Program-made: the position numbers and the translations under genes
The notes under the pieces: generated by a model
What the model saw: only the letters and a program-made list of their open reading frames with translations
Told to the model about the DNA's origin: nothing
Databases searched by the model: none
In this document: positions 1 to 39,529 of the stretch, one piece after another
How positions within the stretch are numbered: position 1 is the first letter of the stretch
Layout: every line of letters starts with the position of its first letter
Source: Myxococcaceae bacterium
GTDB taxonomy: Bacteria > Myxococcota_A > UBA9160
Direction of reading: 5' to 3'
Length of the DNA: 39,529 nucleotides
Assembly (NCBI GenBank): GCA_905339255.1
Contig: CAJPFO010000098.1
Coordinates: forward strand, 1-39,529

Positions 1-771
1 TTCTTGCGGCTCCTCGAGAGGATCCGCAACGCGGCTCCGGCGAGCCTCCGCTCGGGGCCGGGTGCCCTCGCCGAGGCGCTCGCGCGCCGGGCGACGACAC
101 GCCTCGGTGTCGAGGTGACGCGCGTATCGCGGACACTCGAAGGGGGGTTCGAGGTCGAAGCGCGTGCACGGGTGGGCGAGAGAGCCGGACAGGCGCTGCG
201 CTTTGCCGCCGACGCGATCGTGATCGCGCTCCCGCCGGACGCGGCGGTCGCGGTGGCCGGGGAGATCCTGCATCGCGCGGAGCGAGACGTCCTCGCCGGC
301 GCCGGCCATCGGCCGTCGGTCTCGGTGCTCTACCACACGCGGGATCCGGTCGTGGCTCCTGCACGCCGGATCGTCGTCCTGGACGACCGCCCGCTCGCGG
401 CGTTCCAGCACGCCTGTGCGCCGCCCGTCGCCGGGAACCTCGTGGTGGCCGTCGGCTCCGCGTCGTACGCCCTCGCGTGCGCGAACGATCCCGACGACGT
501 GGTGGCCCGCCGGCTCGGCGCCGAGGTCGAGCGGCTCGCCCCGCGGTTGCTGCGTGAGGTGCGAGATGCCCGCGTGCTCCGGCATCCGCGGGCGCATCCC
601 CGCTTCGACGTCGGCCGCTACCGCGAGATCGCGAAGCTTCGCCGTGTCGAAGCGTCGGAGCTCGCCGCCCGCAGGCGGCTCGCCTTCGCGGGCGACCATC
701 TGATCGGGCCGAGCCTCGAGGATGCGATGGCGTCGGGGCTTCGCGCCGCAGACGCGATCGCCGCCTCGTAG
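1..771 (+). CDS. FAD-dependent amine-oxidase/protoporphyrinogen-oxidase-like protein (C-terminal part)
   Basis: The reading frame is open from the first base and ends at TAG 769-771, so the N-terminal Rossmann FAD-binding motif lies outside the window. The visible 256 residues contain a substrate-domain stretch (DAIVIALPPDAA), which in this superfamily marks a return to the FAD domain. Near the C-terminus is the second FAD-contact motif, AFAGDHLIGPSLEDAMASG, followed by an alanine-rich helix. This ending is typical of flavin amine oxidases, phytoene-desaturase-like proteins and HemG/HemY-type protoporphyrinogen oxidases. The substrate cannot be assigned without the missing half. The TTG at 4 is internal and not the true start. 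The gene converges on the DUF2804 gene with only 5 bases between stop codons and no visible terminator. Confidence 0.75.
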   Translation, partial: FLRLLERIRNAAPASLRSGPGALAEALARRATTRLGVEVTRVSRTLEGGFEVEARARVGERAGQALRFAADAIVIALPPDAAVAVAGEILHRAERDVLAGAGHRPSVSVLYHTRDPVVAPARRIVVLDDRPLAAFQHACAPPVAGNLVVAVGSASYALACANDPDDVVARRLGAEVERLAPRLLREVRDARVLRHPRAHPRFDVGRYREIAKLRRVEASELAARRRLAFAGDHLIGPSLEDAMASGLRAADAIAAS

Positions 772-776
772 CCCGC

Positions 777-1850
777 TCACCAGCGGTGCGCGAACTCCTC
801 CGCCCAGCCAACGAGTCCGTCGACGGAGACGGGGCGGTCCTCGACGCGGACCGTCCCTCGCCAGCGACCGAAGGCGCAGACTCCGCCGGTCGCGATCCAG
901 CCGAGATCGAGCTTCGGCGTGTGCGCCGCGAAGGGCTCGAGAACGAGATCGATCGCCCCCGAATGCGGCGCCCGGACCCTCCAGGGCTTCTTCCATTGCG
1001 CGGCGTCGTACTCCCAGACGAGATCTTCCATGATCTTGTGGAGGCGGCCGTTCCAGAGGATCCCGTTCTCGTTCGATCCGGTTCCCGTCGTCCACTTCGC
1101 GCCGAAGTTCACGCCGAGCAGACCGCCGTCGACGCGTCCGGTCGCGACGCCCCAGTTCCAGAACGAGCGATGGGGCCAGATCCCGCGGCCCCAGTCCTGC
1201 ACCGCGTAGCAGTTTCGCGGGTCGAGCGGGTAGCGGCGCTCGCCCACGAGGACTTCGCCCTCGCAGGGGAGCGCGGCGTGCTTCGAGTTGCATTGGAAAT
1301 GGCGCGGCGTCCAGGGCACGACGACGTTCAGGCTTTCGTGCCCGGCGCGACGCAGCACGCGGAAGTCGGCGACGACGAGGGGGCCCTTCGAGGCGTGGCC
1401 TCGGAACCGGACGGCCAGGTCGAGGCCGTCGATCCGGTTCTCGTACTCGAGGCCTCCACCCCGGAAGGCGACGCTCGCCTCGACGACCTCGGGCAGGTCG
1501 AAGCGTCCCGGAAGTCCGTACGACGCACCCGTCCAATGCGAGCCATCGCGAAAATCCGTGAGCGTGAACGAGCAGAACGAAGTGAAATCGATGTCGGCGA
1601 GGACGACCGAGAACACGAAGTCCGGCCCGATCCAGTTCCAGAAGTTCCACTTCTTCTTTCGCGGCCAGCGACCGACGAGGTTCGCGCGAACGAGCGGGAG
1701 GCGCGAGAAGCCGACCGCTGCCGGATTCAGATTCCCCTCGGAGTCGCAGAGGTCGACGGGGGCCGTGATCTCGCGTTCGTCGTAGGTGGCGCCCGCGAGC
1801 GGTCGATCCGCACGGTCGAGAATCGGAAGGTGGTCGGGGAGCGTCGGCAT
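777..1850 (-). CDS. DUF2804 domain-containing protein
   Basis: A 357-residue protein of the DUF2804 family, whose biochemical role is not established. Family features seen are the N-terminal ITAPVDLCDSEGNLNPAAVG segment, the tryptophan-rich KKWNFWNW stretch, and a core with CYAVQDWGRGIWPHRSFWNW and GVNFGAKWTTGTGSNENG. There is no signal peptide or membrane segment, so it is probably cytoplasmic. The length covers the whole family domain. The ATG at 1848-1850 is the most upstream sensible start, but the purine-rich GAGAAGG directly abuts it, and the start codon lies in a perfect inverted repeat (1840-1870). The gene is 81 bases downstream of the NTF2-like gene on the same strand and could share its transcript. 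The family call is strong; the function is unknown. Confidence 0.85.
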   Translation of the reverse strand: MPTLPDHLPILDRADRPLAGATYDEREITAPVDLCDSEGNLNPAAVGFSRLPLVRANLVGRWPRKKKWNFWNWIGPDFVFSVVLADIDFTSFCSFTLTDFRDGSHWTGASYGLPGRFDLPEVVEASVAFRGGGLEYENRIDGLDLAVRFRGHASKGPLVVADFRVLRRAGHESLNVVVPWTPRHFQCNSKHAALPCEGEVLVGERRYPLDPRNCYAVQDWGRGIWPHRSFWNWGVATGRVDGGLLGVNFGAKWTTGTGSNENGILWNGRLHKIMEDLVWEYDAAQWKKPWRVRAPHSGAIDLVLEPFAAHTPKLDLGWIATGGVCAFGRWRGTVRVEDRPVSVDGLVGWAEEFAHRW

Positions 1851-1870
1851 CCTTCTCGGATGCCGACGCT
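1840..1870 (-). promoter_or_regulatory. Perfect 13-bp inverted repeat covering the DUF2804 start codon
   Basis: Bases 1840-1852 are exactly complementary to 1858-1870, with a 5-base loop at 1853-1857. In the minus-strand mRNA the loop reads GAGAA and the 3' arm begins GGAUG, so the ribosome-binding purines sit in or next to the loop and the AUG is paired in the stem. It could be a translational control hairpin or a protein-binding operator. There is no U-tract after it, so it does not look like a terminator. The repeat is seen directly; the regulatory role is inferred. Confidence 0.6.
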
Positions 1871-1931
1871 AACCCGTTCCGTCGCGGTTCGCCGCCGTCG
1901 AGACCGCGGCGCCGGGTCGTTCCCGACCGCG

Positions 1932-2423
1932 TCAGCTTCCCGAGGGCGGCATGAGCGCCATCGGGTCGTAGTAGAAGCGCTCGCGGGCGATCTTTCCGTT
2001 GCGGATCTCGTGCACCGCGACTTCGGGCATGGCGACCACGCGGCCGTCGCGAAGCGTGACCCGTGCATCCCATTCGATGCAGATGGTGTTGCGGCCGAGG
2101 AAGACGTTTCGAGCCTTCCACTTCGTTCCCGTCTGCATCTGCTCCCACTGCTTCGCCTTGGCCTCGATTCCTGCGTGGCCGTGATGCGCCTCTCCGGCCG
2201 CCTCCTGCGACACGCAGTCCGGAGTGTAGAGATCGGCGATCACGAACTTCGAAGGATCGACGGTGGCGGCGACGAGCCGCCGGGCGACGGCTTCGAGCGG
2301 GCTCATCACGGGCTTCGTCGCCGGCTTTCGTCGCGAGGGCCGACTCGCGGTCTTCTTCGCCGGAGCCTTGCGTACGGGCTTGCTCTTCGAGGTCTTGCGG
2401 GGGGACTTCTTGCGGGCAGCCAT
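1932..2423 (-). CDS. NTF2-like (SnoaL-type) protein with Lys/Ala/Pro-rich N-terminal tail
   Basis: A 163-residue protein in two parts. Residues 1-40 are a basic low-complexity tail rich in K, R, A, P, S and T (AARKKSPRKTSKSKPVRKAP), resembling histone-H1-like or PhaF-type tails. Residues 41-163 look like a SnoaL/NTF2 cone domain, including ADLYTPDCVSQEAAGEAHHG, the WEQMQTG turn and the closing strands VAVHEIRNGKIARERFYYD. Such domains bind small ligands or act as isomerases; no catalytic assignment is possible. The start is ATG 2421-2423, preceded by AGGAGG 8-9 bases upstream. It follows mutS2 by 35 bases on the same strand. The tail may bind nucleic acid or another polyanion, which is inference from composition. 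Confidence 0.75.
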   Translation of the reverse strand: MAARKKSPRKTSKSKPVRKAPAKKTASRPSRRKPATKPVMSPLEAVARRLVAATVDPSKFVIADLYTPDCVSQEAAGEAHHGHAGIEAKAKQWEQMQTGTKWKARNVFLGRNTICIEWDARVTLRDGRVVAMPEVAVHEIRNGKIARERFYYDPMALMPPSGS

Positions 2424-2458
2424 GGCCGACTCCTCCTGGGGTTGCGCCTCTCATCCTA

Positions 2459-4873
2459 TCAAGGAGAGAGCCGGACGAGCGTCACGCCGTCGCCGCCGTC
2501 GGTCGCCTCGGCGGCCGCGAAGCCCGCGACGTAGGGAGACCCCGACAGGTGCCTCCGCACGGCGTCGCGCAGCGCTCCGCTGCCGAGTCCGTGGACGAGG
2601 ACGAGCGCGGTCTCTCCGCTCGCCGCCGCCCGGTCGAGACACGATTCGACCCTCGAGAGCGCCTCGTCGACACGAAGTCCACGCAGGTCGATCCGCGGCC
2701 CGATGGCATGAAGCGGCGCAGCCGGGGCTGCGGGCGAGGGGACGAGCGCGTTCGCGCCCGGAGTCCGCGCAGTGGCGGGACGCGGCCGAGCGGATGCGGT
2801 CGCAAGCGCATCCGCGGGAAGATGCAGGCGCGCCGCGCCCATCTGCACGAGCGCGCGGCCCCTTCGATCGGGGAGTGCGACGAGCGTCCCTTCGCCGCCC
2901 GTTCGCAGCCGGACGGGATCCCCGGGGCGGACCGATCGCCAGTCGATCGGATCGGACGCCTCTTCGGGCGCGGGCGGGAGCGCCCCCTGCGCTTCGGGCT
3001 TCCGCGTCGCATCCGCGAGGGCCACGAGTCGCTCACGGGCGTGCGCCGCTTCTCGCGCACCGCCACCTCGCTGGAGATCACGGATCACGGCGGCCACTTG
3101 CGCGTGGGCGTCCTTGAACGCGCGATCGAGGTCACGTCGCATGTCCCGGTAGAGCGCGTCGCGCCGCGCCTGGAGATCCTCGAGCTTCTCGCGGTATTCG
3201 GAGCGCGCGGCTTCGCTTTCGGCGCGCAGCCGCCGCGCCTCGCGTTGCTCGGTCTCGAGCGAGATGCGGCTCGCCGCGAGCTCGGTGAGAAGCCGATCGA
3301 GGCGGCGGTCTTCGCGATCGAGAAGCGCGTTCGCTCGTTCGAGAACGGATGCCTCGAGCCCCATCCGGGCTGCCACCGCGAGCGCCGACGACACGCCCGC
3401 GACTCCCGGACGCAAGCGGTAGGTCGGCGCCAGCGTTTCGGGATCGAACTCGAAGCTCGCGTTCTCGAAGCGTGGATCGACGCCGGCCATCTCCTTCAGC
3501 AGGTTGAAGTGCGTGGTGGCGACGACCCGCGCGCCGGAATCGGCGAGCCGCTCGAGGAGCGCCTGCGCGAGCGAGGCGCCTTCGCTCGGGTCGGTTCCCT
3601 GGCCGATCTCGTCGAGCGCCACGAGCGAACGAGGCCCCGCCGCGCCGACGATCCGCGCCAGGTTCGCGACGTGCGCAGAGAAGGTCGAGAGGCTCTCGCG
3701 GAGGTCCTGTTCGTCGCCGATGTCACCGAGGAGCTCGTCGACGAGATCGACGCGCGCGCCGGGAGCGCACGTCACGTGGAGCCCCGCGCGGACGAAGAGC
3801 GCCGCGAGCGCGATGGCCTTCATGAGTACCGTCTTTCCGCCGGCGTTCGGGCCGGAGAGGACGAGCACGCGAACGCCTTCGCCGAGGACGACGTCGTTCG
3901 CCACCGCGCGGTCGGGATCGAGCAGCGGATGGCGGAGCTGCGGCAGGCGGAAGACGCCGTCGTGTCCGACCTCGGGCTCCACCGCTCGCATCTCGATCGA
4001 GAGCGCGGCGCGCGCGAAGGCCAGATCGATCTGCGCGAGGATCTCGAGATTCGACTCGATCGAATCGCGCGCCTCGGCCGCACGCGCGGAGAGCTCGCGA
4101 AGGACGCGAAGCGTCTCGCGCTGCACCTCGAGCTCGGCGCGCTTCAAGCGATTGCTCGGCTCGACCACCGCCTCGGGCTCGACGAAGACCGTCGTTCCGG
4201 AATGTGAGGCATCGTGGACGATGCCTCGCACGTGACCTCGAGCATCGGATCGCACGGGGATCACGAAGCGGTCGTTTCGCACGGTCACGAAGCGGTCGGA
4301 GAGGTGCGGCGAGATCGATGGATCCTGGAGACACGCCGCGACCCGGCGCTGGAGCTCGGCCGAGAGCGCCCGGCACTCGGCGCGCGCCTGCGCGAGAATC
4401 GTCGATGCCGAATCCCGCACCTGGCCTTCCGAGTCGAAGGTCGAAGTGATCTCGCCCTCGAGGTCATGGAGCTCGGTGATCGAGCGGGCGAGCGCCGAGA
4501 GGCGGTCGCCGTCGTTCGCGAAGCGCGAGAGAAAGCGTCTCGTGGCATGGGCGGTCGCGAGCGCCGACGCCACGTCGAGAAGCTCCGGCGCGCCAGCGAG
4601 CCCACCCTTGCCGAGCCTTCGTAGGGTCGGGTCGAGATCGGGAAGCCCTCCGAGGGGAGCCGCACCCGGACCCTCGAGGAGGCGCTTCGCCTCGCTCGTC
4701 TCGACGAGCCGATCGAGCGATCCGGACGCGTCGGGGAGGAGACCTCCGGGGCTCTCGGCAGGCCACTGGCAGCGTGCGCGGCCTCGCGGGGTCCGGGCGT
4801 GGTCGCGGAGACGCTCGACCACCTGCGGCCACTCGAGGCGTTCGAGGATCCGTCCCGAGCCCGGAAGCGTCAT
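2459..4873 (-). CDS. mutS2: MutS2 family ATPase with C-terminal Smr domain
   Basis: An 804-residue protein matching MutS2 in length and order. It has the MutS core and lever helices to about residue 330, Walker A GPNAGGKT at 341-348, and Walker B/signature LVALDEIGQGTDPSEGAS around 417-434 followed by the ATTHFN switch. A charged coiled-coil clamp of about 100 residues comes next, then a C-terminal Smr domain from about 727 with IDLRG and HGLGSGALR. MutS2 proteins act on branched DNA and, in Firmicutes (RqcU), on collided ribosomes by splitting subunits. They lack the MutS mismatch-recognition domain, as here. The start is ATG 4871-4873, three bases after the glutaryl-CoA dehydrogenase stop, so the two are co-transcribed and probably translationally coupled. 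Confidence 0.95.
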   Translation of the reverse strand: MTLPGSGRILERLEWPQVVERLRDHARTPRGRARCQWPAESPGGLLPDASGSLDRLVETSEAKRLLEGPGAAPLGGLPDLDPTLRRLGKGGLAGAPELLDVASALATAHATRRFLSRFANDGDRLSALARSITELHDLEGEITSTFDSEGQVRDSASTILAQARAECRALSAELQRRVAACLQDPSISPHLSDRFVTVRNDRFVIPVRSDARGHVRGIVHDASHSGTTVFVEPEAVVEPSNRLKRAELEVQRETLRVLRELSARAAEARDSIESNLEILAQIDLAFARAALSIEMRAVEPEVGHDGVFRLPQLRHPLLDPDRAVANDVVLGEGVRVLVLSGPNAGGKTVLMKAIALAALFVRAGLHVTCAPGARVDLVDELLGDIGDEQDLRESLSTFSAHVANLARIVGAAGPRSLVALDEIGQGTDPSEGASLAQALLERLADSGARVVATTHFNLLKEMAGVDPRFENASFEFDPETLAPTYRLRPGVAGVSSALAVAARMGLEASVLERANALLDREDRRLDRLLTELAASRISLETEQREARRLRAESEAARSEYREKLEDLQARRDALYRDMRRDLDRAFKDAHAQVAAVIRDLQRGGGAREAAHARERLVALADATRKPEAQGALPPAPEEASDPIDWRSVRPGDPVRLRTGGEGTLVALPDRRGRALVQMGAARLHLPADALATASARPRPATARTPGANALVPSPAAPAAPLHAIGPRIDLRGLRVDEALSRVESCLDRAAASGETALVLVHGLGSGALRDAVRRHLSGSPYVAGFAAAEATDGGDGVTLVRLSP

Positions 4874-4876
4874 CGC

Positions 4877-6046
4877 CTACAGCGCACGCATCCCCGTGAT
4901 GTGCTCGCCGAGGATCAGCGTGTGGATGTCGTGCGTCCCCTCGTAGGTCCGTACGGTTTCGAGGTTCACCATGTGTCGCATCGACGCGTAGTCGTCGACG
5001 ATGCCGTTGGCTCCGAGCAGATCGCGAGCCTCGCGCGCGATCCGGAGCGCCACGTCGACGTTGTTCATCTTGGCCATCGAGACCATCGCGTGGTGGAGCT
5101 TGCCTTCGTCCTTCAGGCGGCCGAGCCGGAGCGCGAGGAGCTGACCCTTCGTGATCTCGGTGAGCATCGCGACGAGCTTCTGCTGGACGATCTGCTTGCC
5201 CGCGAGCGGGCCCCCCTGGACGATCCGATCCTTCGCGTAGCGGAGCGCCTCGTCGTAACACGCCATCGCAGCACCGAGCGCTCCCCAGGCGATCCCGTAG
5301 CGCGCCTGCGTGAGGCAGGAGAGGGGGCCCTTCATCCCCGAGACGCCGGGCAAGAGGCTCTCGTCCTCGGAGACCTCGACGTCGGAAAGAAAGAGCTCGC
5401 TCGTGACCGACGCGCGCAGCGAGAGCTTTCCCTTGATGTCGCGTGCCTCGAAGCCGCGCGTCCCCCGCTCGACGAGGAAGCCTCGGAGGGTCTCGCCGGC
5501 ACGCGCCCAGACGATCGCCACGTCGGCGACGCTCCCGTTCGTGATCCAGCGCTTGGTGCCGTTCAGCACCCACTTCGAGCCCTTCTTCTCGGCGCGCGTG
5601 CGGAGCCCCGAGGCATGGCTTCCGAAATCGGGCTCGGTGAGCCCGAAGCAGCCGATCGCGGTTCCGGCTGCGAGGCGCGGGAGCCAGCGCTCCTTTTGCG
5701 CTTGCGATCCGTAGCCGTGGATCGGATACATGACGAGGCCGCCCTGCACCGACGCGAACGATCGGAGCCCCGAGTCGCCGCGCTCGAGCTCCTGCATCAC
5801 GAGGCCGTAGGCGACGTTGTTCATCCCGGCGCAGCCGTAGCCCTGGAGGTTCGCACCGAAGAGGCCGAGCTCGGCCATCCGCGGGACGAGCTGCATCGGG
5901 AACGAGCCGTCCTTGCGGACGTGCTCTTGCACGAGAGGAAGGAAGTCCTTCGAGACGAAGTCGCGGACGGCGTCTCTCGAGAGGCGCTCCTCGTCGGCGA
6001 GCAGATCGTCGAGACGAAGGAAGTCGGGGGAGTCGAACTCGAGCAA
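4877..6046 (-). CDS. gcdH: Glutaryl-CoA dehydrogenase (acyl-CoA dehydrogenase family)
   Basis: This flavoenzyme oxidises and usually decarboxylates glutaryl-CoA to crotonyl-CoA in lysine, tryptophan or aromatic-acid degradation. Family features are GCFGLTEPDFGS, LNGTKRWITN, the LSLRAS strand, ARYGIAWGALGA and the C-terminal RTYEGTHDIHTLILG. The glutamate of that motif (about residue 369) corresponds to the catalytic base of human GCDH. A His replaces the usual Asp or Asn after FGS. The frame stays open to 6145, but I place the start at TTG 6044-6046. GGAGG lies five bases upstream, and the conserved N-terminus (FDSPDFLRLDDLLADEE) begins there, giving 389 residues, the usual family length. It is followed within 3 bases by mutS2. 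Whether this copy decarboxylates cannot be read with confidence. Confidence 0.92.
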   Translation of the reverse strand: MLEFDSPDFLRLDDLLADEERLSRDAVRDFVSKDFLPLVQEHVRKDGSFPMQLVPRMAELGLFGANLQGYGCAGMNNVAYGLVMQELERGDSGLRSFASVQGGLVMYPIHGYGSQAQKERWLPRLAAGTAIGCFGLTEPDFGSHASGLRTRAEKKGSKWVLNGTKRWITNGSVADVAIVWARAGETLRGFLVERGTRGFEARDIKGKLSLRASVTSELFLSDVEVSEDESLLPGVSGMKGPLSCLTQARYGIAWGALGAAMACYDEALRYAKDRIVQGGPLAGKQIVQQKLVAMLTEITKGQLLALRLGRLKDEGKLHHAMVSMAKMNNVDVALRIAREARDLLGANGIVDDYASMRHMVNLETVRTYEGTHDIHTLILGEHITGMRAL

Positions 6047-6156
6047 GGGGGCCTCCGCACGCTGGCGGAGGGACGATAGCCCGGAGCGTGCGCCGACGGA
6101 GCACCGCCCGGCCCCCCCCGAGGCGCGGGCGGCGCTCCGTGGCAACCGGGTTCGCC

Positions 6157-6546
6157 CTACTCGCTCTCGGGCTGCGCCTTCTCGAGCTCGCGGAGCTTTC
6201 GGCCCATCTGTGCGAGCTTGCGGTCGAGCCGCTCAACGTCGCCGCGCGACGCGATCTGCAGGGCTCCGAGCACGGTTTCGACTCCGGCCTCGAGGCGCTG
6301 CGAGGCGTCGCCGTAGAGGCTCGAAGCCTGCTTGACGAAGGGGAGCTTCTCGGCACGCGCGACGAGACGCGAAACTTCGCGTTGCGTTCGCTGTTCGAGG
6401 CGGCGGCGGCGGCTGTGGAGCTCCTTCTCGACGCTCTTGCGGCGGCCGTCGAGCTCCTTTTGCAGCTTCTGGATCCGGCGGTTGGCCACCTTCACGACGG
6501 AGCGCACGTTTTCGACGGCGCTCTCGACGAGGTTCTGCTGGGCCAT
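6157..6546 (-). CDS. Phasin-like coiled-coil protein
   Basis: A 129-residue, highly charged, almost entirely helical protein without signal peptide or membrane segment. Its C-terminal part (IASRGDVERLDRKLAQMGRK) resembles the conserved end of PhaF/PhaI-type phasins and polyhydroxyalkanoate granule-associated proteins, where a Ser-Arg-x-Asp-Val cap precedes a leucine heptad coiled coil. Residues 20-60 form another basic coiled coil. If it is a phasin, it coats storage granules and oligomerises through the C-terminal zipper. No PHA synthase gene is in the window, so the function rests on sequence character only. The start is ATG 6544-6546 with AGGAG about 6 bases upstream and a good promoter further up. 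It precedes gcdH by 110 bases. Confidence 0.65.
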   Translation of the reverse strand: MAQQNLVESAVENVRSVVKVANRRIQKLQKELDGRRKSVEKELHSRRRRLEQRTQREVSRLVARAEKLPFVKQASSLYGDASQRLEAGVETVLGALQIASRGDVERLDRKLAQMGRKLRELEKAQPESE

Positions 6547-6578
6547 GGGTTCTCCTGTTGCGGTGGACGGGAGAACGG

Positions 6579-6607
6579 ATCATAACACAGCGCGTCATTC
6601 CTGCCAG
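6579..6607 (-). promoter_or_regulatory. Putative sigma-70-type promoter for the phasin-like gene
   Basis: On the minus strand, CTGGCA (6602-6607, 4 of 6 matches to TTGACA) is separated by exactly 17 bases from TATGAT (6579-6584, 5 of 6 matches to TATAAT). Transcription would start near 6572, about 25 bases before the ATG. The -35 hexamer lies inside the dispersed-repeat-like element at 6593-6637. Confidence 0.5.
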
Positions 6608-6637
6608 CGCCGGCGGCAGCCCGGCATCCAGGACGCC
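6593..6637. repeat. Possible REP-like dispersed intergenic element
   Basis: Read on the minus strand, the element begins GGCGTCCTGGATGCC, has a GC-rich dyad centre (GCCGCCGGC) and ends GGCAGGAATGACG. This is the layout of the common bacterial intergenic repeat of the form CTGGAT-xCC ... GGxATGACG. Only one copy occurs in this window, so the repeat nature comes from resemblance and is not shown by internal copies. Confidence 0.45.
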
Positions 6638-6665
6638 AACGGCAGGGTCAGAAAGGGTTTTCCTT

Positions 6666-6690
6666 CCCGCAGAATCGCGTTCTGCTCGGG
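6666..6690. other. Intergenic hairpin downstream of fabH
   Basis: CCCG-CAGAA (6666-6674) pairs with TTCTG-C (6680-6685) and CGGG (6687-6690), leaving one bulged T and a five-base loop. It lies 64-88 bases past the fabH stop. Neither side carries a T-tract, so it could be an mRNA 3'-end stabiliser or part of a repeat; it is not a convincing intrinsic terminator. Confidence 0.4.
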
Positions 6691-6753
6691 GTGCGTCGCG
6701 TCATCGCGCGATCCGGCAGCCCTGCTCCTGCCGCAGAACCTGCGAGGGGCGTC

Positions 6754-7758
6754 CTAGAGCCGCAGCAGGCCGCAGCCCCAGGAGAAGCCCGAGCCGAACG
6801 CCGCCATGGCGACGAGAGACCCCGGTTTCGCGAGTCCCGACTCGCGCGCCTCGGCGAGCAGCAGCGGGATCGATGCCGCCGAGCAGTTGCCGTAGCGCTC
6901 GATGTTGTTCAAGCATTTCTCGGCCGGGATTCCGAGCGCGTTCGCGACGTACTCGTTGATCCGCAGGTTCGCCTGGTGGAAGAGGAATAGATCGACGTCC
7001 TCGAGCTTCTTGCTCGCCGCCGAGAGCGTTTCGTGGAGCACCTCGGGCATCCGGGTGACGGCGTTCTTGAACACGAACTTCCCGTCCATCTTCGGGTAGA
7101 TCCTGCCGTCGGCGATCATCTCCGCCGTCACCCGCGTCGGCTTGAGTGCGCAGCCCGGCGCCTCGATCCAGAGCTTGCGGGCGTGCTTGCCTTCGGCGTG
7201 CAGCCGCACCTCGATCACGCCGGGGTCTTCGGCCCCTCCCTCGCTCGCCTCGAGGATCACGCCGGCCGCTCCGTCGCCGAAGAGCACGGCCACGTCGCGT
7301 CCGCGCGTGGTGAGCTCGATTCCCATCGAGTGGATCTCGACGCCCATCACGAGAACGCGGTCGAACTGTCCGGAGCGGACGAACGAGTTGGCGGTCGCGA
7401 GCGAGTACAAGAAACCCGTGCACTGCGCGCGCAGGTCGAAGCAAGGGATCTCCGGCGCATCGAGCAGTTCGTGCAAGAAGAAGCTCGTTCCCGGGAACTC
7501 GTGCTGCGGCGAGAGCGTCGCGAGCACGATGCAGTCGATGTCCGAGATCGCGAGACCCGCGTCGGCGAGTGCCCGCAGGGCGGCCACCTTCGCCATGTCG
7601 GCCGGGGTCTCCCAGTCCGCGGCAAAGCGGCGCTCCTTGATCCCGGAACGCTTCTGGATCCACTCGTCGGTCGTCTCCATGAGCTTTTCGAGGTCGTGGT
7701 TCGTGACCACGCGCTCCGGGACGTACATCCCCGTTCCGACGACCTTTGCCCGCCTCAT
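6754..7758 (-). CDS. fabH: 3-oxoacyl-ACP synthase III (FabH-like thiolase-fold enzyme)
   Basis: A 334-residue condensing enzyme. FabH normally joins an acyl-CoA primer to malonyl-ACP to start fatty-acid synthesis. The catalytic triad is visible as Cys113 in FDLRAQCTGFLY, His261 in FHQANLRI and Asn291 in GNCSAASIP, close to the E. coli spacing. The N-terminus (GTGMYVPERVVTN, TTDEWIQKRSGI) and C-terminus (AAFGSGFSWGCGLLRL) are typical. A charged insertion around 188-230 makes it slightly longer than E. coli FabH, as in many FabH-like paralogues, so a specialised condensing role is possible. The start is ATG 7756-7758, which overlaps the hflX stop as ATGA, implying translational coupling. The frame stays open far upstream inside antisense hflX sequence, which is only high-GC noise. 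Confidence 0.9.
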   Translation of the reverse strand: MRRAKVVGTGMYVPERVVTNHDLEKLMETTDEWIQKRSGIKERRFAADWETPADMAKVAALRALADAGLAISDIDCIVLATLSPQHEFPGTSFFLHELLDAPEIPCFDLRAQCTGFLYSLATANSFVRSGQFDRVLVMGVEIHSMGIELTTRGRDVAVLFGDGAAGVILEASEGGAEDPGVIEVRLHAEGKHARKLWIEAPGCALKPTRVTAEMIADGRIYPKMDGKFVFKNAVTRMPEVLHETLSAASKKLEDVDLFLFHQANLRINEYVANALGIPAEKCLNNIERYGNCSAASIPLLLAEARESGLAKPGSLVAMAAFGSGFSWGCGLLRL

Positions 7759-9443
7759 GCGCTCGTCCCCCCTGCAGCCGTGAGGGCGAAGAGTTCGCCC
7801 GCCCCTGCCGATCGATGATGACCCTCCTCGAAGAGGAGGGTGGCGGCACGCTCGAGGAGCTCGCGGAGCCCCGAGCCGTGGAGGGCGGAGATCGCCACCG
7901 CCCCGTGCCGCTCGGCCAGCGCGGCACCGTCGCCCGGCGCGAGCCGGTCGATCTGGTTGAAGACGAGGAGCTCGGGCGTGTCTTCGAGCCCGATCTCTCC
8001 GAGCACGCGTCGCACGGCGGCGATCCTGCGTTCGATGTCGGGGGCCGACGCGTCGACCACGTGCAAGAACACGTCCGCCCCGTCGAGCTCCTCGAGCGTG
8101 GCGCGGAACGCCGCGACCAGATCCACCGGGAGATCGCGGATGAAGCCCACCGTATCGGTCACGATCACGTCGCGCTCGCGCGGGAAGCGGAGCCTCCGCG
8201 AGGTCGGATCGAGGGTCGCGAACATGCGATCCTCGACTCGGACGTCGCTCGCCGTGAGCGCGCGGAGCAGCGTGCTCTTGCCCGCGTTCGTGTAACCCAC
8301 GATCGAGAGCACGGGAAGCCCGCGGCGATCGCGTCGCCGGCGTCTTTCTTCGCGCTCGCGGCGCAGATGGGTGAGCTCTCGCTCGAGCCTTGCGATGCGG
8401 TCGCGGACGCGCCGGCGATCGACCTCGAGCTTCGTCTCGCCGGGCCCCCGGCCGCCGATTCCGGCGCCGAGTCTCGAGAGCCCGAGATCCTGCTGCGAGA
8501 GTCGCGGCAGGCGGTAGCGGAGCTGCGCGAGCTCGACCTGGAGCTTGCCGTCCCGGGTGCTCGCTCGCTGCGCGAAGATGTCGAGGATGAGCTGCGTGCG
8601 GTCGATGACGCGAAGCTCCATCCGCTCGCCGAGGTTGCGAGCCTGCGTGGGCGTCAGGTTCTGATCGAAGATCACCAGGTCGACGCCCCGTTGGAAGGCG
8701 CGGATCACGAGATCCTGGAGCTTGCCCTCGCCGAGCGCGTACTTGGGGTCCATTCGCGGCCGATGCTGGGTCACGACGTCGGCGACCACGACGCCGGCCG
8801 AGCGTGCGAGCTCCTTGAGCTCGGCGATCGCGGCCTCGTGGTCCTCGGCGCGCCGGCCTGCCGTGACCGAAACCAGGATCGCCCGCTCGCCGTCGCCGAC
8901 CGTGCGGGCGCGCGTGGTGCGGGCGAGCTCCTCCTCGAGGTCGCGGATGAAGCGCTGGAAGTCGAGGTCGACGAGCGAGGGCGGGCGCGGCGGGAGCTGC
9001 TGGACGGTGGCCCCCTCGTCGTTCGCGGCGCGAAGCGTGGCGGTGAAGGCGCGGTCCGGGAGGCCGCTCGCGTCCATGCCGACCGAGACCATCGCGTCGA
9101 GGCGGAGCAGCGCGAGGTCGGTGAGATCGTCGCGCGTGAGGCCCTCGTTGCCGAGATGGGTGTGGATGCAGCGAAGCCCTCGCAGGCGCCCGGGCCCGGC
9201 ACGCATGCGTCCCCAATCGGGGAGCTCGATCGAATGCGGACCCCCGACCATCGCGTGCGTCACCGCCCCGCGCCGGTCGACGAGCACGCCCACCTGTCTC
9301 CCGGTGGCGTGCGAGAGCAGGGTGAGCTCGCGGGCGAGATCGTGCGTCACGAGGCGGTCGGCGGGAAGCTGGCGACGGAGCAGGCGCTCGAGCTGGCGAA
9401 CCTGGGTGGCCCGGAGGCCCTGGGTGTTTCCGAAGACCCGGAT
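7755..9443 (-). CDS. hflX: GTPase HflX (ribosome-splitting), probable non-canonical AUC start
   Basis: HflX binds the 50S subunit and splits stalled or hibernating ribosomes. The N-terminal HflX domain is followed by the hallmark GIGGRGPGETKLE, a basic coiled coil, and the G domain with G1 GYTNAGKST, G3 DTVGFI and G4 NQID (usually NKxD). The first canonical start is GTG 9348-9350, giving 531 residues. The conserved opening RVFGNTQGL, expected at residues 2-10 of this family, is encoded in frame upstream of that GTG without any ATG, GTG or TTG. An ATC at 9441-9443 places it exactly, with GAGGGA six bases before and a promoter at 9479-9508. I therefore extend the gene to 9443 (562 residues). 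It is coupled to fabH by an ATGA overlap. Confidence 0.9.
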   Translation of the reverse strand: MRVFGNTQGLRATQVRQLERLLRRQLPADRLVTHDLARELTLLSHATGRQVGVLVDRRGAVTHAMVGGPHSIELPDWGRMRAGPGRLRGLRCIHTHLGNEGLTRDDLTDLALLRLDAMVSVGMDASGLPDRAFTATLRAANDEGATVQQLPPRPPSLVDLDFQRFIRDLEEELARTTRARTVGDGERAILVSVTAGRRAEDHEAAIAELKELARSAGVVVADVVTQHRPRMDPKYALGEGKLQDLVIRAFQRGVDLVIFDQNLTPTQARNLGERMELRVIDRTQLILDIFAQRASTRDGKLQVELAQLRYRLPRLSQQDLGLSRLGAGIGGRGPGETKLEVDRRRVRDRIARLERELTHLRREREERRRRRDRRGLPVLSIVGYTNAGKSTLLRALTASDVRVEDRMFATLDPTSRRLRFPRERDVIVTDTVGFIRDLPVDLVAAFRATLEELDGADVFLHVVDASAPDIERRIAAVRRVLGEIGLEDTPELLVFNQIDRLAPGDGAALAERHGAVAISALHGSGLRELLERAATLLFEEGHHRSAGAGELFALTAAGGTSA

Positions 9444-9478
9444 CGCTTTTCCCTCGACGGCGGGGTGCCGATGCCCCG

Positions 9479-9508
9479 AATCTAGGGTCGAGGCCCCGGC
9501 CCTGGCAA
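9479..9508 (-). promoter_or_regulatory. Putative sigma-70-type promoter for hflX-fabH
   Basis: On the minus strand, TTGCCA (9503-9508, 5 of 6 matches to TTGACA) is followed after 18 bases by TAGATT (9479-9484, 4 of 6 matches to TATAAT). The predicted transcript would start near 9472. That leaves about 29 bases of leader to the candidate AUC codon but about 120 to the GTG at 9350. Confidence 0.45.
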
Positions 9509-9598
9509 GGACGCCCGCCCGGCGCCTCGAAACCCTCCCGGAATCGTCGCGCTACGGCCTCGCTGGACGTCCGACACGAAGCGGGAAGACTTGCGGGC

Positions 9599-10639
9599 AT
9601 GAAACCGGTCCGGCTCGTGACGCTTCTGGCTTCGCTCGCCCTCGGCTCGGCCGTCGCTGCCGAGCCTTTCCCCGGCCCGGCCCCGCGTGACGCAGACGGC
9701 CGCTTCTTGAACCGGGCCGGCCCGATCCCGCAGGCCGGCCCCTCCGTGACGTTCCCATTTTTCTTGCGGCGCTTCGGGACGAGCGTGACGGGGCGGGAAG
9801 GGGAGCCCGCGTGGCTCGGCAACGACGGCGCCTTCCTGCGCGAGAACGCCCGACACAGCGTTCCGACCGTCACCTGGATCGGACATGCGACGCTGCTCGT
9901 GCAGATGGATCACGTGACCTTCTTGACGGATCCGATCTGGTCGGACTCGCCGAGCCCGATCCCGTTTCTCGGTCCCGAGCGCTTCGTGGCCCCCGGCATG
10001 AGGATCGAGGATCTCCCGCCGATCGATTTCGTGCTGATCTCCCACGACCACTACGACCACCTCGACATCCCGACGCTCACGGAGCTCGCCGAGCGCCATC
10101 CCGAGGCGCGCTTCCTGGTGCCCCTGGGAAACGCGGAACTGCTGCGCTCCGAGGGGATCGAGCGCGTCGAAGAACTCGATTGGGGAGCGAGCACCTCGGT
10201 CGGGGGCGTCGAGGCGGTGAGCGTGCCCGTCCAGCACTGGGGACGCAGAGGGCTTTTCGATTCGCGCGAACGCCTTTGGTCGGGCTGGGTCGTTCGCGGC
10301 GCCGAGCGACGCTTCTACTTCGGAGGCGATTCCGGCTACTCGCGCGACTACCGCGACGTCGGCGCCGCGCTCGGACCCTTCGACCTCGCGGCGCTGCCGA
10401 TCGGCGCCTACGAGCCGGAGGCCATGATGCGTCCGTGGCACCTCGATCCGGAGCAGGCCGTCCAGGCCGGTCGCGAGCTCGGTGCGCGGCGGATCGTGCC
10501 GATCCACTACGGGACCTTCGACCTCTCCGACGAGCCGCTCGACGAGCCGCCGCGCCGCTTCAGGGCGGCGGCCGAGGCGGCGGGCTTCGCCGCCGAAGAC
10601 GCGCCCGTGTTGCGCGTCGGGGAGACGCTCCGCTTCTGA
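9599..10639 (+). CDS. Exported metallo-beta-lactamase-fold hydrolase (NAPE-PLD/UlaG-like)
   Basis: A 346-residue protein. Residues 1-21 form a Sec signal peptide ending SAVAA-EP, so the mature protein is periplasmic. The metal site is seen as WIGHATLL (about 94-101), the HxHxDH motif SHDHYDHLD (148-156), His213 in VQHWGRRG, Asp244 in GGDSGYSRDY and His303 in PIHYGTFDLSDEP. The MRPWHLDPEQAV stretch and the order of motifs are those of the N-acyl-phosphatidylethanolamine phospholipase D branch, so a phosphodiester or lipid substrate is plausible but unproven. The start is ATG 9599. It is divergent from hflX across about 155 bases that hold the hflX promoter; I found no good promoter for this gene. 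The next gene, glmU, follows after 135 bases. Confidence 0.85.
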   Translation: MKPVRLVTLLASLALGSAVAAEPFPGPAPRDADGRFLNRAGPIPQAGPSVTFPFFLRRFGTSVTGREGEPAWLGNDGAFLRENARHSVPTVTWIGHATLLVQMDHVTFLTDPIWSDSPSPIPFLGPERFVAPGMRIEDLPPIDFVLISHDHYDHLDIPTLTELAERHPEARFLVPLGNAELLRSEGIERVEELDWGASTSVGGVEAVSVPVQHWGRRGLFDSRERLWSGWVVRGAERRFYFGGDSGYSRDYRDVGAALGPFDLAALPIGAYEPEAMMRPWHLDPEQAVQAGRELGARRIVPIHYGTFDLSDEPLDEPPRRFRAAAEAAGFAAEDAPVLRVGETLRF

Positions 10640-10774
10640 TCCCCTCGGGGGAATCTTCTGGATTCCTCCTCCCCGTTCGGAATCGACCGGAGCTAGACTG
10701 CCGGGCTCCCGGTTCAACGACCGGACCGGAAGCACCGAAAAGGGACCACGCGTCCGCAGGGAGGGGCAGCGGGG

Positions 10775-12112
10775 ATGGCTTCCGGAGCGAAGGGGCTCGC
10801 CGTGCTGGTGCTGGCGGCCGGCAAGGGCACGCGGATGAAGTCGGGCCGGGCGAAGGTCCTCCACGAGATCGCCGGTCGGCCGCTCCTCGGCTATCCGCTC
10901 GCCGTGGCCGAGGCGCTCGCGCCCGAGCGACTCGTGGTGGTGATCGGCCGCGACGCCGACCTCGTGCGCGAGCGGTTCGACGGGCGTGCGCAATTCGTCC
11001 TCCAGGCCGAGCAGCGCGGGACGGGGCACGCGGTTCTCGCCGCGCGCGAAGCGCTCGCCGGCTTCGAGGGCGACGTCGTGATCCTCTACGGCGACACGCC
11101 GCTCCTGCGCGAGGCGACGCTCCGGCGGATGATCGACCGCAAGCGAGAGGCGCGCGCCGATCTCGTCATGCTCTCGGCGCTGGTTCCGCTTCCCGGCCGC
11201 GTCGTCCGCGACCCCACGGGCCGGGTCGAACGGATCGTCGAGGCCGTCGATGCGACACCCGAGGAACTCGCAATTCCCGAGGGAAACACCGGTGTGTACC
11301 TCGTCGGCACGGAGCTCCTCTGGAAGGCGCTCTCCCGAGTCGGCGATGCGAACGCGCAGGGCGAGATCTACTTGACCGACGTCGTGGCGATCGCGGTTCG
11401 CGAGGGCCGGCGGGTCGAAGCGCTCTGCCTCGACGATCCCGACGAGTCGCTCGGCATCAACGACCGCGCCGAGCTCGCGAAGGCCGCCGCGGTGGTCCGC
11501 CGGAGGAAGGCGGCCGAGCTCATGGCGACGGGGGTCACCTTCGTCGACCCGGAGCGCACCTACGTCGATGTGGACGTCGAGATCGGCAACGACTCGGTGA
11601 TCGAGCCCGGCGTCGTGATCACGGGCGCGTCGCGGCTCGGCGCCCGGGTGCACGTGAAGGCCCACTCGGTGATCGAGGACGGCACCCTCGACGACGGGGT
11701 CGTCGTGGGACCCATGGCGCACCTGCGTCCCGGTTCGCATCTCGGTGCGAACGTTCGCATCGGGAACTTCGTCGAGGTGAAGAACAGTCGGCTCGGGCCG
11801 GGCGTGAAGGCGGACCACCTCTCGTACATCGGCGACGCCGACGTCGGCGAGGGGGCGGCCTTCGGTTGCGGCGCGATCACGGTCAACTACGACTGGGACG
11901 CGAAGCATCGGACCGTCGTCGGGGCCGGCGCGAACGTCGGCTGCAACGCGAACCTGGTGGCGCCCGTCTCGGTGGGGCGCGACGCGGCGGTCGCCGCCGG
12001 ATCGACCGTGACGCAGGACGTCCCCGACGGAGCGCTCGCGGTGGCTCGCGAGCGGCAGCGCAACATCGAGGGCTGGCGCTCGAAGCGTCCGAAGAAGCGA
12101 AAGCACGATTGA
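10775..12112 (+). CDS. glmU: Bifunctional UDP-GlcNAc pyrophosphorylase / GlcN-1-P acetyltransferase
   Basis: GlmU acetylates glucosamine-1-phosphate and uridylylates it to UDP-GlcNAc, the precursor of peptidoglycan and lipopolysaccharide. The 445-residue protein has the nucleotidyltransferase signature LAAGKGTRMKS (13-23), QRGTGHAV, YGDTPLL (105-111), EGNTGVY and the ND metal motif near 229. A left-handed beta-helix of hexapeptide repeats fills about 250-430, with KADHLSYIGDADVG supplying the acetyltransferase histidine (about 348) and GCGAITVNYD. It is slightly shorter than the E. coli enzyme. The start is ATG 10775 with GGGAGGGG upstream, the first G-rich site being about 11 bases away. glmS follows 37 bases downstream, a common pairing that keeps consecutive pathway steps together. 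Confidence 0.97.
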   Translation: MASGAKGLAVLVLAAGKGTRMKSGRAKVLHEIAGRPLLGYPLAVAEALAPERLVVVIGRDADLVRERFDGRAQFVLQAEQRGTGHAVLAAREALAGFEGDVVILYGDTPLLREATLRRMIDRKREARADLVMLSALVPLPGRVVRDPTGRVERIVEAVDATPEELAIPEGNTGVYLVGTELLWKALSRVGDANAQGEIYLTDVVAIAVREGRRVEALCLDDPDESLGINDRAELAKAAAVVRRRKAAELMATGVTFVDPERTYVDVDVEIGNDSVIEPGVVITGASRLGARVHVKAHSVIEDGTLDDGVVVGPMAHLRPGSHLGANVRIGNFVEVKNSRLGPGVKADHLSYIGDADVGEGAAFGCGAITVNYDWDAKHRTVVGAGANVGCNANLVAPVSVGRDAAVAAGSTVTQDVPDGALAVARERQRNIEGWRSKRPKKRKHD

Positions 12113-12149
12113 TCTCGCGCCGCGCGAGCGGCGCGACGGGAGAGCGGCC

Positions 12150-13985
<1,836 letters not shown>

Positions 13986-13989
13986 CGCC

Positions 13990-14598
13990 ACGTCGTTCGA
14001 AGCGCACCTCGCCTCGCTCGAGCCGCTGCTCCGGGAGTGGGGCCTCACGGCGGTCTTCGTCGCGATCTTCGTCGAGGGGATCGGGATTCCCGCACCCGGG
14101 CAATCGCTCTTGATCGCGGGCGCGGTTGCGGCCGGACGCGGGGAGCTCTCGTTCGCATCGCTCCTCGTGACGGCCTTCGCGGCCGCCTGCCTCGGCAGTG
14201 CCACGGGATACGAGATCGGGCGGCGTGGCGGGCGCTGGCTCCTGCGTCGCTTCGCCCGCGACGACCGCCTGGCGAGGCTCGAGGCGCGCTTCCGGCGCTC
14301 GGATGCGGCGCTCGTCGCGCTCGGGCGCTTCGTCGACGGCCTGCGCCAGACGGCGGGGCTCGCCGCGGGGGCGTTCGAGATGTCGCCCACGCGCTTCCAT
14401 CTCTGGAACCTCGCCGGCGCCGCGCTCTGGACGGGGGTGTTCGGCGCAGGCGCCTACCTGCTCGGCGAGGACCTCGGGGGCCTCGCCGCACGGCTCCATC
14501 ATGCCCGAACCCCCCTCCTCTTCGTGACGCTCGGAGCGCTCGTCGTGGGAGTCGGCTGGCTCGTCTCCCGTCGGGGAGTACCTTCTCCGCGTCCATGA
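13990..14598 (+). CDS. DedA family membrane protein (start codon unclear)
   Basis: DedA proteins are multi-pass inner-membrane proteins; characterised members translocate undecaprenyl phosphate or phosphatidylethanolamine. Seen here are VEGIGIPAPGQSLLIAG, the re-entrant membrane segment, GSATGYEIGRRGG, the family GRF motif with arginine (LGRFVDGLRQTAGLAAG), NLAGAALWTGVFG and a C-terminal hydrophobic helix. No ATG, GTG or TTG lies between the in-frame TGA at 13972 and the conserved first helix. TTG 14110 would delete the VEGIGIPAPG motif. I mark the frame from ACG 13990 (4 bases after the glmS stop); CTG 14026 is another option. The gene ends in an ATGA overlap with the next gene. Family assignment is firm; the 5' end is not. 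Confidence 0.82.
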   Translation, partial: TSFEAHLASLEPLLREWGLTAVFVAIFVEGIGIPAPGQSLLIAGAVAAGRGELSFASLLVTAFAAACLGSATGYEIGRRGGRWLLRRFARDDRLARLEARFRRSDAALVALGRFVDGLRQTAGLAAGAFEMSPTRFHLWNLAGAALWTGVFGAGAYLLGEDLGGLAARLHHARTPLLFVTLGALVVGVGWLVSRRGVPSPRP

Positions 14599-16463
14599 GC
14601 CCGCCCGCCCGACGGCAAGCGTCGACCTTCGCCGTATGGGTCGCGTCCCTCGTGCTCGCCGCGGGCTGCGCGACCCCGATCGGTGTCGATCCTGCCGATC
14701 CTCGGGAGGTCCAGCGCGAGATCGCGGGCAGTGCCGTCACGGGGTCCGAGCCGAGCGCGAAGACCCGTGAGCTGCTCACGCGACTCGGCCTGCGCGAGCG
14801 CTTCGGGTCGGATCCGGACGGCGTCCTCGCCGAACTCCACGGAAGCCTGGGCGACCACGACGGCGACGACGTGGATCGCCTCTACGCGCTCGCGGAGCTC
14901 TCGTTCGTGCGAGCGGGGAAGACGGGAAGACGCGATCAGGCGCTCGCTGCGGCGGTCTACGCCTACGCCTTCCTCTTCGGTCGAAGCCCCGAAGAGTCGC
15001 TCGAACCCTTCGATCCGCGCGTGGCCGTCGCGCGAAACCTCTACAACATGGGCCTCGCGCAGGCGCTCACGCAGGACGATGGGACCGTCGCGATCGAAGG
15101 CGGCGTCCACACGATCCCCTTCGGCTCGCTCACGGTCTCGGTCGACGAGAGCGAGAAGGTCTTCGGCGGTCGAGCGCTCACGAGCTTTCGTCCGGCGACC
15201 GCGGTCCAGGTCCGCGGGCTCGCGAACCGCCATCGTCACTCGGGGCTCGGCGCACCCCTTTCGGCTGCTCGAGGCGATGCGATCGGCGAGCTCGCTCCCG
15301 GCTCGGAGCGGGTGGCTCGGCGCATGTGGGTTCCGGTGACCGCCGTCCTCTTCGTCGACGACGTTCGAGCGAGACTCGCCGACGGAAACCTCGAGGGCCG
15401 GATCGAGATCTTCACGAAGGACGAGCACGATCGGCTCGAGATCCGCGGCCGTGCGATCCCGCTCGAACGCGAGACGAGCTCGGCCCTCGCGCTCTCGCTC
15501 GAAGGCGCGCCGATCTGGGATTTCGGCTTCGCGGGCTTCCGCCTCGGCGATTTCATGACCTCTGGGCAGGACGAGCAGCTCCTCTTTCTCGATCCGCATC
15601 GCCCCGGTCGGATCCCGCTCGTTCTCGTCCACGGGACCTTCTCGAGCCCCGCCACCTGGGCCCAGGTCGTGAACGAGCTCGCGAACGATCCGCGGATCTC
15701 CGAGCGGTACGAGATCTGGCTCTTTCTCTACAACACGGGAAATCCCATCGCGTATTCGTCGGGGATCCTGCGACGCTCGCTCGCCGAGGCCGTGAACGAG
15801 ATCGATCCGGAAGGGAAGGACCCCGCGCTCCGACGCATGGTGGTCGTCGGCCACAGCCAGGGCGGGCTCCTCACCAAGACCACGGCGGTTCGGAGCGGGG
15901 ACGTCTTCTGGAAGCGCATCAGCGAGAAGCCGATCGACGAAGTCGATCTCGATCCCGAGCTCCGCTCGCTCTTGCGCCAGTCGCTCTACTACGAGCCGCT
16001 TCCCTTCGTCGAGCGCGTCGTCTTCATGTCGACTCCGCACGGAGGAAGCTTTCTCTCGGATTTCGCTCCCGCCGCATGGATCGCAAGGCTCGTCAAGATG
16101 CCGATCTCCGTGACGCGCGCCGTCGCCGGCGTGGCAATGCAGAGCGATGCGAGCGACGCAGAGCGCAGCCTCGCCAGGCCGCCGACGAGTCTCGACAACA
16201 TGCGGGCCGGAAACCCCTACCTCGAGTCCCTGCGCGCGCTCCCGATCGATCCGCGAATCCGGGCGCACTCGATCATTCCCGTTCTCGGCGACGGGCCACT
16301 GGAAGACGAGAACGACGGCGTCGTCCGCTACCCGAGCGCGCACCTCGAAGGGGTCGAATCCGAGAAGGTCGTCCGCCGTTCCGACCACTCGGTGCAGGAC
16401 CGGGCCGAGGGGATCCAGGAGCTCCGGCGGATCCTCGTCGAGCACCTCGGCACGGGGCCGTGA
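14595..16463 (+). CDS. Alpha/beta-hydrolase lipoprotein
   Basis: A 622-residue lipoprotein. A short N-terminal stretch ends in the lipobox LAAGC with Cys25; residues +2/+3 are Ala-Thr, consistent with outer-membrane sorting. Residues 26-330 form an N-terminal region that I do not recognise, including YALAELSFVRAGKTGRRDQA and ARNLYNMGLAQAL. From about 340 there is an alpha/beta-hydrolase domain: LVLVHGTFSSPATW (oxyanion turn), the nucleophile elbow GHSQGG (Ser421), FMSTPHGGSFLSD, and a late RRSDHSV that could supply the catalytic His (about 598). A lipase or esterase role in the envelope is plausible; no substrate is apparent. ATG 14595 overlaps the dedA stop as ATGA, and its own stop overlaps the next gene as GTGA. 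Confidence 0.85.
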   Translation: MSPPARRQASTFAVWVASLVLAAGCATPIGVDPADPREVQREIAGSAVTGSEPSAKTRELLTRLGLRERFGSDPDGVLAELHGSLGDHDGDDVDRLYALAELSFVRAGKTGRRDQALAAAVYAYAFLFGRSPEESLEPFDPRVAVARNLYNMGLAQALTQDDGTVAIEGGVHTIPFGSLTVSVDESEKVFGGRALTSFRPATAVQVRGLANRHRHSGLGAPLSAARGDAIGELAPGSERVARRMWVPVTAVLFVDDVRARLADGNLEGRIEIFTKDEHDRLEIRGRAIPLERETSSALALSLEGAPIWDFGFAGFRLGDFMTSGQDEQLLFLDPHRPGRIPLVLVHGTFSSPATWAQVVNELANDPRISERYEIWLFLYNTGNPIAYSSGILRRSLAEAVNEIDPEGKDPALRRMVVVGHSQGGLLTKTTAVRSGDVFWKRISEKPIDEVDLDPELRSLLRQSLYYEPLPFVERVVFMSTPHGGSFLSDFAPAAWIARLVKMPISVTRAVAGVAMQSDASDAERSLARPPTSLDNMRAGNPYLESLRALPIDPRIRAHSIIPVLGDGPLEDENDGVVRYPSAHLEGVESEKVVRRSDHSVQDRAEGIQELRRILVEHLGTGP

Positions 16464-17464
16464 GGCGGATCGTGGCTGCGGCCCTGATCGTCGCCATGGC
16501 GCTCGGTGTGGCGTGGGCGGCCGCCGCGCTCGCGATCGACGCACCGACTCCGCTCGGGAGCGTCCTCGCCGCAGCCGTCGCGATCGCCGGCTGCGTCACT
16601 CTGGTCGCGCCGATCGGCCTCGGGAGAAGGGTCGTCGTCCTCGCCGTGATCGTCGCAGCCGTCGCTTCGTGGTGGTTCTCGCTCGAGCCGCGAAACGACC
16701 GCGATTGGCTCGGCGACGTTGCGCGAGCCCCGCGGACGAGCCTCGACGGCGATCGGCTCACGATCGAGAGCGTCCGGAACTTCTCCTACCGCTCCGATGG
16801 TGACTACGATGAGCACTGGGAGACGCGGAGCTTCGATCTCTCGACGCTCCGCGGGGCCGATCTCTTCCTCTCGTACTGGGGTTCGCCCTGGATCGCGCAC
16901 ACCATCGCGAGCTTCGAGTTCGAGGAGGGGCCAGCGCTCGCGATCTCGATCGAAACGAGAAAGGAGAAGGGAGAGTCGTACTCCGCGCTCCTCGGCTTCT
17001 TCCGGCGCTACGAACTCGTCTACGTCGCGGCCGACGAACGCGACGTGATTGGAGTGCGGACGAACCATCGTGGCGAGGACACGTATCTCTATCGCGTCGC
17101 GATGCCGCTCGATCGCGCCCGGGCACTGCTGGTCGACTACGCCGAGGACATGAACCGCCTCGCCGACTCGCCGCGCTGGTACAACGCCGGGACGACCAAC
17201 TGCACGACCGGGATCCGCGAGCGGATCGAGCACCTCGGGGGGCGGAACCCCTGGGACTGGAGGATCCTCGTGAACGGGAAACTCGACGAGCTCATGTACG
17301 AGCGGGGAACGATCGATCATTCGAGACCGTTTCCGCAGGTGCGCCGAGCGAGCTCGATCTCGGAGCGCGCCCGCGAGGCCGATGGTGCGCGCGACTTCTC
17401 CGCGCGGATCCGGGACGGGCTCCCGCCGCGCCCCGCGGTTGAGCCGGTGGGGGCGGGCGGGTAG
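16460..17464 (+). CDS. DUF4105 (Lnb N-terminal periplasmic domain-like) membrane protein
   Basis: A 334-residue protein with three hydrophobic segments (about 4-26, 32-52 and 57-74) and a periplasmic domain after WWFSLEPRNDRDW. The domain has VRNFSYRSDGDYDEHWETR, SYWGSPWIAHTIASFEF (His147) and YNAGTTNCTTGIRE (Cys248), the His and Cys positions expected of a papain-like fold in the DUF4105/Lnb family. Lnb proteins are linked to lipoprotein N-acylation in some Gram-negative bacteria; whether this one does that is inference. GTG 16460 overlaps the preceding lipoprotein gene (GTGA), arguing that the two act together at the envelope. The last 40 residues are charged and probably disordered. Confidence 0.85.
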   Translation: MRRIVAAALIVAMALGVAWAAAALAIDAPTPLGSVLAAAVAIAGCVTLVAPIGLGRRVVVLAVIVAAVASWWFSLEPRNDRDWLGDVARAPRTSLDGDRLTIESVRNFSYRSDGDYDEHWETRSFDLSTLRGADLFLSYWGSPWIAHTIASFEFEEGPALAISIETRKEKGESYSALLGFFRRYELVYVAADERDVIGVRTNHRGEDTYLYRVAMPLDRARALLVDYAEDMNRLADSPRWYNAGTTNCTTGIRERIEHLGGRNPWDWRILVNGKLDELMYERGTIDHSRPFPQVRRASSISERAREADGARDFSARIRDGLPPRPAVEPVGAGG

Positions 17465-17503
17465 GATTGCGCGAACCCCCCGTTGCTTTTCCGGGAGACG
17501 CGC

Positions 17504-19678
17504 TTGCTCGCCGAACGGATCCTCGAGGGGCTCAACCCCGAGCAGCGACGCGCCTGCGAGGCGACCGAGGGGCCGCTCTGGGTCCTTGCGGGAGCGGGCA
17601 GCGGCAAGACGCGCGTGCTCGTCCATCGGATCGCGTACCTGATCGGCGGTTGCGGGATTCCTCCCGAGCAGATCCTCGCGGTGACCTTCACCAACAAGGC
17701 GGCCGGCGAGATGCGCGAGCGGGTCGAGAAGCTCCTCGGCCCCGACGGTGCGGGCGTCTTCGTCTCGACGTTCCACGCGGCCTGTGTGCGGATCCTGCGG
17801 CGCGACGTGGGACACCTCGGGCTCTCGCGGAGCTTCGCGATCTACGACGAGAGCGACTCGCTCGCGTCGGTCAAGGAGGCGCTTCGCCGCCTCGGCCTCG
17901 ATCCGAAGCAGTTCGATCCGCGCCGGCTTCGCTGGCGGATCGATCAATGGAAGAACGCCGGCGTGCTCCCGGCCCGGGCGGCCGAGGAGGCGAACGACCT
18001 CGACGCGAAGCGCTCGGCCGACGTCTACGCGCTCTACCAGCGCCTGCTCGCGGAACAGAACGCCCTCGATTTCGGCGACCTGATCCTGCAGACGACGGAG
18101 CTCTTCTCGCGCTTCCCGGACGTGCTGGCCTGGTACCGGCAGCGCTGGCAGTACGTGCTCGTCGACGAATACCAGGACACCAATCGCGTCCAGTACCTGC
18201 TCGTCAAGCAGCTCACCGAGGAGCATCGGAATCTCTGCGTCGTCGGAGATCCCAACCAGTCGATCTACGGCTGGAGGGGCGCCGACGTCCGGAATCTCCT
18301 CGACTTCGAACGGGATCACCCCGACGCGAAGATCGTGAAGCTCGAGCAGAACTACCGATCGACGAAGCCGATCCTCGCGGCGGCGTCGGCCGTGGTCGCG
18401 AACAACCGGGGCCCCCGGAGCGAGCTCTTCACCGAGCGCGAGGGCGGCGATCCGGTACGGCTCTACGAGGCGGTCGACGATCGTGACGAAGCACAGTTCG
18501 TGGTTCGCCAGATCGTCACCTCCGTTCGCGAGGAGGGCCGCTCGCTCGGCGATTTCGCGATCTTCTACCGGACCAACGCGCAATCCCGCTCGTTCGAGGA
18601 GGCGCTCCTCGAGATGGACGTCCCCTATGCGGTCGTCGGGGGCGTTCGCTTCTACGAGCGCGCCGAAGTGAAGGATGCGCTCGCGTACCTGCGTGCGTTC
18701 GTGAACCCCGCCGATGGAATGGCGCTTCGCCGGATCGTGAACAACCCGCCGCGCGGAATCGGCAAGACGACCCTCGACCGGGCCGACTCGCTCGCCGCGG
18801 AGCGAGGGTCGACGCTGCTCGACGCCCTCCGCGTCCTCGCGGGCGGTCCCGATGCCGGACGTTCCGGAGCGAAGCTCCGCGAGTTCCTCGCACTCTTCGA
18901 CGAGCTCGTTGCCGAGGTCCCGTTGCTCTCGCCGCCCGAGGCGCTCGCCGCGGTCCTCGAACGAAGCGGCTACCGCGCGCACCTCGAGCGGCAGGCAACC
19001 CCCGAAGCAGAAGGCCGGATCGAGAACCTCCGCGAGCTCGTCGCCGGCGCCGAGGACTTCGCGGCGGCGAACCCGGACGGCGCCGAGGATCGCTCGGTGC
19101 TCGAGCTCTTCCTCGATCAGGTGGCTCTGGTCTCGGATCTCGATGCCTACGAAGGTCGCGTCGACCGCGTCTCGCTCATGACGGCGCATACGGCCAAGGG
19201 GCTCGAGTTCCCGGTGGTCTTCCTGGTCGGAATGGAGGAAGGGCTCCTCCCGCACGCGGCATCGACTCGCGACACGGCAGGAATCGAAGAGGAACGCCGC
19301 CTTTGCTACGTCGGGATGACTCGCGCGATGGAGAAGCTCCATCTCACTTGCGCTTCCGAGCGGCGACGCTTCGGATCGCGGACCTTCTCGATCCCGTCGC
19401 GCTTCCTCTCGGAGATCCCGAAGGATCTCCTCGCTGGGGGGCTCGCAGCGCCGGCTGCGGGCTCCGGAGGCCGCTCGCTCGACTACTCGCTCGCGGACGA
19501 CGACGGCTCCGACCCCGGCAGGCTCCGCCCCGGGCTTCGCGTGCGGCATCCGATCTTCGGGACGGGGACGGTCGCGAGCGTGGTCGGGACGGGGGCGTCG
19601 CAGAAGCTCCAGATCCGCTTCGATCGCGTCGGAACGAAGACGCTCCTCGTCCGTTACGCAAACCTGGAGCCCGCCTAG
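17504..19678 (+). CDS. pcrA: PcrA/UvrD-type superfamily 1A DNA helicase
   Basis: A 3'-to-5' DNA helicase for repair and clearing proteins from DNA. Motifs in order are Q motif LNPEQRRAC, Walker A AGAGSGKTRVL (about 30-38), FTNKAAGEMRERV, motif II VDEYQDTN, motif III GDPNQSIYGWRGAD, motif IV QNYRSTKPIL, motif V TAHTAKGLEF and motif VI YVGMTRAMEKL. The C-terminus RVRHPIFGTGTVASV is the Tudor-like domain that lets PcrA/UvrD bind RNA polymerase. I choose TTG 17504 because GGGAG lies 6 bases upstream and the conserved N-terminus follows at once; TTG 17483 would add seven residues. It sits 39 bases after the DUF4105 gene and 4 before a methyltransferase, so it is probably co-transcribed with envelope genes. 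Confidence 0.95.
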   Translation: MLAERILEGLNPEQRRACEATEGPLWVLAGAGSGKTRVLVHRIAYLIGGCGIPPEQILAVTFTNKAAGEMRERVEKLLGPDGAGVFVSTFHAACVRILRRDVGHLGLSRSFAIYDESDSLASVKEALRRLGLDPKQFDPRRLRWRIDQWKNAGVLPARAAEEANDLDAKRSADVYALYQRLLAEQNALDFGDLILQTTELFSRFPDVLAWYRQRWQYVLVDEYQDTNRVQYLLVKQLTEEHRNLCVVGDPNQSIYGWRGADVRNLLDFERDHPDAKIVKLEQNYRSTKPILAAASAVVANNRGPRSELFTEREGGDPVRLYEAVDDRDEAQFVVRQIVTSVREEGRSLGDFAIFYRTNAQSRSFEEALLEMDVPYAVVGGVRFYERAEVKDALAYLRAFVNPADGMALRRIVNNPPRGIGKTTLDRADSLAAERGSTLLDALRVLAGGPDAGRSGAKLREFLALFDELVAEVPLLSPPEALAAVLERSGYRAHLERQATPEAEGRIENLRELVAGAEDFAAANPDGAEDRSVLELFLDQVALVSDLDAYEGRVDRVSLMTAHTAKGLEFPVVFLVGMEEGLLPHAASTRDTAGIEEERRLCYVGMTRAMEKLHLTCASERRRFGSRTFSIPSRFLSEIPKDLLAGGLAAPAAGSGGRSLDYSLADDDGSDPGRLRPGLRVRHPIFGTGTVASVVGTGASQKLQIRFDRVGTKTLLVRYANLEPA

Positions 19679-19682
19679 ACCC

Positions 19683-20738
19683 GTGTCGATCTTCAGTGGA
19701 CTCGACGACCTCACGCACGGCCGAACCCTCGCGGCGACCTTCGATGCGTTCGCGCGGGTTCATCTCCTACGCGTGGGGCTCGAGCTCGGCCTGTTCGAGG
19801 CATTGCGCCGCCCCCTCGCAGCGGAAGCGCTCGCTGCGAAGGTGGGGCTCGCCGAGGACCTGGTCCGCTCGTGGCTCATCGCCTGCGAGCGCATCGACCT
19901 GGTTCGGGCCGGACGGGAGGGACACGAGCTCGCAGACCTCACGCGTTTCCTCCTCGACTCGCCGGAAGCCCCCGCATTGCGCGCGCTCCTCGATCAGGTG
20001 GCGCTCGGCTGGGGGGCGCGCTTCCAGGAGCTTCCGCAGCTCCTGAAGGGTGCCGCCCGCCCGCACTTCGGTTCTCCCGAGGAGACGCGGAGAATCGCCG
20101 CGGCCTCGCGGGTGGTCGAAAAGCGGGCGCTCGCGGCGCTCGCGCGGATTCCCGGGACGAGTCGTGCGCGCCGCGTCCTCGACATCGGATGCGGACACGG
20201 GACGTATCTCGCGGGCTTTCTCGCTCGCTTCCGTGATGCGCAGGGAGTCGGCGTCGAGCTCGATCCGGTGGTCGCGGAAGATGCGCGACGAACGCTCCGC
20301 GAGGCCGAGGTTTGGCGCCGCGGCGAGATCCGCGTCGGCGACTTCATGAGCGCCGAGCTTCCGATCGGATTCGATCTGATCCTGCTCAACAACAACCTCC
20401 ATTACTTCGCGCCGGCCGAGCATGCGGCGCTCTTCCGGCGCGCCTTCGCGAAGCTCGCCCCGGGCGGCGTCCTCGCGATCCAGACCGGAGTCGTCGAGCC
20501 CGGCCGGGTCTCGCGATGGCTCGGCGCCGACGCCGAGATGGCGCTCTTCGACCTCTTCTTGCGCTGTCACGAAAATCTCCATGGCCTCCCGGACCTTCCT
20601 GCGCTGCACGAGCGACTGCGCGCGACGGGTTTCGCCTCGACGGGTGAGGTTGCCGTGTGGCCCGGCGGAAGCGCTCGCTACGTGTTCGCGACTCGGGCCG
20701 AGACGGAGGGCGGTGAGGAGGCCACGGCTCGGCCTTGA
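19683..20738 (+). CDS. SAM-dependent methyltransferase with N-terminal winged-helix dimerisation domain
   Basis: A 351-residue protein of the small-molecule O-methyltransferase type. Residues 14-95 form the helical dimerisation domain (LLRVGLELGLFEAL, LAAKVGLAEDLVRSWL). The Rossmann domain follows with motif I VLDIGCGHGTYL (165-176), an acidic residue ending strand 2 (GVGVELD), a motif IV region LILLNNNLHYF, and LAPGGVLAIQT. The motif IV region has Asn-Asn-Asn-Leu-His where many homologues have a histidine used as base. The substrate is unknown; polyketide, sugar or lipid acceptors are all possible. The start is GTG 19683, four bases after the helicase stop. A second, unrelated methyltransferase follows 57 bases downstream. 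Confidence 0.85.
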   Translation: MSIFSGLDDLTHGRTLAATFDAFARVHLLRVGLELGLFEALRRPLAAEALAAKVGLAEDLVRSWLIACERIDLVRAGREGHELADLTRFLLDSPEAPALRALLDQVALGWGARFQELPQLLKGAARPHFGSPEETRRIAAASRVVEKRALAALARIPGTSRARRVLDIGCGHGTYLAGFLARFRDAQGVGVELDPVVAEDARRTLREAEVWRRGEIRVGDFMSAELPIGFDLILLNNNLHYFAPAEHAALFRRAFAKLAPGGVLAIQTGVVEPGRVSRWLGADAEMALFDLFLRCHENLHGLPDLPALHERLRATGFASTGEVAVWPGGSARYVFATRAETEGGEEATARP

Positions 20739-20795
20739 CCCCGGCGCGCTGCCCCCCGACGCTTGCGCGCTCCCGCCGTGGCGAAGAGGGGGAGG

Positions 20796-21803
20796 ATGGC
20801 TCGCGGCCTTCACGATCGAGCGGTGAGCGACCTCCCCGGTGTGCCCGAGGTCGTCGGGACCGCGTGCCCCGTGTGCGGCGGCGCGTGGGCGAGGCCTCGC
20901 TTCGCGATCGAGGGGTTCGCATCGCGGCTCGTCGAGTGCACGGATTGCGGGCTCGGTCGTCTCGACCCGCTTCCGTCCGAGGCCGACCTCGACGCCCACT
21001 ATCCGGACGCCTACTACGGCGATCCGGGACGGAAGTTCCGGGGACCGGTCGAAGGGATCGTGCGGATCCTCGGTACGAGGCACATCCGGTTCCTCTCGCG
21101 AGGGGTTCGTCCGGGAGGCCGCCTGCTCGACGTCGGCTGTGGTCGCGGGGTGCTGCTCTCGGAACTCGCCGAGCGCGGCTTCGAGGTCCACGGCGTCGAG
21201 CGGTCGAAGGCGGCGGCAGAAGGCGCCGACCCGCGTGCGGAGATCCGTATCGTCTCGCGGCTCGCCGACGCGGAGTATCGTGATTCGTTCTTCGACGCGA
21301 TCGTGATCTGGCACGTGCTCGAGCATCTGCGGGAGCCGGTCGAAACCGTTCGGGAGATCCACCGGATCCTCGCTCCGGGCGGAAAGCTCGTGGTCGCGGT
21401 CCCGAACTTCTCGAGCCTCCAGGCGAAGCGCGCGGGGGCCGCCTGGTTCCACCTCGATCTCCCGCGACACGTCTTCCACTTTCCGCTCGCCGCGTTGCGG
21501 AGGCTCCTCGTAGAGAGCGGGTTCTCGATCGAATCCGAGCACCACTTCTCCCTGCGGCAGAATCCCTTCGGAGAGGTCCAGAGTCGCTCGAATCGCCGGA
21601 GCGATCTTCCGCGGAACGGACTCTACACGCTGCTCCACGAACGCCACCCGGGAGACCCGCCGCCCTTCGACGCGAGAACGCGACGCCGGCTCGTCCTCCG
21701 CGGGCTCGCGCTCGCTCCCCTCGCGCTCGCAACCACGGTCGCCGAGACACTGTGGCGCTCGGGTGCCACGATTCACGTCGTCGCCCGCAGGAACGCTCGA
21801 TGA
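20796..21803 (+). CDS. Class I SAM methyltransferase with N-terminal CxxC zinc-ribbon-like motif
   Basis: A 335-residue protein opening with two CxxC pairs (CPVCGG at 24-29 and CTDCGLG at 48-54), a probable zinc site of the type seen in methyltransferases of sugar and cell-surface clusters. The catalytic domain has motif I LLDVGCGRGVLL (110-121), VERSKAAAEGA, DAIVIWHVLEHLREP and ILAPGGKLVVAVPN; the WHVLEHL signature is that of Methyltransf_11/23-type enzymes. A C-terminal hydrophobic helix (LALAPLALATTVAETL) may associate with the membrane. Starts at TTG 20763, GTG 20778, ATG 20796 and GTG 20823 are all possible; I prefer ATG 20796, preceded by a G-rich run. The stop overlaps the next gene (ATGA), coupling it to the TMTC-like proteins. 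Confidence 0.85.
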   Translation: MARGLHDRAVSDLPGVPEVVGTACPVCGGAWARPRFAIEGFASRLVECTDCGLGRLDPLPSEADLDAHYPDAYYGDPGRKFRGPVEGIVRILGTRHIRFLSRGVRPGGRLLDVGCGRGVLLSELAERGFEVHGVERSKAAAEGADPRAEIRIVSRLADAEYRDSFFDAIVIWHVLEHLREPVETVREIHRILAPGGKLVVAVPNFSSLQAKRAGAAWFHLDLPRHVFHFPLAALRRLLVESGFSIESEHHFSLRQNPFGEVQSRSNRRSDLPRNGLYTLLHERHPGDPPPFDARTRRRLVLRGLALAPLALATTVAETLWRSGATIHVVARRNAR

Positions 21804-23467
21804 GGGCGGCGATGGAGGTTCGCGCAGCGATCGGTCTCCCCCGGTCGGCGCTCGCGCCGAAGGAGCTCGCCCTCGTCTTCGTCGCGTTCGCCGCGCTCGC
21901 GCTCGCGCTCTACTCGAGGTCTCTCGCGGGCGAGTTCCTCTCGGACGATCTCGGCTACATCGTGACGAACCCCTGGGTGCAGTCGCTCACACTCGAGAAC
22001 ACCCAGGCGATTCTCGACCCATTCGGTGCGCCGGCCGCCTACACCGCGAACTGGGCGCCGGTCCATCTTCTCGTCCACGCCCTCGAATGGAAACTCTTCG
22101 GCGCGCAGACCCTGGGCTGGCGGATCGTGAACGTCCTCGCGCACGCGCTCATCTCGACGCTGCTCGTCTCGGTCTTCCTTCGAGCGGGCGCCACCCGTGC
22201 GGCGGCGCTCCTCGCCGCGCTCGTCTTCCTGGTGCATCCGGCCAACGTCGAGGTGGTGGCCTGGATCTCTCAGCTCAAGACGATCCTCTGTCTCGGCTTC
22301 GGCCTGGGCGCCGTGCTGCTCCATCCTCGCCGGCCTGCACTCGCCGCGCTGCTCTTCGCACTCGGCATCCTCTCGAAGACGACGGCGGTCTTCGCGCTCC
22401 CGGTGGCAGTACTCCTCGCGCTGCGCCGCGAGCGCGACCCCGACACCGAGCCACGACGGATCGACTGGCTCGTCGTCTGGGGCCTCGTCTTCGCCGCGTA
22501 TGCGCTTCCCCAGCTTCTCGCCTTCGAGCGTCTCGGAGAAGCGCAGGGCGCCATCGTCCCGGCGTCGGCCGCCGATCGCTTCCGCACCATGGTCGCGATC
22601 GCCGCCCGCTACCTGGTGATGGCGGCGACGTCGTACGGCGTCGCGACTTTCCAGGAGCCTCCGGCGCCGCGCTCGTGGCTCGACCCCTGGTTCGTTGCTG
22701 GCGTCGCCGCCGGGATGCCGCTCGCCGTTCACGCGAGCCGAGCCGTCGTGACGCGTCGCGCCGAGGGCGCGTTCTGGCTCTGGGCCGCCGCCGCCTACGC
22801 GCCGGTCTCGCAGATCTTTCCCTTCCTCTACCCGATGGCCGATCGTTACCTCTACGTGGTCCTGCCGGGCCTCGCCGGGGTGGCGTGCCTCGCGGCGGCG
22901 CGGGTTCCGTCGAAAGGCGCGGTTCGCTGGGTTTCGCTCGTCGCGGGGATCGCCCTCGCCGCATTCTTCTCGGTACGGACTTTCGAGCGCTCGCTCGTGT
23001 TCCGGAGCAACCTCTCGACGCAGGTCGATTCGGCGCGCGCCTGGCCCGAGGGAATTGCCGGGAGCTTTCTCTCGGCGCGCCGCGCCGCGGCGTCGGGAGA
23101 CGTGGACGGCGTCGTCGTCCTGATCCGCCGCGCGGCCAACGCGGGCTTCGACGGCTGGTCGCAGCTCGATGGGGATCCCGGATTCGCCGGCGTGCGGAAC
23201 GATCCCCGCTTCCGCGCGCTCGTCCACGAGGTGGCTGGGCGCTGGATTGCGATCGCGCGCTCGCGCGGCGCGTCGACACGGCTCGAACTTCGCGCCCTCG
23301 CGAGGGCGCATGCCGTGCGCGGCGAGTGGCCCGAAGCCGTCGACGCGCTCGAGCGGGCGACGGCGGTGGGAGGCGTCGCGGATGCGGAGGTGGCCGCAGA
23401 GCTCGCGCGGGCACGTCGCGCGCTCGGGGACGATCCGGAAAGGAGCGAGGGTGCCGCGCCGCGCTGA
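21800..23467 (+). CDS. TMTC-like GT-C membrane glycosyltransferase homologue, copy 1
   Basis: A 555-residue integral membrane protein. TM1 (about 22-40) is followed by FLSDDLGYIVTNP with the Asp49-Asp50 pair typical of the first outer loop of GT-C enzymes. Further marks are HPANVEVVAWISQLKT after TM3-4, several more membrane helices, FPFLYPMADRYLYVVLPG, and a soluble C-terminal part (about 400-555). These match the eukaryotic TMTC O-mannosyltransferases and their bacterial relatives, which use polyprenyl-phosphate sugars; the C-terminal part is helical and could be a degenerate TPR. The ATG at 21800 overlaps the preceding stop. Donor and acceptor are unknown. It is a paralogue of the next gene, which overlaps it by 17 bases. 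Confidence 0.82.
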   Translation: MRAAMEVRAAIGLPRSALAPKELALVFVAFAALALALYSRSLAGEFLSDDLGYIVTNPWVQSLTLENTQAILDPFGAPAAYTANWAPVHLLVHALEWKLFGAQTLGWRIVNVLAHALISTLLVSVFLRAGATRAAALLAALVFLVHPANVEVVAWISQLKTILCLGFGLGAVLLHPRRPALAALLFALGILSKTTAVFALPVAVLLALRRERDPDTEPRRIDWLVVWGLVFAAYALPQLLAFERLGEAQGAIVPASAADRFRTMVAIAARYLVMAATSYGVATFQEPPAPRSWLDPWFVAGVAAGMPLAVHASRAVVTRRAEGAFWLWAAAAYAPVSQIFPFLYPMADRYLYVVLPGLAGVACLAAARVPSKGAVRWVSLVAGIALAAFFSVRTFERSLVFRSNLSTQVDSARAWPEGIAGSFLSARRAAASGDVDGVVVLIRRAANAGFDGWSQLDGDPGFAGVRNDPRFRALVHEVAGRWIAIARSRGASTRLELRALARAHAVRGEWPEAVDALERATAVGGVADAEVAAELARARRALGDDPERSEGAAPR

Positions 23468-25115
23468 TCGCGGTCGGGACGGGCGTCGCGCCGCCGTGCG
23501 CGGTTCGCAAGGGCTCCTCGAGGCCCTCGCGCTCTTCGCGGTCTATCTCGCGGCGCTCCTCGTCGTCTACGCTCCGGCGCTCCGCGGCCCGTTCTTTTCC
23601 GACGATCTCCACTACGTCGCGACCAATCCCTACGTCCACGCGCTCACGCTCGAGAACCTCCGACAGATCCTCGATCCAGCGAGCCCGGCGAGCGTCTTCG
23701 TCGTCAACTACACGCCCGTGCACCTGCTCCTCCACGCGCTCGCCTGGCGCGCCTTCGGCCCGGACGTCCTCGGCCATCATGTCCTCAATCTCGCGCTCCA
23801 TGCCGCGGGATCGGTGCTCCTCGTGGGCGTCTTCCGTGCATCGGGGATCGGGAGACTCGCTGCGCTCGCGGGAGGGACGCTCTTCGTCCTGCATCCGGCC
23901 AATGTCGAGGCGGTCGCGTGGATCTCGCAGACGAAGACGGTTTCGTGCTTCGTGCTCTCGATGGCGACACTCCTTCTCTTTCCGAAACGGCCCGGCCTCG
24001 CGACGCCCGCGTTCTTCCTCGCGCTTCTCGCGAAGCCGACGGGAGCCTTCCTGCTTCCCGTCGCGGGCATGCTCGCCTTCGTCCGGCTCTGGCGAGGCGC
24101 ACCGCCGTGGCGGCATCTCGTCTGGCTCGGTGTCTGGGTGGTGGGGTTCCTGGTCGTCTCGATCGCGCAGATCGAGGTGAACCGCCGCTCGGGCTCTCCC
24201 GACGCAGGGCTCGGCCCCGAGGGACTCGAGCGGATCCCGCTCGTGTTCGGAATCGCGCTTCGCTACCTCTGGATGTCCGCGACCTCGCTCGGGGTCTCGG
24301 CCTTCCACGAGCCGCCCAAGCACGCCTCGTTCGCGGATCCGGCCTTTCTCGCTTCGATCCCCATCCTCGCCGTGTGCGCGGTCCGCGCAGTCCGCTCGGT
24401 GATTGGCCGGCGCGAAGAGGCCGTGTACTGGGTCCTCGCCGCGTCTTCGTTCGCGCCGATCTCTCAGATCTTCCCGTTCCTCTACCCGATGGCCGATCGC
24501 TATCTCTACTTCATCCTCCCGGGTCTCATCGGCGTGGCTTTGTTCGTGCTGCGAGACGTCGAGGCGGCGCTACCCGCCGCGCTTCGCGAGCAGGCGACGC
24601 GAGCCGCCATCGCGCTCGCACTCGTTCTTTGCATCGTCTTCGCCGTGCGAGGCCACGCGCGTGCCGAGCTCTTCGGGAATCCGGCGCTCCTGCTCGTCGA
24701 TGCGGCACGCAACTACCCCGGCGGGGTTTCGGCGAACCTCCTCCGTGCGCGAGGGGCCGCGCGCGAAGGGGACGTGCGCGCGGCGATCGAGGCGCTCGAG
24801 GCCGCCCGTGCGCGCGGCTGGAACCGCTTCGAGCAACTCGAGAACGATCCGGTCTGGGATCCGATCCGATCCGATCCTCGCTTCCGGGGTCTGGTTCGGG
24901 AGATCGCGGCATGGTGGATCGAGCGTTCGGAGCAGCTCGAGAACCCGACGCAGATGGAACTCCGCGTTCGCGCGATCGCGCACCTCGCTCGCGGCGAGCG
25001 GGATCTCGCGATCGAGTCGCTCGAGGCCGCGCTCGCTCTGGGTGGGCCGATCGACGAACGGATCCGCGAAGAGCTCGCCGAACTCCGGCGCGGATCGCCT
25101 CAACCTTCTCGCTGA
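23451..25115 (+). CDS. TMTC-like GT-C membrane glycosyltransferase homologue, copy 2
   Basis: A 554-residue paralogue of the preceding gene with the same length and order. It has TM1, FFSDDLHYVATNPYVHALT (Asp51-Asp52), HPANVEAVAWISQTKT, a multi-helix core, FPFLYPMADRYLYFILPG and a soluble helical C-terminus with ENDPVWDPIRSDPRFRGLV. The last motif matches GDPGFAGVRNDPRFRALV in copy 1, so the duplication includes the C-terminal domain. The start is GTG 23451 with AAGGAG five bases upstream; the frame stays open earlier, but that part lies inside copy 1 and is not conserved. The stop lies inside the 3' end of the convergent spermidine-synthase fusion gene (16-base overlap), and no terminator is visible. 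Confidence 0.82.
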   Translation: MPRRADRGRDGRRAAVRGSQGLLEALALFAVYLAALLVVYAPALRGPFFSDDLHYVATNPYVHALTLENLRQILDPASPASVFVVNYTPVHLLLHALAWRAFGPDVLGHHVLNLALHAAGSVLLVGVFRASGIGRLAALAGGTLFVLHPANVEAVAWISQTKTVSCFVLSMATLLLFPKRPGLATPAFFLALLAKPTGAFLLPVAGMLAFVRLWRGAPPWRHLVWLGVWVVGFLVVSIAQIEVNRRSGSPDAGLGPEGLERIPLVFGIALRYLWMSATSLGVSAFHEPPKHASFADPAFLASIPILAVCAVRAVRSVIGRREEAVYWVLAASSFAPISQIFPFLYPMADRYLYFILPGLIGVALFVLRDVEAALPAALREQATRAAIALALVLCIVFAVRGHARAELFGNPALLLVDAARNYPGGVSANLLRARGAAREGDVRAAIEALEAARARGWNRFEQLENDPVWDPIRSDPRFRGLVREIAAWWIERSEQLENPTQMELRVRAIAHLARGERDLAIESLEAALALGGPIDERIREELAELRRGSPQPSR

Positions 25116-28100
25116 GCGGGGACCGCGTCCGAGCCGCGATCGGGATCGGGCCCGTCCCCGGCGAAGGGCGCGAGGCGCGCGCGGATCACTCTCGCCTCGT
25201 CCGTGAGCTCCGGAGGGAGGTCGAGCCGATCGAGGGTCTCGAGGATCAGGCGCGCACTCCCCTTGGTTCGCGTCCGCGGTGCACGCTCGATCGACGCCGC
25301 GAGCTCGGAGGCGAGGCCGAGCGCTGCACGCGAATGGCCCGCCTGCGCGGCGGCGCGGATCCGGAGGACGAGCCCGGGAACCGACCCGTCGAGCGCACTC
25401 GCGCGATCGAGGAGCGCCATCGCCTCGCGTGCATTCGCGGCGTCGCCTCGGTCGAGTCGCCACGCAGCTCGCAGGCGAAGCGCATCGGATACCGCCGGAT
25501 CACCCGCCGGGACCGCCGCGAGTCGCTCCTCGATCCTCTCGAGGTCGTCGAAGCGGCCCGCACTCTCGAGCTTCCATCCCTCGACGACTGCGGACTGCTC
25601 GCTCGAGAGCCCCGCGGCCAGCTCGAGCGCACGTTCATTTCCCTGTTCGAGGGCTCTGCGTCGGATCTGGACGAGCGCGAAGCGCGCCTCGGTCTGGTTC
25701 GGATCGAGCCGGAGCGCGTCGCTCAGGAGCGCGGCTGCGCGCTCGTCGCGCCCCGCGGCACGTTCAGCCAGCCCGAGCGCGGTCTGCCGCTCGGCGGAGT
25801 CCGGAATCGCCGCCGCGACGGCCTGTGCACGCTCGCCGAGCCCGGCGGCGAGGAGCCTGCGGACGTCGCGAAGTCGCGCTCCGGGAGGAGCTTCTCGGAC
25901 GAGGGGATCGAAGGGGCCGAGGACGCGGCTCGCCCCGGCGGCGCGAAGCGCATCGGTTCGCAGGGTGCTCGTGCTCCGTGTCTCGAAGAAGTTGTGGTCG
26001 TCGGTATTGACGAGCGCCCCCTTCGCGAACGCACGCGATCCCGGCGCATCGAGCACGCGAGCGCGAAGGACGTCGGAAGCGCCGGAGACGCCGATCTGCG
26101 CATAGGTCGCGGGGTCCTTCGCGATCGCGCGGTCGGCGGACGAGGCCAGATCGAGAGGCGCCTTCGACGCGAGGAAGAGGACGGCGTTCGCTTCGGGACG
26201 GTAGACCTCGACGAAAGGGAATACCTCGAGAAGCGTCGCGACCAGACTCCGGAGCAGGAATTCGTCGACGAAGGCGAGGCCGATCCACTGGACGAAGACC
26301 CCGTCTTCGGCCAAGCGATCCCGGGCGAGCTCGAAGAACTCCTTCGTATAGAGATGCGAGGCGCCTGCCGTCCATGGGTGCGAGGGCTGGGAGGTGATGG
26401 CGTCGAAGCGCGCGTCGGTGAGGACGAGCGAGCCCCGCGCGTCGTTCACGTGGAGTCGCACCCTCGGATCGGCGAGCGGATCGCGGCGTCTTTCTCCGGA
26501 GACGGCGCGGTTCGCGGCCACGACCTCGGGTTCGAGCTCGATCACGTCGATCTCCTCGACGCTTCGAGGAACGTCCTCGACTGCGAGGCCTCCGCCGAGG
26601 CCGACGACGACGAGCTGCTTCGCGTCGGGTCTCGCGAGCACGGGGAGCGCCGAGAGCCATCCGTTCACGGGATAGCGTCCCGCACGGTCTCCCGTCGCTC
26701 CGATCGATGCCTCCGGGAGACCGTTGGTCCGCAGATGCCAGGTGCCCGGATCGCCCGCCCGCTGCAGCAAGAGGACCGTCGCGCCGCGGCCGACGGCGAA
26801 GTAGGTGACCTCTCCCTCGGCGGGCTGCAGGTCGAACGGCGAGCTGCGGAGCAGGCGCCACGGCGTTGCGGGCGGAACGACGAGCGCGATCGCTGCGCCC
26901 ACGGCAGAAGTTGCGAGGAGCACCTTCGCCCTCGGTGCTGCGAACCACGATGCGATGCCCGCGAGCACGAGGTTCGCGAGCGCCGCCGCGAGCACCGAAC
27001 CCCGATAGCCGAGAAGCGGAACGACGAAGAAGCCCGCTCCGACGGCGCCTGCGATCGCGCCGACGGTGTTCCAAGAGTAGACGCGGGCGGTGGCCGCCGA
27101 GGCGTCGGCTGCGCTCCGAGCGAGGATCCGTACCGCGAACGGGAAGGTCGCTCCGATGCAGAGCGTCGAGGGCAAGAGGACCGATGCGGAGAGCGCCGCG
27201 TTCGCGCCGAGGCTTCCCTGCCAGCCGGCGCCGAGCGCGACGGCGAGCGCAGGCAGGGCATCGACCCCGGCGAATGCCACGAGCGAGAGCGCGGCCGTTC
27301 CGAGCTGTGCGATCGCGAAGCCGCGGGTTGCCCGCTCGCGCGTGGTGGCGAGCCGCGCTGCAATCGCACTTCCGATCGTGATGCCGACCAGGAAGCTCGC
27401 GAGCATGGTCGAGAAGGCGTAGACGCTTCCGCCGAGAACGTGCCCGAGAAGCCTCGTCCAGAGCACCTCGTAGGTGAACGAGCAGATTCCCGAGAGCAAG
27501 ATCACGGGAAGGATCCAACTGCCGGCCACCCGCCTGACCTCAGCGCTCGGAGCGGCCGCCTCGGCCACCGGCCCGGGTGGGAGGCGCGCGAGAAGCGTAG
27601 CCACCACGAAGACGAGCGCATTGATCGAGGCGCCGACGAGTACCGTCGCGTGCTGCCCGATCGCGGGCAGGAGGAAGAACGCCGCGCAGAGCGTGCCGCA
27701 GACGGCTCCTGCGGTGTTGGTGGCGTAGAGGAGTCCGATCCTCGCGCCGATCTCGCGCTCTTCGCGGACTGCGTGCCGTGCCAGCATCGGGAGCGTCGCC
27801 CCCATGAGCCCCGTCGGGACGAAGAGGATCAAGAAGCTCGAGAGCAGGTAGTAGACCGCCTGGAGGCCCCCTCCCGCTGTGGGGGGGGTGTCTGCGCCGC
27901 CGAAGAGCGCGACGTAGAGGTCGGTCGAGAGCCCGACGGCCACCGGGACGGCGAGCGCCGACGCGGCGATCCCGAGCTCGAGCAACCCGTAGGTGAGGAC
28001 GGGGCGACGGACTCGCTCGGCGAAGCGACCGGCAATCGCCGCACCGCCGGCAAGGCCGCCCATGTAGGCCGCGAGCACCGTCGCGACGGCGAGCTCCGAG

Positions 28101-28213
28101 GTCCCGAAGACGAACGCGAACTCGCGGGTCCAAACGGTCTGGTACAGGAGCGCTGCGAATCCCGAGAGCAGGAAGCACACCAGGACGAGCGTGAGGCGGA
28201 GGTCGGGTCTCAT
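25100..28213 (-). CDS. Membrane transporter-like / spermidine-synthase-fold / TPR-like fusion protein
   Basis: A 1037-residue protein in three parts. Residues 1-455 hold about 12 hydrophobic segments in two similar halves; FLLSGFAALLYQTVWTREFA resembles ILLSGICSFTYEVLWTRLLG. Residues 465-680 are a spermidine-synthase-like Rossmann fold with VVVGLGGGLAVEDV (535-548), IELEPEVV and SHPWTAGASHLYTKEFF (611-627). Residues 780-1037 are alanine-rich helical repeats, TPR-like. The catalytic aspartate motif of true aminopropyltransferases (DSSDP-like) is replaced by TSQPSHPW, so polyamine synthesis is doubtful. Such fused proteins are common but uncharacterised. The start is ATG 28211-28213 with GGAAGGA four bases upstream, overlapping the SGNH gene stop (ATGA). 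It is the last gene of a five-gene operon. Confidence 0.85.
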   Translation of the reverse strand: MRPDLRLTLVLVCFLLSGFAALLYQTVWTREFAFVFGTSELAVATVLAAYMGGLAGGAAIAGRFAERVRRPVLTYGLLELGIAASALAVPVAVGLSTDLYVALFGGADTPPTAGGGLQAVYYLLSSFLILFVPTGLMGATLPMLARHAVREEREIGARIGLLYATNTAGAVCGTLCAAFFLLPAIGQHATVLVGASINALVFVVATLLARLPPGPVAEAAAPSAEVRRVAGSWILPVILLSGICSFTYEVLWTRLLGHVLGGSVYAFSTMLASFLVGITIGSAIAARLATTRERATRGFAIAQLGTAALSLVAFAGVDALPALAVALGAGWQGSLGANAALSASVLLPSTLCIGATFPFAVRILARSAADASAATARVYSWNTVGAIAGAVGAGFFVVPLLGYRGSVLAAALANLVLAGIASWFAAPRAKVLLATSAVGAAIALVVPPATPWRLLRSSPFDLQPAEGEVTYFAVGRGATVLLLQRAGDPGTWHLRTNGLPEASIGATGDRAGRYPVNGWLSALPVLARPDAKQLVVVGLGGGLAVEDVPRSVEEIDVIELEPEVVAANRAVSGERRRDPLADPRVRLHVNDARGSLVLTDARFDAITSQPSHPWTAGASHLYTKEFFELARDRLAEDGVFVQWIGLAFVDEFLLRSLVATLLEVFPFVEVYRPEANAVLFLASKAPLDLASSADRAIAKDPATYAQIGVSGASDVLRARVLDAPGSRAFAKGALVNTDDHNFFETRSTSTLRTDALRAAGASRVLGPFDPLVREAPPGARLRDVRRLLAAGLGERAQAVAAAIPDSAERQTALGLAERAAGRDERAAALLSDALRLDPNQTEARFALVQIRRRALEQGNERALELAAGLSSEQSAVVEGWKLESAGRFDDLERIEERLAAVPAGDPAVSDALRLRAAWRLDRGDAANAREAMALLDRASALDGSVPGLVLRIRAAAQAGHSRAALGLASELAASIERAPRTRTKGSARLILETLDRLDLPPELTDEARVIRARLAPFAGDGPDPDRGSDAVPAQREG

Positions 28214-29418
28214 GGCGTCCTTCCGTCGCGAGCGGGGCGTCCGGCCGCGGCCCTTTCGACCATCGGCGCGAGTGCCTCGGCGATCAAGCGATGACCCACC
28301 GGGTTCGGATGGCACGCGTCGGGCAGTAGACCGAGGAGCTTCGGGTTCGCTGCGACCGCCTTCCCCCCGTAGCGCGCGACCACGGCCTCACGGTCGGCCT
28401 CGAAGGCCGGATCGCTCGCGATCCGCGGGATCGCGTCCTCGACGAGACGGGTCGCGTCGAGGAAGGGAGTCCCCGTTTCGTCGGCGACCCGCCGGAGCAC
28501 CTCGGCGACGGGGCCGCGCGCGCAGTTCGCGACGAGGACGATCCCGACGTTCGCGGTGCGCGCGGCAGCGACGGCCGCGCGCACGTTCGCCTCTGCCGCG
28601 GTGTAACCCGAGACGTTGCGGACATCGTCGGGAGGCTTCGCTCCACTTCGGAGCTTCGCGACCCAGGCATCGAGCGTCTCGTAGAAGCGGCTCCGGTGCA
28701 GGATCTCGAGGAGCGCTCCGACCCATCCTTCGCGCTGGACGTACGTCGCGCGATCTGCGGCTCCGGTCATTGCGCCGTCGTTCGCGATGTAGCTCCAGGT
28801 GACGACGTCCGGGGAGACCGCGAGCCCGTCACTCACGAGTGTCACCAGCCCCTGGAACGACGAATAGCCGGGGACCCCGAGATTCAGGACCTCCCAGCCG
28901 GCCTCGCGGCCACCGAGCGCCCGTTCGAGGCGCGCGGGATAGGCCTCTTCTTCCGCCACGCCCCAGCCGAAAGTCGAGGAGTCTCCGAGCGAGGCGACGC
29001 GGCGGACGCCGGCAGCGGGCCCCGATTCGAACGCCCGGGTGCGGTAGCCCTGCGGGCTGGTCCGAACCGACCAGCGCGTCCGTTCGCGCGCACTGGCCGG
29101 AGCGAAGACGTCGAGGAGCGAGACCTCGACGTCGGGGCGCAGACGATAGAAGCGATGGCGATCCCATTCGTAGAGGTCGTAGTAGCGGCCGAGAAAGCCC
29201 TCGGCCGCGAAGGCCTCGCGGTAGTCCTCTCGAGGTAGGAGCCAGCGCTCCGAGAGCCAGGCCGGGTTCGCCGTCGCCCCGCCGAGCCGCGGGCGGAGAT
29301 CGAAGACACGGCAGATGACCTCCGCCGTACCGAAGAAGAGCAAGAGCGCCAAAATGGCGAGCATCGCGTTGGCGACACCCGACTGTGTCTTTCGAGACGC
29401 CTCGATCTCGTGGCTCAC
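28210..29418 (-). CDS. Membrane-anchored SGNH/GDSL-family hydrolase
   Basis: A 402-residue protein with one N-terminal membrane helix (about 16-37) and a periplasmic SGNH domain. Block I is VASLGDSSTFGWG (Ser147 nucleophile), block II is NLGVPGYSSFQG, block III is probably SYIANDGA, and block V is DACHPNPVGH (Asp367, His370). Family members are esterases or acetyltransferases and deacetylases acting on glycans, lipids or acyl groups. In this operon a role in acylating or deacylating a surface glycan is a fair guess, not shown. The start is GTG 29416-29418, overlapping the upstream stop (GTGA); its own stop overlaps the next gene as ATGA. The frame is open further upstream only inside the STT3-like gene. 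Confidence 0.85.
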   Translation of the reverse strand: MSHEIEASRKTQSGVANAMLAILALLLFFGTAEVICRVFDLRPRLGGATANPAWLSERWLLPREDYREAFAAEGFLGRYYDLYEWDRHRFYRLRPDVEVSLLDVFAPASARERTRWSVRTSPQGYRTRAFESGPAAGVRRVASLGDSSTFGWGVAEEEAYPARLERALGGREAGWEVLNLGVPGYSSFQGLVTLVSDGLAVSPDVVTWSYIANDGAMTGAADRATYVQREGWVGALLEILHRSRFYETLDAWVAKLRSGAKPPDDVRNVSGYTAAEANVRAAVAAARTANVGIVLVANCARGPVAEVLRRVADETGTPFLDATRLVEDAIPRIASDPAFEADREAVVARYGGKAVAANPKLLGLLPDACHPNPVGHRLIAEALAPMVERAAAGRPARDGRTP

Positions 29419-31595
29419 GATGCGTCCTCGGCAACCGGGATCGTCGACCCCGAAAGTACCGCCTGCTCCGGAATCTCGACGTCGAGGATGCGGTCTCCGA
29501 CCGAGACCCGGAAGGGCCCCTCCGGCCGTGCGGGCGCCGTGGTTCGCGTGGCGTAGGGAATCCGGAGCCTCGCCATCCCGTTCGCATCCGCGACGGCCTC
29601 GGTCCTCCACGGAAAGCGGCGTCCCGCAGGAGTCGAGACGGTAACGCTCGCGCGAACCCGAGTTCCGGGCGGAGCCTTTGCCTCGAGGACGGCGCCCGGA
29701 ACGACCTCGAAGAGCTTGTAGGGAACTCCGCGCTCGCGGATCGGCCGGCCGAACTGCTCTCCGATCGGCCTTCCGCCCGCGGGTCCTTCGGTCACGAGGC
29801 GGAACCGACCGAAGGCCGGCCTTCCGGCGGCGGCGTTGCCGTCGCTCCGGTGCAGGCGATTCGTGAGCGTGGTCGGGACGCTTCCCCCGTAATCCGTCGT
29901 GACGACGTAGCGGCTCCGAAGGCGTCGCGCCTCCTCGACCGCGCGCTCTTCACTTTCGAGCGGGAAGAAAGCTCCCACGGCTGTGTAGTTCGCGGCTCCG
30001 ATGTAGGGGCCGAAGTTGTCGGCGGGGGTCGCTCGCCGCGCCGCGTAATGGAGGACGTGGCCGATCCCCGGATATGCGAGGATTCCGTACTCGGGTCTGC
30101 GGCCTGGATCGTCGAAGCCCTGCGTCTCGGGGGTGGCCTCGCGGACGAGCTCGGCGAAGCGCAGCATCGTGCCCTCGTAGCTCTCGAGCGCGCGGTCGCG
30201 CGGGGGCTCGAATCCGCCGAACGCGCGGAGGGTTTTGGCGGCTGCGCGCGCCTGAACGTCGATCACCGGTGAGAGCAGGAACATCGCGGCGATGACCGCG
30301 AGGGTTCGGGCTACCGCCGGGCGGGCGCAAACGATCCGATGCGACACGGCGCCGAGGAGCAGCGCGAAGCCCACGCTTGCTGCCGGTGCGTAGTCGTTTC
30401 CGAATCGCGCCTGCAGGAGTGCCAGGAATCCGAACGCCGCACACCACGCCGTGAGAACGAGAAGAGGCGCCCGGCGAGCCTCGGAGCGCAGCCCGAGCAC
30501 GAGCGTCCCGATCGGCACGAACGGGATGAGCGCGGCAAAGCCACCGAAGGTCGCGAGGCCGAGTGCGATCGAGAAGCCGTTCGCGAACGAAACGAGCGGA
30601 TACTGCTCGAGATTCTGGCCTTGGTACGCATCGGTCTTCGCGACGTAGTCCAGACCGAGCGAGAGCTCGGCGAGGAGCCCGCTCGAAGCGGCGAGCGCGA
30701 GAAGCAAGAATGCCGAGAGGCCCGCCGCACGAGCGGAGCGCGCGAACGCCGACCCTGCCGGCCGCGCGCGCTCCCAGGCGGCGAGGAGCGCTGCGACCAT
30801 CGCGACGATGCCGAGCAGCGCCGGATGCAGCCACGAGAGCTCGATCGCCGAGAAGGATCCGCCGACGGTCGTTTCGGAGAGTGGAAGGAAGGGCAGGACC
30901 AGCAGCGCCGAGAGCGCCGTGCTCCAGGCCTCGCCGACGAGCAGTGAGCACCGGCCCGAGAGCACGCCGGCGCCGAGCAGAGCGCCCTCGACGATCGCGA
31001 GGTAGACGAGGCTCCCCGGCCAGGTGAGGAGCATCGTGACGCGCGCCACGACCAGCCCGGCGAAGCTCTTCGCGGGCGAAGCATGGGGATCCGGGATCGT
31101 CGAGACCGCCGCGAGCGAGAGCGCGAGCAGCGTGGCGCCGAGGAGCGACTGTGCGGCGTGGTGGTCCGCATTGCCGACGTTCGAGTACAAGATGGTCGCC
31201 GGCAGCATCGCGAAGAGCAGCGCTGCTCCGACGCCGACCGCACGCGAGGCGACGAACTTTCCGGCGGCGTACACGGGAAGTACGCCGAGCGTGCCGAGGA
31301 CGACGGGCGCCCATGCGGCGACGCGCTCGAAGGTCGGCTGCGTATCTCCGAACAGGCGCGCGACGGCGCCGAGCACGAAGTCGTAGAGCGGTGGCCACGG
31401 CGCGTGGGCTCCGTCCGGGAAGTTCAGCAGTGGATCGAAGCCGAGGATCCGCGGAAAATTCTCGAACGTGAACCAGGCGCGGCGAGCGTGGTACCACGCA
31501 TCGCCGAGCGCGAAGACGACCGAGCCATCGCCCGGGAAGACCCGTTCCGCGCCCACGCTTCGCGTCGCGAAGGCGGCGAGCAGCGCCGTCGCCAC
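29415..31595 (-). CDS. STT3/AglB/PglB-like oligosaccharyltransferase homologue
   Basis: A protein of about 726 residues: a multi-helix GT-C membrane domain (to about 445) and a periplasmic C-terminal domain. STT3 features are ALGDAWYHARRA in the first outer loop (Asp32, compare DPWYH), GNADHHAAQ (about 141-149, compare archaeal ADHHVAE), TWPGSLVY, QNLEQYP (Glu330, compare the SVSE/TIxE loop), QARFGNDYAP (about 395-404) and YGILAYPGIGHVLHYAARRA followed by ADNFGPYIG. The last stretch aligns with WWDYGxxI...R..NDN, but the WWD triad is replaced by AYP, so acceptor-sequon recognition must differ or be lost. GTG 31593-31595 is the first canonical start; CTG 31629-31631, overlapping the upstream TGA, would add 12 residues ahead of TM1. 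The C-terminus ends in small beta-rich segments. Confidence 0.8.
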   Translation of the reverse strand: MATALLAAFATRSVGAERVFPGDGSVVFALGDAWYHARRAWFTFENFPRILGFDPLLNFPDGAHAPWPPLYDFVLGAVARLFGDTQPTFERVAAWAPVVLGTLGVLPVYAAGKFVASRAVGVGAALLFAMLPATILYSNVGNADHHAAQSLLGATLLALSLAAVSTIPDPHASPAKSFAGLVVARVTMLLTWPGSLVYLAIVEGALLGAGVLSGRCSLLVGEAWSTALSALLVLPFLPLSETTVGGSFSAIELSWLHPALLGIVAMVAALLAAWERARPAGSAFARSARAAGLSAFLLLALAASSGLLAELSLGLDYVAKTDAYQGQNLEQYPLVSFANGFSIALGLATFGGFAALIPFVPIGTLVLGLRSEARRAPLLVLTAWCAAFGFLALLQARFGNDYAPAASVGFALLLGAVSHRIVCARPAVARTLAVIAAMFLLSPVIDVQARAAAKTLRAFGGFEPPRDRALESYEGTMLRFAELVREATPETQGFDDPGRRPEYGILAYPGIGHVLHYAARRATPADNFGPYIGAANYTAVGAFFPLESEERAVEEARRLRSRYVVTTDYGGSVPTTLTNRLHRSDGNAAAGRPAFGRFRLVTEGPAGGRPIGEQFGRPIRERGVPYKLFEVVPGAVLEAKAPPGTRVRASVTVSTPAGRRFPWRTEAVADANGMARLRIPYATRTTAPARPEGPFRVSVGDRILDVEIPEQAVLSGSTIPVAEDAS

Positions 31596-31627
31596 GCCGG
31601 CGGCCGCCGTGCGGCGCGAGATCTCGT

Positions 31628-34099
31628 TCAGGAGGCGCTCGGTGCGGACTTCGCCGCCGTCCGCGCGGCCTCGAGCTCTCGTCTCGCCTCGGCCGCCTCG
31701 GAGAAGTTCGGGTCGAGATCGAGGGCACGCTCGAACGCGGAGGCGGCTTCCGCGTTCCGGCCGAGCGCCCGGAGTACGAGTCCGAGGTGGTGTTGGTACG
31801 CGGCTTGGACGGGCTGCCCCGACTCCTCGGCGAGCTGGATCGCGTAACGCGACTGCTGGAGCGCGGGTTCGAGGAGCCCCTTCCGGAGGTAGACGTATGC
31901 GAGGGTGTCCGCAGCGTTCGGATCGGTCGAGAGCGCGCGCTGCGCCTCCTGCGCGAGCGTGAGCGCCCGCTCCAGGTTGCTGCCTTCCTGCGCGAGGAGG
32001 TATGCGAGGTCGTTCTTTGCACCCGCGAGGTCGGGGCGTTCGGCGAGTGCTCGTTCGAGCGTATCGCGAGTCTTCGAAGTCTCTCCTCGCGAGAGATAGA
32101 TCCGGGCGAGGAGGAGCCTCGCTCCCGGCGAGAGCGCTCCCGTTCGATCGGCTTCCTCGAGGGATGCGACCGCGAGGTCGAGCTTGTCTTGCGCAGCGTA
32201 GATCTGCAGCAGGAGCTCGAGCGCGCCAGGGAGGTTCGGAGCCACCTCGAAGAGGCGATTGATGTCCTTCTCGGCTTCCTCGTACCGGCGATCGGCGGCG
32301 AGAAGCCGCGCGCGGGCTAGGAGCGCTGCGGCCGGAGGTTCTCCGCCATCGATGATCGCGTCGAGTCGCTCGCGCGCCTCTCGTGCCCGACCGTTCGACA
32401 CGTCGAGACGCGTGATCGCGGCAATCAGGCCCCCATGCCTCGGCGCGCGCGAGAGCGCGGTCTCGAGGTGCTTGCGTGCGGCGTCGGGGGATTTCGCTCC
32501 CTCGCGCGCGGCGAACTCGATCGAACCGAGAATCGGCGGCTCCGGGAGCGCGAGCGCCCCTTCGAGAACCTGCCGGGCGACGATCGGTCGACCGCCCTCG
32601 TAGAGTGCGCTTGCGAGCAGCACCAGATCGCGCGGCGGCAACTCGACCCCCGCCTGCAGGAGCTGGAACCAGGTCTGCGCGGCGAGCGTCCAGTCGCGCG
32701 AGGCGTGGTGGATCCGCGCCTTCAGCATCGCCGTCTCCGGAGCACGCCCCCCCGACAGCGCGAGGCTTCGATCCGCTGCGGCGACCGCGCTCGGAAGGTT
32801 TCCGAGCTGGAATTCGGCGAGGGCGAGCATCCGATACGCCTCGGCGCTCTCGCGCTTCTGGACGAGATCTCGAAGCAGCGGCGCTGCATCGACATAGCGG
32901 CTCTCGACGGTCGCGAGGCGTGCCCGGGCGAGCTGCGTGCTCGGATCCTTCGGGAACTCCTTCTCGAGCGCAGCGATCGTCGCGAGCGCCTCGTCCCGTT
33001 TCGCGAGCTGGAGCTGGACGCCCGCGAGGAGCTCGAGCGCTCGGGCACGCTCCTCGCCCTTCGCAGCGAGCGCCGCGAGACCCTGCTCGGCCTCTTCGCC
33101 GCGGCCGTTCTGGAAGAGCCACGCCGCGCGGCGCCAGTGCGCATCGAGGTCGCTCGGGCGCTTTCCGAGAAGATCCTTCCAGACGGTGTCGCCAGAGCCG
33201 TCTTTCTGCTCGCGCGCGGTCGCGAGATCCGCCCACGCGTCGAGATTCGAGTCATCGGCCGCAACGAGTTGTTCGAGGGCGTAGATCCCGAACTCGGAAT
33301 CCTTCGCGATGCGTGCGTAGTCGAGGCCCACGGCCGCCGCCTCGCGACGCTCCCCCGCGCTGCCCTTCTGGTTCGCGATCTCGATCGCGCTCCGGAAGGC
33401 CGCGCGTGCCTCGTCAGGATGTTCTCCCCAGAAGAGGTAGGTCCGACCGATGTTGGCTCGGACGACGTGATTGCCGCCGTAGAGCTCGTCGGACTTCCGG
33501 AAAGCGGCGAGTGCCTGCTCGAAGAGCTCGTCGGGCGGCGTCTTCTTGGCAAGACGTGCCTCGCGGATCTGTGCCTGGCGGACGATCCCGATCTGCATCG
33601 GGTAGAGCGGGTCGTTCGGGGCGAGCTCGACCGCAGTCATCGCGGCAGCCAGCGCTTCTTGGGTGTTGCCTTGATGGAGAGCCACCTCCATGCGCCGAAG
33701 GTGCGCCATCGGGTTGCCGGGCTCGCGTTCGAGCACCGCGCTCACCAGCTCGAGGGCGCGGGTGGGATCCCCGCCCATCACGAGCTTCGCTTCGTCGAGC
33801 GTCGCGTCGGTTCGCGTCGGATCGAGCCGCTGTGTCTCGCGGAGGTAGAAGATTGCGTTCGCGTAATCCTGCTGTGCGACCAGCGCATTTGCGATTGCGT
33901 AGTTCGTGTCCGCGTTTCGCGGTTCGAGCTTGAGCGCGTTGCGGAGCTCGAGGAGTGCCTCGCGCGGCCTGCCCTGTTCCTGGTAGGTCTTCGCGTTCCC
34001 GAGATGCTCGAGCATCTTCTCGTGGTCCGAGCGGCAGCCACCGAGCGAGAGGCCGAGAGCGACGATCGCCACGGCTCGACGCAACGTCGAAGGACGCAT
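31628..34099 (-). CDS. TPR-repeat lipoprotein (PrsT-like)
   Basis: An 823-residue lipoprotein. A signal peptide ends in LSLGGC (lipobox), then tetratricopeptide repeats run almost without break to the C-terminus. Clear repeats include YQEQGRPREALLELRNALKL, ALVAQQDYANAIFYL, YLSRGETSKTRDTLERAL and ALGRNAEAASAFERALDLD. Length and architecture resemble the TPR lipoprotein PrsT of PEP-CTERM/exosortase gene clusters, although such repeats are weak evidence of orthology. It probably acts as a scaffold at the outer membrane. The start is ATG 34097-34099 with GAGGAG five bases upstream; ATG 34120 is less likely because it would put 7 residues before the signal. It lies 45 bases after the first TPR lipoprotein gene and directly abuts the STT3-like gene. 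Confidence 0.88.
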   Translation of the reverse strand: MRPSTLRRAVAIVALGLSLGGCRSDHEKMLEHLGNAKTYQEQGRPREALLELRNALKLEPRNADTNYAIANALVAQQDYANAIFYLRETQRLDPTRTDATLDEAKLVMGGDPTRALELVSAVLEREPGNPMAHLRRMEVALHQGNTQEALAAAMTAVELAPNDPLYPMQIGIVRQAQIREARLAKKTPPDELFEQALAAFRKSDELYGGNHVVRANIGRTYLFWGEHPDEARAAFRSAIEIANQKGSAGERREAAAVGLDYARIAKDSEFGIYALEQLVAADDSNLDAWADLATAREQKDGSGDTVWKDLLGKRPSDLDAHWRRAAWLFQNGRGEEAEQGLAALAAKGEERARALELLAGVQLQLAKRDEALATIAALEKEFPKDPSTQLARARLATVESRYVDAAPLLRDLVQKRESAEAYRMLALAEFQLGNLPSAVAAADRSLALSGGRAPETAMLKARIHHASRDWTLAAQTWFQLLQAGVELPPRDLVLLASALYEGGRPIVARQVLEGALALPEPPILGSIEFAAREGAKSPDAARKHLETALSRAPRHGGLIAAITRLDVSNGRAREARERLDAIIDGGEPPAAALLARARLLAADRRYEEAEKDINRLFEVAPNLPGALELLLQIYAAQDKLDLAVASLEEADRTGALSPGARLLLARIYLSRGETSKTRDTLERALAERPDLAGAKNDLAYLLAQEGSNLERALTLAQEAQRALSTDPNAADTLAYVYLRKGLLEPALQQSRYAIQLAEESGQPVQAAYQHHLGLVLRALGRNAEAASAFERALDLDPNFSEAAEARRELEAARTAAKSAPSAS

Positions 34100-34144
34100 C
34101 AGGACTCCTCGCGGCGCCATCGGGAGGCCGCGTATCCGGGAAGG

Positions 34145-36592
34145 CTATCCCTGCGGCTGCTCGAGCCGCGCGATCTCCTGCTTCGCGGCCTCGGCGTCCG
34201 GGAAGGGGCCGAGCGCGAGCGCCTCGCGCAGTGTCGCCATCGCCCTGTCCCGATCGCCACTTTGCGCCAGTGCGAGGCCGAGGTGATAGCGGATCGTCGG
34301 ATCCTTGGGCCGCAGCCGGAGCGCGCGCTCGAAGTCCGCGATCGCCGCGGCCGCGTCCCCACGCTTCATGCGCACGAATCCGAGCGTGTCGAGAACGTCG
34401 GCCGACGGGTTGATCTTCGAGGCGCGCTCGGCCATCGAAAGCGCCTGGTCGAGATCGCGCTCGCCGCTCGCGAGAATCCAGGCGAGATCGTTGAGCGCGT
34501 CGGCGTTCGACGGCGCGATCGCGAGAACGTCGCGAAGGCGCTGCTCTGCGCCTGCGGCATCTCCCCTTCCGAGGACGATCTGCGCCGCGCGATAACGCGC
34601 GTCGACGTTCTTCGGATCGAGGGCCCCCGCGCGCTCGACGATCTCGAGCGCCGTCTGCGGGTTCCCCGCCTCGACCTCGAGGGATGCCAATCCGATGAGC
34701 GGCCGCGCGGACGCGGGATCCGCTGCGGCAGCCTTCTCGAAGCTCGCCCTCGCGTCGGCCTTGCGTCCGAGGCGTGCGAGCGCCACTCCGCGAAGCTCGA
34801 GGAGCGAGGCCTTCTCGGGGCTCGCAGCGAGCGCCGCGTCGATCCGGGCGAGCGCCGATTCGCCGCGGCCGAGCACGAGCAGATCCTCGACCAGCGTGCG
34901 GAGCGCGTCCTCGTTCGCAGGATCCGAGAGGTCGAGCTTCGCCGACTCGATCGCCACGACGGCCTGCGCGGGGCCCTTTGCGCCCCGCTCGACGACGGCG
35001 CGCTCGACGGCCACCGCGGCCGCAGCACCCGGGACGGTCGCCATGTTGTCGAGCGTGGCGCGTGCCGCGTCGAGTTCTCCTTCGCGGGCCGCCGCCCGCA
35101 CGGCGATCCGGAATGCGGGAAGGCTCGACGGATCCCGGTGCGCGACGTGCTTCATCGCGTAGTTCGCCGCGGGGCCGTTCTCGCCGCGCTCGAGGTAGAT
35201 CGCTGCGAGTGCGAGCGACGCATCGGTCGCCGACGCGTCCGTCCGAACGGCCTCGCGGAACTCCAAGATGGCGCGGTCGCTGTCGCCGGCCTCGCGTGCC
35301 GCCGCGCCCGCCATGTAACGCGCGGCCGGGTTGTTCGGCCAGCGGCGGAGCCCGGTATCGAACGCCTCGAGCGCGCCCTTCGCATCGCCCTTCGCGAGCA
35401 GGATGCGCCCGCGCAGGATCTCACGGTAGGCAGGTTCCTGGATCGCGCCGAGCACTTCTTCGGCCTGGTCGAGCCGGCCGAGGTCCGCGTAGAGGTCGCC
35501 CTGCGCGAAGCGGAGGTTGTCGTCGCCTCCGCCGGCGAGCTGTACGGCGCGCTCGAGCGACGCGGCCGCCTCGTCGCGGCGGCCGTGACGACGCTGGAAA
35601 TCGGCGAGCACCTGCCACGCGCCCGGCGTTCCGAACGATTCTGCTGCCTCGACGAGGATCGCCTGCGCCTCGTCGATCTTTCCCGAGCGCGCGACGCGCT
35701 CAGCGAGCATGACGCGGAACGAGAGGTTCTCGGGCGCCTCCGCGACGGCCTTTCGCCAGAGCTCGGTACCCTTCTCGGGTCGTGCGGTCCTGTCGTAGAA
35801 CTGTGTCGCGAGCTGGAGTGCGAGGGGTTCGGTCGAATGGGTCGCGAGGCACTCGAGATACTGCGCCTCGGCGCGAGCCGCGTCCTTGCGACCGGTGTCG
35901 TAGAAGTTCGCGAGGGCGAGGCAGCCGCGCGCGGCGATCCCCGGGTCCCCGCTCTTCGCTCCGAGTTCCTTCACGTCTTGGTAGGTCTTCTCGGCGTCGT
36001 CGAGGCGGCCCGTTTCAGCGAGGATCGAACCGAGCAGGACGGCGGCCTGGTAGTCGTCGGGCTGCATTTCGCGAAGGCGCGTCGCATCCGCGAGCGCTTC
36101 GTCCTTGCTCCCTGCCGCGACGTACGCATGCGTGCGCATGCGGAGCGCAGCGACGTTTCCGGGGTCGGTTTCGAGAACCCGCGTCGAGACCCGGATCGCG
36201 TCGTCGGGCGCGTTCACCGAGAGGAAGGCCGAGGCGAGCAGCAGGCCCGAGGGAACCGCAAACTCGGGCGACTTCGACGACTTCTCGAGCGGCCAGACCG
36301 CGAGGCTCGGCTGCCCGGTTTGCACCAGCGCGACGCCGAGGCGATGGTTCGCCTCCGCGAGATCGGGGGACTCTTCGAGGATGCTGCGGAGGGGCTCGAT
36401 CGATTCGTTGAATTGACCGGCGTCCTGGAGCGTCCGCACCTCCTCGAGTCGCGAGTCGAGGCTCGATCCGCAGCCGAGTGCGAGGATCGAGACGGCGAGC
36501 GCGCAAGCGAGCCCTGCGAGCCGAATGCGGAGCGGGAGATCTCTTCCGCCGCCGTCCTGGAAGCGACGCGAAAGCGTGGGGATTCCCTGCAT
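34145..36592 (-). CDS. TPR-repeat lipoprotein, first gene of the operon
   Basis: An 815-residue predicted lipoprotein. After a basic N-terminus (LSRRFQDGGGRDLPLRIR) there is a hydrophobic stretch ending ILALGCGSS, a usable but not ideal lipobox. About twenty TPR-like repeats follow, for example LQDAGQFNESIEPLRSILEE, LAETGRLDDAEKTYQDVKE, LARLGRKADARASFEKAAA and RGDAAAAIADFERALRLRP. It is a paralogue in architecture of the next gene. I choose ATG 36590-36592, with GGAGGAA 9 bases upstream; ATG 36608-36610 overlaps that ribosome-binding site and would add six residues. It opens the five-gene minus-strand operon and is divergent from the sulfatase-fold gene across 66 bases. A role as outer-membrane scaffold for surface-protein or polysaccharide assembly is inference. 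Confidence 0.87.
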   Translation of the reverse strand: MQGIPTLSRRFQDGGGRDLPLRIRLAGLACALAVSILALGCGSSLDSRLEEVRTLQDAGQFNESIEPLRSILEESPDLAEANHRLGVALVQTGQPSLAVWPLEKSSKSPEFAVPSGLLLASAFLSVNAPDDAIRVSTRVLETDPGNVAALRMRTHAYVAAGSKDEALADATRLREMQPDDYQAAVLLGSILAETGRLDDAEKTYQDVKELGAKSGDPGIAARGCLALANFYDTGRKDAARAEAQYLECLATHSTEPLALQLATQFYDRTARPEKGTELWRKAVAEAPENLSFRVMLAERVARSGKIDEAQAILVEAAESFGTPGAWQVLADFQRRHGRRDEAAASLERAVQLAGGGDDNLRFAQGDLYADLGRLDQAEEVLGAIQEPAYREILRGRILLAKGDAKGALEAFDTGLRRWPNNPAARYMAGAAAREAGDSDRAILEFREAVRTDASATDASLALAAIYLERGENGPAANYAMKHVAHRDPSSLPAFRIAVRAAAREGELDAARATLDNMATVPGAAAAVAVERAVVERGAKGPAQAVVAIESAKLDLSDPANEDALRTLVEDLLVLGRGESALARIDAALAASPEKASLLELRGVALARLGRKADARASFEKAAAADPASARPLIGLASLEVEAGNPQTALEIVERAGALDPKNVDARYRAAQIVLGRGDAAGAEQRLRDVLAIAPSNADALNDLAWILASGERDLDQALSMAERASKINPSADVLDTLGFVRMKRGDAAAAIADFERALRLRPKDPTIRYHLGLALAQSGDRDRAMATLREALALGPFPDAEAAKQEIARLEQPQG

Positions 36593-36658
36593 GGGATTCG
36601 GTTCCTCCATGGGCCCGGAGAACGCGGCAGTATACGCATCGGCAGAGGAGCTTCCAGC
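36593..36658. promoter_or_regulatory. Divergent promoter region with palindromic -10 candidate
   Basis: These 66 bases must hold the promoters of both divergent transcription units. The most AT-rich spot is AGTATACG (36629-36636), which reads TATACG on the plus strand and TATACT on the minus strand (4 and 5 matches to TATAAT). A weak minus-strand -35 (TGGAAG) lies 16 bases upstream of TATACT. No -35 is convincing for the plus strand. Confidence 0.35.
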
Positions 36659-39145
36659 GTGACCGGAACTTCGCAGAGCGAGCCCCGAGGCCGGGCTCCG
36701 GGGTTTCCCCGGCGCCGCGGTAGGGGTTCGCAGCGGCTTCTCGCGCTGCTCGCCGGGATTGCCGCCGCGCTCATGAGCGCCTGCTCCGCTCCTCCTCCGG
36801 AGCGGATCGTCCTCGTCACGATCGACACGCTGCGTGCGGACCACGTCGGTGCCTTCGGCAGCGAGCGGGCGAAAACCGCCACGCTCGATGCGCTCGCGCG
36901 TGAAGGAGTCCGCTTCGACGCGGCCTTCTCGCCGGTTCCCTTGACGCTGCCCTCGCATACCACCCTCATGACGGCACTCGACCCTCCGCGACACGGTGTC
37001 CGGCACAATTCGATCTTCCAGGTCCCGGTCGAGATTCCGACGCTCGCCGAGCGCATGAAGGAATCCGGCCGCGCGACCGCGGCGTTCGTGGGCGCGCTCG
37101 TGCTCGAATCGCGCTTCGGGCTCGATCGGGGCTTCGGGACCTATGACGATCGGATGGGCGAGAGGCGCTCGGGATTCGTGGGCTTCGCGGAGAGGCCGGC
37201 CGATCGGGTGGTCGATGCGGCGCTCGGCTGGCTCGAGAAGGCTCCCGAGCGCTTTTTCCTCTGGGTCCATTTCTATGACCCGCACGCCCTCTACGAGCCT
37301 CCGCTCGGCTATGCGCTGAGCTTCGCGAGCTCCCCTTACGACGGCGAGATCGCCTTTACCGACGCGCAGCTCGGACGACTGCTGCGAGCGATCGACGAGC
37401 GCTTCGGCGCGCAGGGGACGCTCGTCGCCGTCACTTCCGACCACGGCGAGAGCCTGGGCGAGCACCTAGAGCCCACCCACTCCTACTCGATCTACGACGC
37501 CACGCAGCGGATCCCGTTGATCCTGCGCGGAGCCGGCCTGCCGGCGGGAAGATCCATCTCCGAGCTCGTGAGGCTCTCCGACGTGGCGCCGACGCTCCTC
37601 GAGCTCGCGGAGCTGCCGCCGCTCGACGAGGTGGACGGGAGGAGTCTCCTGCCCCTCGTCCGGGGAGATCGCGACGAGCCGCGGCAGGCCTACCTCGAAA
37701 CACTCGCCACCGAGCTCGATCTCGGCTGGGCGCCGCTGTTCGGCCTCCGCGACCAGCGCTCGAAGCTGATCCGCGCCCCGCGCCCCGAGCTCTACGATCT
37801 CGAATCCGATCCTCGCGAGCTCGAGAACCGTGCCGGAGCGGAGACCGGACGTGTCGCTTCGCTCGACGCTTCGCTCGCCGAGCTTCTCGCGAGAGCGCGG
37901 CCCCTCGAAGCTCCGATCGAACTCGGTGCCGGCGAGCGGGCGAGGCTCGAGAGCCTCGGCTACGTCGTCCCGACGGCGGGCGCCGTCGAGAAGGCAGCGG
38001 CCTCGACGGGGCAGGGGCCGGATCCGAAGGACGAGATTCCGCTGCTCGCGACGGTCGCGAGGGCCTCGATGCTCGTCGCGAAGGGGAGGCCCGGGGAGGC
38101 CTTCGCCCTGCTCGCCGCAGCGGGGGATCGGGGGCCCTATCTCCTCTCGGTACGAGCCAACGCAGCGCTCGCGGCCGAGCGCCCTGCCGACGCCGAGCGA
38201 GACGCGCGCCTCGCGCTCGCGACGAGTCCCGACCGGGGCGATCTGCATCAGATCCTCGCCGAGTCCCTGCTGCGCCAGGGCCGTCTCGACGAGGCGCACA
38301 GCGCCTTCGAGCGCGCCCGGGAGGCCGAGCCCCGGCACGCGCGCCCGCTGCTCGGCCTCGGCCAGGTCGCGGAGGCGCTTCGAGATCCGGGGAGCGCGGA
38401 GCAGCACTACCGCGCCGCGCTCGACGCGTCGAGAATGAGCGAGGAGGTTCCGGAGGGGGCCTGGCGGCTCGCGTCGCTGCTCCTCGAGCAGGGGCGCGGG
38501 GACGAGGCCGACTCGCTCCTCGTGTCATTGCCGGGGGCCGTCGTCGAGACGGAGGCCGCCGCCGTGCGGATTGCTCGAGCCGAGCTCGGGGCGGGAAGGC
38601 ACGATGCGGCGCTCGCGCGCCTCGAGGCCGCCCGCGAGCGGCATCCGGAGTCGGCTCCCATCCTGCTCCTGTTCGGACACGTTCTCGAGCGCAAGGGACG
38701 TGGGGACGAGGCGCGCGCCGCCCGAGAGCGCGCGCTCGAGCTCGCTCCGGGGGCAGCAGCCGCGCGGAACGACCTCGCCTGGAGTCTCGCGCGGCAAGGA
38801 CGGGATCTCGACCGGGCGCTCGCCCTCGCCGAGGCGGCCCATGGCGCGGCCCCCGGAAGCGTGGAGTTCGCCGACACCCTCGCGCTCGTGCGGCTCCGCC
38901 GCGGGGAGGCCGCCGCGGCGCTCACGCTACTCGATGCGACGGCCCCGGCGGCGAGCGGGGACGCCAAACGAAGCCTCGGCCTCCGCAGGGCCGAGGCACT
39001 CCTTGCTCTCGGAAGGCGCGCCGCTGCGCGAGAGGCCTTCGAGAAGGCCGTGGGCCCCGGGGATCTGCCCTCTCCCCCTCCCGACTGGGCGGAGGGGGCG
39101 TCGGAGCTCGCGCGCAGGCTCGGCCTGAGCGCCCCCAGCCCCTGA
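36659..39145 (+). CDS. Sulfatase-fold (alkaline phosphatase superfamily) / TPR fusion lipoprotein
   Basis: An 828-residue protein. A basic N-terminus and hydrophobic segment end at SAC-SAP (Cys42), a probable lipoprotein signal. Residues 48-395 form the sulfatase fold, with metal-binding TIDTLRADHVG (Asp56), LTLPSHTTLMTAL (95-107), FYDPHALYEPP, TSDHGESLGEH (259-269) and ELYDLESDPRELEN. From about 440 to the end there are TPR-like repeats (LLRQGRLDEAHSAFERAREA). The residue where sulfatases carry a Cys or Ser converted to formylglycine is Thr96, and the C/S-x-P-x-R motif is absent, so it may be a phosphohydrolase or phospho-transferase. The start is GTG 36659 with AGAGGAG 8 bases upstream. It is divergent from the TPR/STT3 operon. 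Confidence 0.87.
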   Translation: MTGTSQSEPRGRAPGFPRRRGRGSQRLLALLAGIAAALMSACSAPPPERIVLVTIDTLRADHVGAFGSERAKTATLDALAREGVRFDAAFSPVPLTLPSHTTLMTALDPPRHGVRHNSIFQVPVEIPTLAERMKESGRATAAFVGALVLESRFGLDRGFGTYDDRMGERRSGFVGFAERPADRVVDAALGWLEKAPERFFLWVHFYDPHALYEPPLGYALSFASSPYDGEIAFTDAQLGRLLRAIDERFGAQGTLVAVTSDHGESLGEHLEPTHSYSIYDATQRIPLILRGAGLPAGRSISELVRLSDVAPTLLELAELPPLDEVDGRSLLPLVRGDRDEPRQAYLETLATELDLGWAPLFGLRDQRSKLIRAPRPELYDLESDPRELENRAGAETGRVASLDASLAELLARARPLEAPIELGAGERARLESLGYVVPTAGAVEKAAASTGQGPDPKDEIPLLATVARASMLVAKGRPGEAFALLAAAGDRGPYLLSVRANAALAAERPADAERDARLALATSPDRGDLHQILAESLLRQGRLDEAHSAFERAREAEPRHARPLLGLGQVAEALRDPGSAEQHYRAALDASRMSEEVPEGAWRLASLLLEQGRGDEADSLLVSLPGAVVETEAAAVRIARAELGAGRHDAALARLEAARERHPESAPILLLFGHVLERKGRGDEARAARERALELAPGAAAARNDLAWSLARQGRDLDRALALAEAAHGAAPGSVEFADTLALVRLRRGEAAAALTLLDATAPAASGDAKRSLGLRRAEALLALGRRAAAREAFEKAVGPGDLPSPPPDWAEGASELARRLGLSAPSP

Positions 39146-39149
39146 CGCC

Positions 39150-39185
39150 CCCACGCCGGCTCGTGTGCCGCCCACGTGGGATTTT
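39150..39185 (+). terminator. Putative terminator hairpin after the sulfatase-fold gene
   Basis: CCCACG (39150-39155) pairs with CGTGGG (39175-39180), and an inner stem CGGC/GCCG (39157-39160 with 39167-39170) closes a six-base loop. ATTTT follows immediately, 5 bases being a short U-tract. It starts four bases past the TGA stop. Confidence 0.5.
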
Positions 39186-39213
39186 CGCGACGCATCTCCG
39201 ACTCGACTGCGCA

Positions 39214-39240
39214 TCCCCCCGCGTGGGGGGAAGGGGTTTT
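39214..39240 (+). terminator. Second hairpin, possible backup terminator
   Basis: TCCCCCC (39214-39220) pairs perfectly with GGGGGGA (39225-39231) around a GCGT loop. AGGGG and TTTT (39237-39240) follow, so the U-tract is displaced by five bases from the stem. Confidence 0.4.
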
Positions 39241-39359
39241 CTCCTGGGAAGGAAAATTCTTTCCCGAGCTGCCGGCGTAGCCTCGGCCACCTCCGTGATC
39301 ACCGCTATGCAATCTAATGAAAACAGGGGGTTACAGGATCTCGTCCAAGTGGCCCGGGC

Positions 39360-39375
39360 TGGCACCCCCCTTGCA
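39360..39375 (+). promoter_or_regulatory. Sigma-54 (RpoN) promoter, -24/-12 element
   Basis: TGGCAC (39360-39365), five bases, then TTGCA (39371-39375) match the consensus TGGCAC-N5-TTGCA at every conserved position, with the GG and GC doublets at the required spacing. Transcription should begin near 39386, about 88 bases before the ATG at 39474. Sigma-54 promoters need an AAA+ activator bound upstream; no activator gene is in the window. Confidence 0.8.
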
Positions 39376-39473
39376 GTAGGGGGAGCGCGGTTGGTTGAAT
39401 GCGCCGGGGTCTCGGCAGGGTGCCGCAAACGGATCCTGGCTTCGTTGGACGGATGAGCAAAGGAGTTGGATCC

Positions 39474-39529
39474 ATGCGCAAGTTGTTCGGTCTTCTCGCT
39501 GCGGCCGCCGTGATGGTCGCGGGTCAGGC
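39474..39529 (+). CDS. Secreted protein of unknown type (N-terminal signal peptide only; cut by window end)
   Basis: Only the first 18 codons are visible: MRKLFGLLAAAAVMVAGQ. The two positive residues followed by a hydrophobic alanine-rich core are a Sec signal peptide. The start is ATG 39474 with AGGAG 8 bases upstream, a strong ribosome-binding site. Expression appears to be under a sigma-54 promoter. Small exported proteins with such signals are typical of PEP-CTERM-like, pilin-like or other surface proteins, but the C-terminus that would decide lies beyond the window. No function can be given. Confidence 0.7.
   Translation, partial: MRKLFGLLAAAAVMVAGQ

Follow-up and report, generated by a model that had tools for sequence, protein, structure and literature searches.

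A probable AUC start codon in long-form hflX and the conservation of its start class across several phyla

Introduction

Where does translation begin when a conserved protein sequence opens upstream of the first canonical start codon in its frame? This question is raised by the hflX gene of a Myxococcaceae bacterium (Myxococcota_A; UBA9160), located on contig CAJPFO010000098.1 of assembly GCA_905339255.1, whose positions 1 to 39,529 make up the window analyzed here. A sequence-only reading of this DNA had proposed that hflX is initiated at an AUC codon. Very few bacterial genes are known to use AUU, AUC or AUA (together AUH, where H is A, C or U) as their start codon. HflX is a GTPase that splits 70S ribosomes when they are idle or stalled, and the initiation factor IF3 keeps the subunits apart. 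IF3 also destabilizes 30S complexes on start codons other than AUG, GUG and UUG, and its own gene, infC, which starts at AUU in E. coli and at AUC in Streptomyces, is autoregulated in this manner.

Results

The hflX locus of the window

The features of the locus, all on the minus strand, are as follows:

7755..9443, minus: hflX coding sequence read from ATC, 562 aa, long-form HflX GTPase
9441..9443, minus: putative start codon AUC, kept as ATC, ATT or ATA in relatives; conservation and codon periodicity begin here
9450..9455, minus: Shine-Dalgarno-like GAGGGA, with six bases (AAAGCG) between it and the AUC
9479..9508, minus: promoter-like pair by consensus match, TTGCCA (9508-9503), 18 nt, TAGATT (9484-9479)
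9552..9554, minus: in-frame stop TAG upstream of hflX, closing the frame
9348..9350, minus: GTG, first canonical codon downstream of the ATC, 31 codons in and inside the conserved N-terminal domain
8892..9431, minus: N-terminal domain (GNTQGL...HTHL...DDLTDL), predicted JAB1/MPN (JAMM)-like fold
7757-7755, minus: hflX stop codon TGA

The product scores 448.7 bits with TIGR03156 (GTPase HflX; cut-off 216.75) over residues 187-534 and carries about 190 extra N-terminal residues ahead of this match. The 36 codons between the TAG at 9554-9552 and the ATC at 9443-9441 comprise no ATG, GTG, TTG or CTG, and between -60 and +40 nt around the ATC no ATG, GTG or TTG occurs in any frame. The positions given by the sequence-only reading were exact: ATC at 9443-9441, six bases after GAGGGA (located here at 9455-9450), and GTG 9350 as first canonical codon. 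By itself, the GAGGGA is a Shine-Dalgarno (SD) sequence of moderate strength.

The same reading had noted a -35/-10 pair upstream. The TTGCCA-18-TAGATT pair is indeed present, with one -35/-10-like pair at 9508-9479 in the real leader and none in 50 shuffles, while its standing as a promoter is that of a consensus match; from this pair, the transcript would start near 9472. A divergent gene (9599-10639, plus strand), a putative metallo-beta-lactamase-fold hydrolase judging by its HxHxDH motif, begins 155 bases away from the start of hflX, which places the putative hflX promoter in a short divergent intergenic region. A structured leader masking the start was considered and rejected, as the 68-nt stretch shows no more stable folding than shuffled sequences (z +1.3).

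Protein conservation begins at the ATC

Comparison with a relative of the same genus (L005) revealed identities of 0.94/1.00/0.77 at the first, second and third codon positions in the 31 codons that separate the ATC from GTG 9350, against 0.30/0.40/0.25 in the 60 bases before the ATC. Seven synonymous and two non-synonymous codon changes separate the two genomes within the 31-codon stretch. Four more relatives showed a comparable break in identity at the start, which in L010 is less sharp at first codon positions. As identity collapses at this point, conservation of the protein starts at the ATC or within about one codon of it.

AUH start codons prevail in long-form hflX of several phyla

Named relatives came from a species-level genome collection, in which depositors had labeled them Myxococcales, Myxococcota or Deltaproteobacteria and, for further ones, Acidobacteria, Nitrospirae, Desulfobacterales, Syntrophaceae and others. 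Sampling, for which a profile built from the N-terminal domain was used, covered the phylum of the window and those of L064, L112 (Acidobacteria) and L093 (Nitrospirae); the phylum of L064 is Desulfobacterota, since it contains Desulfatibacillum (L098/G178).

Within the order of the window, we defined the homologous codon by a fixed position, four codons before GNTQGL. Aligning the hflX upstream regions of relatives, the check suggested by the sequence-only reading, showed ATC, ATT or ATA at this position in 26 of 27 distinct loci, GTG in the remaining one and ATG in none (0/27), compared with a mean of 0.41 AUH codons per 27 loci at other offsets. A wider census covered 241 distinct long-form hflX loci that remained after removal of identical start regions. 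Here, ATC was found 112 times, ATT 55 times and ATA 20 times, adding up to 187 of 241 AUH loci, and ATG (18), GTG (12) and TTG (11) together accounted for 41; the census starts were picked near the conserved GN motif, some of them by eye, so this codon column is partly selected. Four loci were ambiguous. Non-AUH starts were nearly always another one-base neighbor of AUG, including CTG (7) and ACG (2). Two counts are independent of hand calls: choosing the start-like codon with the best SD returned AUH in 196 of 241 loci, and the fixed-offset count within the order (26/27) likewise involves no manual choice.

By group, AUH starts were present in 26 of 27 loci of the order and 33 of 67 in the rest of the window's phylum, as well as in 26/30 loci for the phylum of L064, 18/19 for that of L112 and 27/30 for that of L093. 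In a small extra phylum around L097, four out of five further genomes carried one. The CTG codons fall in seven loci of the wider phylum (L145, L146, L151, L165, L167, L170 and L138). L219 and L076 have ACG where their relatives have ATG or GTG, and these may be ACG starts.

The upstream reading frame is closed in 109 of the 187 AUH loci, where a stop occurs in frame and no ATG, GTG or TTG lies between it and the conserved protein. Several genomes of the order have this stop only a few codons upstream, such as L025 with a TGA four codons before its ATC, and in many relatives the start follows within a few bases of stops and an AGGAGG (for example TGA TGA AGG AGG CAC GCT ATC in L064).

Together, these comparisons make the AUC start of the window's hflX well supported. 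They also support regarding it as one case of a wider conserved feature spanning several phyla. No earlier report of a rare hflX start was found in the open-licence PMC literature, so novelty is unproven.

Alternative origins of the hflX N-terminus

Three other accounts of the hflX 5' end were weighed against initiation at the AUC, and all of them appear very improbable. A standard annotation program would choose GTG 9350, in which case translation would begin there or at another internal codon, and the DNA upstream would be mere leader. Yet the preceding 31 codons are conserved as protein, with a third-position periodicity that extends across phyla, and the relatives share no common canonical codon at that place; we rejected this start because the codons upstream of it are conserved as protein, and give it hardly any credence. 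Marginally less improbable, though still very much so, is a start further upstream that adds an N-terminal extension, a frameshift from another frame or the use of some other rare codon. In its favor, an open frame with a canonical codon at a distance of more than nine codons upstream occurs at 48 of the 187 AUH loci. Against it stand the 109 AUH loci that are closed by stops and have no canonical start, the window itself, which has no nearby ATG, GTG or TTG in any frame, and upstream sequence that is not conserved. An extension or frameshift was rejected on the grounds of these closed frames and of the missing starts in all frames.

The least probable account, to which we assign a negligible chance, is a sequencing or assembly error that turned ATG into ATC. 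The window does stem from a draft assembly of 335 contigs, but an error cannot account for about 187 distinct AUH loci. Near-complete, single-contig genomes carry such hflX starts as well (G351, ATC; G315, ATT; G310, ATA), which excludes assembly error as the cause. Base error was among the outcomes that the sequence-only reading had named as speaking against its proposal; another, an ATG elsewhere in relatives, was not seen, ATG being absent from the homologous position in the order and rare beyond it.

AUH starts pair with strong Shine-Dalgarno sequences

An SD run of at least five bases precedes 144 of the 187 AUH starts, but only three of the 41 ATG, GTG or TTG starts (Fisher p = 3e-17, which overstates the significance since related sequences are not independent). 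The AUC start put forward for the window is matched in its relatives both by ATC, ATT or ATA at the homologous position and by the pairing of AUH loci with strong SD sequences. In a tree built from 181 N-terminal domain sequences, the start codon switches 42 times among ATC, ATT and ATA, but only nine times between AUH and ATG and 16 times between AUH and any other codon. These change counts indicate that the third base of the start codon is free to vary among A, C and T and rarely becomes G. Judging from these sequence comparisons, selection for the AUH class in long-form hflX over several phyla is supported.

Rare starts in infC and canonical starts in control genes

For infC, the best-SD rule was applied to 30 genomes from the order and yielded ATC 21 times, ATA three times and ATT, CTG and ATG twice each, so that infC has an AUH start in 26 of 30 genomes. 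In the window's own genome, infC shows GAGGAGAAGAGC followed by ATC. The N-terminal length of infC differs strongly between families of the order, with the AUH start kept (G042/G005: L298, L300; and others). The adjacent rpmI, where found, starts at ATG (29) or GTG (1); obgE, encoding a ribosome GTPase, has ATG, GTG or TTG and no AUH at the homologous start, with locus L425 ambiguous; and GTG opens the short HflX paralogue in the window's own genome. As these three use canonical starts, the rare start belongs to particular genes rather than to the organism as a whole, and lax start usage throughout the organism was rejected.

Joint loss of rare starts was considered as proof of a shared infC-hflX circuit. 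In a set of 58 additional genomes, selected so that many of them carried canonical hflX starts, the two start classes showed no tight co-variation. Both genes are AUH in the window's order, but in many genomes of the wider phylum their classes differ; several pair an AUH hflX with a TTG or ATG infC, or the reverse. Since the two classes switch independently, a common IF3 circuit is not a requirement, and the uncoupling speaks against strict coupling in one circuit and in favor of selection on each gene separately.

Discussion

A possible response of hflX to IF3

Taken as a whole, the best explanation, which we consider probable, is that hflX is initiated at AUC, that its AUH class is kept by selection and that its output would depend on IF3. 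The sequence comparisons support the start and its conservation, whereas the IF3 response and its physiological purpose are inferred. In this model, hflX would be translated from the AUC at 9443-9441 with initiator tRNA, guided by the SD sequence, and IF3 would eject initiator tRNA from the AUH codons of hflX, as it does on infC. HflX output would then stay low while IF3 is abundant relative to initiating 30S subunits and rise when IF3 becomes scarce or initiation fidelity drops. HflX and IF3 would thereby answer one signal, with the splitter following the anti-association factor. Such IF3 feedback is plausible because infC of the same genomes shares the start class and IF3 represses starts of this kind. 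Reported cases of repression by IF3 are infC (AUU) and sigR (GTC) (PMC5472188), and the proposed contact of HflX on the 30S subunit closely resembles that of IF3 (PMC4770234).

The main rival to such a response accepts the AUH start as real and lets it merely fix HflX at a low level, without sensing; IF3 sensitivity would be a by-product with no regulatory role. We regard this as unlikely, although several observations fit it. The ATG, GTG and TTG loci have weak SD sequences, so that what is conserved may simply be total output; beyond the order, hflX and infC do not co-vary in start class; weak starts have been described as attenuators (PMC13009471); and a low fixed level has been proposed for pcnB. 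For a fixed low level, however, ATG with a weak SD would suffice, yet the combination of strong SD and AUH is kept in most lineages, third-base changes go among A, C and T rather than to G, and the same design serves regulation in infC and sigR.

Extending the IF3-dependent reading to both genes, infC and hflX might form an ancient regulon that is read at the start codon, both having AUH with a strong SD across several phyla. We hold this only tentatively, at somewhat less than even chances. If true, the supply of free subunits and the availability of IF3 would set the level of the splitter without a dedicated regulator protein or riboswitch. More generally, hflX as an AUH gene over several phyla would show the start codon itself to be a regulatory element that persists over long times and ties ribosome recycling to the fidelity of initiation. 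There is also a practical side, as standard gene finding would miss AUH starts; in the window, overlooking the AUC would remove as many as 31 conserved residues and with them the first part of an uncharacterized domain.

Comparison with known rare-start genes

The closest likeness is infC, which combines a deeply conserved AUH start with a strong SD and whose product acts on the state of free ribosomal subunits. The two differ in that IF3 autoregulation is experimental for infC and inferred for hflX, and in that they change start class independently outside the order. Streptomyces sigR likewise pairs a non-canonical start, GTC, with a conserved strong SD, AGGAGGTG, has IF3 as its likely discriminator and is misannotated at its start by standard gene finding; SigR falls with raised IF3 and rises in IF3 fidelity mutants (PMC5472188). 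Its GTC or GTT starts are confined to one genus, whereas hflX uses AUH, with some CUG and ACG, in several phyla. In S. aureus, infC (AUA), cvfC1 (AUU) and ccpN (AUA) all have an extended SD, the latter two resembling hflX in this respect and in their rare AUH start, which in them holds expression low (PMC13009471).

E. coli pcnB (AUU) is a further case of a rare AUH start that holds expression low. Unlike hflX, ccpN, cvfC1 and pcnB serve other functions, and conservation across several phyla is not described for them. Short-form HflX of the E. coli type shares the GTPase core (TIGR03156) and presumably the ribosome splitting. The short paralogue of the window's own genome differs from the long form in lacking the N-terminal domain and in its GTG start; in this survey, the AUH start goes with long-form HflX.

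N-terminal domain and downstream gene

The N-terminal domain of long-form HflX has no Pfam match. Its AlphaFold model has a mean pLDDT of 89.6, and both structure comparisons of this model placed JAB1/MPN (JAMM) proteins on top. The best structural match was P. furiosus JAMM1 (5ld9_A), with a Z score of 7.5 (below 8) and an rmsd of 2.9 over 103 residues; Foldseek returned a JAMM/MPN match at E 0.011 and no solved structure at E <0.001. In the alignment of the domain, HTH(L) is nearly invariant and Asp-102 (domain numbering), ten residues past the second His, is invariant. Compared with the JAMM metal motif HxH...D plus catalytic Glu, the spacing is off by one residue and no conserved Glu was identified in the alignment. 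The modeled domain thus resembles the JAB1/MPN (JAMM) fold with a score below the secure level, and we claim no catalytic competence for it.

At the other end of the gene, the hflX stop codon overlaps the ATG of the next gene in an ATGA (7755-7758, minus strand). This gene (7758-6754, minus strand) encodes a FabH-like ketoacyl-ACP synthase III of 334 aa, and its translation may be coupled to that of hflX through the overlap.

Follow-up and report, generated by a model that had tools for sequence, protein, structure and literature searches.

The right-hand part of the contig analysed here, which comes from an uncultured deltaproteobacterium-like microbe, is probably a prsT-pepA-type PEP-CTERM accessory locus of the XrtA system to which a transferase of the AglB/STT3 family has been added. 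This reading is based on the XrtA/PEP-CTERM context of the genome, on the assignment of a truncated gene as PEP-CTERM cargo, and on the linkage of the corresponding cargo family to STT3-like genes in relatives. The pairing of the STT3-like gene with PEP-CTERM genes, which is found repeatedly across the order, suggests an unusual sugar-coating of these surface proteins.

Gene organisation of the locus

The window (the whole stretch analysed, 39,529 nucleotides) is the entire contig, so its last plus-strand gene ends at the contig edge. All the genes named in the first-pass annotation were present, with a coding-like composition and folds matched by Pfam/NCBIfam (Table 1): a minus-strand operon of five genes (TPR1, TPR2, STT3-like, SGNH hydrolase, MFS/SpdSyn/TPR) and, divergent from it on the plus strand, a gene encoding a sulfatase-fold/TPR lipoprotein (SulfTPR), followed by a sigma-54-type promoter and a truncated secreted-protein gene. 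The operon had been described as tightly overlapped; all four junctions are close, but 4-base overlaps were found at two of them (STT3-like/SGNH, GTGA; SGNH/MFS, ATGA), whereas TPR1 and TPR2 are separated by 24 bases and the TPR2/STT3-like junction hinges on the uncertain start of the STT3-like gene. The four TPR-containing products that had been announced were recovered, the match in the MFS/SpdSyn protein being weak (E 7e-5). The family of the neighbouring multi-TM protein B is found near STT3-like genes in 12 genomes.

Table 1 Features of the right-hand part of the window, with the evidence for each assignment.
Feature	Position	Strand	Evidence and remarks
SAM methyltransferase	20763..21803	+	PF13489; homologue at matching place in G015 (L068 synteny)
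Multi-TM protein A, tandem paralogue of B	21800..23467	+	NF047558; clusters with B
Multi-TM protein B, TPR end domain, GT-C-like by resemblance	23496..25115	+	NF047558; conserved neighbour
Fused MFS/spermidine-synthase-fold protein, weak TPR tail	25100..28213	-	NF037959 128 bits, cut-off 40
Membrane-anchored SGNH/GDSL hydrolase	28210..29418	-	PF13472 E 8e-14; catalytic blocks intact
STT3/AglB-like membrane glycosyltransferase	29415..31595	-	TIGR04154 270 bits, below cut-off; start may lie up to ~70 bases further upstream
YPGIG codons, aligned with WWDYG of AglB	30060..30074	-	Profile alignment to 3waj and homologue alignment
TPR2, second PrsT-like TPR lipoprotein	31628..34120	-	TIGR02917 165 bits, below 312.2 cut-off
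TPR1, PrsT-like TPR lipoprotein	34145..36592	-	TIGR02917 268 bits, below 312.2 cut-off
Sulfatase/alkaline-phosphatase-fold and TPR lipoprotein, GTG start	36659..39145	+	PF00884 E 4e-37 plus TPR
Sigma-54 (-24/-12) promoter-like site TGGCACCCCCCTTGC	39360..39374	+	Exact core; 114 bases before ATG
Truncated secreted protein (MRKLFGLLAAAAVMVAGQ...), N terminus of probable PEP-CTERM cargo	39474..39529	+	Signal peptide; contig end cuts gene

Exosortase context and the truncated, probable cargo gene

The genome encodes two exosortases and 57 PEP-CTERM proteins over the cut-off. XrtA (TIGR03109, 225.2 bits; cut-off 208) lies outside the window, on contig C61, within an EPS locus that also encodes an XrtA-type chain-length protein, an ATPase, an export protein, EpsI and a PrsR-like sigma-54 regulator; these accessory proteins, except EpsI, score below their cut-offs. 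A search of the genome for PrsK gave no match over the cut-off. Both TPR1 and TPR2 were rejected as true PrsT proteins on their TIGR02917 scores; the PrsT cut-off is passed by another protein, on C16. The XrtA/PEP-CTERM system is known to include TPR lipoproteins and cargo under sigma-54 control (Haft et al. 2006, PMC1569441; PMC9850573). The proposal of the first-pass annotation that this is a surface-protein handling locus is supported in that the set handles exported proteins, but it missed the exosortase context.

The gene starting at 39474 is best explained, from its sequence, position and promoter, as a probable PEP-CTERM cargo gene. When the N-terminal 18 residues of its product were scored against 1040 proteins (mean 2.9, sd 8.3), the top scores all fell within a single family of PEP-CTERM proteins, represented by three members (L136, 60; L065/L066, 50; L112, 46). 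Its position is that of the cargo genes in relatives. The promoter pattern TGGCA[CT]N5TTGC was found upstream of 5 of the 35 PEP-CTERM genes of the same genome and of 0 of 146 other genes (Fisher P 2e-4), and the sigma-54 core is retained in a paralogous promoter on contig C300. Contigs C300 and C90 were considered as the continuation of the truncated gene and rejected, as they carry paralogues with different upstream sequence. Because the contig ends here, a PEP-CTERM tail is visible in none of the local proteins.

The STT3/AglB-like transferase and its partner enzymes

The STT3-like protein matched Archaeoglobus fulgidus AglB (3waj) by profile (E 3e-57), and the AglB_L1 C-terminal domain (PF18079, E 4e-20). 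Four residues, D56, D168, H170 and E354, correspond to metal and TIXE residues of AglB (PMC8342417): D56, invariant in 26 sequences, aligns with the GND Asp47 that is the first DXD motif Asp; D168 and H170, also invariant, form part of the second DXD motif (DHH); and the invariant E354 occupies the TIXE/SVSE position of EL5, the remainder of TIXE not being conserved. The motif WWDYG, which binds the sequon Ser/Thr in AglB (PMC8342417), is replaced by YPGIG in the window, and no WWD was found in any aligned row; one Trp of the motif is retained in most homologues outside clade A, whereas the motif is lost in clade A. Judged from these alignments, the enzyme keeps its metal-binding residues and catalytic Glu but not the motif that reads the sequon, which makes a classical N-X-S/T site an improbable acceptor. 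The STT3-like fold of the GT-C transferase that had been proposed for decoration is borne out; the first-pass annotation did not take the loss of WWDYG into account.

A phospho/sulfo-hydrolase fold, as announced, is borne out for SulfTPR by the PF00884 match, but its function as a true sulfatase was rejected: the nucleophile position is Thr (TLPSH) and the Cys/Ser of C/S-x-P-S-R is absent. Among the 39 homologues shown, 38 carry a TxPSH-type motif with Thr, and one is truncated. The SGNH hydrolase has blocks I, II, III and V (GDSS, GVPGYSS, ND, DxCHPN), with Ser and Asp-His conserved in five aligned sequences. The MFS/SpdSyn protein keeps the nucleotide-binding GGG; QPSHPW stands at the catalytic-loop place and the Asp loop of spermidine synthase is presumably absent, in comparison with SpeE.

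Conservation in related genomes

The first-pass annotation let its reading stand or fall with conservation beyond close strains, and parts of the module are indeed found again in genomes from several GTDB families within the order. A public genome scan for P0001 gave one close relative only. TPR2 homologues lie near STT3-like genes in 13 genomes of 5 GTDB families. TPR1 and/or TPR2 are found beside PEP-CTERM and/or sulfatase-fold genes in G007, G009, G014, G038, G046, G047, G048, G050, G051, G053, G054, G072 and G074; the TPR1-SulfTPR-PEP order of the window is present in G009 and G014, the latter also with STT3 after TPR2. In G078, a sister genome, TPR1-STT3-SGNH is faced directly by two divergently transcribed PEP-CTERM genes, and G015 retains TPR2-STT3-SGNH-MFS, facing GTC_B-MTase2. 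In the f10 genomes, AglJ-like and WbpB/E/D-like genes adjoin the STT3-like gene.

STT3-like genes were present in 57 of the 74 genomes of the order with an exosortase, against 0 of the 6 without. Genes of the cargo family occur 20 times, on 13 contigs of relatives, within 20 kb of an STT3-like gene, against 1.2 expected; this excess is confined to one cargo family (MRKLFG-type), PEP-CTERM density in general around STT3-like genes not clearly exceeding the background of the genome. A genome may hold as many as five STT3-like genes, and many clade-A paralogues lie in loci without TPR or PEP-CTERM genes, indicating that the STT3-like family is not dedicated to PEP-CTERM proteins.

Discussion

In the mechanism that we propose, a PrsR-like regulator with sigma-54 RNA polymerase would turn on the cargo gene at its promoter-like site; the cargo would be exported via its signal peptide, held by a C-terminal PEP-CTERM helix and cut by XrtA, as proposed for the family generally; and the two PrsT-like lipoproteins, together with the TPR-tailed phosphatase/sulfatase-fold lipoprotein, would hold or sort it at the membrane. 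These three steps in outline, which make this a PEP-CTERM accessory locus, are very likely. The STT3-like enzyme would then move a glycan from a polyprenyl carrier to an acceptor, which is most likely either the cargo or the glycan that is conjugated to it. The SGNH hydrolase and the sulfatase-fold enzyme with its Thr nucleophile may modify the product by removing or adding acyl or phospho groups. We infer that the STT3-like enzyme glycosylates PEP-CTERM cargo; the cargo as its direct acceptor is a tentative assignment, somewhat short of an even chance. Decoration could, as suggested earlier, be guided by TPR scaffolds.

The STT3-like protein and its partner enzymes might instead synthesise or modify an exopolysaccharide or a glycan carried on a lipid, the PEP-CTERM neighbours being present only through the tie between exosortases and EPS, and the proteins not being acceptors. 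This is a serious possibility, though not one we favour: PEP-CTERM systems are linked to EPS (PMC1569441), pepA and prsT influence the binding of EPS and the formation of flocs (PMC9850573), the peptide-binding WWDYG is lost, many STT3-like paralogues lie outside cargo loci, and sugar-nucleotide and GT2 genes adjoin in f10. However, the EL5 catalytic Glu and the AglB-type C-terminal domains, both of which serve peptide transfer in AglB, are kept, and the association of the locus with one particular cargo family is much stronger than chance would give.

Classical N-glycosylation, in which an enzyme with a diverged sequon pocket would modify N-X-S/T sites of the cargo, is improbable given the loss in clade A of the motif that binds the sequon Ser/Thr, although one motif Trp persists in most homologues outside that clade. 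Linked cargo does contain 65 N-X-S/T sites against 42.5 expected (55 against 49.8 in unlinked PEP-CTERM proteins), but the reversed motif is also in smaller excess and the linked proteins are related, so this excess, as a sign of N-glycosylation, was judged weak and not independent. Least probable is a neighbourhood of unrelated envelope genes inherited together without functional unity: the synteny is partly vertical, with GlmS, UvrD and MTase1 preceding the locus in G072 as in the window, but the operon genes overlap, and the same partners occur in other orders and places in f1, f5, f6, f8, f10 and f11, as well as around STT3 genes of another clade in G009, G072 (contig C67) and G074.

The PEP-CTERM accessory locus with an added transferase resembles several known systems. 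With the XrtA/PEP-CTERM (EpsH) system with PrsK/PrsR/PrsT the genome shares an exosortase A locus, numerous PEP-CTERM proteins, TPR lipoproteins, and sigma-54 sites upstream of PEP-CTERM genes. The available text of the description by Haft et al. 2006 (PMC1569441) names no oligosaccharyltransferase-type enzyme; here the two TPR proteins are accompanied by STT3-like, Thr-type sulfatase-fold/TPR, SGNH and MFS/SpdSyn proteins. In Aquincola tertiaricarbonis (Xia et al. 2023, PMC9850573) the pepA-prsT locus has an RpoN-dependent PEP-CTERM gene adjoining a TPR lipoprotein gene, an arrangement that the present locus probably shares. It differs in having a pair of TPR lipoproteins, transcribed divergently, with a sulfatase-fold gene in between in the window, and an STT3-like operon. 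The archaeosortase A-associated STT3/AglB proteins (TIGR04154; A. fulgidus AglB, 3waj, 5gmy, 7e9s) share the fold by profile, two DXD-type motifs, the TIXE-position Glu, the AglB_L1 C-terminal domain and occurrence with a sortase-like C-terminal processing system; the present protein differs in being bacterial, in its score below the cut-off, in having YPGIG for WWDYG and in its PEP-CTERM-system neighbours. Wbp-type sugar genes adjoin surface-protein genes in the f10 relatives, as in the Wbp/Vim linking-sugar pathway of type IX secretion (PMC7468200), but Wbp-like genes are absent from the right-hand locus of the window. The authors of that work speculate on a similar compound for exosortases, and call the conjugated compound unidentified. 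A search of an open library found no paper combining PEP-CTERM with STT3 or with oligosaccharyl.

A more far-reaching view, which we consider rather unlikely, is that the locus is a bacterial counterpart of the archaeosortase-AglB axis, in which the PEP-CTERM cargo is the common substrate of a sortase-like protease and of an STT3-family transferase whose acceptor pocket has been rebuilt; the sugar group, built by Wbp/AglJ-like enzymes in one family, would then be the unidentified group on exosortase substrates, or a non-sequon modification.

The locus offers concrete candidate enzymes for the post-exosortase processing of PEP-CTERM proteins: an STT3-like transferase that retains its catalytic residues but not the sequon motif, a lipoprotein with a Thr-type phospho/sulfo-transfer fold, and the sugar-nucleotide set of the relatives. 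If the proposed reading is true, nature would here provide an STT3 enzyme whose acceptor has changed, which would help in understanding glycosylation and in engineering it.

Gene content of the locus

The source genome is a 4.28 Mb draft, of which the window is one entire contig of 39,529 bases, and the nearest named relative found was a Deltaproteobacteria MAG. Family searches recovered, in the right-hand third of the window, the genes listed there by the first-pass annotation; the operon, described as tightly overlapped, has a 4-base overlap at two of its four junctions. The best NCBIfam match of the two TPR lipoproteins, TPR1 and TPR2, was PrsT of the XrtA/PEP-CTERM system, both under the curated cut-off; a protein encoded elsewhere in the genome (G000:C16:5691-8018) exceeded it with 323.6 bits, and the two TPR proteins are therefore extra PrsT-like paralogues. 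The tandem multi-TM pair resembles TMTC-type GT-C enzymes; Pfam detected no glycosyltransferase domain in it.

Features of the window and their assignments
Feature	Position	Strand	Assignment
Phasin-like	6157-7782		weak match; adjoins ACP synthase III-like gene
MTase2	20763-21803	+	SAM methyltransferase
GTC_A	21800-23467	+	multi-TM; DD motif close to N terminus, TPR end domain
GTC_B	23496-25115	+	as GTC_A
MFS/SpdSyn/TPR	25100-28213	-	fused MFS/spermidine synthase; TPR match weak
SGNH	28210-29418	-	SGNH hydrolase; catalytic blocks intact
STT3-like	29415-31595	-	AglB_L1 domain; 270 bits to TIGR04154 (archaeosortase-associated STT3; cut-off 450)
TPR2	31628-34120	-	PrsT-like
TPR1	34145-36592	-	PrsT-like
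SulfTPR	36659-39145	+	sulfatase fold, TPR lipoprotein
Promoter box	39360-39374		sigma-54-type
Cargo	from 39474	+	probable PEP-CTERM cargo gene, truncated; N terminus MRKLFGLLAAAAVMVAGQ

SulfTPR carries Thr at the position of the formylglycine Cys/Ser of sulfatases, as does every homologue shown that spans the site. Within this fold, Thr at that position is typical of phosphoethanolamine/phosphoglycerol transferases and phosphodiesterases. PEP-CTERM genes repeatedly have as a neighbour (stretches L203, L206-L210, L212-L215, L219, L221) a membrane-anchored sulfatase-fold protein with a Thr nucleophile (SWTKASMASLWTG), possibly a distinct enzyme family associated with PEP-CTERM.

Relation to the exosortase system

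The genome encodes 57 PEP-CTERM proteins above cut-off and two exosortases, one of them an exosortase A above its curated cut-off, whose locus also holds an XrtA-type chain-length determinant, an ATPase, an export protein, EpsI (the only accessory protein above its cut-off) and a PrsR-like sigma-54 response regulator. A 2006 study had predicted both the PrsT lipoprotein and the control of PEP-CTERM genes by sigma-54 (PMC1569441). Among 1040 proteins compared, the best-scoring N termini against the product of the truncated gene belonged to a single family of PEP-CTERM proteins, with a member on contig C300 of the same genome and another directly divergent from TPR1 in a sister genome (G078). 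The box preceding the truncated gene shares its core, with different flanking bases, with the paralogous promoter on C300; such boxes lie upstream of 5/35 PEP-CTERM genes of this genome vs 0/146 other genes sampled (Fisher P = 2e-4). Another cargo paralogue (G000:C90:21095-21792; L137, L138) is broken into two frames, has the tail SPELGTLLL in place of a PEP motif, and seems to have decayed.

Across the 80 genomes of the order examined, STT3-like genes were found in 57, exosortases in 74 and PEP-CTERM proteins in 77. An exosortase is present in all 57 genomes that carry STT3-like genes, and the six genomes lacking exosortases carry no STT3-like gene (P = 3e-4; 0.013 once the smallest genomes are dropped, kinship being ignored in both).

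Recurrent neighbours of STT3-like genes were the families of TPR2 (13 genomes, 5 GTDB families), TPR1 (at least 5 genomes, 4 families, the count growing with adjacent stretches included), SGNH (4 genomes, 3 families), GTC_A/B (12 genomes, 3 families) and MFS/SpdSyn (7 genomes, 4 families), with the caveat that many STT3-like paralogues have different neighbours. In G015, as in the window, TPR2-STT3-SGNH-MFS faces GTC_B-MTase2. STT3-TPR2-TPR1 in G014, and TPR2-TPR1 in G009, are divergent from a sulfatase-fold/TPR gene followed by PEP-CTERM (four genes in G009). In eight genomes of family f10 a PEP-CTERM gene is divergent from TPR1, followed in most, where the contig is long enough, by a membrane-anchored sulfatase-fold gene. 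Among the matches listed from genomes with an STT3-like gene, 20 of the 83 cargo-family genes, spread over 13 contigs, are no more than 20 kb from an STT3-like gene, vs 1.2 expected under random placement. In four genomes (L075, L088, L098, L101) STT3-like paralogues adjoin genes that, judged by eye, resemble HisF/HisH and aldolase genes, a separate conserved neighbourhood.

Active site and possible acceptor of the STT3-like transferase

A profile of 26 homologues matched Archaeoglobus AglB (3waj) at E 3e-57, covering both the membrane and C-terminal parts. Invariant D56, D168, H170 and E354 align with Asp47, Asp161, His163 and Glu360 of AglB, which are its metal ligands and the Glu of TIXE (PMC8342417), and YPGIG aligns with WWDYG, which together with DK/MI binds the sequon Ser/Thr (PMC8342417). 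No row of the STT3-like alignments has WWD: Trp and Asp are both lost in nearly all rows of the window sequence's clade, and most rows of another clade, like most of the more distant homologues from the phylum, retain the second Trp. With the metal-ligand and Glu residues kept and WWDYG replaced, the enzyme probably works as a glycan transferase whose acceptor has changed. N-X-S/T in the linked cargo is somewhat above shuffled sequence, a weak signal from related proteins.

In f10, AglJ-like polyprenyl-phosphate glycosyltransferases, a UDP-GlcNAc 3-dehydrogenase-like gene and a DegT aminotransferase border the STT3-like gene, joined in some genomes by an acetyltransferase (WbpB/WbpE(/WbpD)-like and AglJ-like genes in L069, L074, L081, L089, L096, L097 and L102); from these we infer a Wbp-like set that would make a diacetamido sugar. 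In type IX secretion the cargo's linking sugar comes from the Wbp pathway, and a similar compound in exosortase systems has been a matter of speculation (both PMC7468200).

The main rival explanation is that the STT3-like transferase decorates exopolysaccharide. Homology, synteny and promoter evidence support reading the locus as one for PEP-CTERM cargo and accessory proteins to which an STT3-like transferase has been added, and it is reasonable to infer that this transferase may act on the cargo.

Follow-up and report, generated by a model that had tools for sequence, protein, structure and literature searches.

The window, a contig of 39,529 nucleotides from a Myxococcaceae bacterium, carries on its reverse strand a gene for a membrane glycosyltransferase of the STT3/AglB kind (Table 1). 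Enzymes of this kind occur in all domains of life, where they couple glycan chains to proteins, normally at Asn-X-Ser/Thr. An earlier note, made from the sequence alone, had proposed an STT3-like homologue here between TPR lipoproteins and an SGNH hydrolase; the open frame is present, and a TPR protein and an SGNH hydrolase were both found adjoining it. The frame begins with CTG at 31631, which overlaps the TGA stop codon of the upstream TPR gene. The first in-frame ATG, GTG or TTG codon is the GTG at residue 13, and a start there would truncate the structural model's first membrane helix; the start codon of the transferase is uncertain. The SGNH hydrolase frame overlaps the transferase end, and its true start is probably further in. 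As the frames contain no internal stop codon in any of the listed relatives, a pseudogene was ruled out. A second, canonical STT3 was considered and set aside: the window genome, which is roughly 90% complete, has a single STT3-like gene and one Pfam STT3 match only.

Table 1. Positions of the transferase gene, its sites and its neighbours in window coordinates
Feature	Position	Strand	Basis
STT3/AglB-like membrane glycosyltransferase (GT-C fold) gene	29415..31631	(-)	open frame, 738 aa
D44, first external loop Asp (= AglB D47)	31500..31502	(-)	33/33 in clade A
D156-H157-H158, second metal motif (= AglB D161-H162-H163)	31158..31166	(-)	alignment
E342, Glu of TIXE motif, in NLEQYP (= AglB E360)	30606..30608	(-)	33/33 in clade A
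R409, aligned with conserved Arg of AglB QxRF region	30405..30407	(-)	33/33 in clade A
AYPGIG (residues 519-524) where AglB has SWWDYG	30060..30077	(-)	both Trp and Asp lost, last Gly kept
Short loop TDYGGSVPTTLTN where AglB has DK-motif kinked helix	29859..29897	(-)	alignment; helix absent from model
C-terminal AglB_L1 (P1-type) β domain	29439..29696	(-)	Pfam PF18079, 72 bits
TPR protein, lipoprotein-like, directly upstream	31628..34120	(-)	sub-threshold match to PrsT; stop overlaps transferase first codon
SGNH/GDSL hydrolase, directly downstream	28210..29610	(-)	Lipase_GDSL_2 9.3e-14
Fused MFS/spermidine-synthase-like protein with TPR tail	25100..28315	(-)	profile matches
Two tandem membrane proteins	21911..25091 (matches 21911-23311, 23565-25091)	(+)	similarity

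The Pfam AglB_L1 profile (PF18079) matches the protein with 3.9e-20 and 72.2 bits, above its gathering threshold of 23.6, and the Pfam STT3 N-terminal profile matches marginally above its cut-off (1.1e-5). The best family match is NCBIfam TIGR04154 (archaeo_STT3) with 3.5e-80 and 270.4 bits, below the curated cut-off of 450 bits, which no genome among the Myxococcota searched reached. The PF22627 (AglB_core-like) score of 17.1 bits did not pass its gathering threshold of 27. The nearest solved sequence in a PDB search is the AglB-L of Archaeoglobus fulgidus (2e-26). Judged by these matches, the homology to STT3/AglB is not due to chance. The AlphaFold2 model of the 738-residue protein, built with 17 sequences, has a pLDDT of 89 and a pTM of 0.90, and displays the layout of an oligosaccharyltransferase (OST), a GT-C membrane domain with a C-terminal globular domain. 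The top solved match in a fold search is AglB (3waj), with a Z score of 35.0 and 2.8 Å over 636 residues at 24% identity. The predicted structure superposes on AglB over nearly its full length, in line with the kinship that had been claimed. The lower matches include yeast and human STT3 (Z up to 31.5), PglB (25.5), DPY19 (25.3), and ArnT (23).

The homologues came from 40 relatives (27 of them positive), a sample of 282 genomes of the phylum, a scan of named genomes, and 26 archaeal genomes; the sampling covers Myxococcota and one archaeal phylum, and the genomes are mostly MAGs. The named-genome scan, which was run with a six-row alignment and gives a lower bound for the count of named relatives, matched one haloarchaeon, Myxococcota and 'Deltaproteobacteria' MAGs, and a few genomes under other labels. 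A tree of 108 sequences, obtained by a short search with the six motif columns excluded, places the window protein within clade A, which comprises 33 rows from uncultured Myxococcota and has an SH-aLRT of 100. Clade B (27 rows) adjoins it.

Residue equivalences to AglB derive from sequence alignment, with AglB numbers counted from the pairwise alignment. The landmarks that the earlier note had named, namely the first-loop Asp, ADHH, the Glu of NLEQYP, and the arginine region, were all located as D44, D156-H158, E342, and R409. Clade A sequences have a mean identity of 38%, and R24, D44, H158, E342, and R409 are each found in 33/33 of them and H157 in 32/33; D156 is invariant in alignments A1-A3. 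Hence the metal-binding and catalytic Asp and Glu are not lost. In AglB and PglB, the equivalent Asp and Glu bind the metal and contact the acceptor amide (PMC7226087, PMC8342417).

Two elements form the pocket for the +2 Ser/Thr in AglB and STT3, namely WWDYG and a kinked helix that bears the DK (or MI) motif (PMC3703281, PMC8342417), and the TIXE motif provides strand pairing with the sequon (PMC8342417). All OST enzymes are described as having this pocket as a functional structure (PMC3703281). The pairwise alignment with AglB places YGILAYPGIGHVLHY under YGVISWWDYGHWIEA, unambiguously at this site, and the reported replacement of WWDYG by AYPGIG holds: W550, W551, D552, and Y553 correspond to Y520, P521, G522, and I523, respectively, and G554 is kept as G524. 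Chance or alignment error was rejected, as the pairwise and multiple alignments agree and the flanking Y515 and G524-H525 are conserved. Within clade A, the first Trp (W550) and the second (W551) are each present in 2/33, the Asp (D552) and the Tyr (Y553) in 0/33, and the last Gly in 33/33. Clade B has the second Trp in 25/27 and the Asp in 3/27, and the archaeal AglBs of the set have WWDYG in 20/20. The segment carrying the DK motif is also missing. Its linker, defined as the residues between the β strand RYVV(T) and RLHxxDG, has a length of 11-15 in clade A (median 12), 11-19 in clade B, and 46-73 in archaeal AglB (median 55), and the [GNDA]K[FYW] signature within it occurs in 20/20 archaeal AglBs, 0/33 of clade A, and 0/27 of clade B. 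The DK Lys is absent from its column in 33/33 of clade A and 27/27 of clade B. The TIXE Thr is kept in 5/33 of clade A and 0/27 of clade B, and is lost in the window protein. As read from the alignments, the chemical half of the enzyme is kept across clade A and the peptide-reading half is remodelled. The proposal that +2 sequon selection is lost, made earlier from AYPGIG, is strengthened because the DK segment is missing too and the whole clade has both losses.

The invariance of the catalytic residues at 38% mean identity fits selection on the chemistry and speaks against a pseudoenzyme or scaffold. This argument bears on the pseudoenzyme, not on an enzyme that solely hydrolyses lipid-linked glycan; the absence of the acceptor-reading parts would suit both, and known OSTs also free glycan from lipid (PMC8342417). 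Among the explanations weighed, we place these last in probability.

The AYPGIG motif is common only to the window genome and a sister genome (60% identity), and other relatives have AHANLG, VPPSLG, CPPNVG, and so on at this site. AYPGIG was dropped as a conserved clade motif: the idea of a clade sharing it extends to the sister genome only, but the pocket loss is common to all 33 sequences of clade A. The early branches of clade A include L108 (AWWAIG) and L006 (AWSGIG), and because these two and also L102 (SDWGLG) retain one or two Trp, the pocket seems to have been eroded stepwise. In the HANLG subclade, whose mean identity is 44%, Asn occupies the former Asp position in 15/16 sequences and the site reads H-[AP]-N-[LI]-G-H. 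This renewed conservation of the site suggests that it was remodelled and did not simply decay. Such subclade-specific conservation, together with the unchanged fold and catalytic residues, would also be compatible with an ordinary N-X-S/T OST that has an unchanged sequon and a +2 pocket formed by other residues. However, the two Trp, the Asp, and the DK Lys have gone, the Lys together with the segment that bears it, and in known enzymes a mutation of the Lys/Ile is by itself enough to reduce activity or cause lethality (PMC3703281), so we regard an ordinary OST as improbable. Among the titles listed in literature searches, whose coverage excludes subscription journals, there was no report on WWD-less or Myxococcota OSTs.

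Neighbourhoods were compared at about 50 loci. In 10 clade A genomes, genes for a GT2 and a Gfo/Idh protein lie directly upstream of the transferase gene on the same strand; a DegT aminotransferase is also found in nine of these, and a hexapeptide acyltransferase in several. The best NCBIfam matches are AglJ for the GT2 and UDP-GlcNAc 3-dehydrogenase for the Gfo/Idh protein, all below curated cut-offs. From the genes, one would expect such a set to make a polyprenyl-linked 2,3-diacetamido sugar, and it is reminiscent of the archaeal agl and bacterial Wbp pathways. Different from those relatives, the window neighbourhood lacks these sugar genes, and the window genome has related ones on another contig (C200), with identities of 40% (Gfo/Idh), 47% (DegT), and 39% (hexapeptide). 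The Gfo/Idh family, present in 38/40 genomes, was not discriminating and was discarded as a marker.

The sugar genes next to the transferase gene in the relatives are similar to the Wbp route to UDP-GlcNAc(3NAc)A; in Porphyromonas, this route provides a surface glycolipid with its linking sugar (PMC7468200). This brings in the main rival, an active transferase with a non-protein acceptor. Like GT-C enzymes of the ArnT type, it would pass its lipid-linked sugar on to a surface polysaccharide or a glycolipid. The peptide-reading parts would then be lost because the acceptor is not a protein, and all three such elements are indeed eroded together; moreover, ArnT is a fold relative, and the window genome encodes exosortases. 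What argues against it is the invariance of the Glu and the first-loop Asp, which make the amide contacts in OSTs, and we judge it unlikely.

We favor, with a probability of about one half, an active transferase of lipid-linked glycan, of AglB-type descent, that forms an amide linkage and chooses its acceptor without a +2 Ser/Thr pocket. The enzyme would be a GT-C glycosyltransferase of the inner membrane with an AglB-type OST as its ancestor. In the periplasm, it would take its glycan, putatively of the diacetamido type, most likely from a polyprenyl-phosphate carrier and join it to the amide (Asn) of acceptor proteins via the usual metal/Asp/Glu chemistry. With both pocket elements, WWDYG and DK, missing and the TIXE Thr eroded, the enzyme would no longer read the +2 Ser/Thr during acceptor choice; selection might proceed by another local motif or by partner delivery. 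We infer that the clade A enzyme has a different acceptor, which may be non-protein. Against the favored reading, the Asp/Glu pair might act on a different nucleophile, and the pocket may have been rebuilt from residues outside the alignment; in addition, Gfo/Idh and DegT proteins belong to common families, the sugar genes are away from the window gene, and the AglB core profile missed the protein. We more tentatively propose, short of even odds, that this lineage turned an AglB-type OST into a sequon-independent or new-sequon glycosyltransferase, with many members fed by an adjacent diacetamido-sugar pathway and with catalysis uncoupled from N-X-S/T recognition. The window protein is described here as an STT3-fold relative that probably works like an OST. 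It is not filed as an oligosaccharyltransferase because two defining features, WWDYG and the DK-motif segment, were looked for and are lacking.

Among known systems, A. fulgidus AglB-Long (PDB 3waj, 7e9s, 5gmy; GT66) shares the whole-length fold, the metal/catalytic residues, and the AglB_L1 domain, whereas the window protein is bacterial, ~24% identical, and without Trp-Trp-Asp-Tyr, the DK segment, and the TIXE Thr. Campylobacter PglB (PDB 3rce, 5ogl, 6gxc) has the same GT-C fold and Asp/Glu catalytic layout, but keeps WWD and the MI motif and is 14% identical in the structural alignment. The likeness to the DPY19 C-mannosyltransferase (PDB 7zlg-7zli; 10% identity), an enzyme with a WxxW acceptor and a Dol-P-Man donor, is one of overall fold alone. 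DPY19 has an STT3-like fold and modifies something other than Asn-X-Ser/Thr, so this fold can serve a different acceptor. As for the archaeosortase-associated OSTs of TIGR04154, they are the best match and the window genome likewise has exosortases, but the score is 270 against a cut-off of 450 bits. A lineage keeping the chemistry without the pocket is a natural case in which to ask whether sequon reading is separable from amide glycosylation. If active, the enzyme would be a starting point for sequon-free or differently targeted glycoprotein engineering. The finding also suggests that uncultured Myxococcota have a surface glycosylation pathway not described before.

An exosortase link to the transferase gene was also evaluated. 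Exosortase is present in 27/27 relatives with the gene versus 8/13 without it (Fisher p = 0.002, kinship uncorrected); the link was not seen outside the order and was not used. In three other loci (L033, L034, and L024), a member of the same cluster as the upstream TPR protein neighbours the transferase gene. The fused MFS/spermidine-synthase-like protein recurs near STT3-like genes at other loci. The tandem membrane proteins are 38-41% identical to an unnamed membrane protein recurring in clade A neighbourhoods; there is no Pfam match, and the likeness to GT-C/TMTC proteins is by eye only.

Two sequences, L069 (G032:C59) and L070 (G271:C12), form a separate AglB-like branch from the same order as the window genome. 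Alignment and tree show that the WWDYG position, which is part of the +2 Ser/Thr pocket in AglB, reads SAWEFG or AAWDRA in this branch, and L069 shows a longer C-terminal linker. The branch represents a further pocket state. A haloarchaeal STT3-like paralogue, L138 (G289:C24), carries SRWGTN at the motif, and a canonical AglB is present in the same genome.

Features of the window around the transferase gene
Feature	Position	Strand	Remark
Two tandem membrane proteins	21911-25091	+	38-41% identity to a membrane protein found repeatedly around the STT3-like genes of clade A
Fused MFS/spermidine-synthase-like protein with TPR	25100-28315	-	Family recurs near STT3-like genes elsewhere
tRNA-Arg(CCT), ARAGORN call	33837-33923	+	Antisense within the upstream TPR gene (31628-34120)

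A search for Pfam matches returned none for the tandem membrane proteins, which by eye are GT-C/TMTC-like with a TPR-like tail. Locus comparison placed the MFS/spermidine-synthase-like family near STT3-like genes of clade A and clade B alike, at L034, L035, L038, L042, L020, L025, and L030. The tRNA call has no Rfam match at the Rfam threshold and is therefore probably false. The window genome also encodes two exosortases, L161 (G000:C61) and L162 (G000:C209), one of which appears to lie within an exopolysaccharide/XrtA-type locus.

Follow-up and report, generated by a model that had tools for sequence, protein, structure and literature searches.

A putative σ54 promoter with a candidate tandem GGAAAN4TTTCC enhancer in front of a predicted PEP-CTERM gene of a probable member of an uncultured Myxococcota order

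A link between RpoN (σ54) and exosortase substrates has been proposed for Proteobacteria that possess PrsK/PrsR (PMC1569441). Of 167 PEP-CTERM genes of Proteobacteria, 99 were described by Haft et al. (2006) as preceded by a σ54 cis-element, which these authors connected with PrsK, PrsR and PrsT; the published enhancer of these genes is a 17-nt motif that ends in TTTACA and is located 32–92 nt (~63 nt) before the σ54 motif (PMC1569441). In Aquincola tertiaricarbonis, pepA has an RpoN1-dependent promoter (TGGCAC / CTGCTT) with a mapped start (PMC9850573).

The stretch of DNA analyzed here (the window, 39,529 bases) is the entire contig C98 of a 4.28-Mb genome that is 90% complete and assembled into 335 contigs. 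Features identified at its end are listed in Table 1. The sequence TGGCACCCCCCTTGCA is the sole window instance of TGGCACN5TTGC with zero mismatches; looser matches (two mismatches or fewer) occur at chance level, 14 versus 16.7 expected. Since the σ54 weight matrix used was built from the known consensus rather than from sites of this group, its scores rank sites but are uncalibrated for the group; on this scale, TGGCACCCCCCTTGCA receives 17.1 bits (maximum 19.95) and is the only site above 13 bits on either strand of the window. The -24 GG and -12 GC are both present, and the distance from the promoter to the ATG at 39474 is 114 nt. The first 18 residues of the protein (MRKLFGLLAAAAVMVAGQ) read, by eye, as the start of a signal peptide; the gene stops at codon 18 because the assembly ends there. 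The original prediction of a near-perfect RpoN site followed by a good ribosome-binding site and a signal peptide described this region correctly; the likely enhancer, which it missed, lies upstream of the interval it quoted. When the window and the loci of its paralogues (see below) were compared with Rfam, no structured leader RNA emerged, the sole match being a tRNA in L002.

Exact TGGCACN5TTGC matches number 18 in the genome, compared with 5 for the reversed control, so chance matches do occur. That TGGCACCCCCCTTGCA is one of them, i.e., a fortuitous string in GC-rich DNA in front of an ordinary secreted-protein gene, is nevertheless extremely unlikely, given that the site is intergenic, correctly oriented and spaced relative to the gene, and accompanied by a 10/10 enhancer palindrome at the usual distance, and that the same layout recurs at a paralogue and at syntenic orthologues.

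Table 1. Features at the end of the window, with their positions and the grounds for each
Feature	Positions	Strand	Remarks
Lipoprotein with a sulfatase-family (alkaline phosphatase superfamily) domain and TPR repeats	36659–39145	+	Precedes PEP-CTERM genes in relatives
Distal copy of the likely enhancer, GGAAGGGGTTTTCT (8/10 to GGAAAN4TTTCC)	39229–39242	+	Offset from the proximal copy by 22 bp
Proximal palindrome of the likely enhancer, GGAAAATTCTTTCC (10/10)	39251–39264	+	Distance to the -24 element, 109 nt
σ54 (RpoN) -24/-12 element, TGGCACCCCCCTTGCA	39360–39375	+	Sequence, mismatch scan, weight matrix
Predicted 5′ untranslated leader	39386–39473	+	Start placed ~12 nt past the -12 GC
Ribosome-binding site, AAGGAG	39460–39465	+	Sequence
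Predicted PEP-CTERM gene, first 18 codons (MRKLFGLLAAAAVMVAGQ...)	39474–39529	+	Tail carried by the paralogue and syntenic orthologues

The window region 39407–39525, which spans the leader and the gene start, is 82% identical at the DNA level to a locus on contig C300. The product of the C300 paralogue is 237 residues long and has a signal peptide and a PEP-CTERM tail, VPEPSTLLLLASGVATLALLGRTRASG (short form VPEPSTLLLLASGVATLALLGRTR), that exceeds the cut-offs of both NCBIfam (17.5, cut-off 16) and Pfam (21.4, cut-off 20.7). Its σ54 site, TGGCATGGGCCTTGCG (15.8 bits), is located 111 nt before the ATG, and the enhancer is also present. Members of the window-gene family were found in 52 of the 97 genomes searched, with the weaker matches partly due to the shared tail. 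A second paralogue (C90:21086–21792, L003) is apparently frameshifted and looks like a decayed PEP-CTERM gene; no obvious σ54 site was found within 400 nt upstream of it. Two contigs that open inside PEP-CTERM tails, C58 and C66, were considered as continuations of the window and rejected, their tails resembling, by eye, those of other families.

The closest orthologues of the sulfatase-family/TPR lipoprotein are followed by same-strand PEP-CTERM genes of the window family in three genomes (G014, G007 and G047). The same order is apparently present in a fourth, G034, where the gene is split over two contig ends; in two relatives from the genome scan (L285 and L287), the lipoprotein orthologue has no adjoining PEP-CTERM gene of this family. 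PEP-CTERM genes beside lipoprotein orthologues are frequently arranged in tandem, and such repetition may explain the break in the assembly at this point. Three such tandem genes are found in G047, each with a 17.1-bit σ54 site, and their palindromes are located at -111, -111 and -109, compared with -109 in the window; two of the three proteins start with MRKLL and the window protein with MRKLF. The 39474 gene is accordingly predicted, from the tails of its relatives, to be a PEP-CTERM (exosortase-substrate) gene whose own tail would lie beyond the contig end, and it is probably the first gene of a tandem PEP-CTERM array.

A TIGR02595 search of the genome returned 64 PEP-CTERM matches, nearly all of them over the cut-off. 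Among the 56 testable genes (those of at least 100 residues, with start codons picked by a heuristic), 11 have a σ54 site of at least 15 bits on the right strand within 350 nt upstream. None has such a site in antisense, and 0.35 were expected, a conservative figure since the background rate includes the PEP-CTERM sites themselves. Altogether, 14 sites of at least 15 bits were present in the 735 kb of scanned strand of fetched DNA, 11 of them upstream of PEP-CTERM genes. Two of the genome-level checks attached to the original prediction gave positive results: there is one copy of rpoN (Sigma54_DBD, 216.9 bits vs a cut-off of 22.8) and there are two exosortases, one of which is above the XrtA cut-off (225 vs 208). 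Taken with the paralogue and orthologue tails and the regulon, these genes uphold the core of that prediction, a PEP-CTERM gene behind a σ54 promoter.

Joint inspection of the promoters brought out an inverted repeat, GGAAANNNNTTTCC, ~100 bp upstream and usually in two copies 21–22 bp apart. At a match of 9/10 or 10/10, it is found at 10 of 12 promoters (window included) compared with 13 of 1500 random windows; with the window excluded, it accompanies 9 of the 11 PEP-CTERM genes with a σ54 site and 1 of the 44 without (Fisher p = 8e-8), but the repeat was first spotted by eye in these promoters and scored afterwards, so that such within-genome counts are no independent test. At seven promoters, including that of the window, the repeat is accompanied by another copy (8/10 or better) at a distance of 21–22 bp, i.e., two helix turns. 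Perfect GGAAAN4TTTCC palindromes occur nine times in the genome, and seven of these are located 86–174 nt upstream of σ54 sites; the remaining two are not paired with a σ54 site and look intragenic. Two PEP-CTERM promoters, C250 and C279, have a σ54 site without the enhancer.

A test independent of motif discovery is provided by the exact pattern in other genomes. The combination palindrome-N62-92-promoter was found in 18 of 97 genomes (our genome included), always in the same order, while the reversed control gave 0. As judged by motif, the σ54 element of the window has an upstream activator site within the expected ~80–170 nt, and the two palindromes at the window end are likely to constitute a σ54 enhancer. 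Literature screened by title and abstract for GGAAAA/TTTTCC in connection with enhancer-binding proteins contained no described match.

In relatives, the enhancer-plus-promoter sites are followed by PEP-CTERM genes, genes for short secreted proteins and a pilin-like gene; behind some of the sites, no gene is evident. The short secreted proteins at L208, L209, L211, L213, L219 and L222 have DxDxDG repeats that resemble calcium-binding motifs, and their end is dockerin-like; a type IV pilin-like gene lies behind a perfect palindrome and σ54 site in L207. At four loci (L206, L215, L216 and L223), no open reading frame is evident behind the enhancer and σ54 sites; in L206, a terminator-like hairpin follows ~200 nt downstream. 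These sites could possibly drive σ54-dependent small RNAs. In this genome, a perfect palindrome is also located 120 nt upstream of a 14.9-bit σ54 site on C245 (L075:6162–6297), and the frame behind that site reads as a 5′-3′ exonuclease, not a secreted protein.

The original prediction had found the combination to fit the pattern of RpoN control with PrsK-PrsR and of PrsT as a TPR lipoprotein. Neither part agrees with the curated models: the best genomic match to PrsR reaches 440 bits (cut-off 502.6), the best match to PrsK 132 bits (cut-off 300), and the two of the three window TPR proteins that were scored reach 165 and 108 bits with PrsT (cut-off 312), the direct neighbor of the promoter being the sulfatase-family/TPR protein. 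The exact TTTACA, the end by which the published 17-nt enhancer was represented in our search, was absent between -130 and -20 at all 12 promoters; in the window, a different palindrome takes the place of the PrsR-type enhancer.

The 165-bit PrsT match belongs to the product of 31628–34120, which has a lipoprotein signal. This gene and that at 34145–~36592 are two large TPR-repeat genes on the minus strand, oriented away from the sulfatase/TPR gene. The sulfatase-family/TPR lipoprotein itself, like L245, L246, L247 and L249, has TLPSH at the position of the sulfatase CxPxR motif, and a Thr nucleophile is suspected. Possibly, this lipoprotein and the tandem PEP-CTERM genes form a modifier/substrate pair.

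Control of the promoter by the published PrsK-PrsR system must still be weighed. The regulator encoded at C104:6913–8259 is the source of the 440-bit PrsR match, the best in the genome, and is likewise an NtrC/AtoC-class protein; moreover, PEP-CTERM genes with σ54 sites are the setting in which PrsR was proposed (PMC1569441). However, this regulator scores about equally on AtoC and NtrC models, and no PrsK over the cut-off was found in the genome, the kinase that accompanies the regulator being a different protein, a pseudo-activator/kinase fusion. Since, in addition, GGAAAN4TTTCC at ~100 nt differs from a TTTACA-ended motif at ~63 nt, we consider PrsK-PrsR control improbable.

The partner of the C104 regulator is a 668-residue protein (L121:3267–5273) preceded, at C104:3172, by a σ54 site (15.8 bits) and a 9/10 palindrome. 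Sequence and model inspection revealed an N-terminal receiver-like domain that lacks the acidic pocket (WIVHRD), then an AAA+ domain of the σ54-activator type in which the Walker-A Lys is replaced by Arg and GAFTGA is absent, and, after a disordered linker, a C-terminal histidine-kinase part with the invariant His. In a fold search, the first half matched NtrC1/NtrX and the second half ZraS/RetS; there was no matching curated family for this pseudo-receiver/pseudo-AAA+/histidine-kinase fusion. Its orthologues (L253–L282) have a σ54 site of at least 14.5 bits 44–184 nt upstream in 29 of 30 cases and a palindrome of 9/10 or better in 20 of 30, but these genes are related by descent and do not amount to 30 independent tests. 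In most testable relatives, the gene directly 3′ of the partner gene encodes a regulator 56–73% identical to that of C104; in this genome, the two are separated by what reads as an aldehyde dehydrogenase gene. The C104 regulator has GAFTDA instead of GAFTGA; for Desulfovibrio, this variant is listed among those that permit activation (PMC4641369).

The best candidate for the source of the palindrome-binding protein is a self-regulating pair with the palindrome in common with its presumed targets, and this co-occurrence inclines us to regard the NtrC-type regulator C104:6913–8259 as the probable activator, with some reservation. Activation of a genuine promoter by another NtrC-type regulator, for instance that encoded at C61:5303–6718 on the exosortase contig, seems possible but rather doubtful to us. 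The genome contains about a dozen further regulators of this type, one of them ~4 kb from the XrtA-type exosortase, and the lack of the enhancer at the C250 and C279 promoters means that several activators may be at work. Against this, a conserved σ54 promoter combined with the same palindrome was seen, among the promoters examined, only at the C104 pair; the σ54 site ahead of the C94 kinase, for example, has no palindrome.

From the promoter and enhancer motifs, the regulon enrichment, the paralogue and orthologue tails and the presence of RpoN and exosortases, all read from sequence, we conclude that the window very probably ends in an RpoN-driven PEP-CTERM gene served by an NtrC/AtoC-type activator that acts on two palindromes. 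We infer its transcription, the identity of the activator and the processing and location of the protein to be as follows. The RpoN-RNA polymerase would occupy the -24/-12 element as a closed complex; the activator, bound to both palindromes, would loop the DNA and open the complex, with transcription starting near position 39386. The C104 regulator would be worked by its conserved pseudo-activator/histidine-kinase partner, itself under a promoter of the same kind. The product would be exported by means of its signal peptide, its C-terminal tail would be handled by the genome's exosortase, and its final place would be the cell envelope or the matrix.

In a broader reading, to which we give an even chance of being right, the cell-exterior genes of an uncultured Myxococcota order, which specify PEP-CTERM and other secreted proteins, a pilin and some apparently non-coding transcripts, form one σ54 regulon. 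It would be governed by an undescribed self-regulating pair that consists of the pseudo-receiver/pseudo-AAA+/histidine-kinase fusion and an NtrC/AtoC-type activator acting on tandem GGAAAN4TTTCC. If true, this would be a second σ54 route to exosortase substrates, apart from PrsK/PrsR. The analysis yields a DNA motif precise enough to be tested, together with a regulator candidate and a promoter set, and it ties the sulfatase-family/TPR lipoprotein to tandem PEP-CTERM genes.

Three described systems can be compared with this one. Desulfovibrio vulgaris DVUA0057, listed as PrsR, is likewise an NtrC-type response regulator with σ54 targets and a connection to exopolysaccharide and biofilm (PMC4641369, PMC1569441); it differs from the C104 regulator, the comparison being one of class and targets. 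At pepA of A. tertiaricarbonis, a σ54 promoter also directly precedes the PEP-CTERM gene and a TPR-protein gene adjoins it, but that gene is prsT and is located downstream of pepA, whereas here a sulfatase-family/TPR lipoprotein gene is located upstream (PMC9850573). The genes of Haft et al. (2006) share with ours the PEP-CTERM class, long intergenic regions, the -24/-12 element, an upstream activator motif and an exosortase genome (PMC1569441). The motifs of that study came from the Proteobacteria of the time (PMC1569441), whereas the named relatives here are Myxococcota or 'Deltaproteobacteria' MAGs; judged by these relatives, the genome of the window probably belongs to an uncultured Myxococcota order. 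In this genome, the motif is GGAAAN4TTTCC, often in tandem and ~100 nt upstream, with PrsK and PrsR under the cut-off. What sets this system apart from published PEP-CTERM control is the sequence and distance of the enhancer, the absence of PrsK and PrsR matches over the cut-off and, probably, the activator too. That the same logic recurs with a different enhancer and, probably, with a different activator pair suggests that σ54 control of PEP-CTERM genes has arisen or been rewired more than once.
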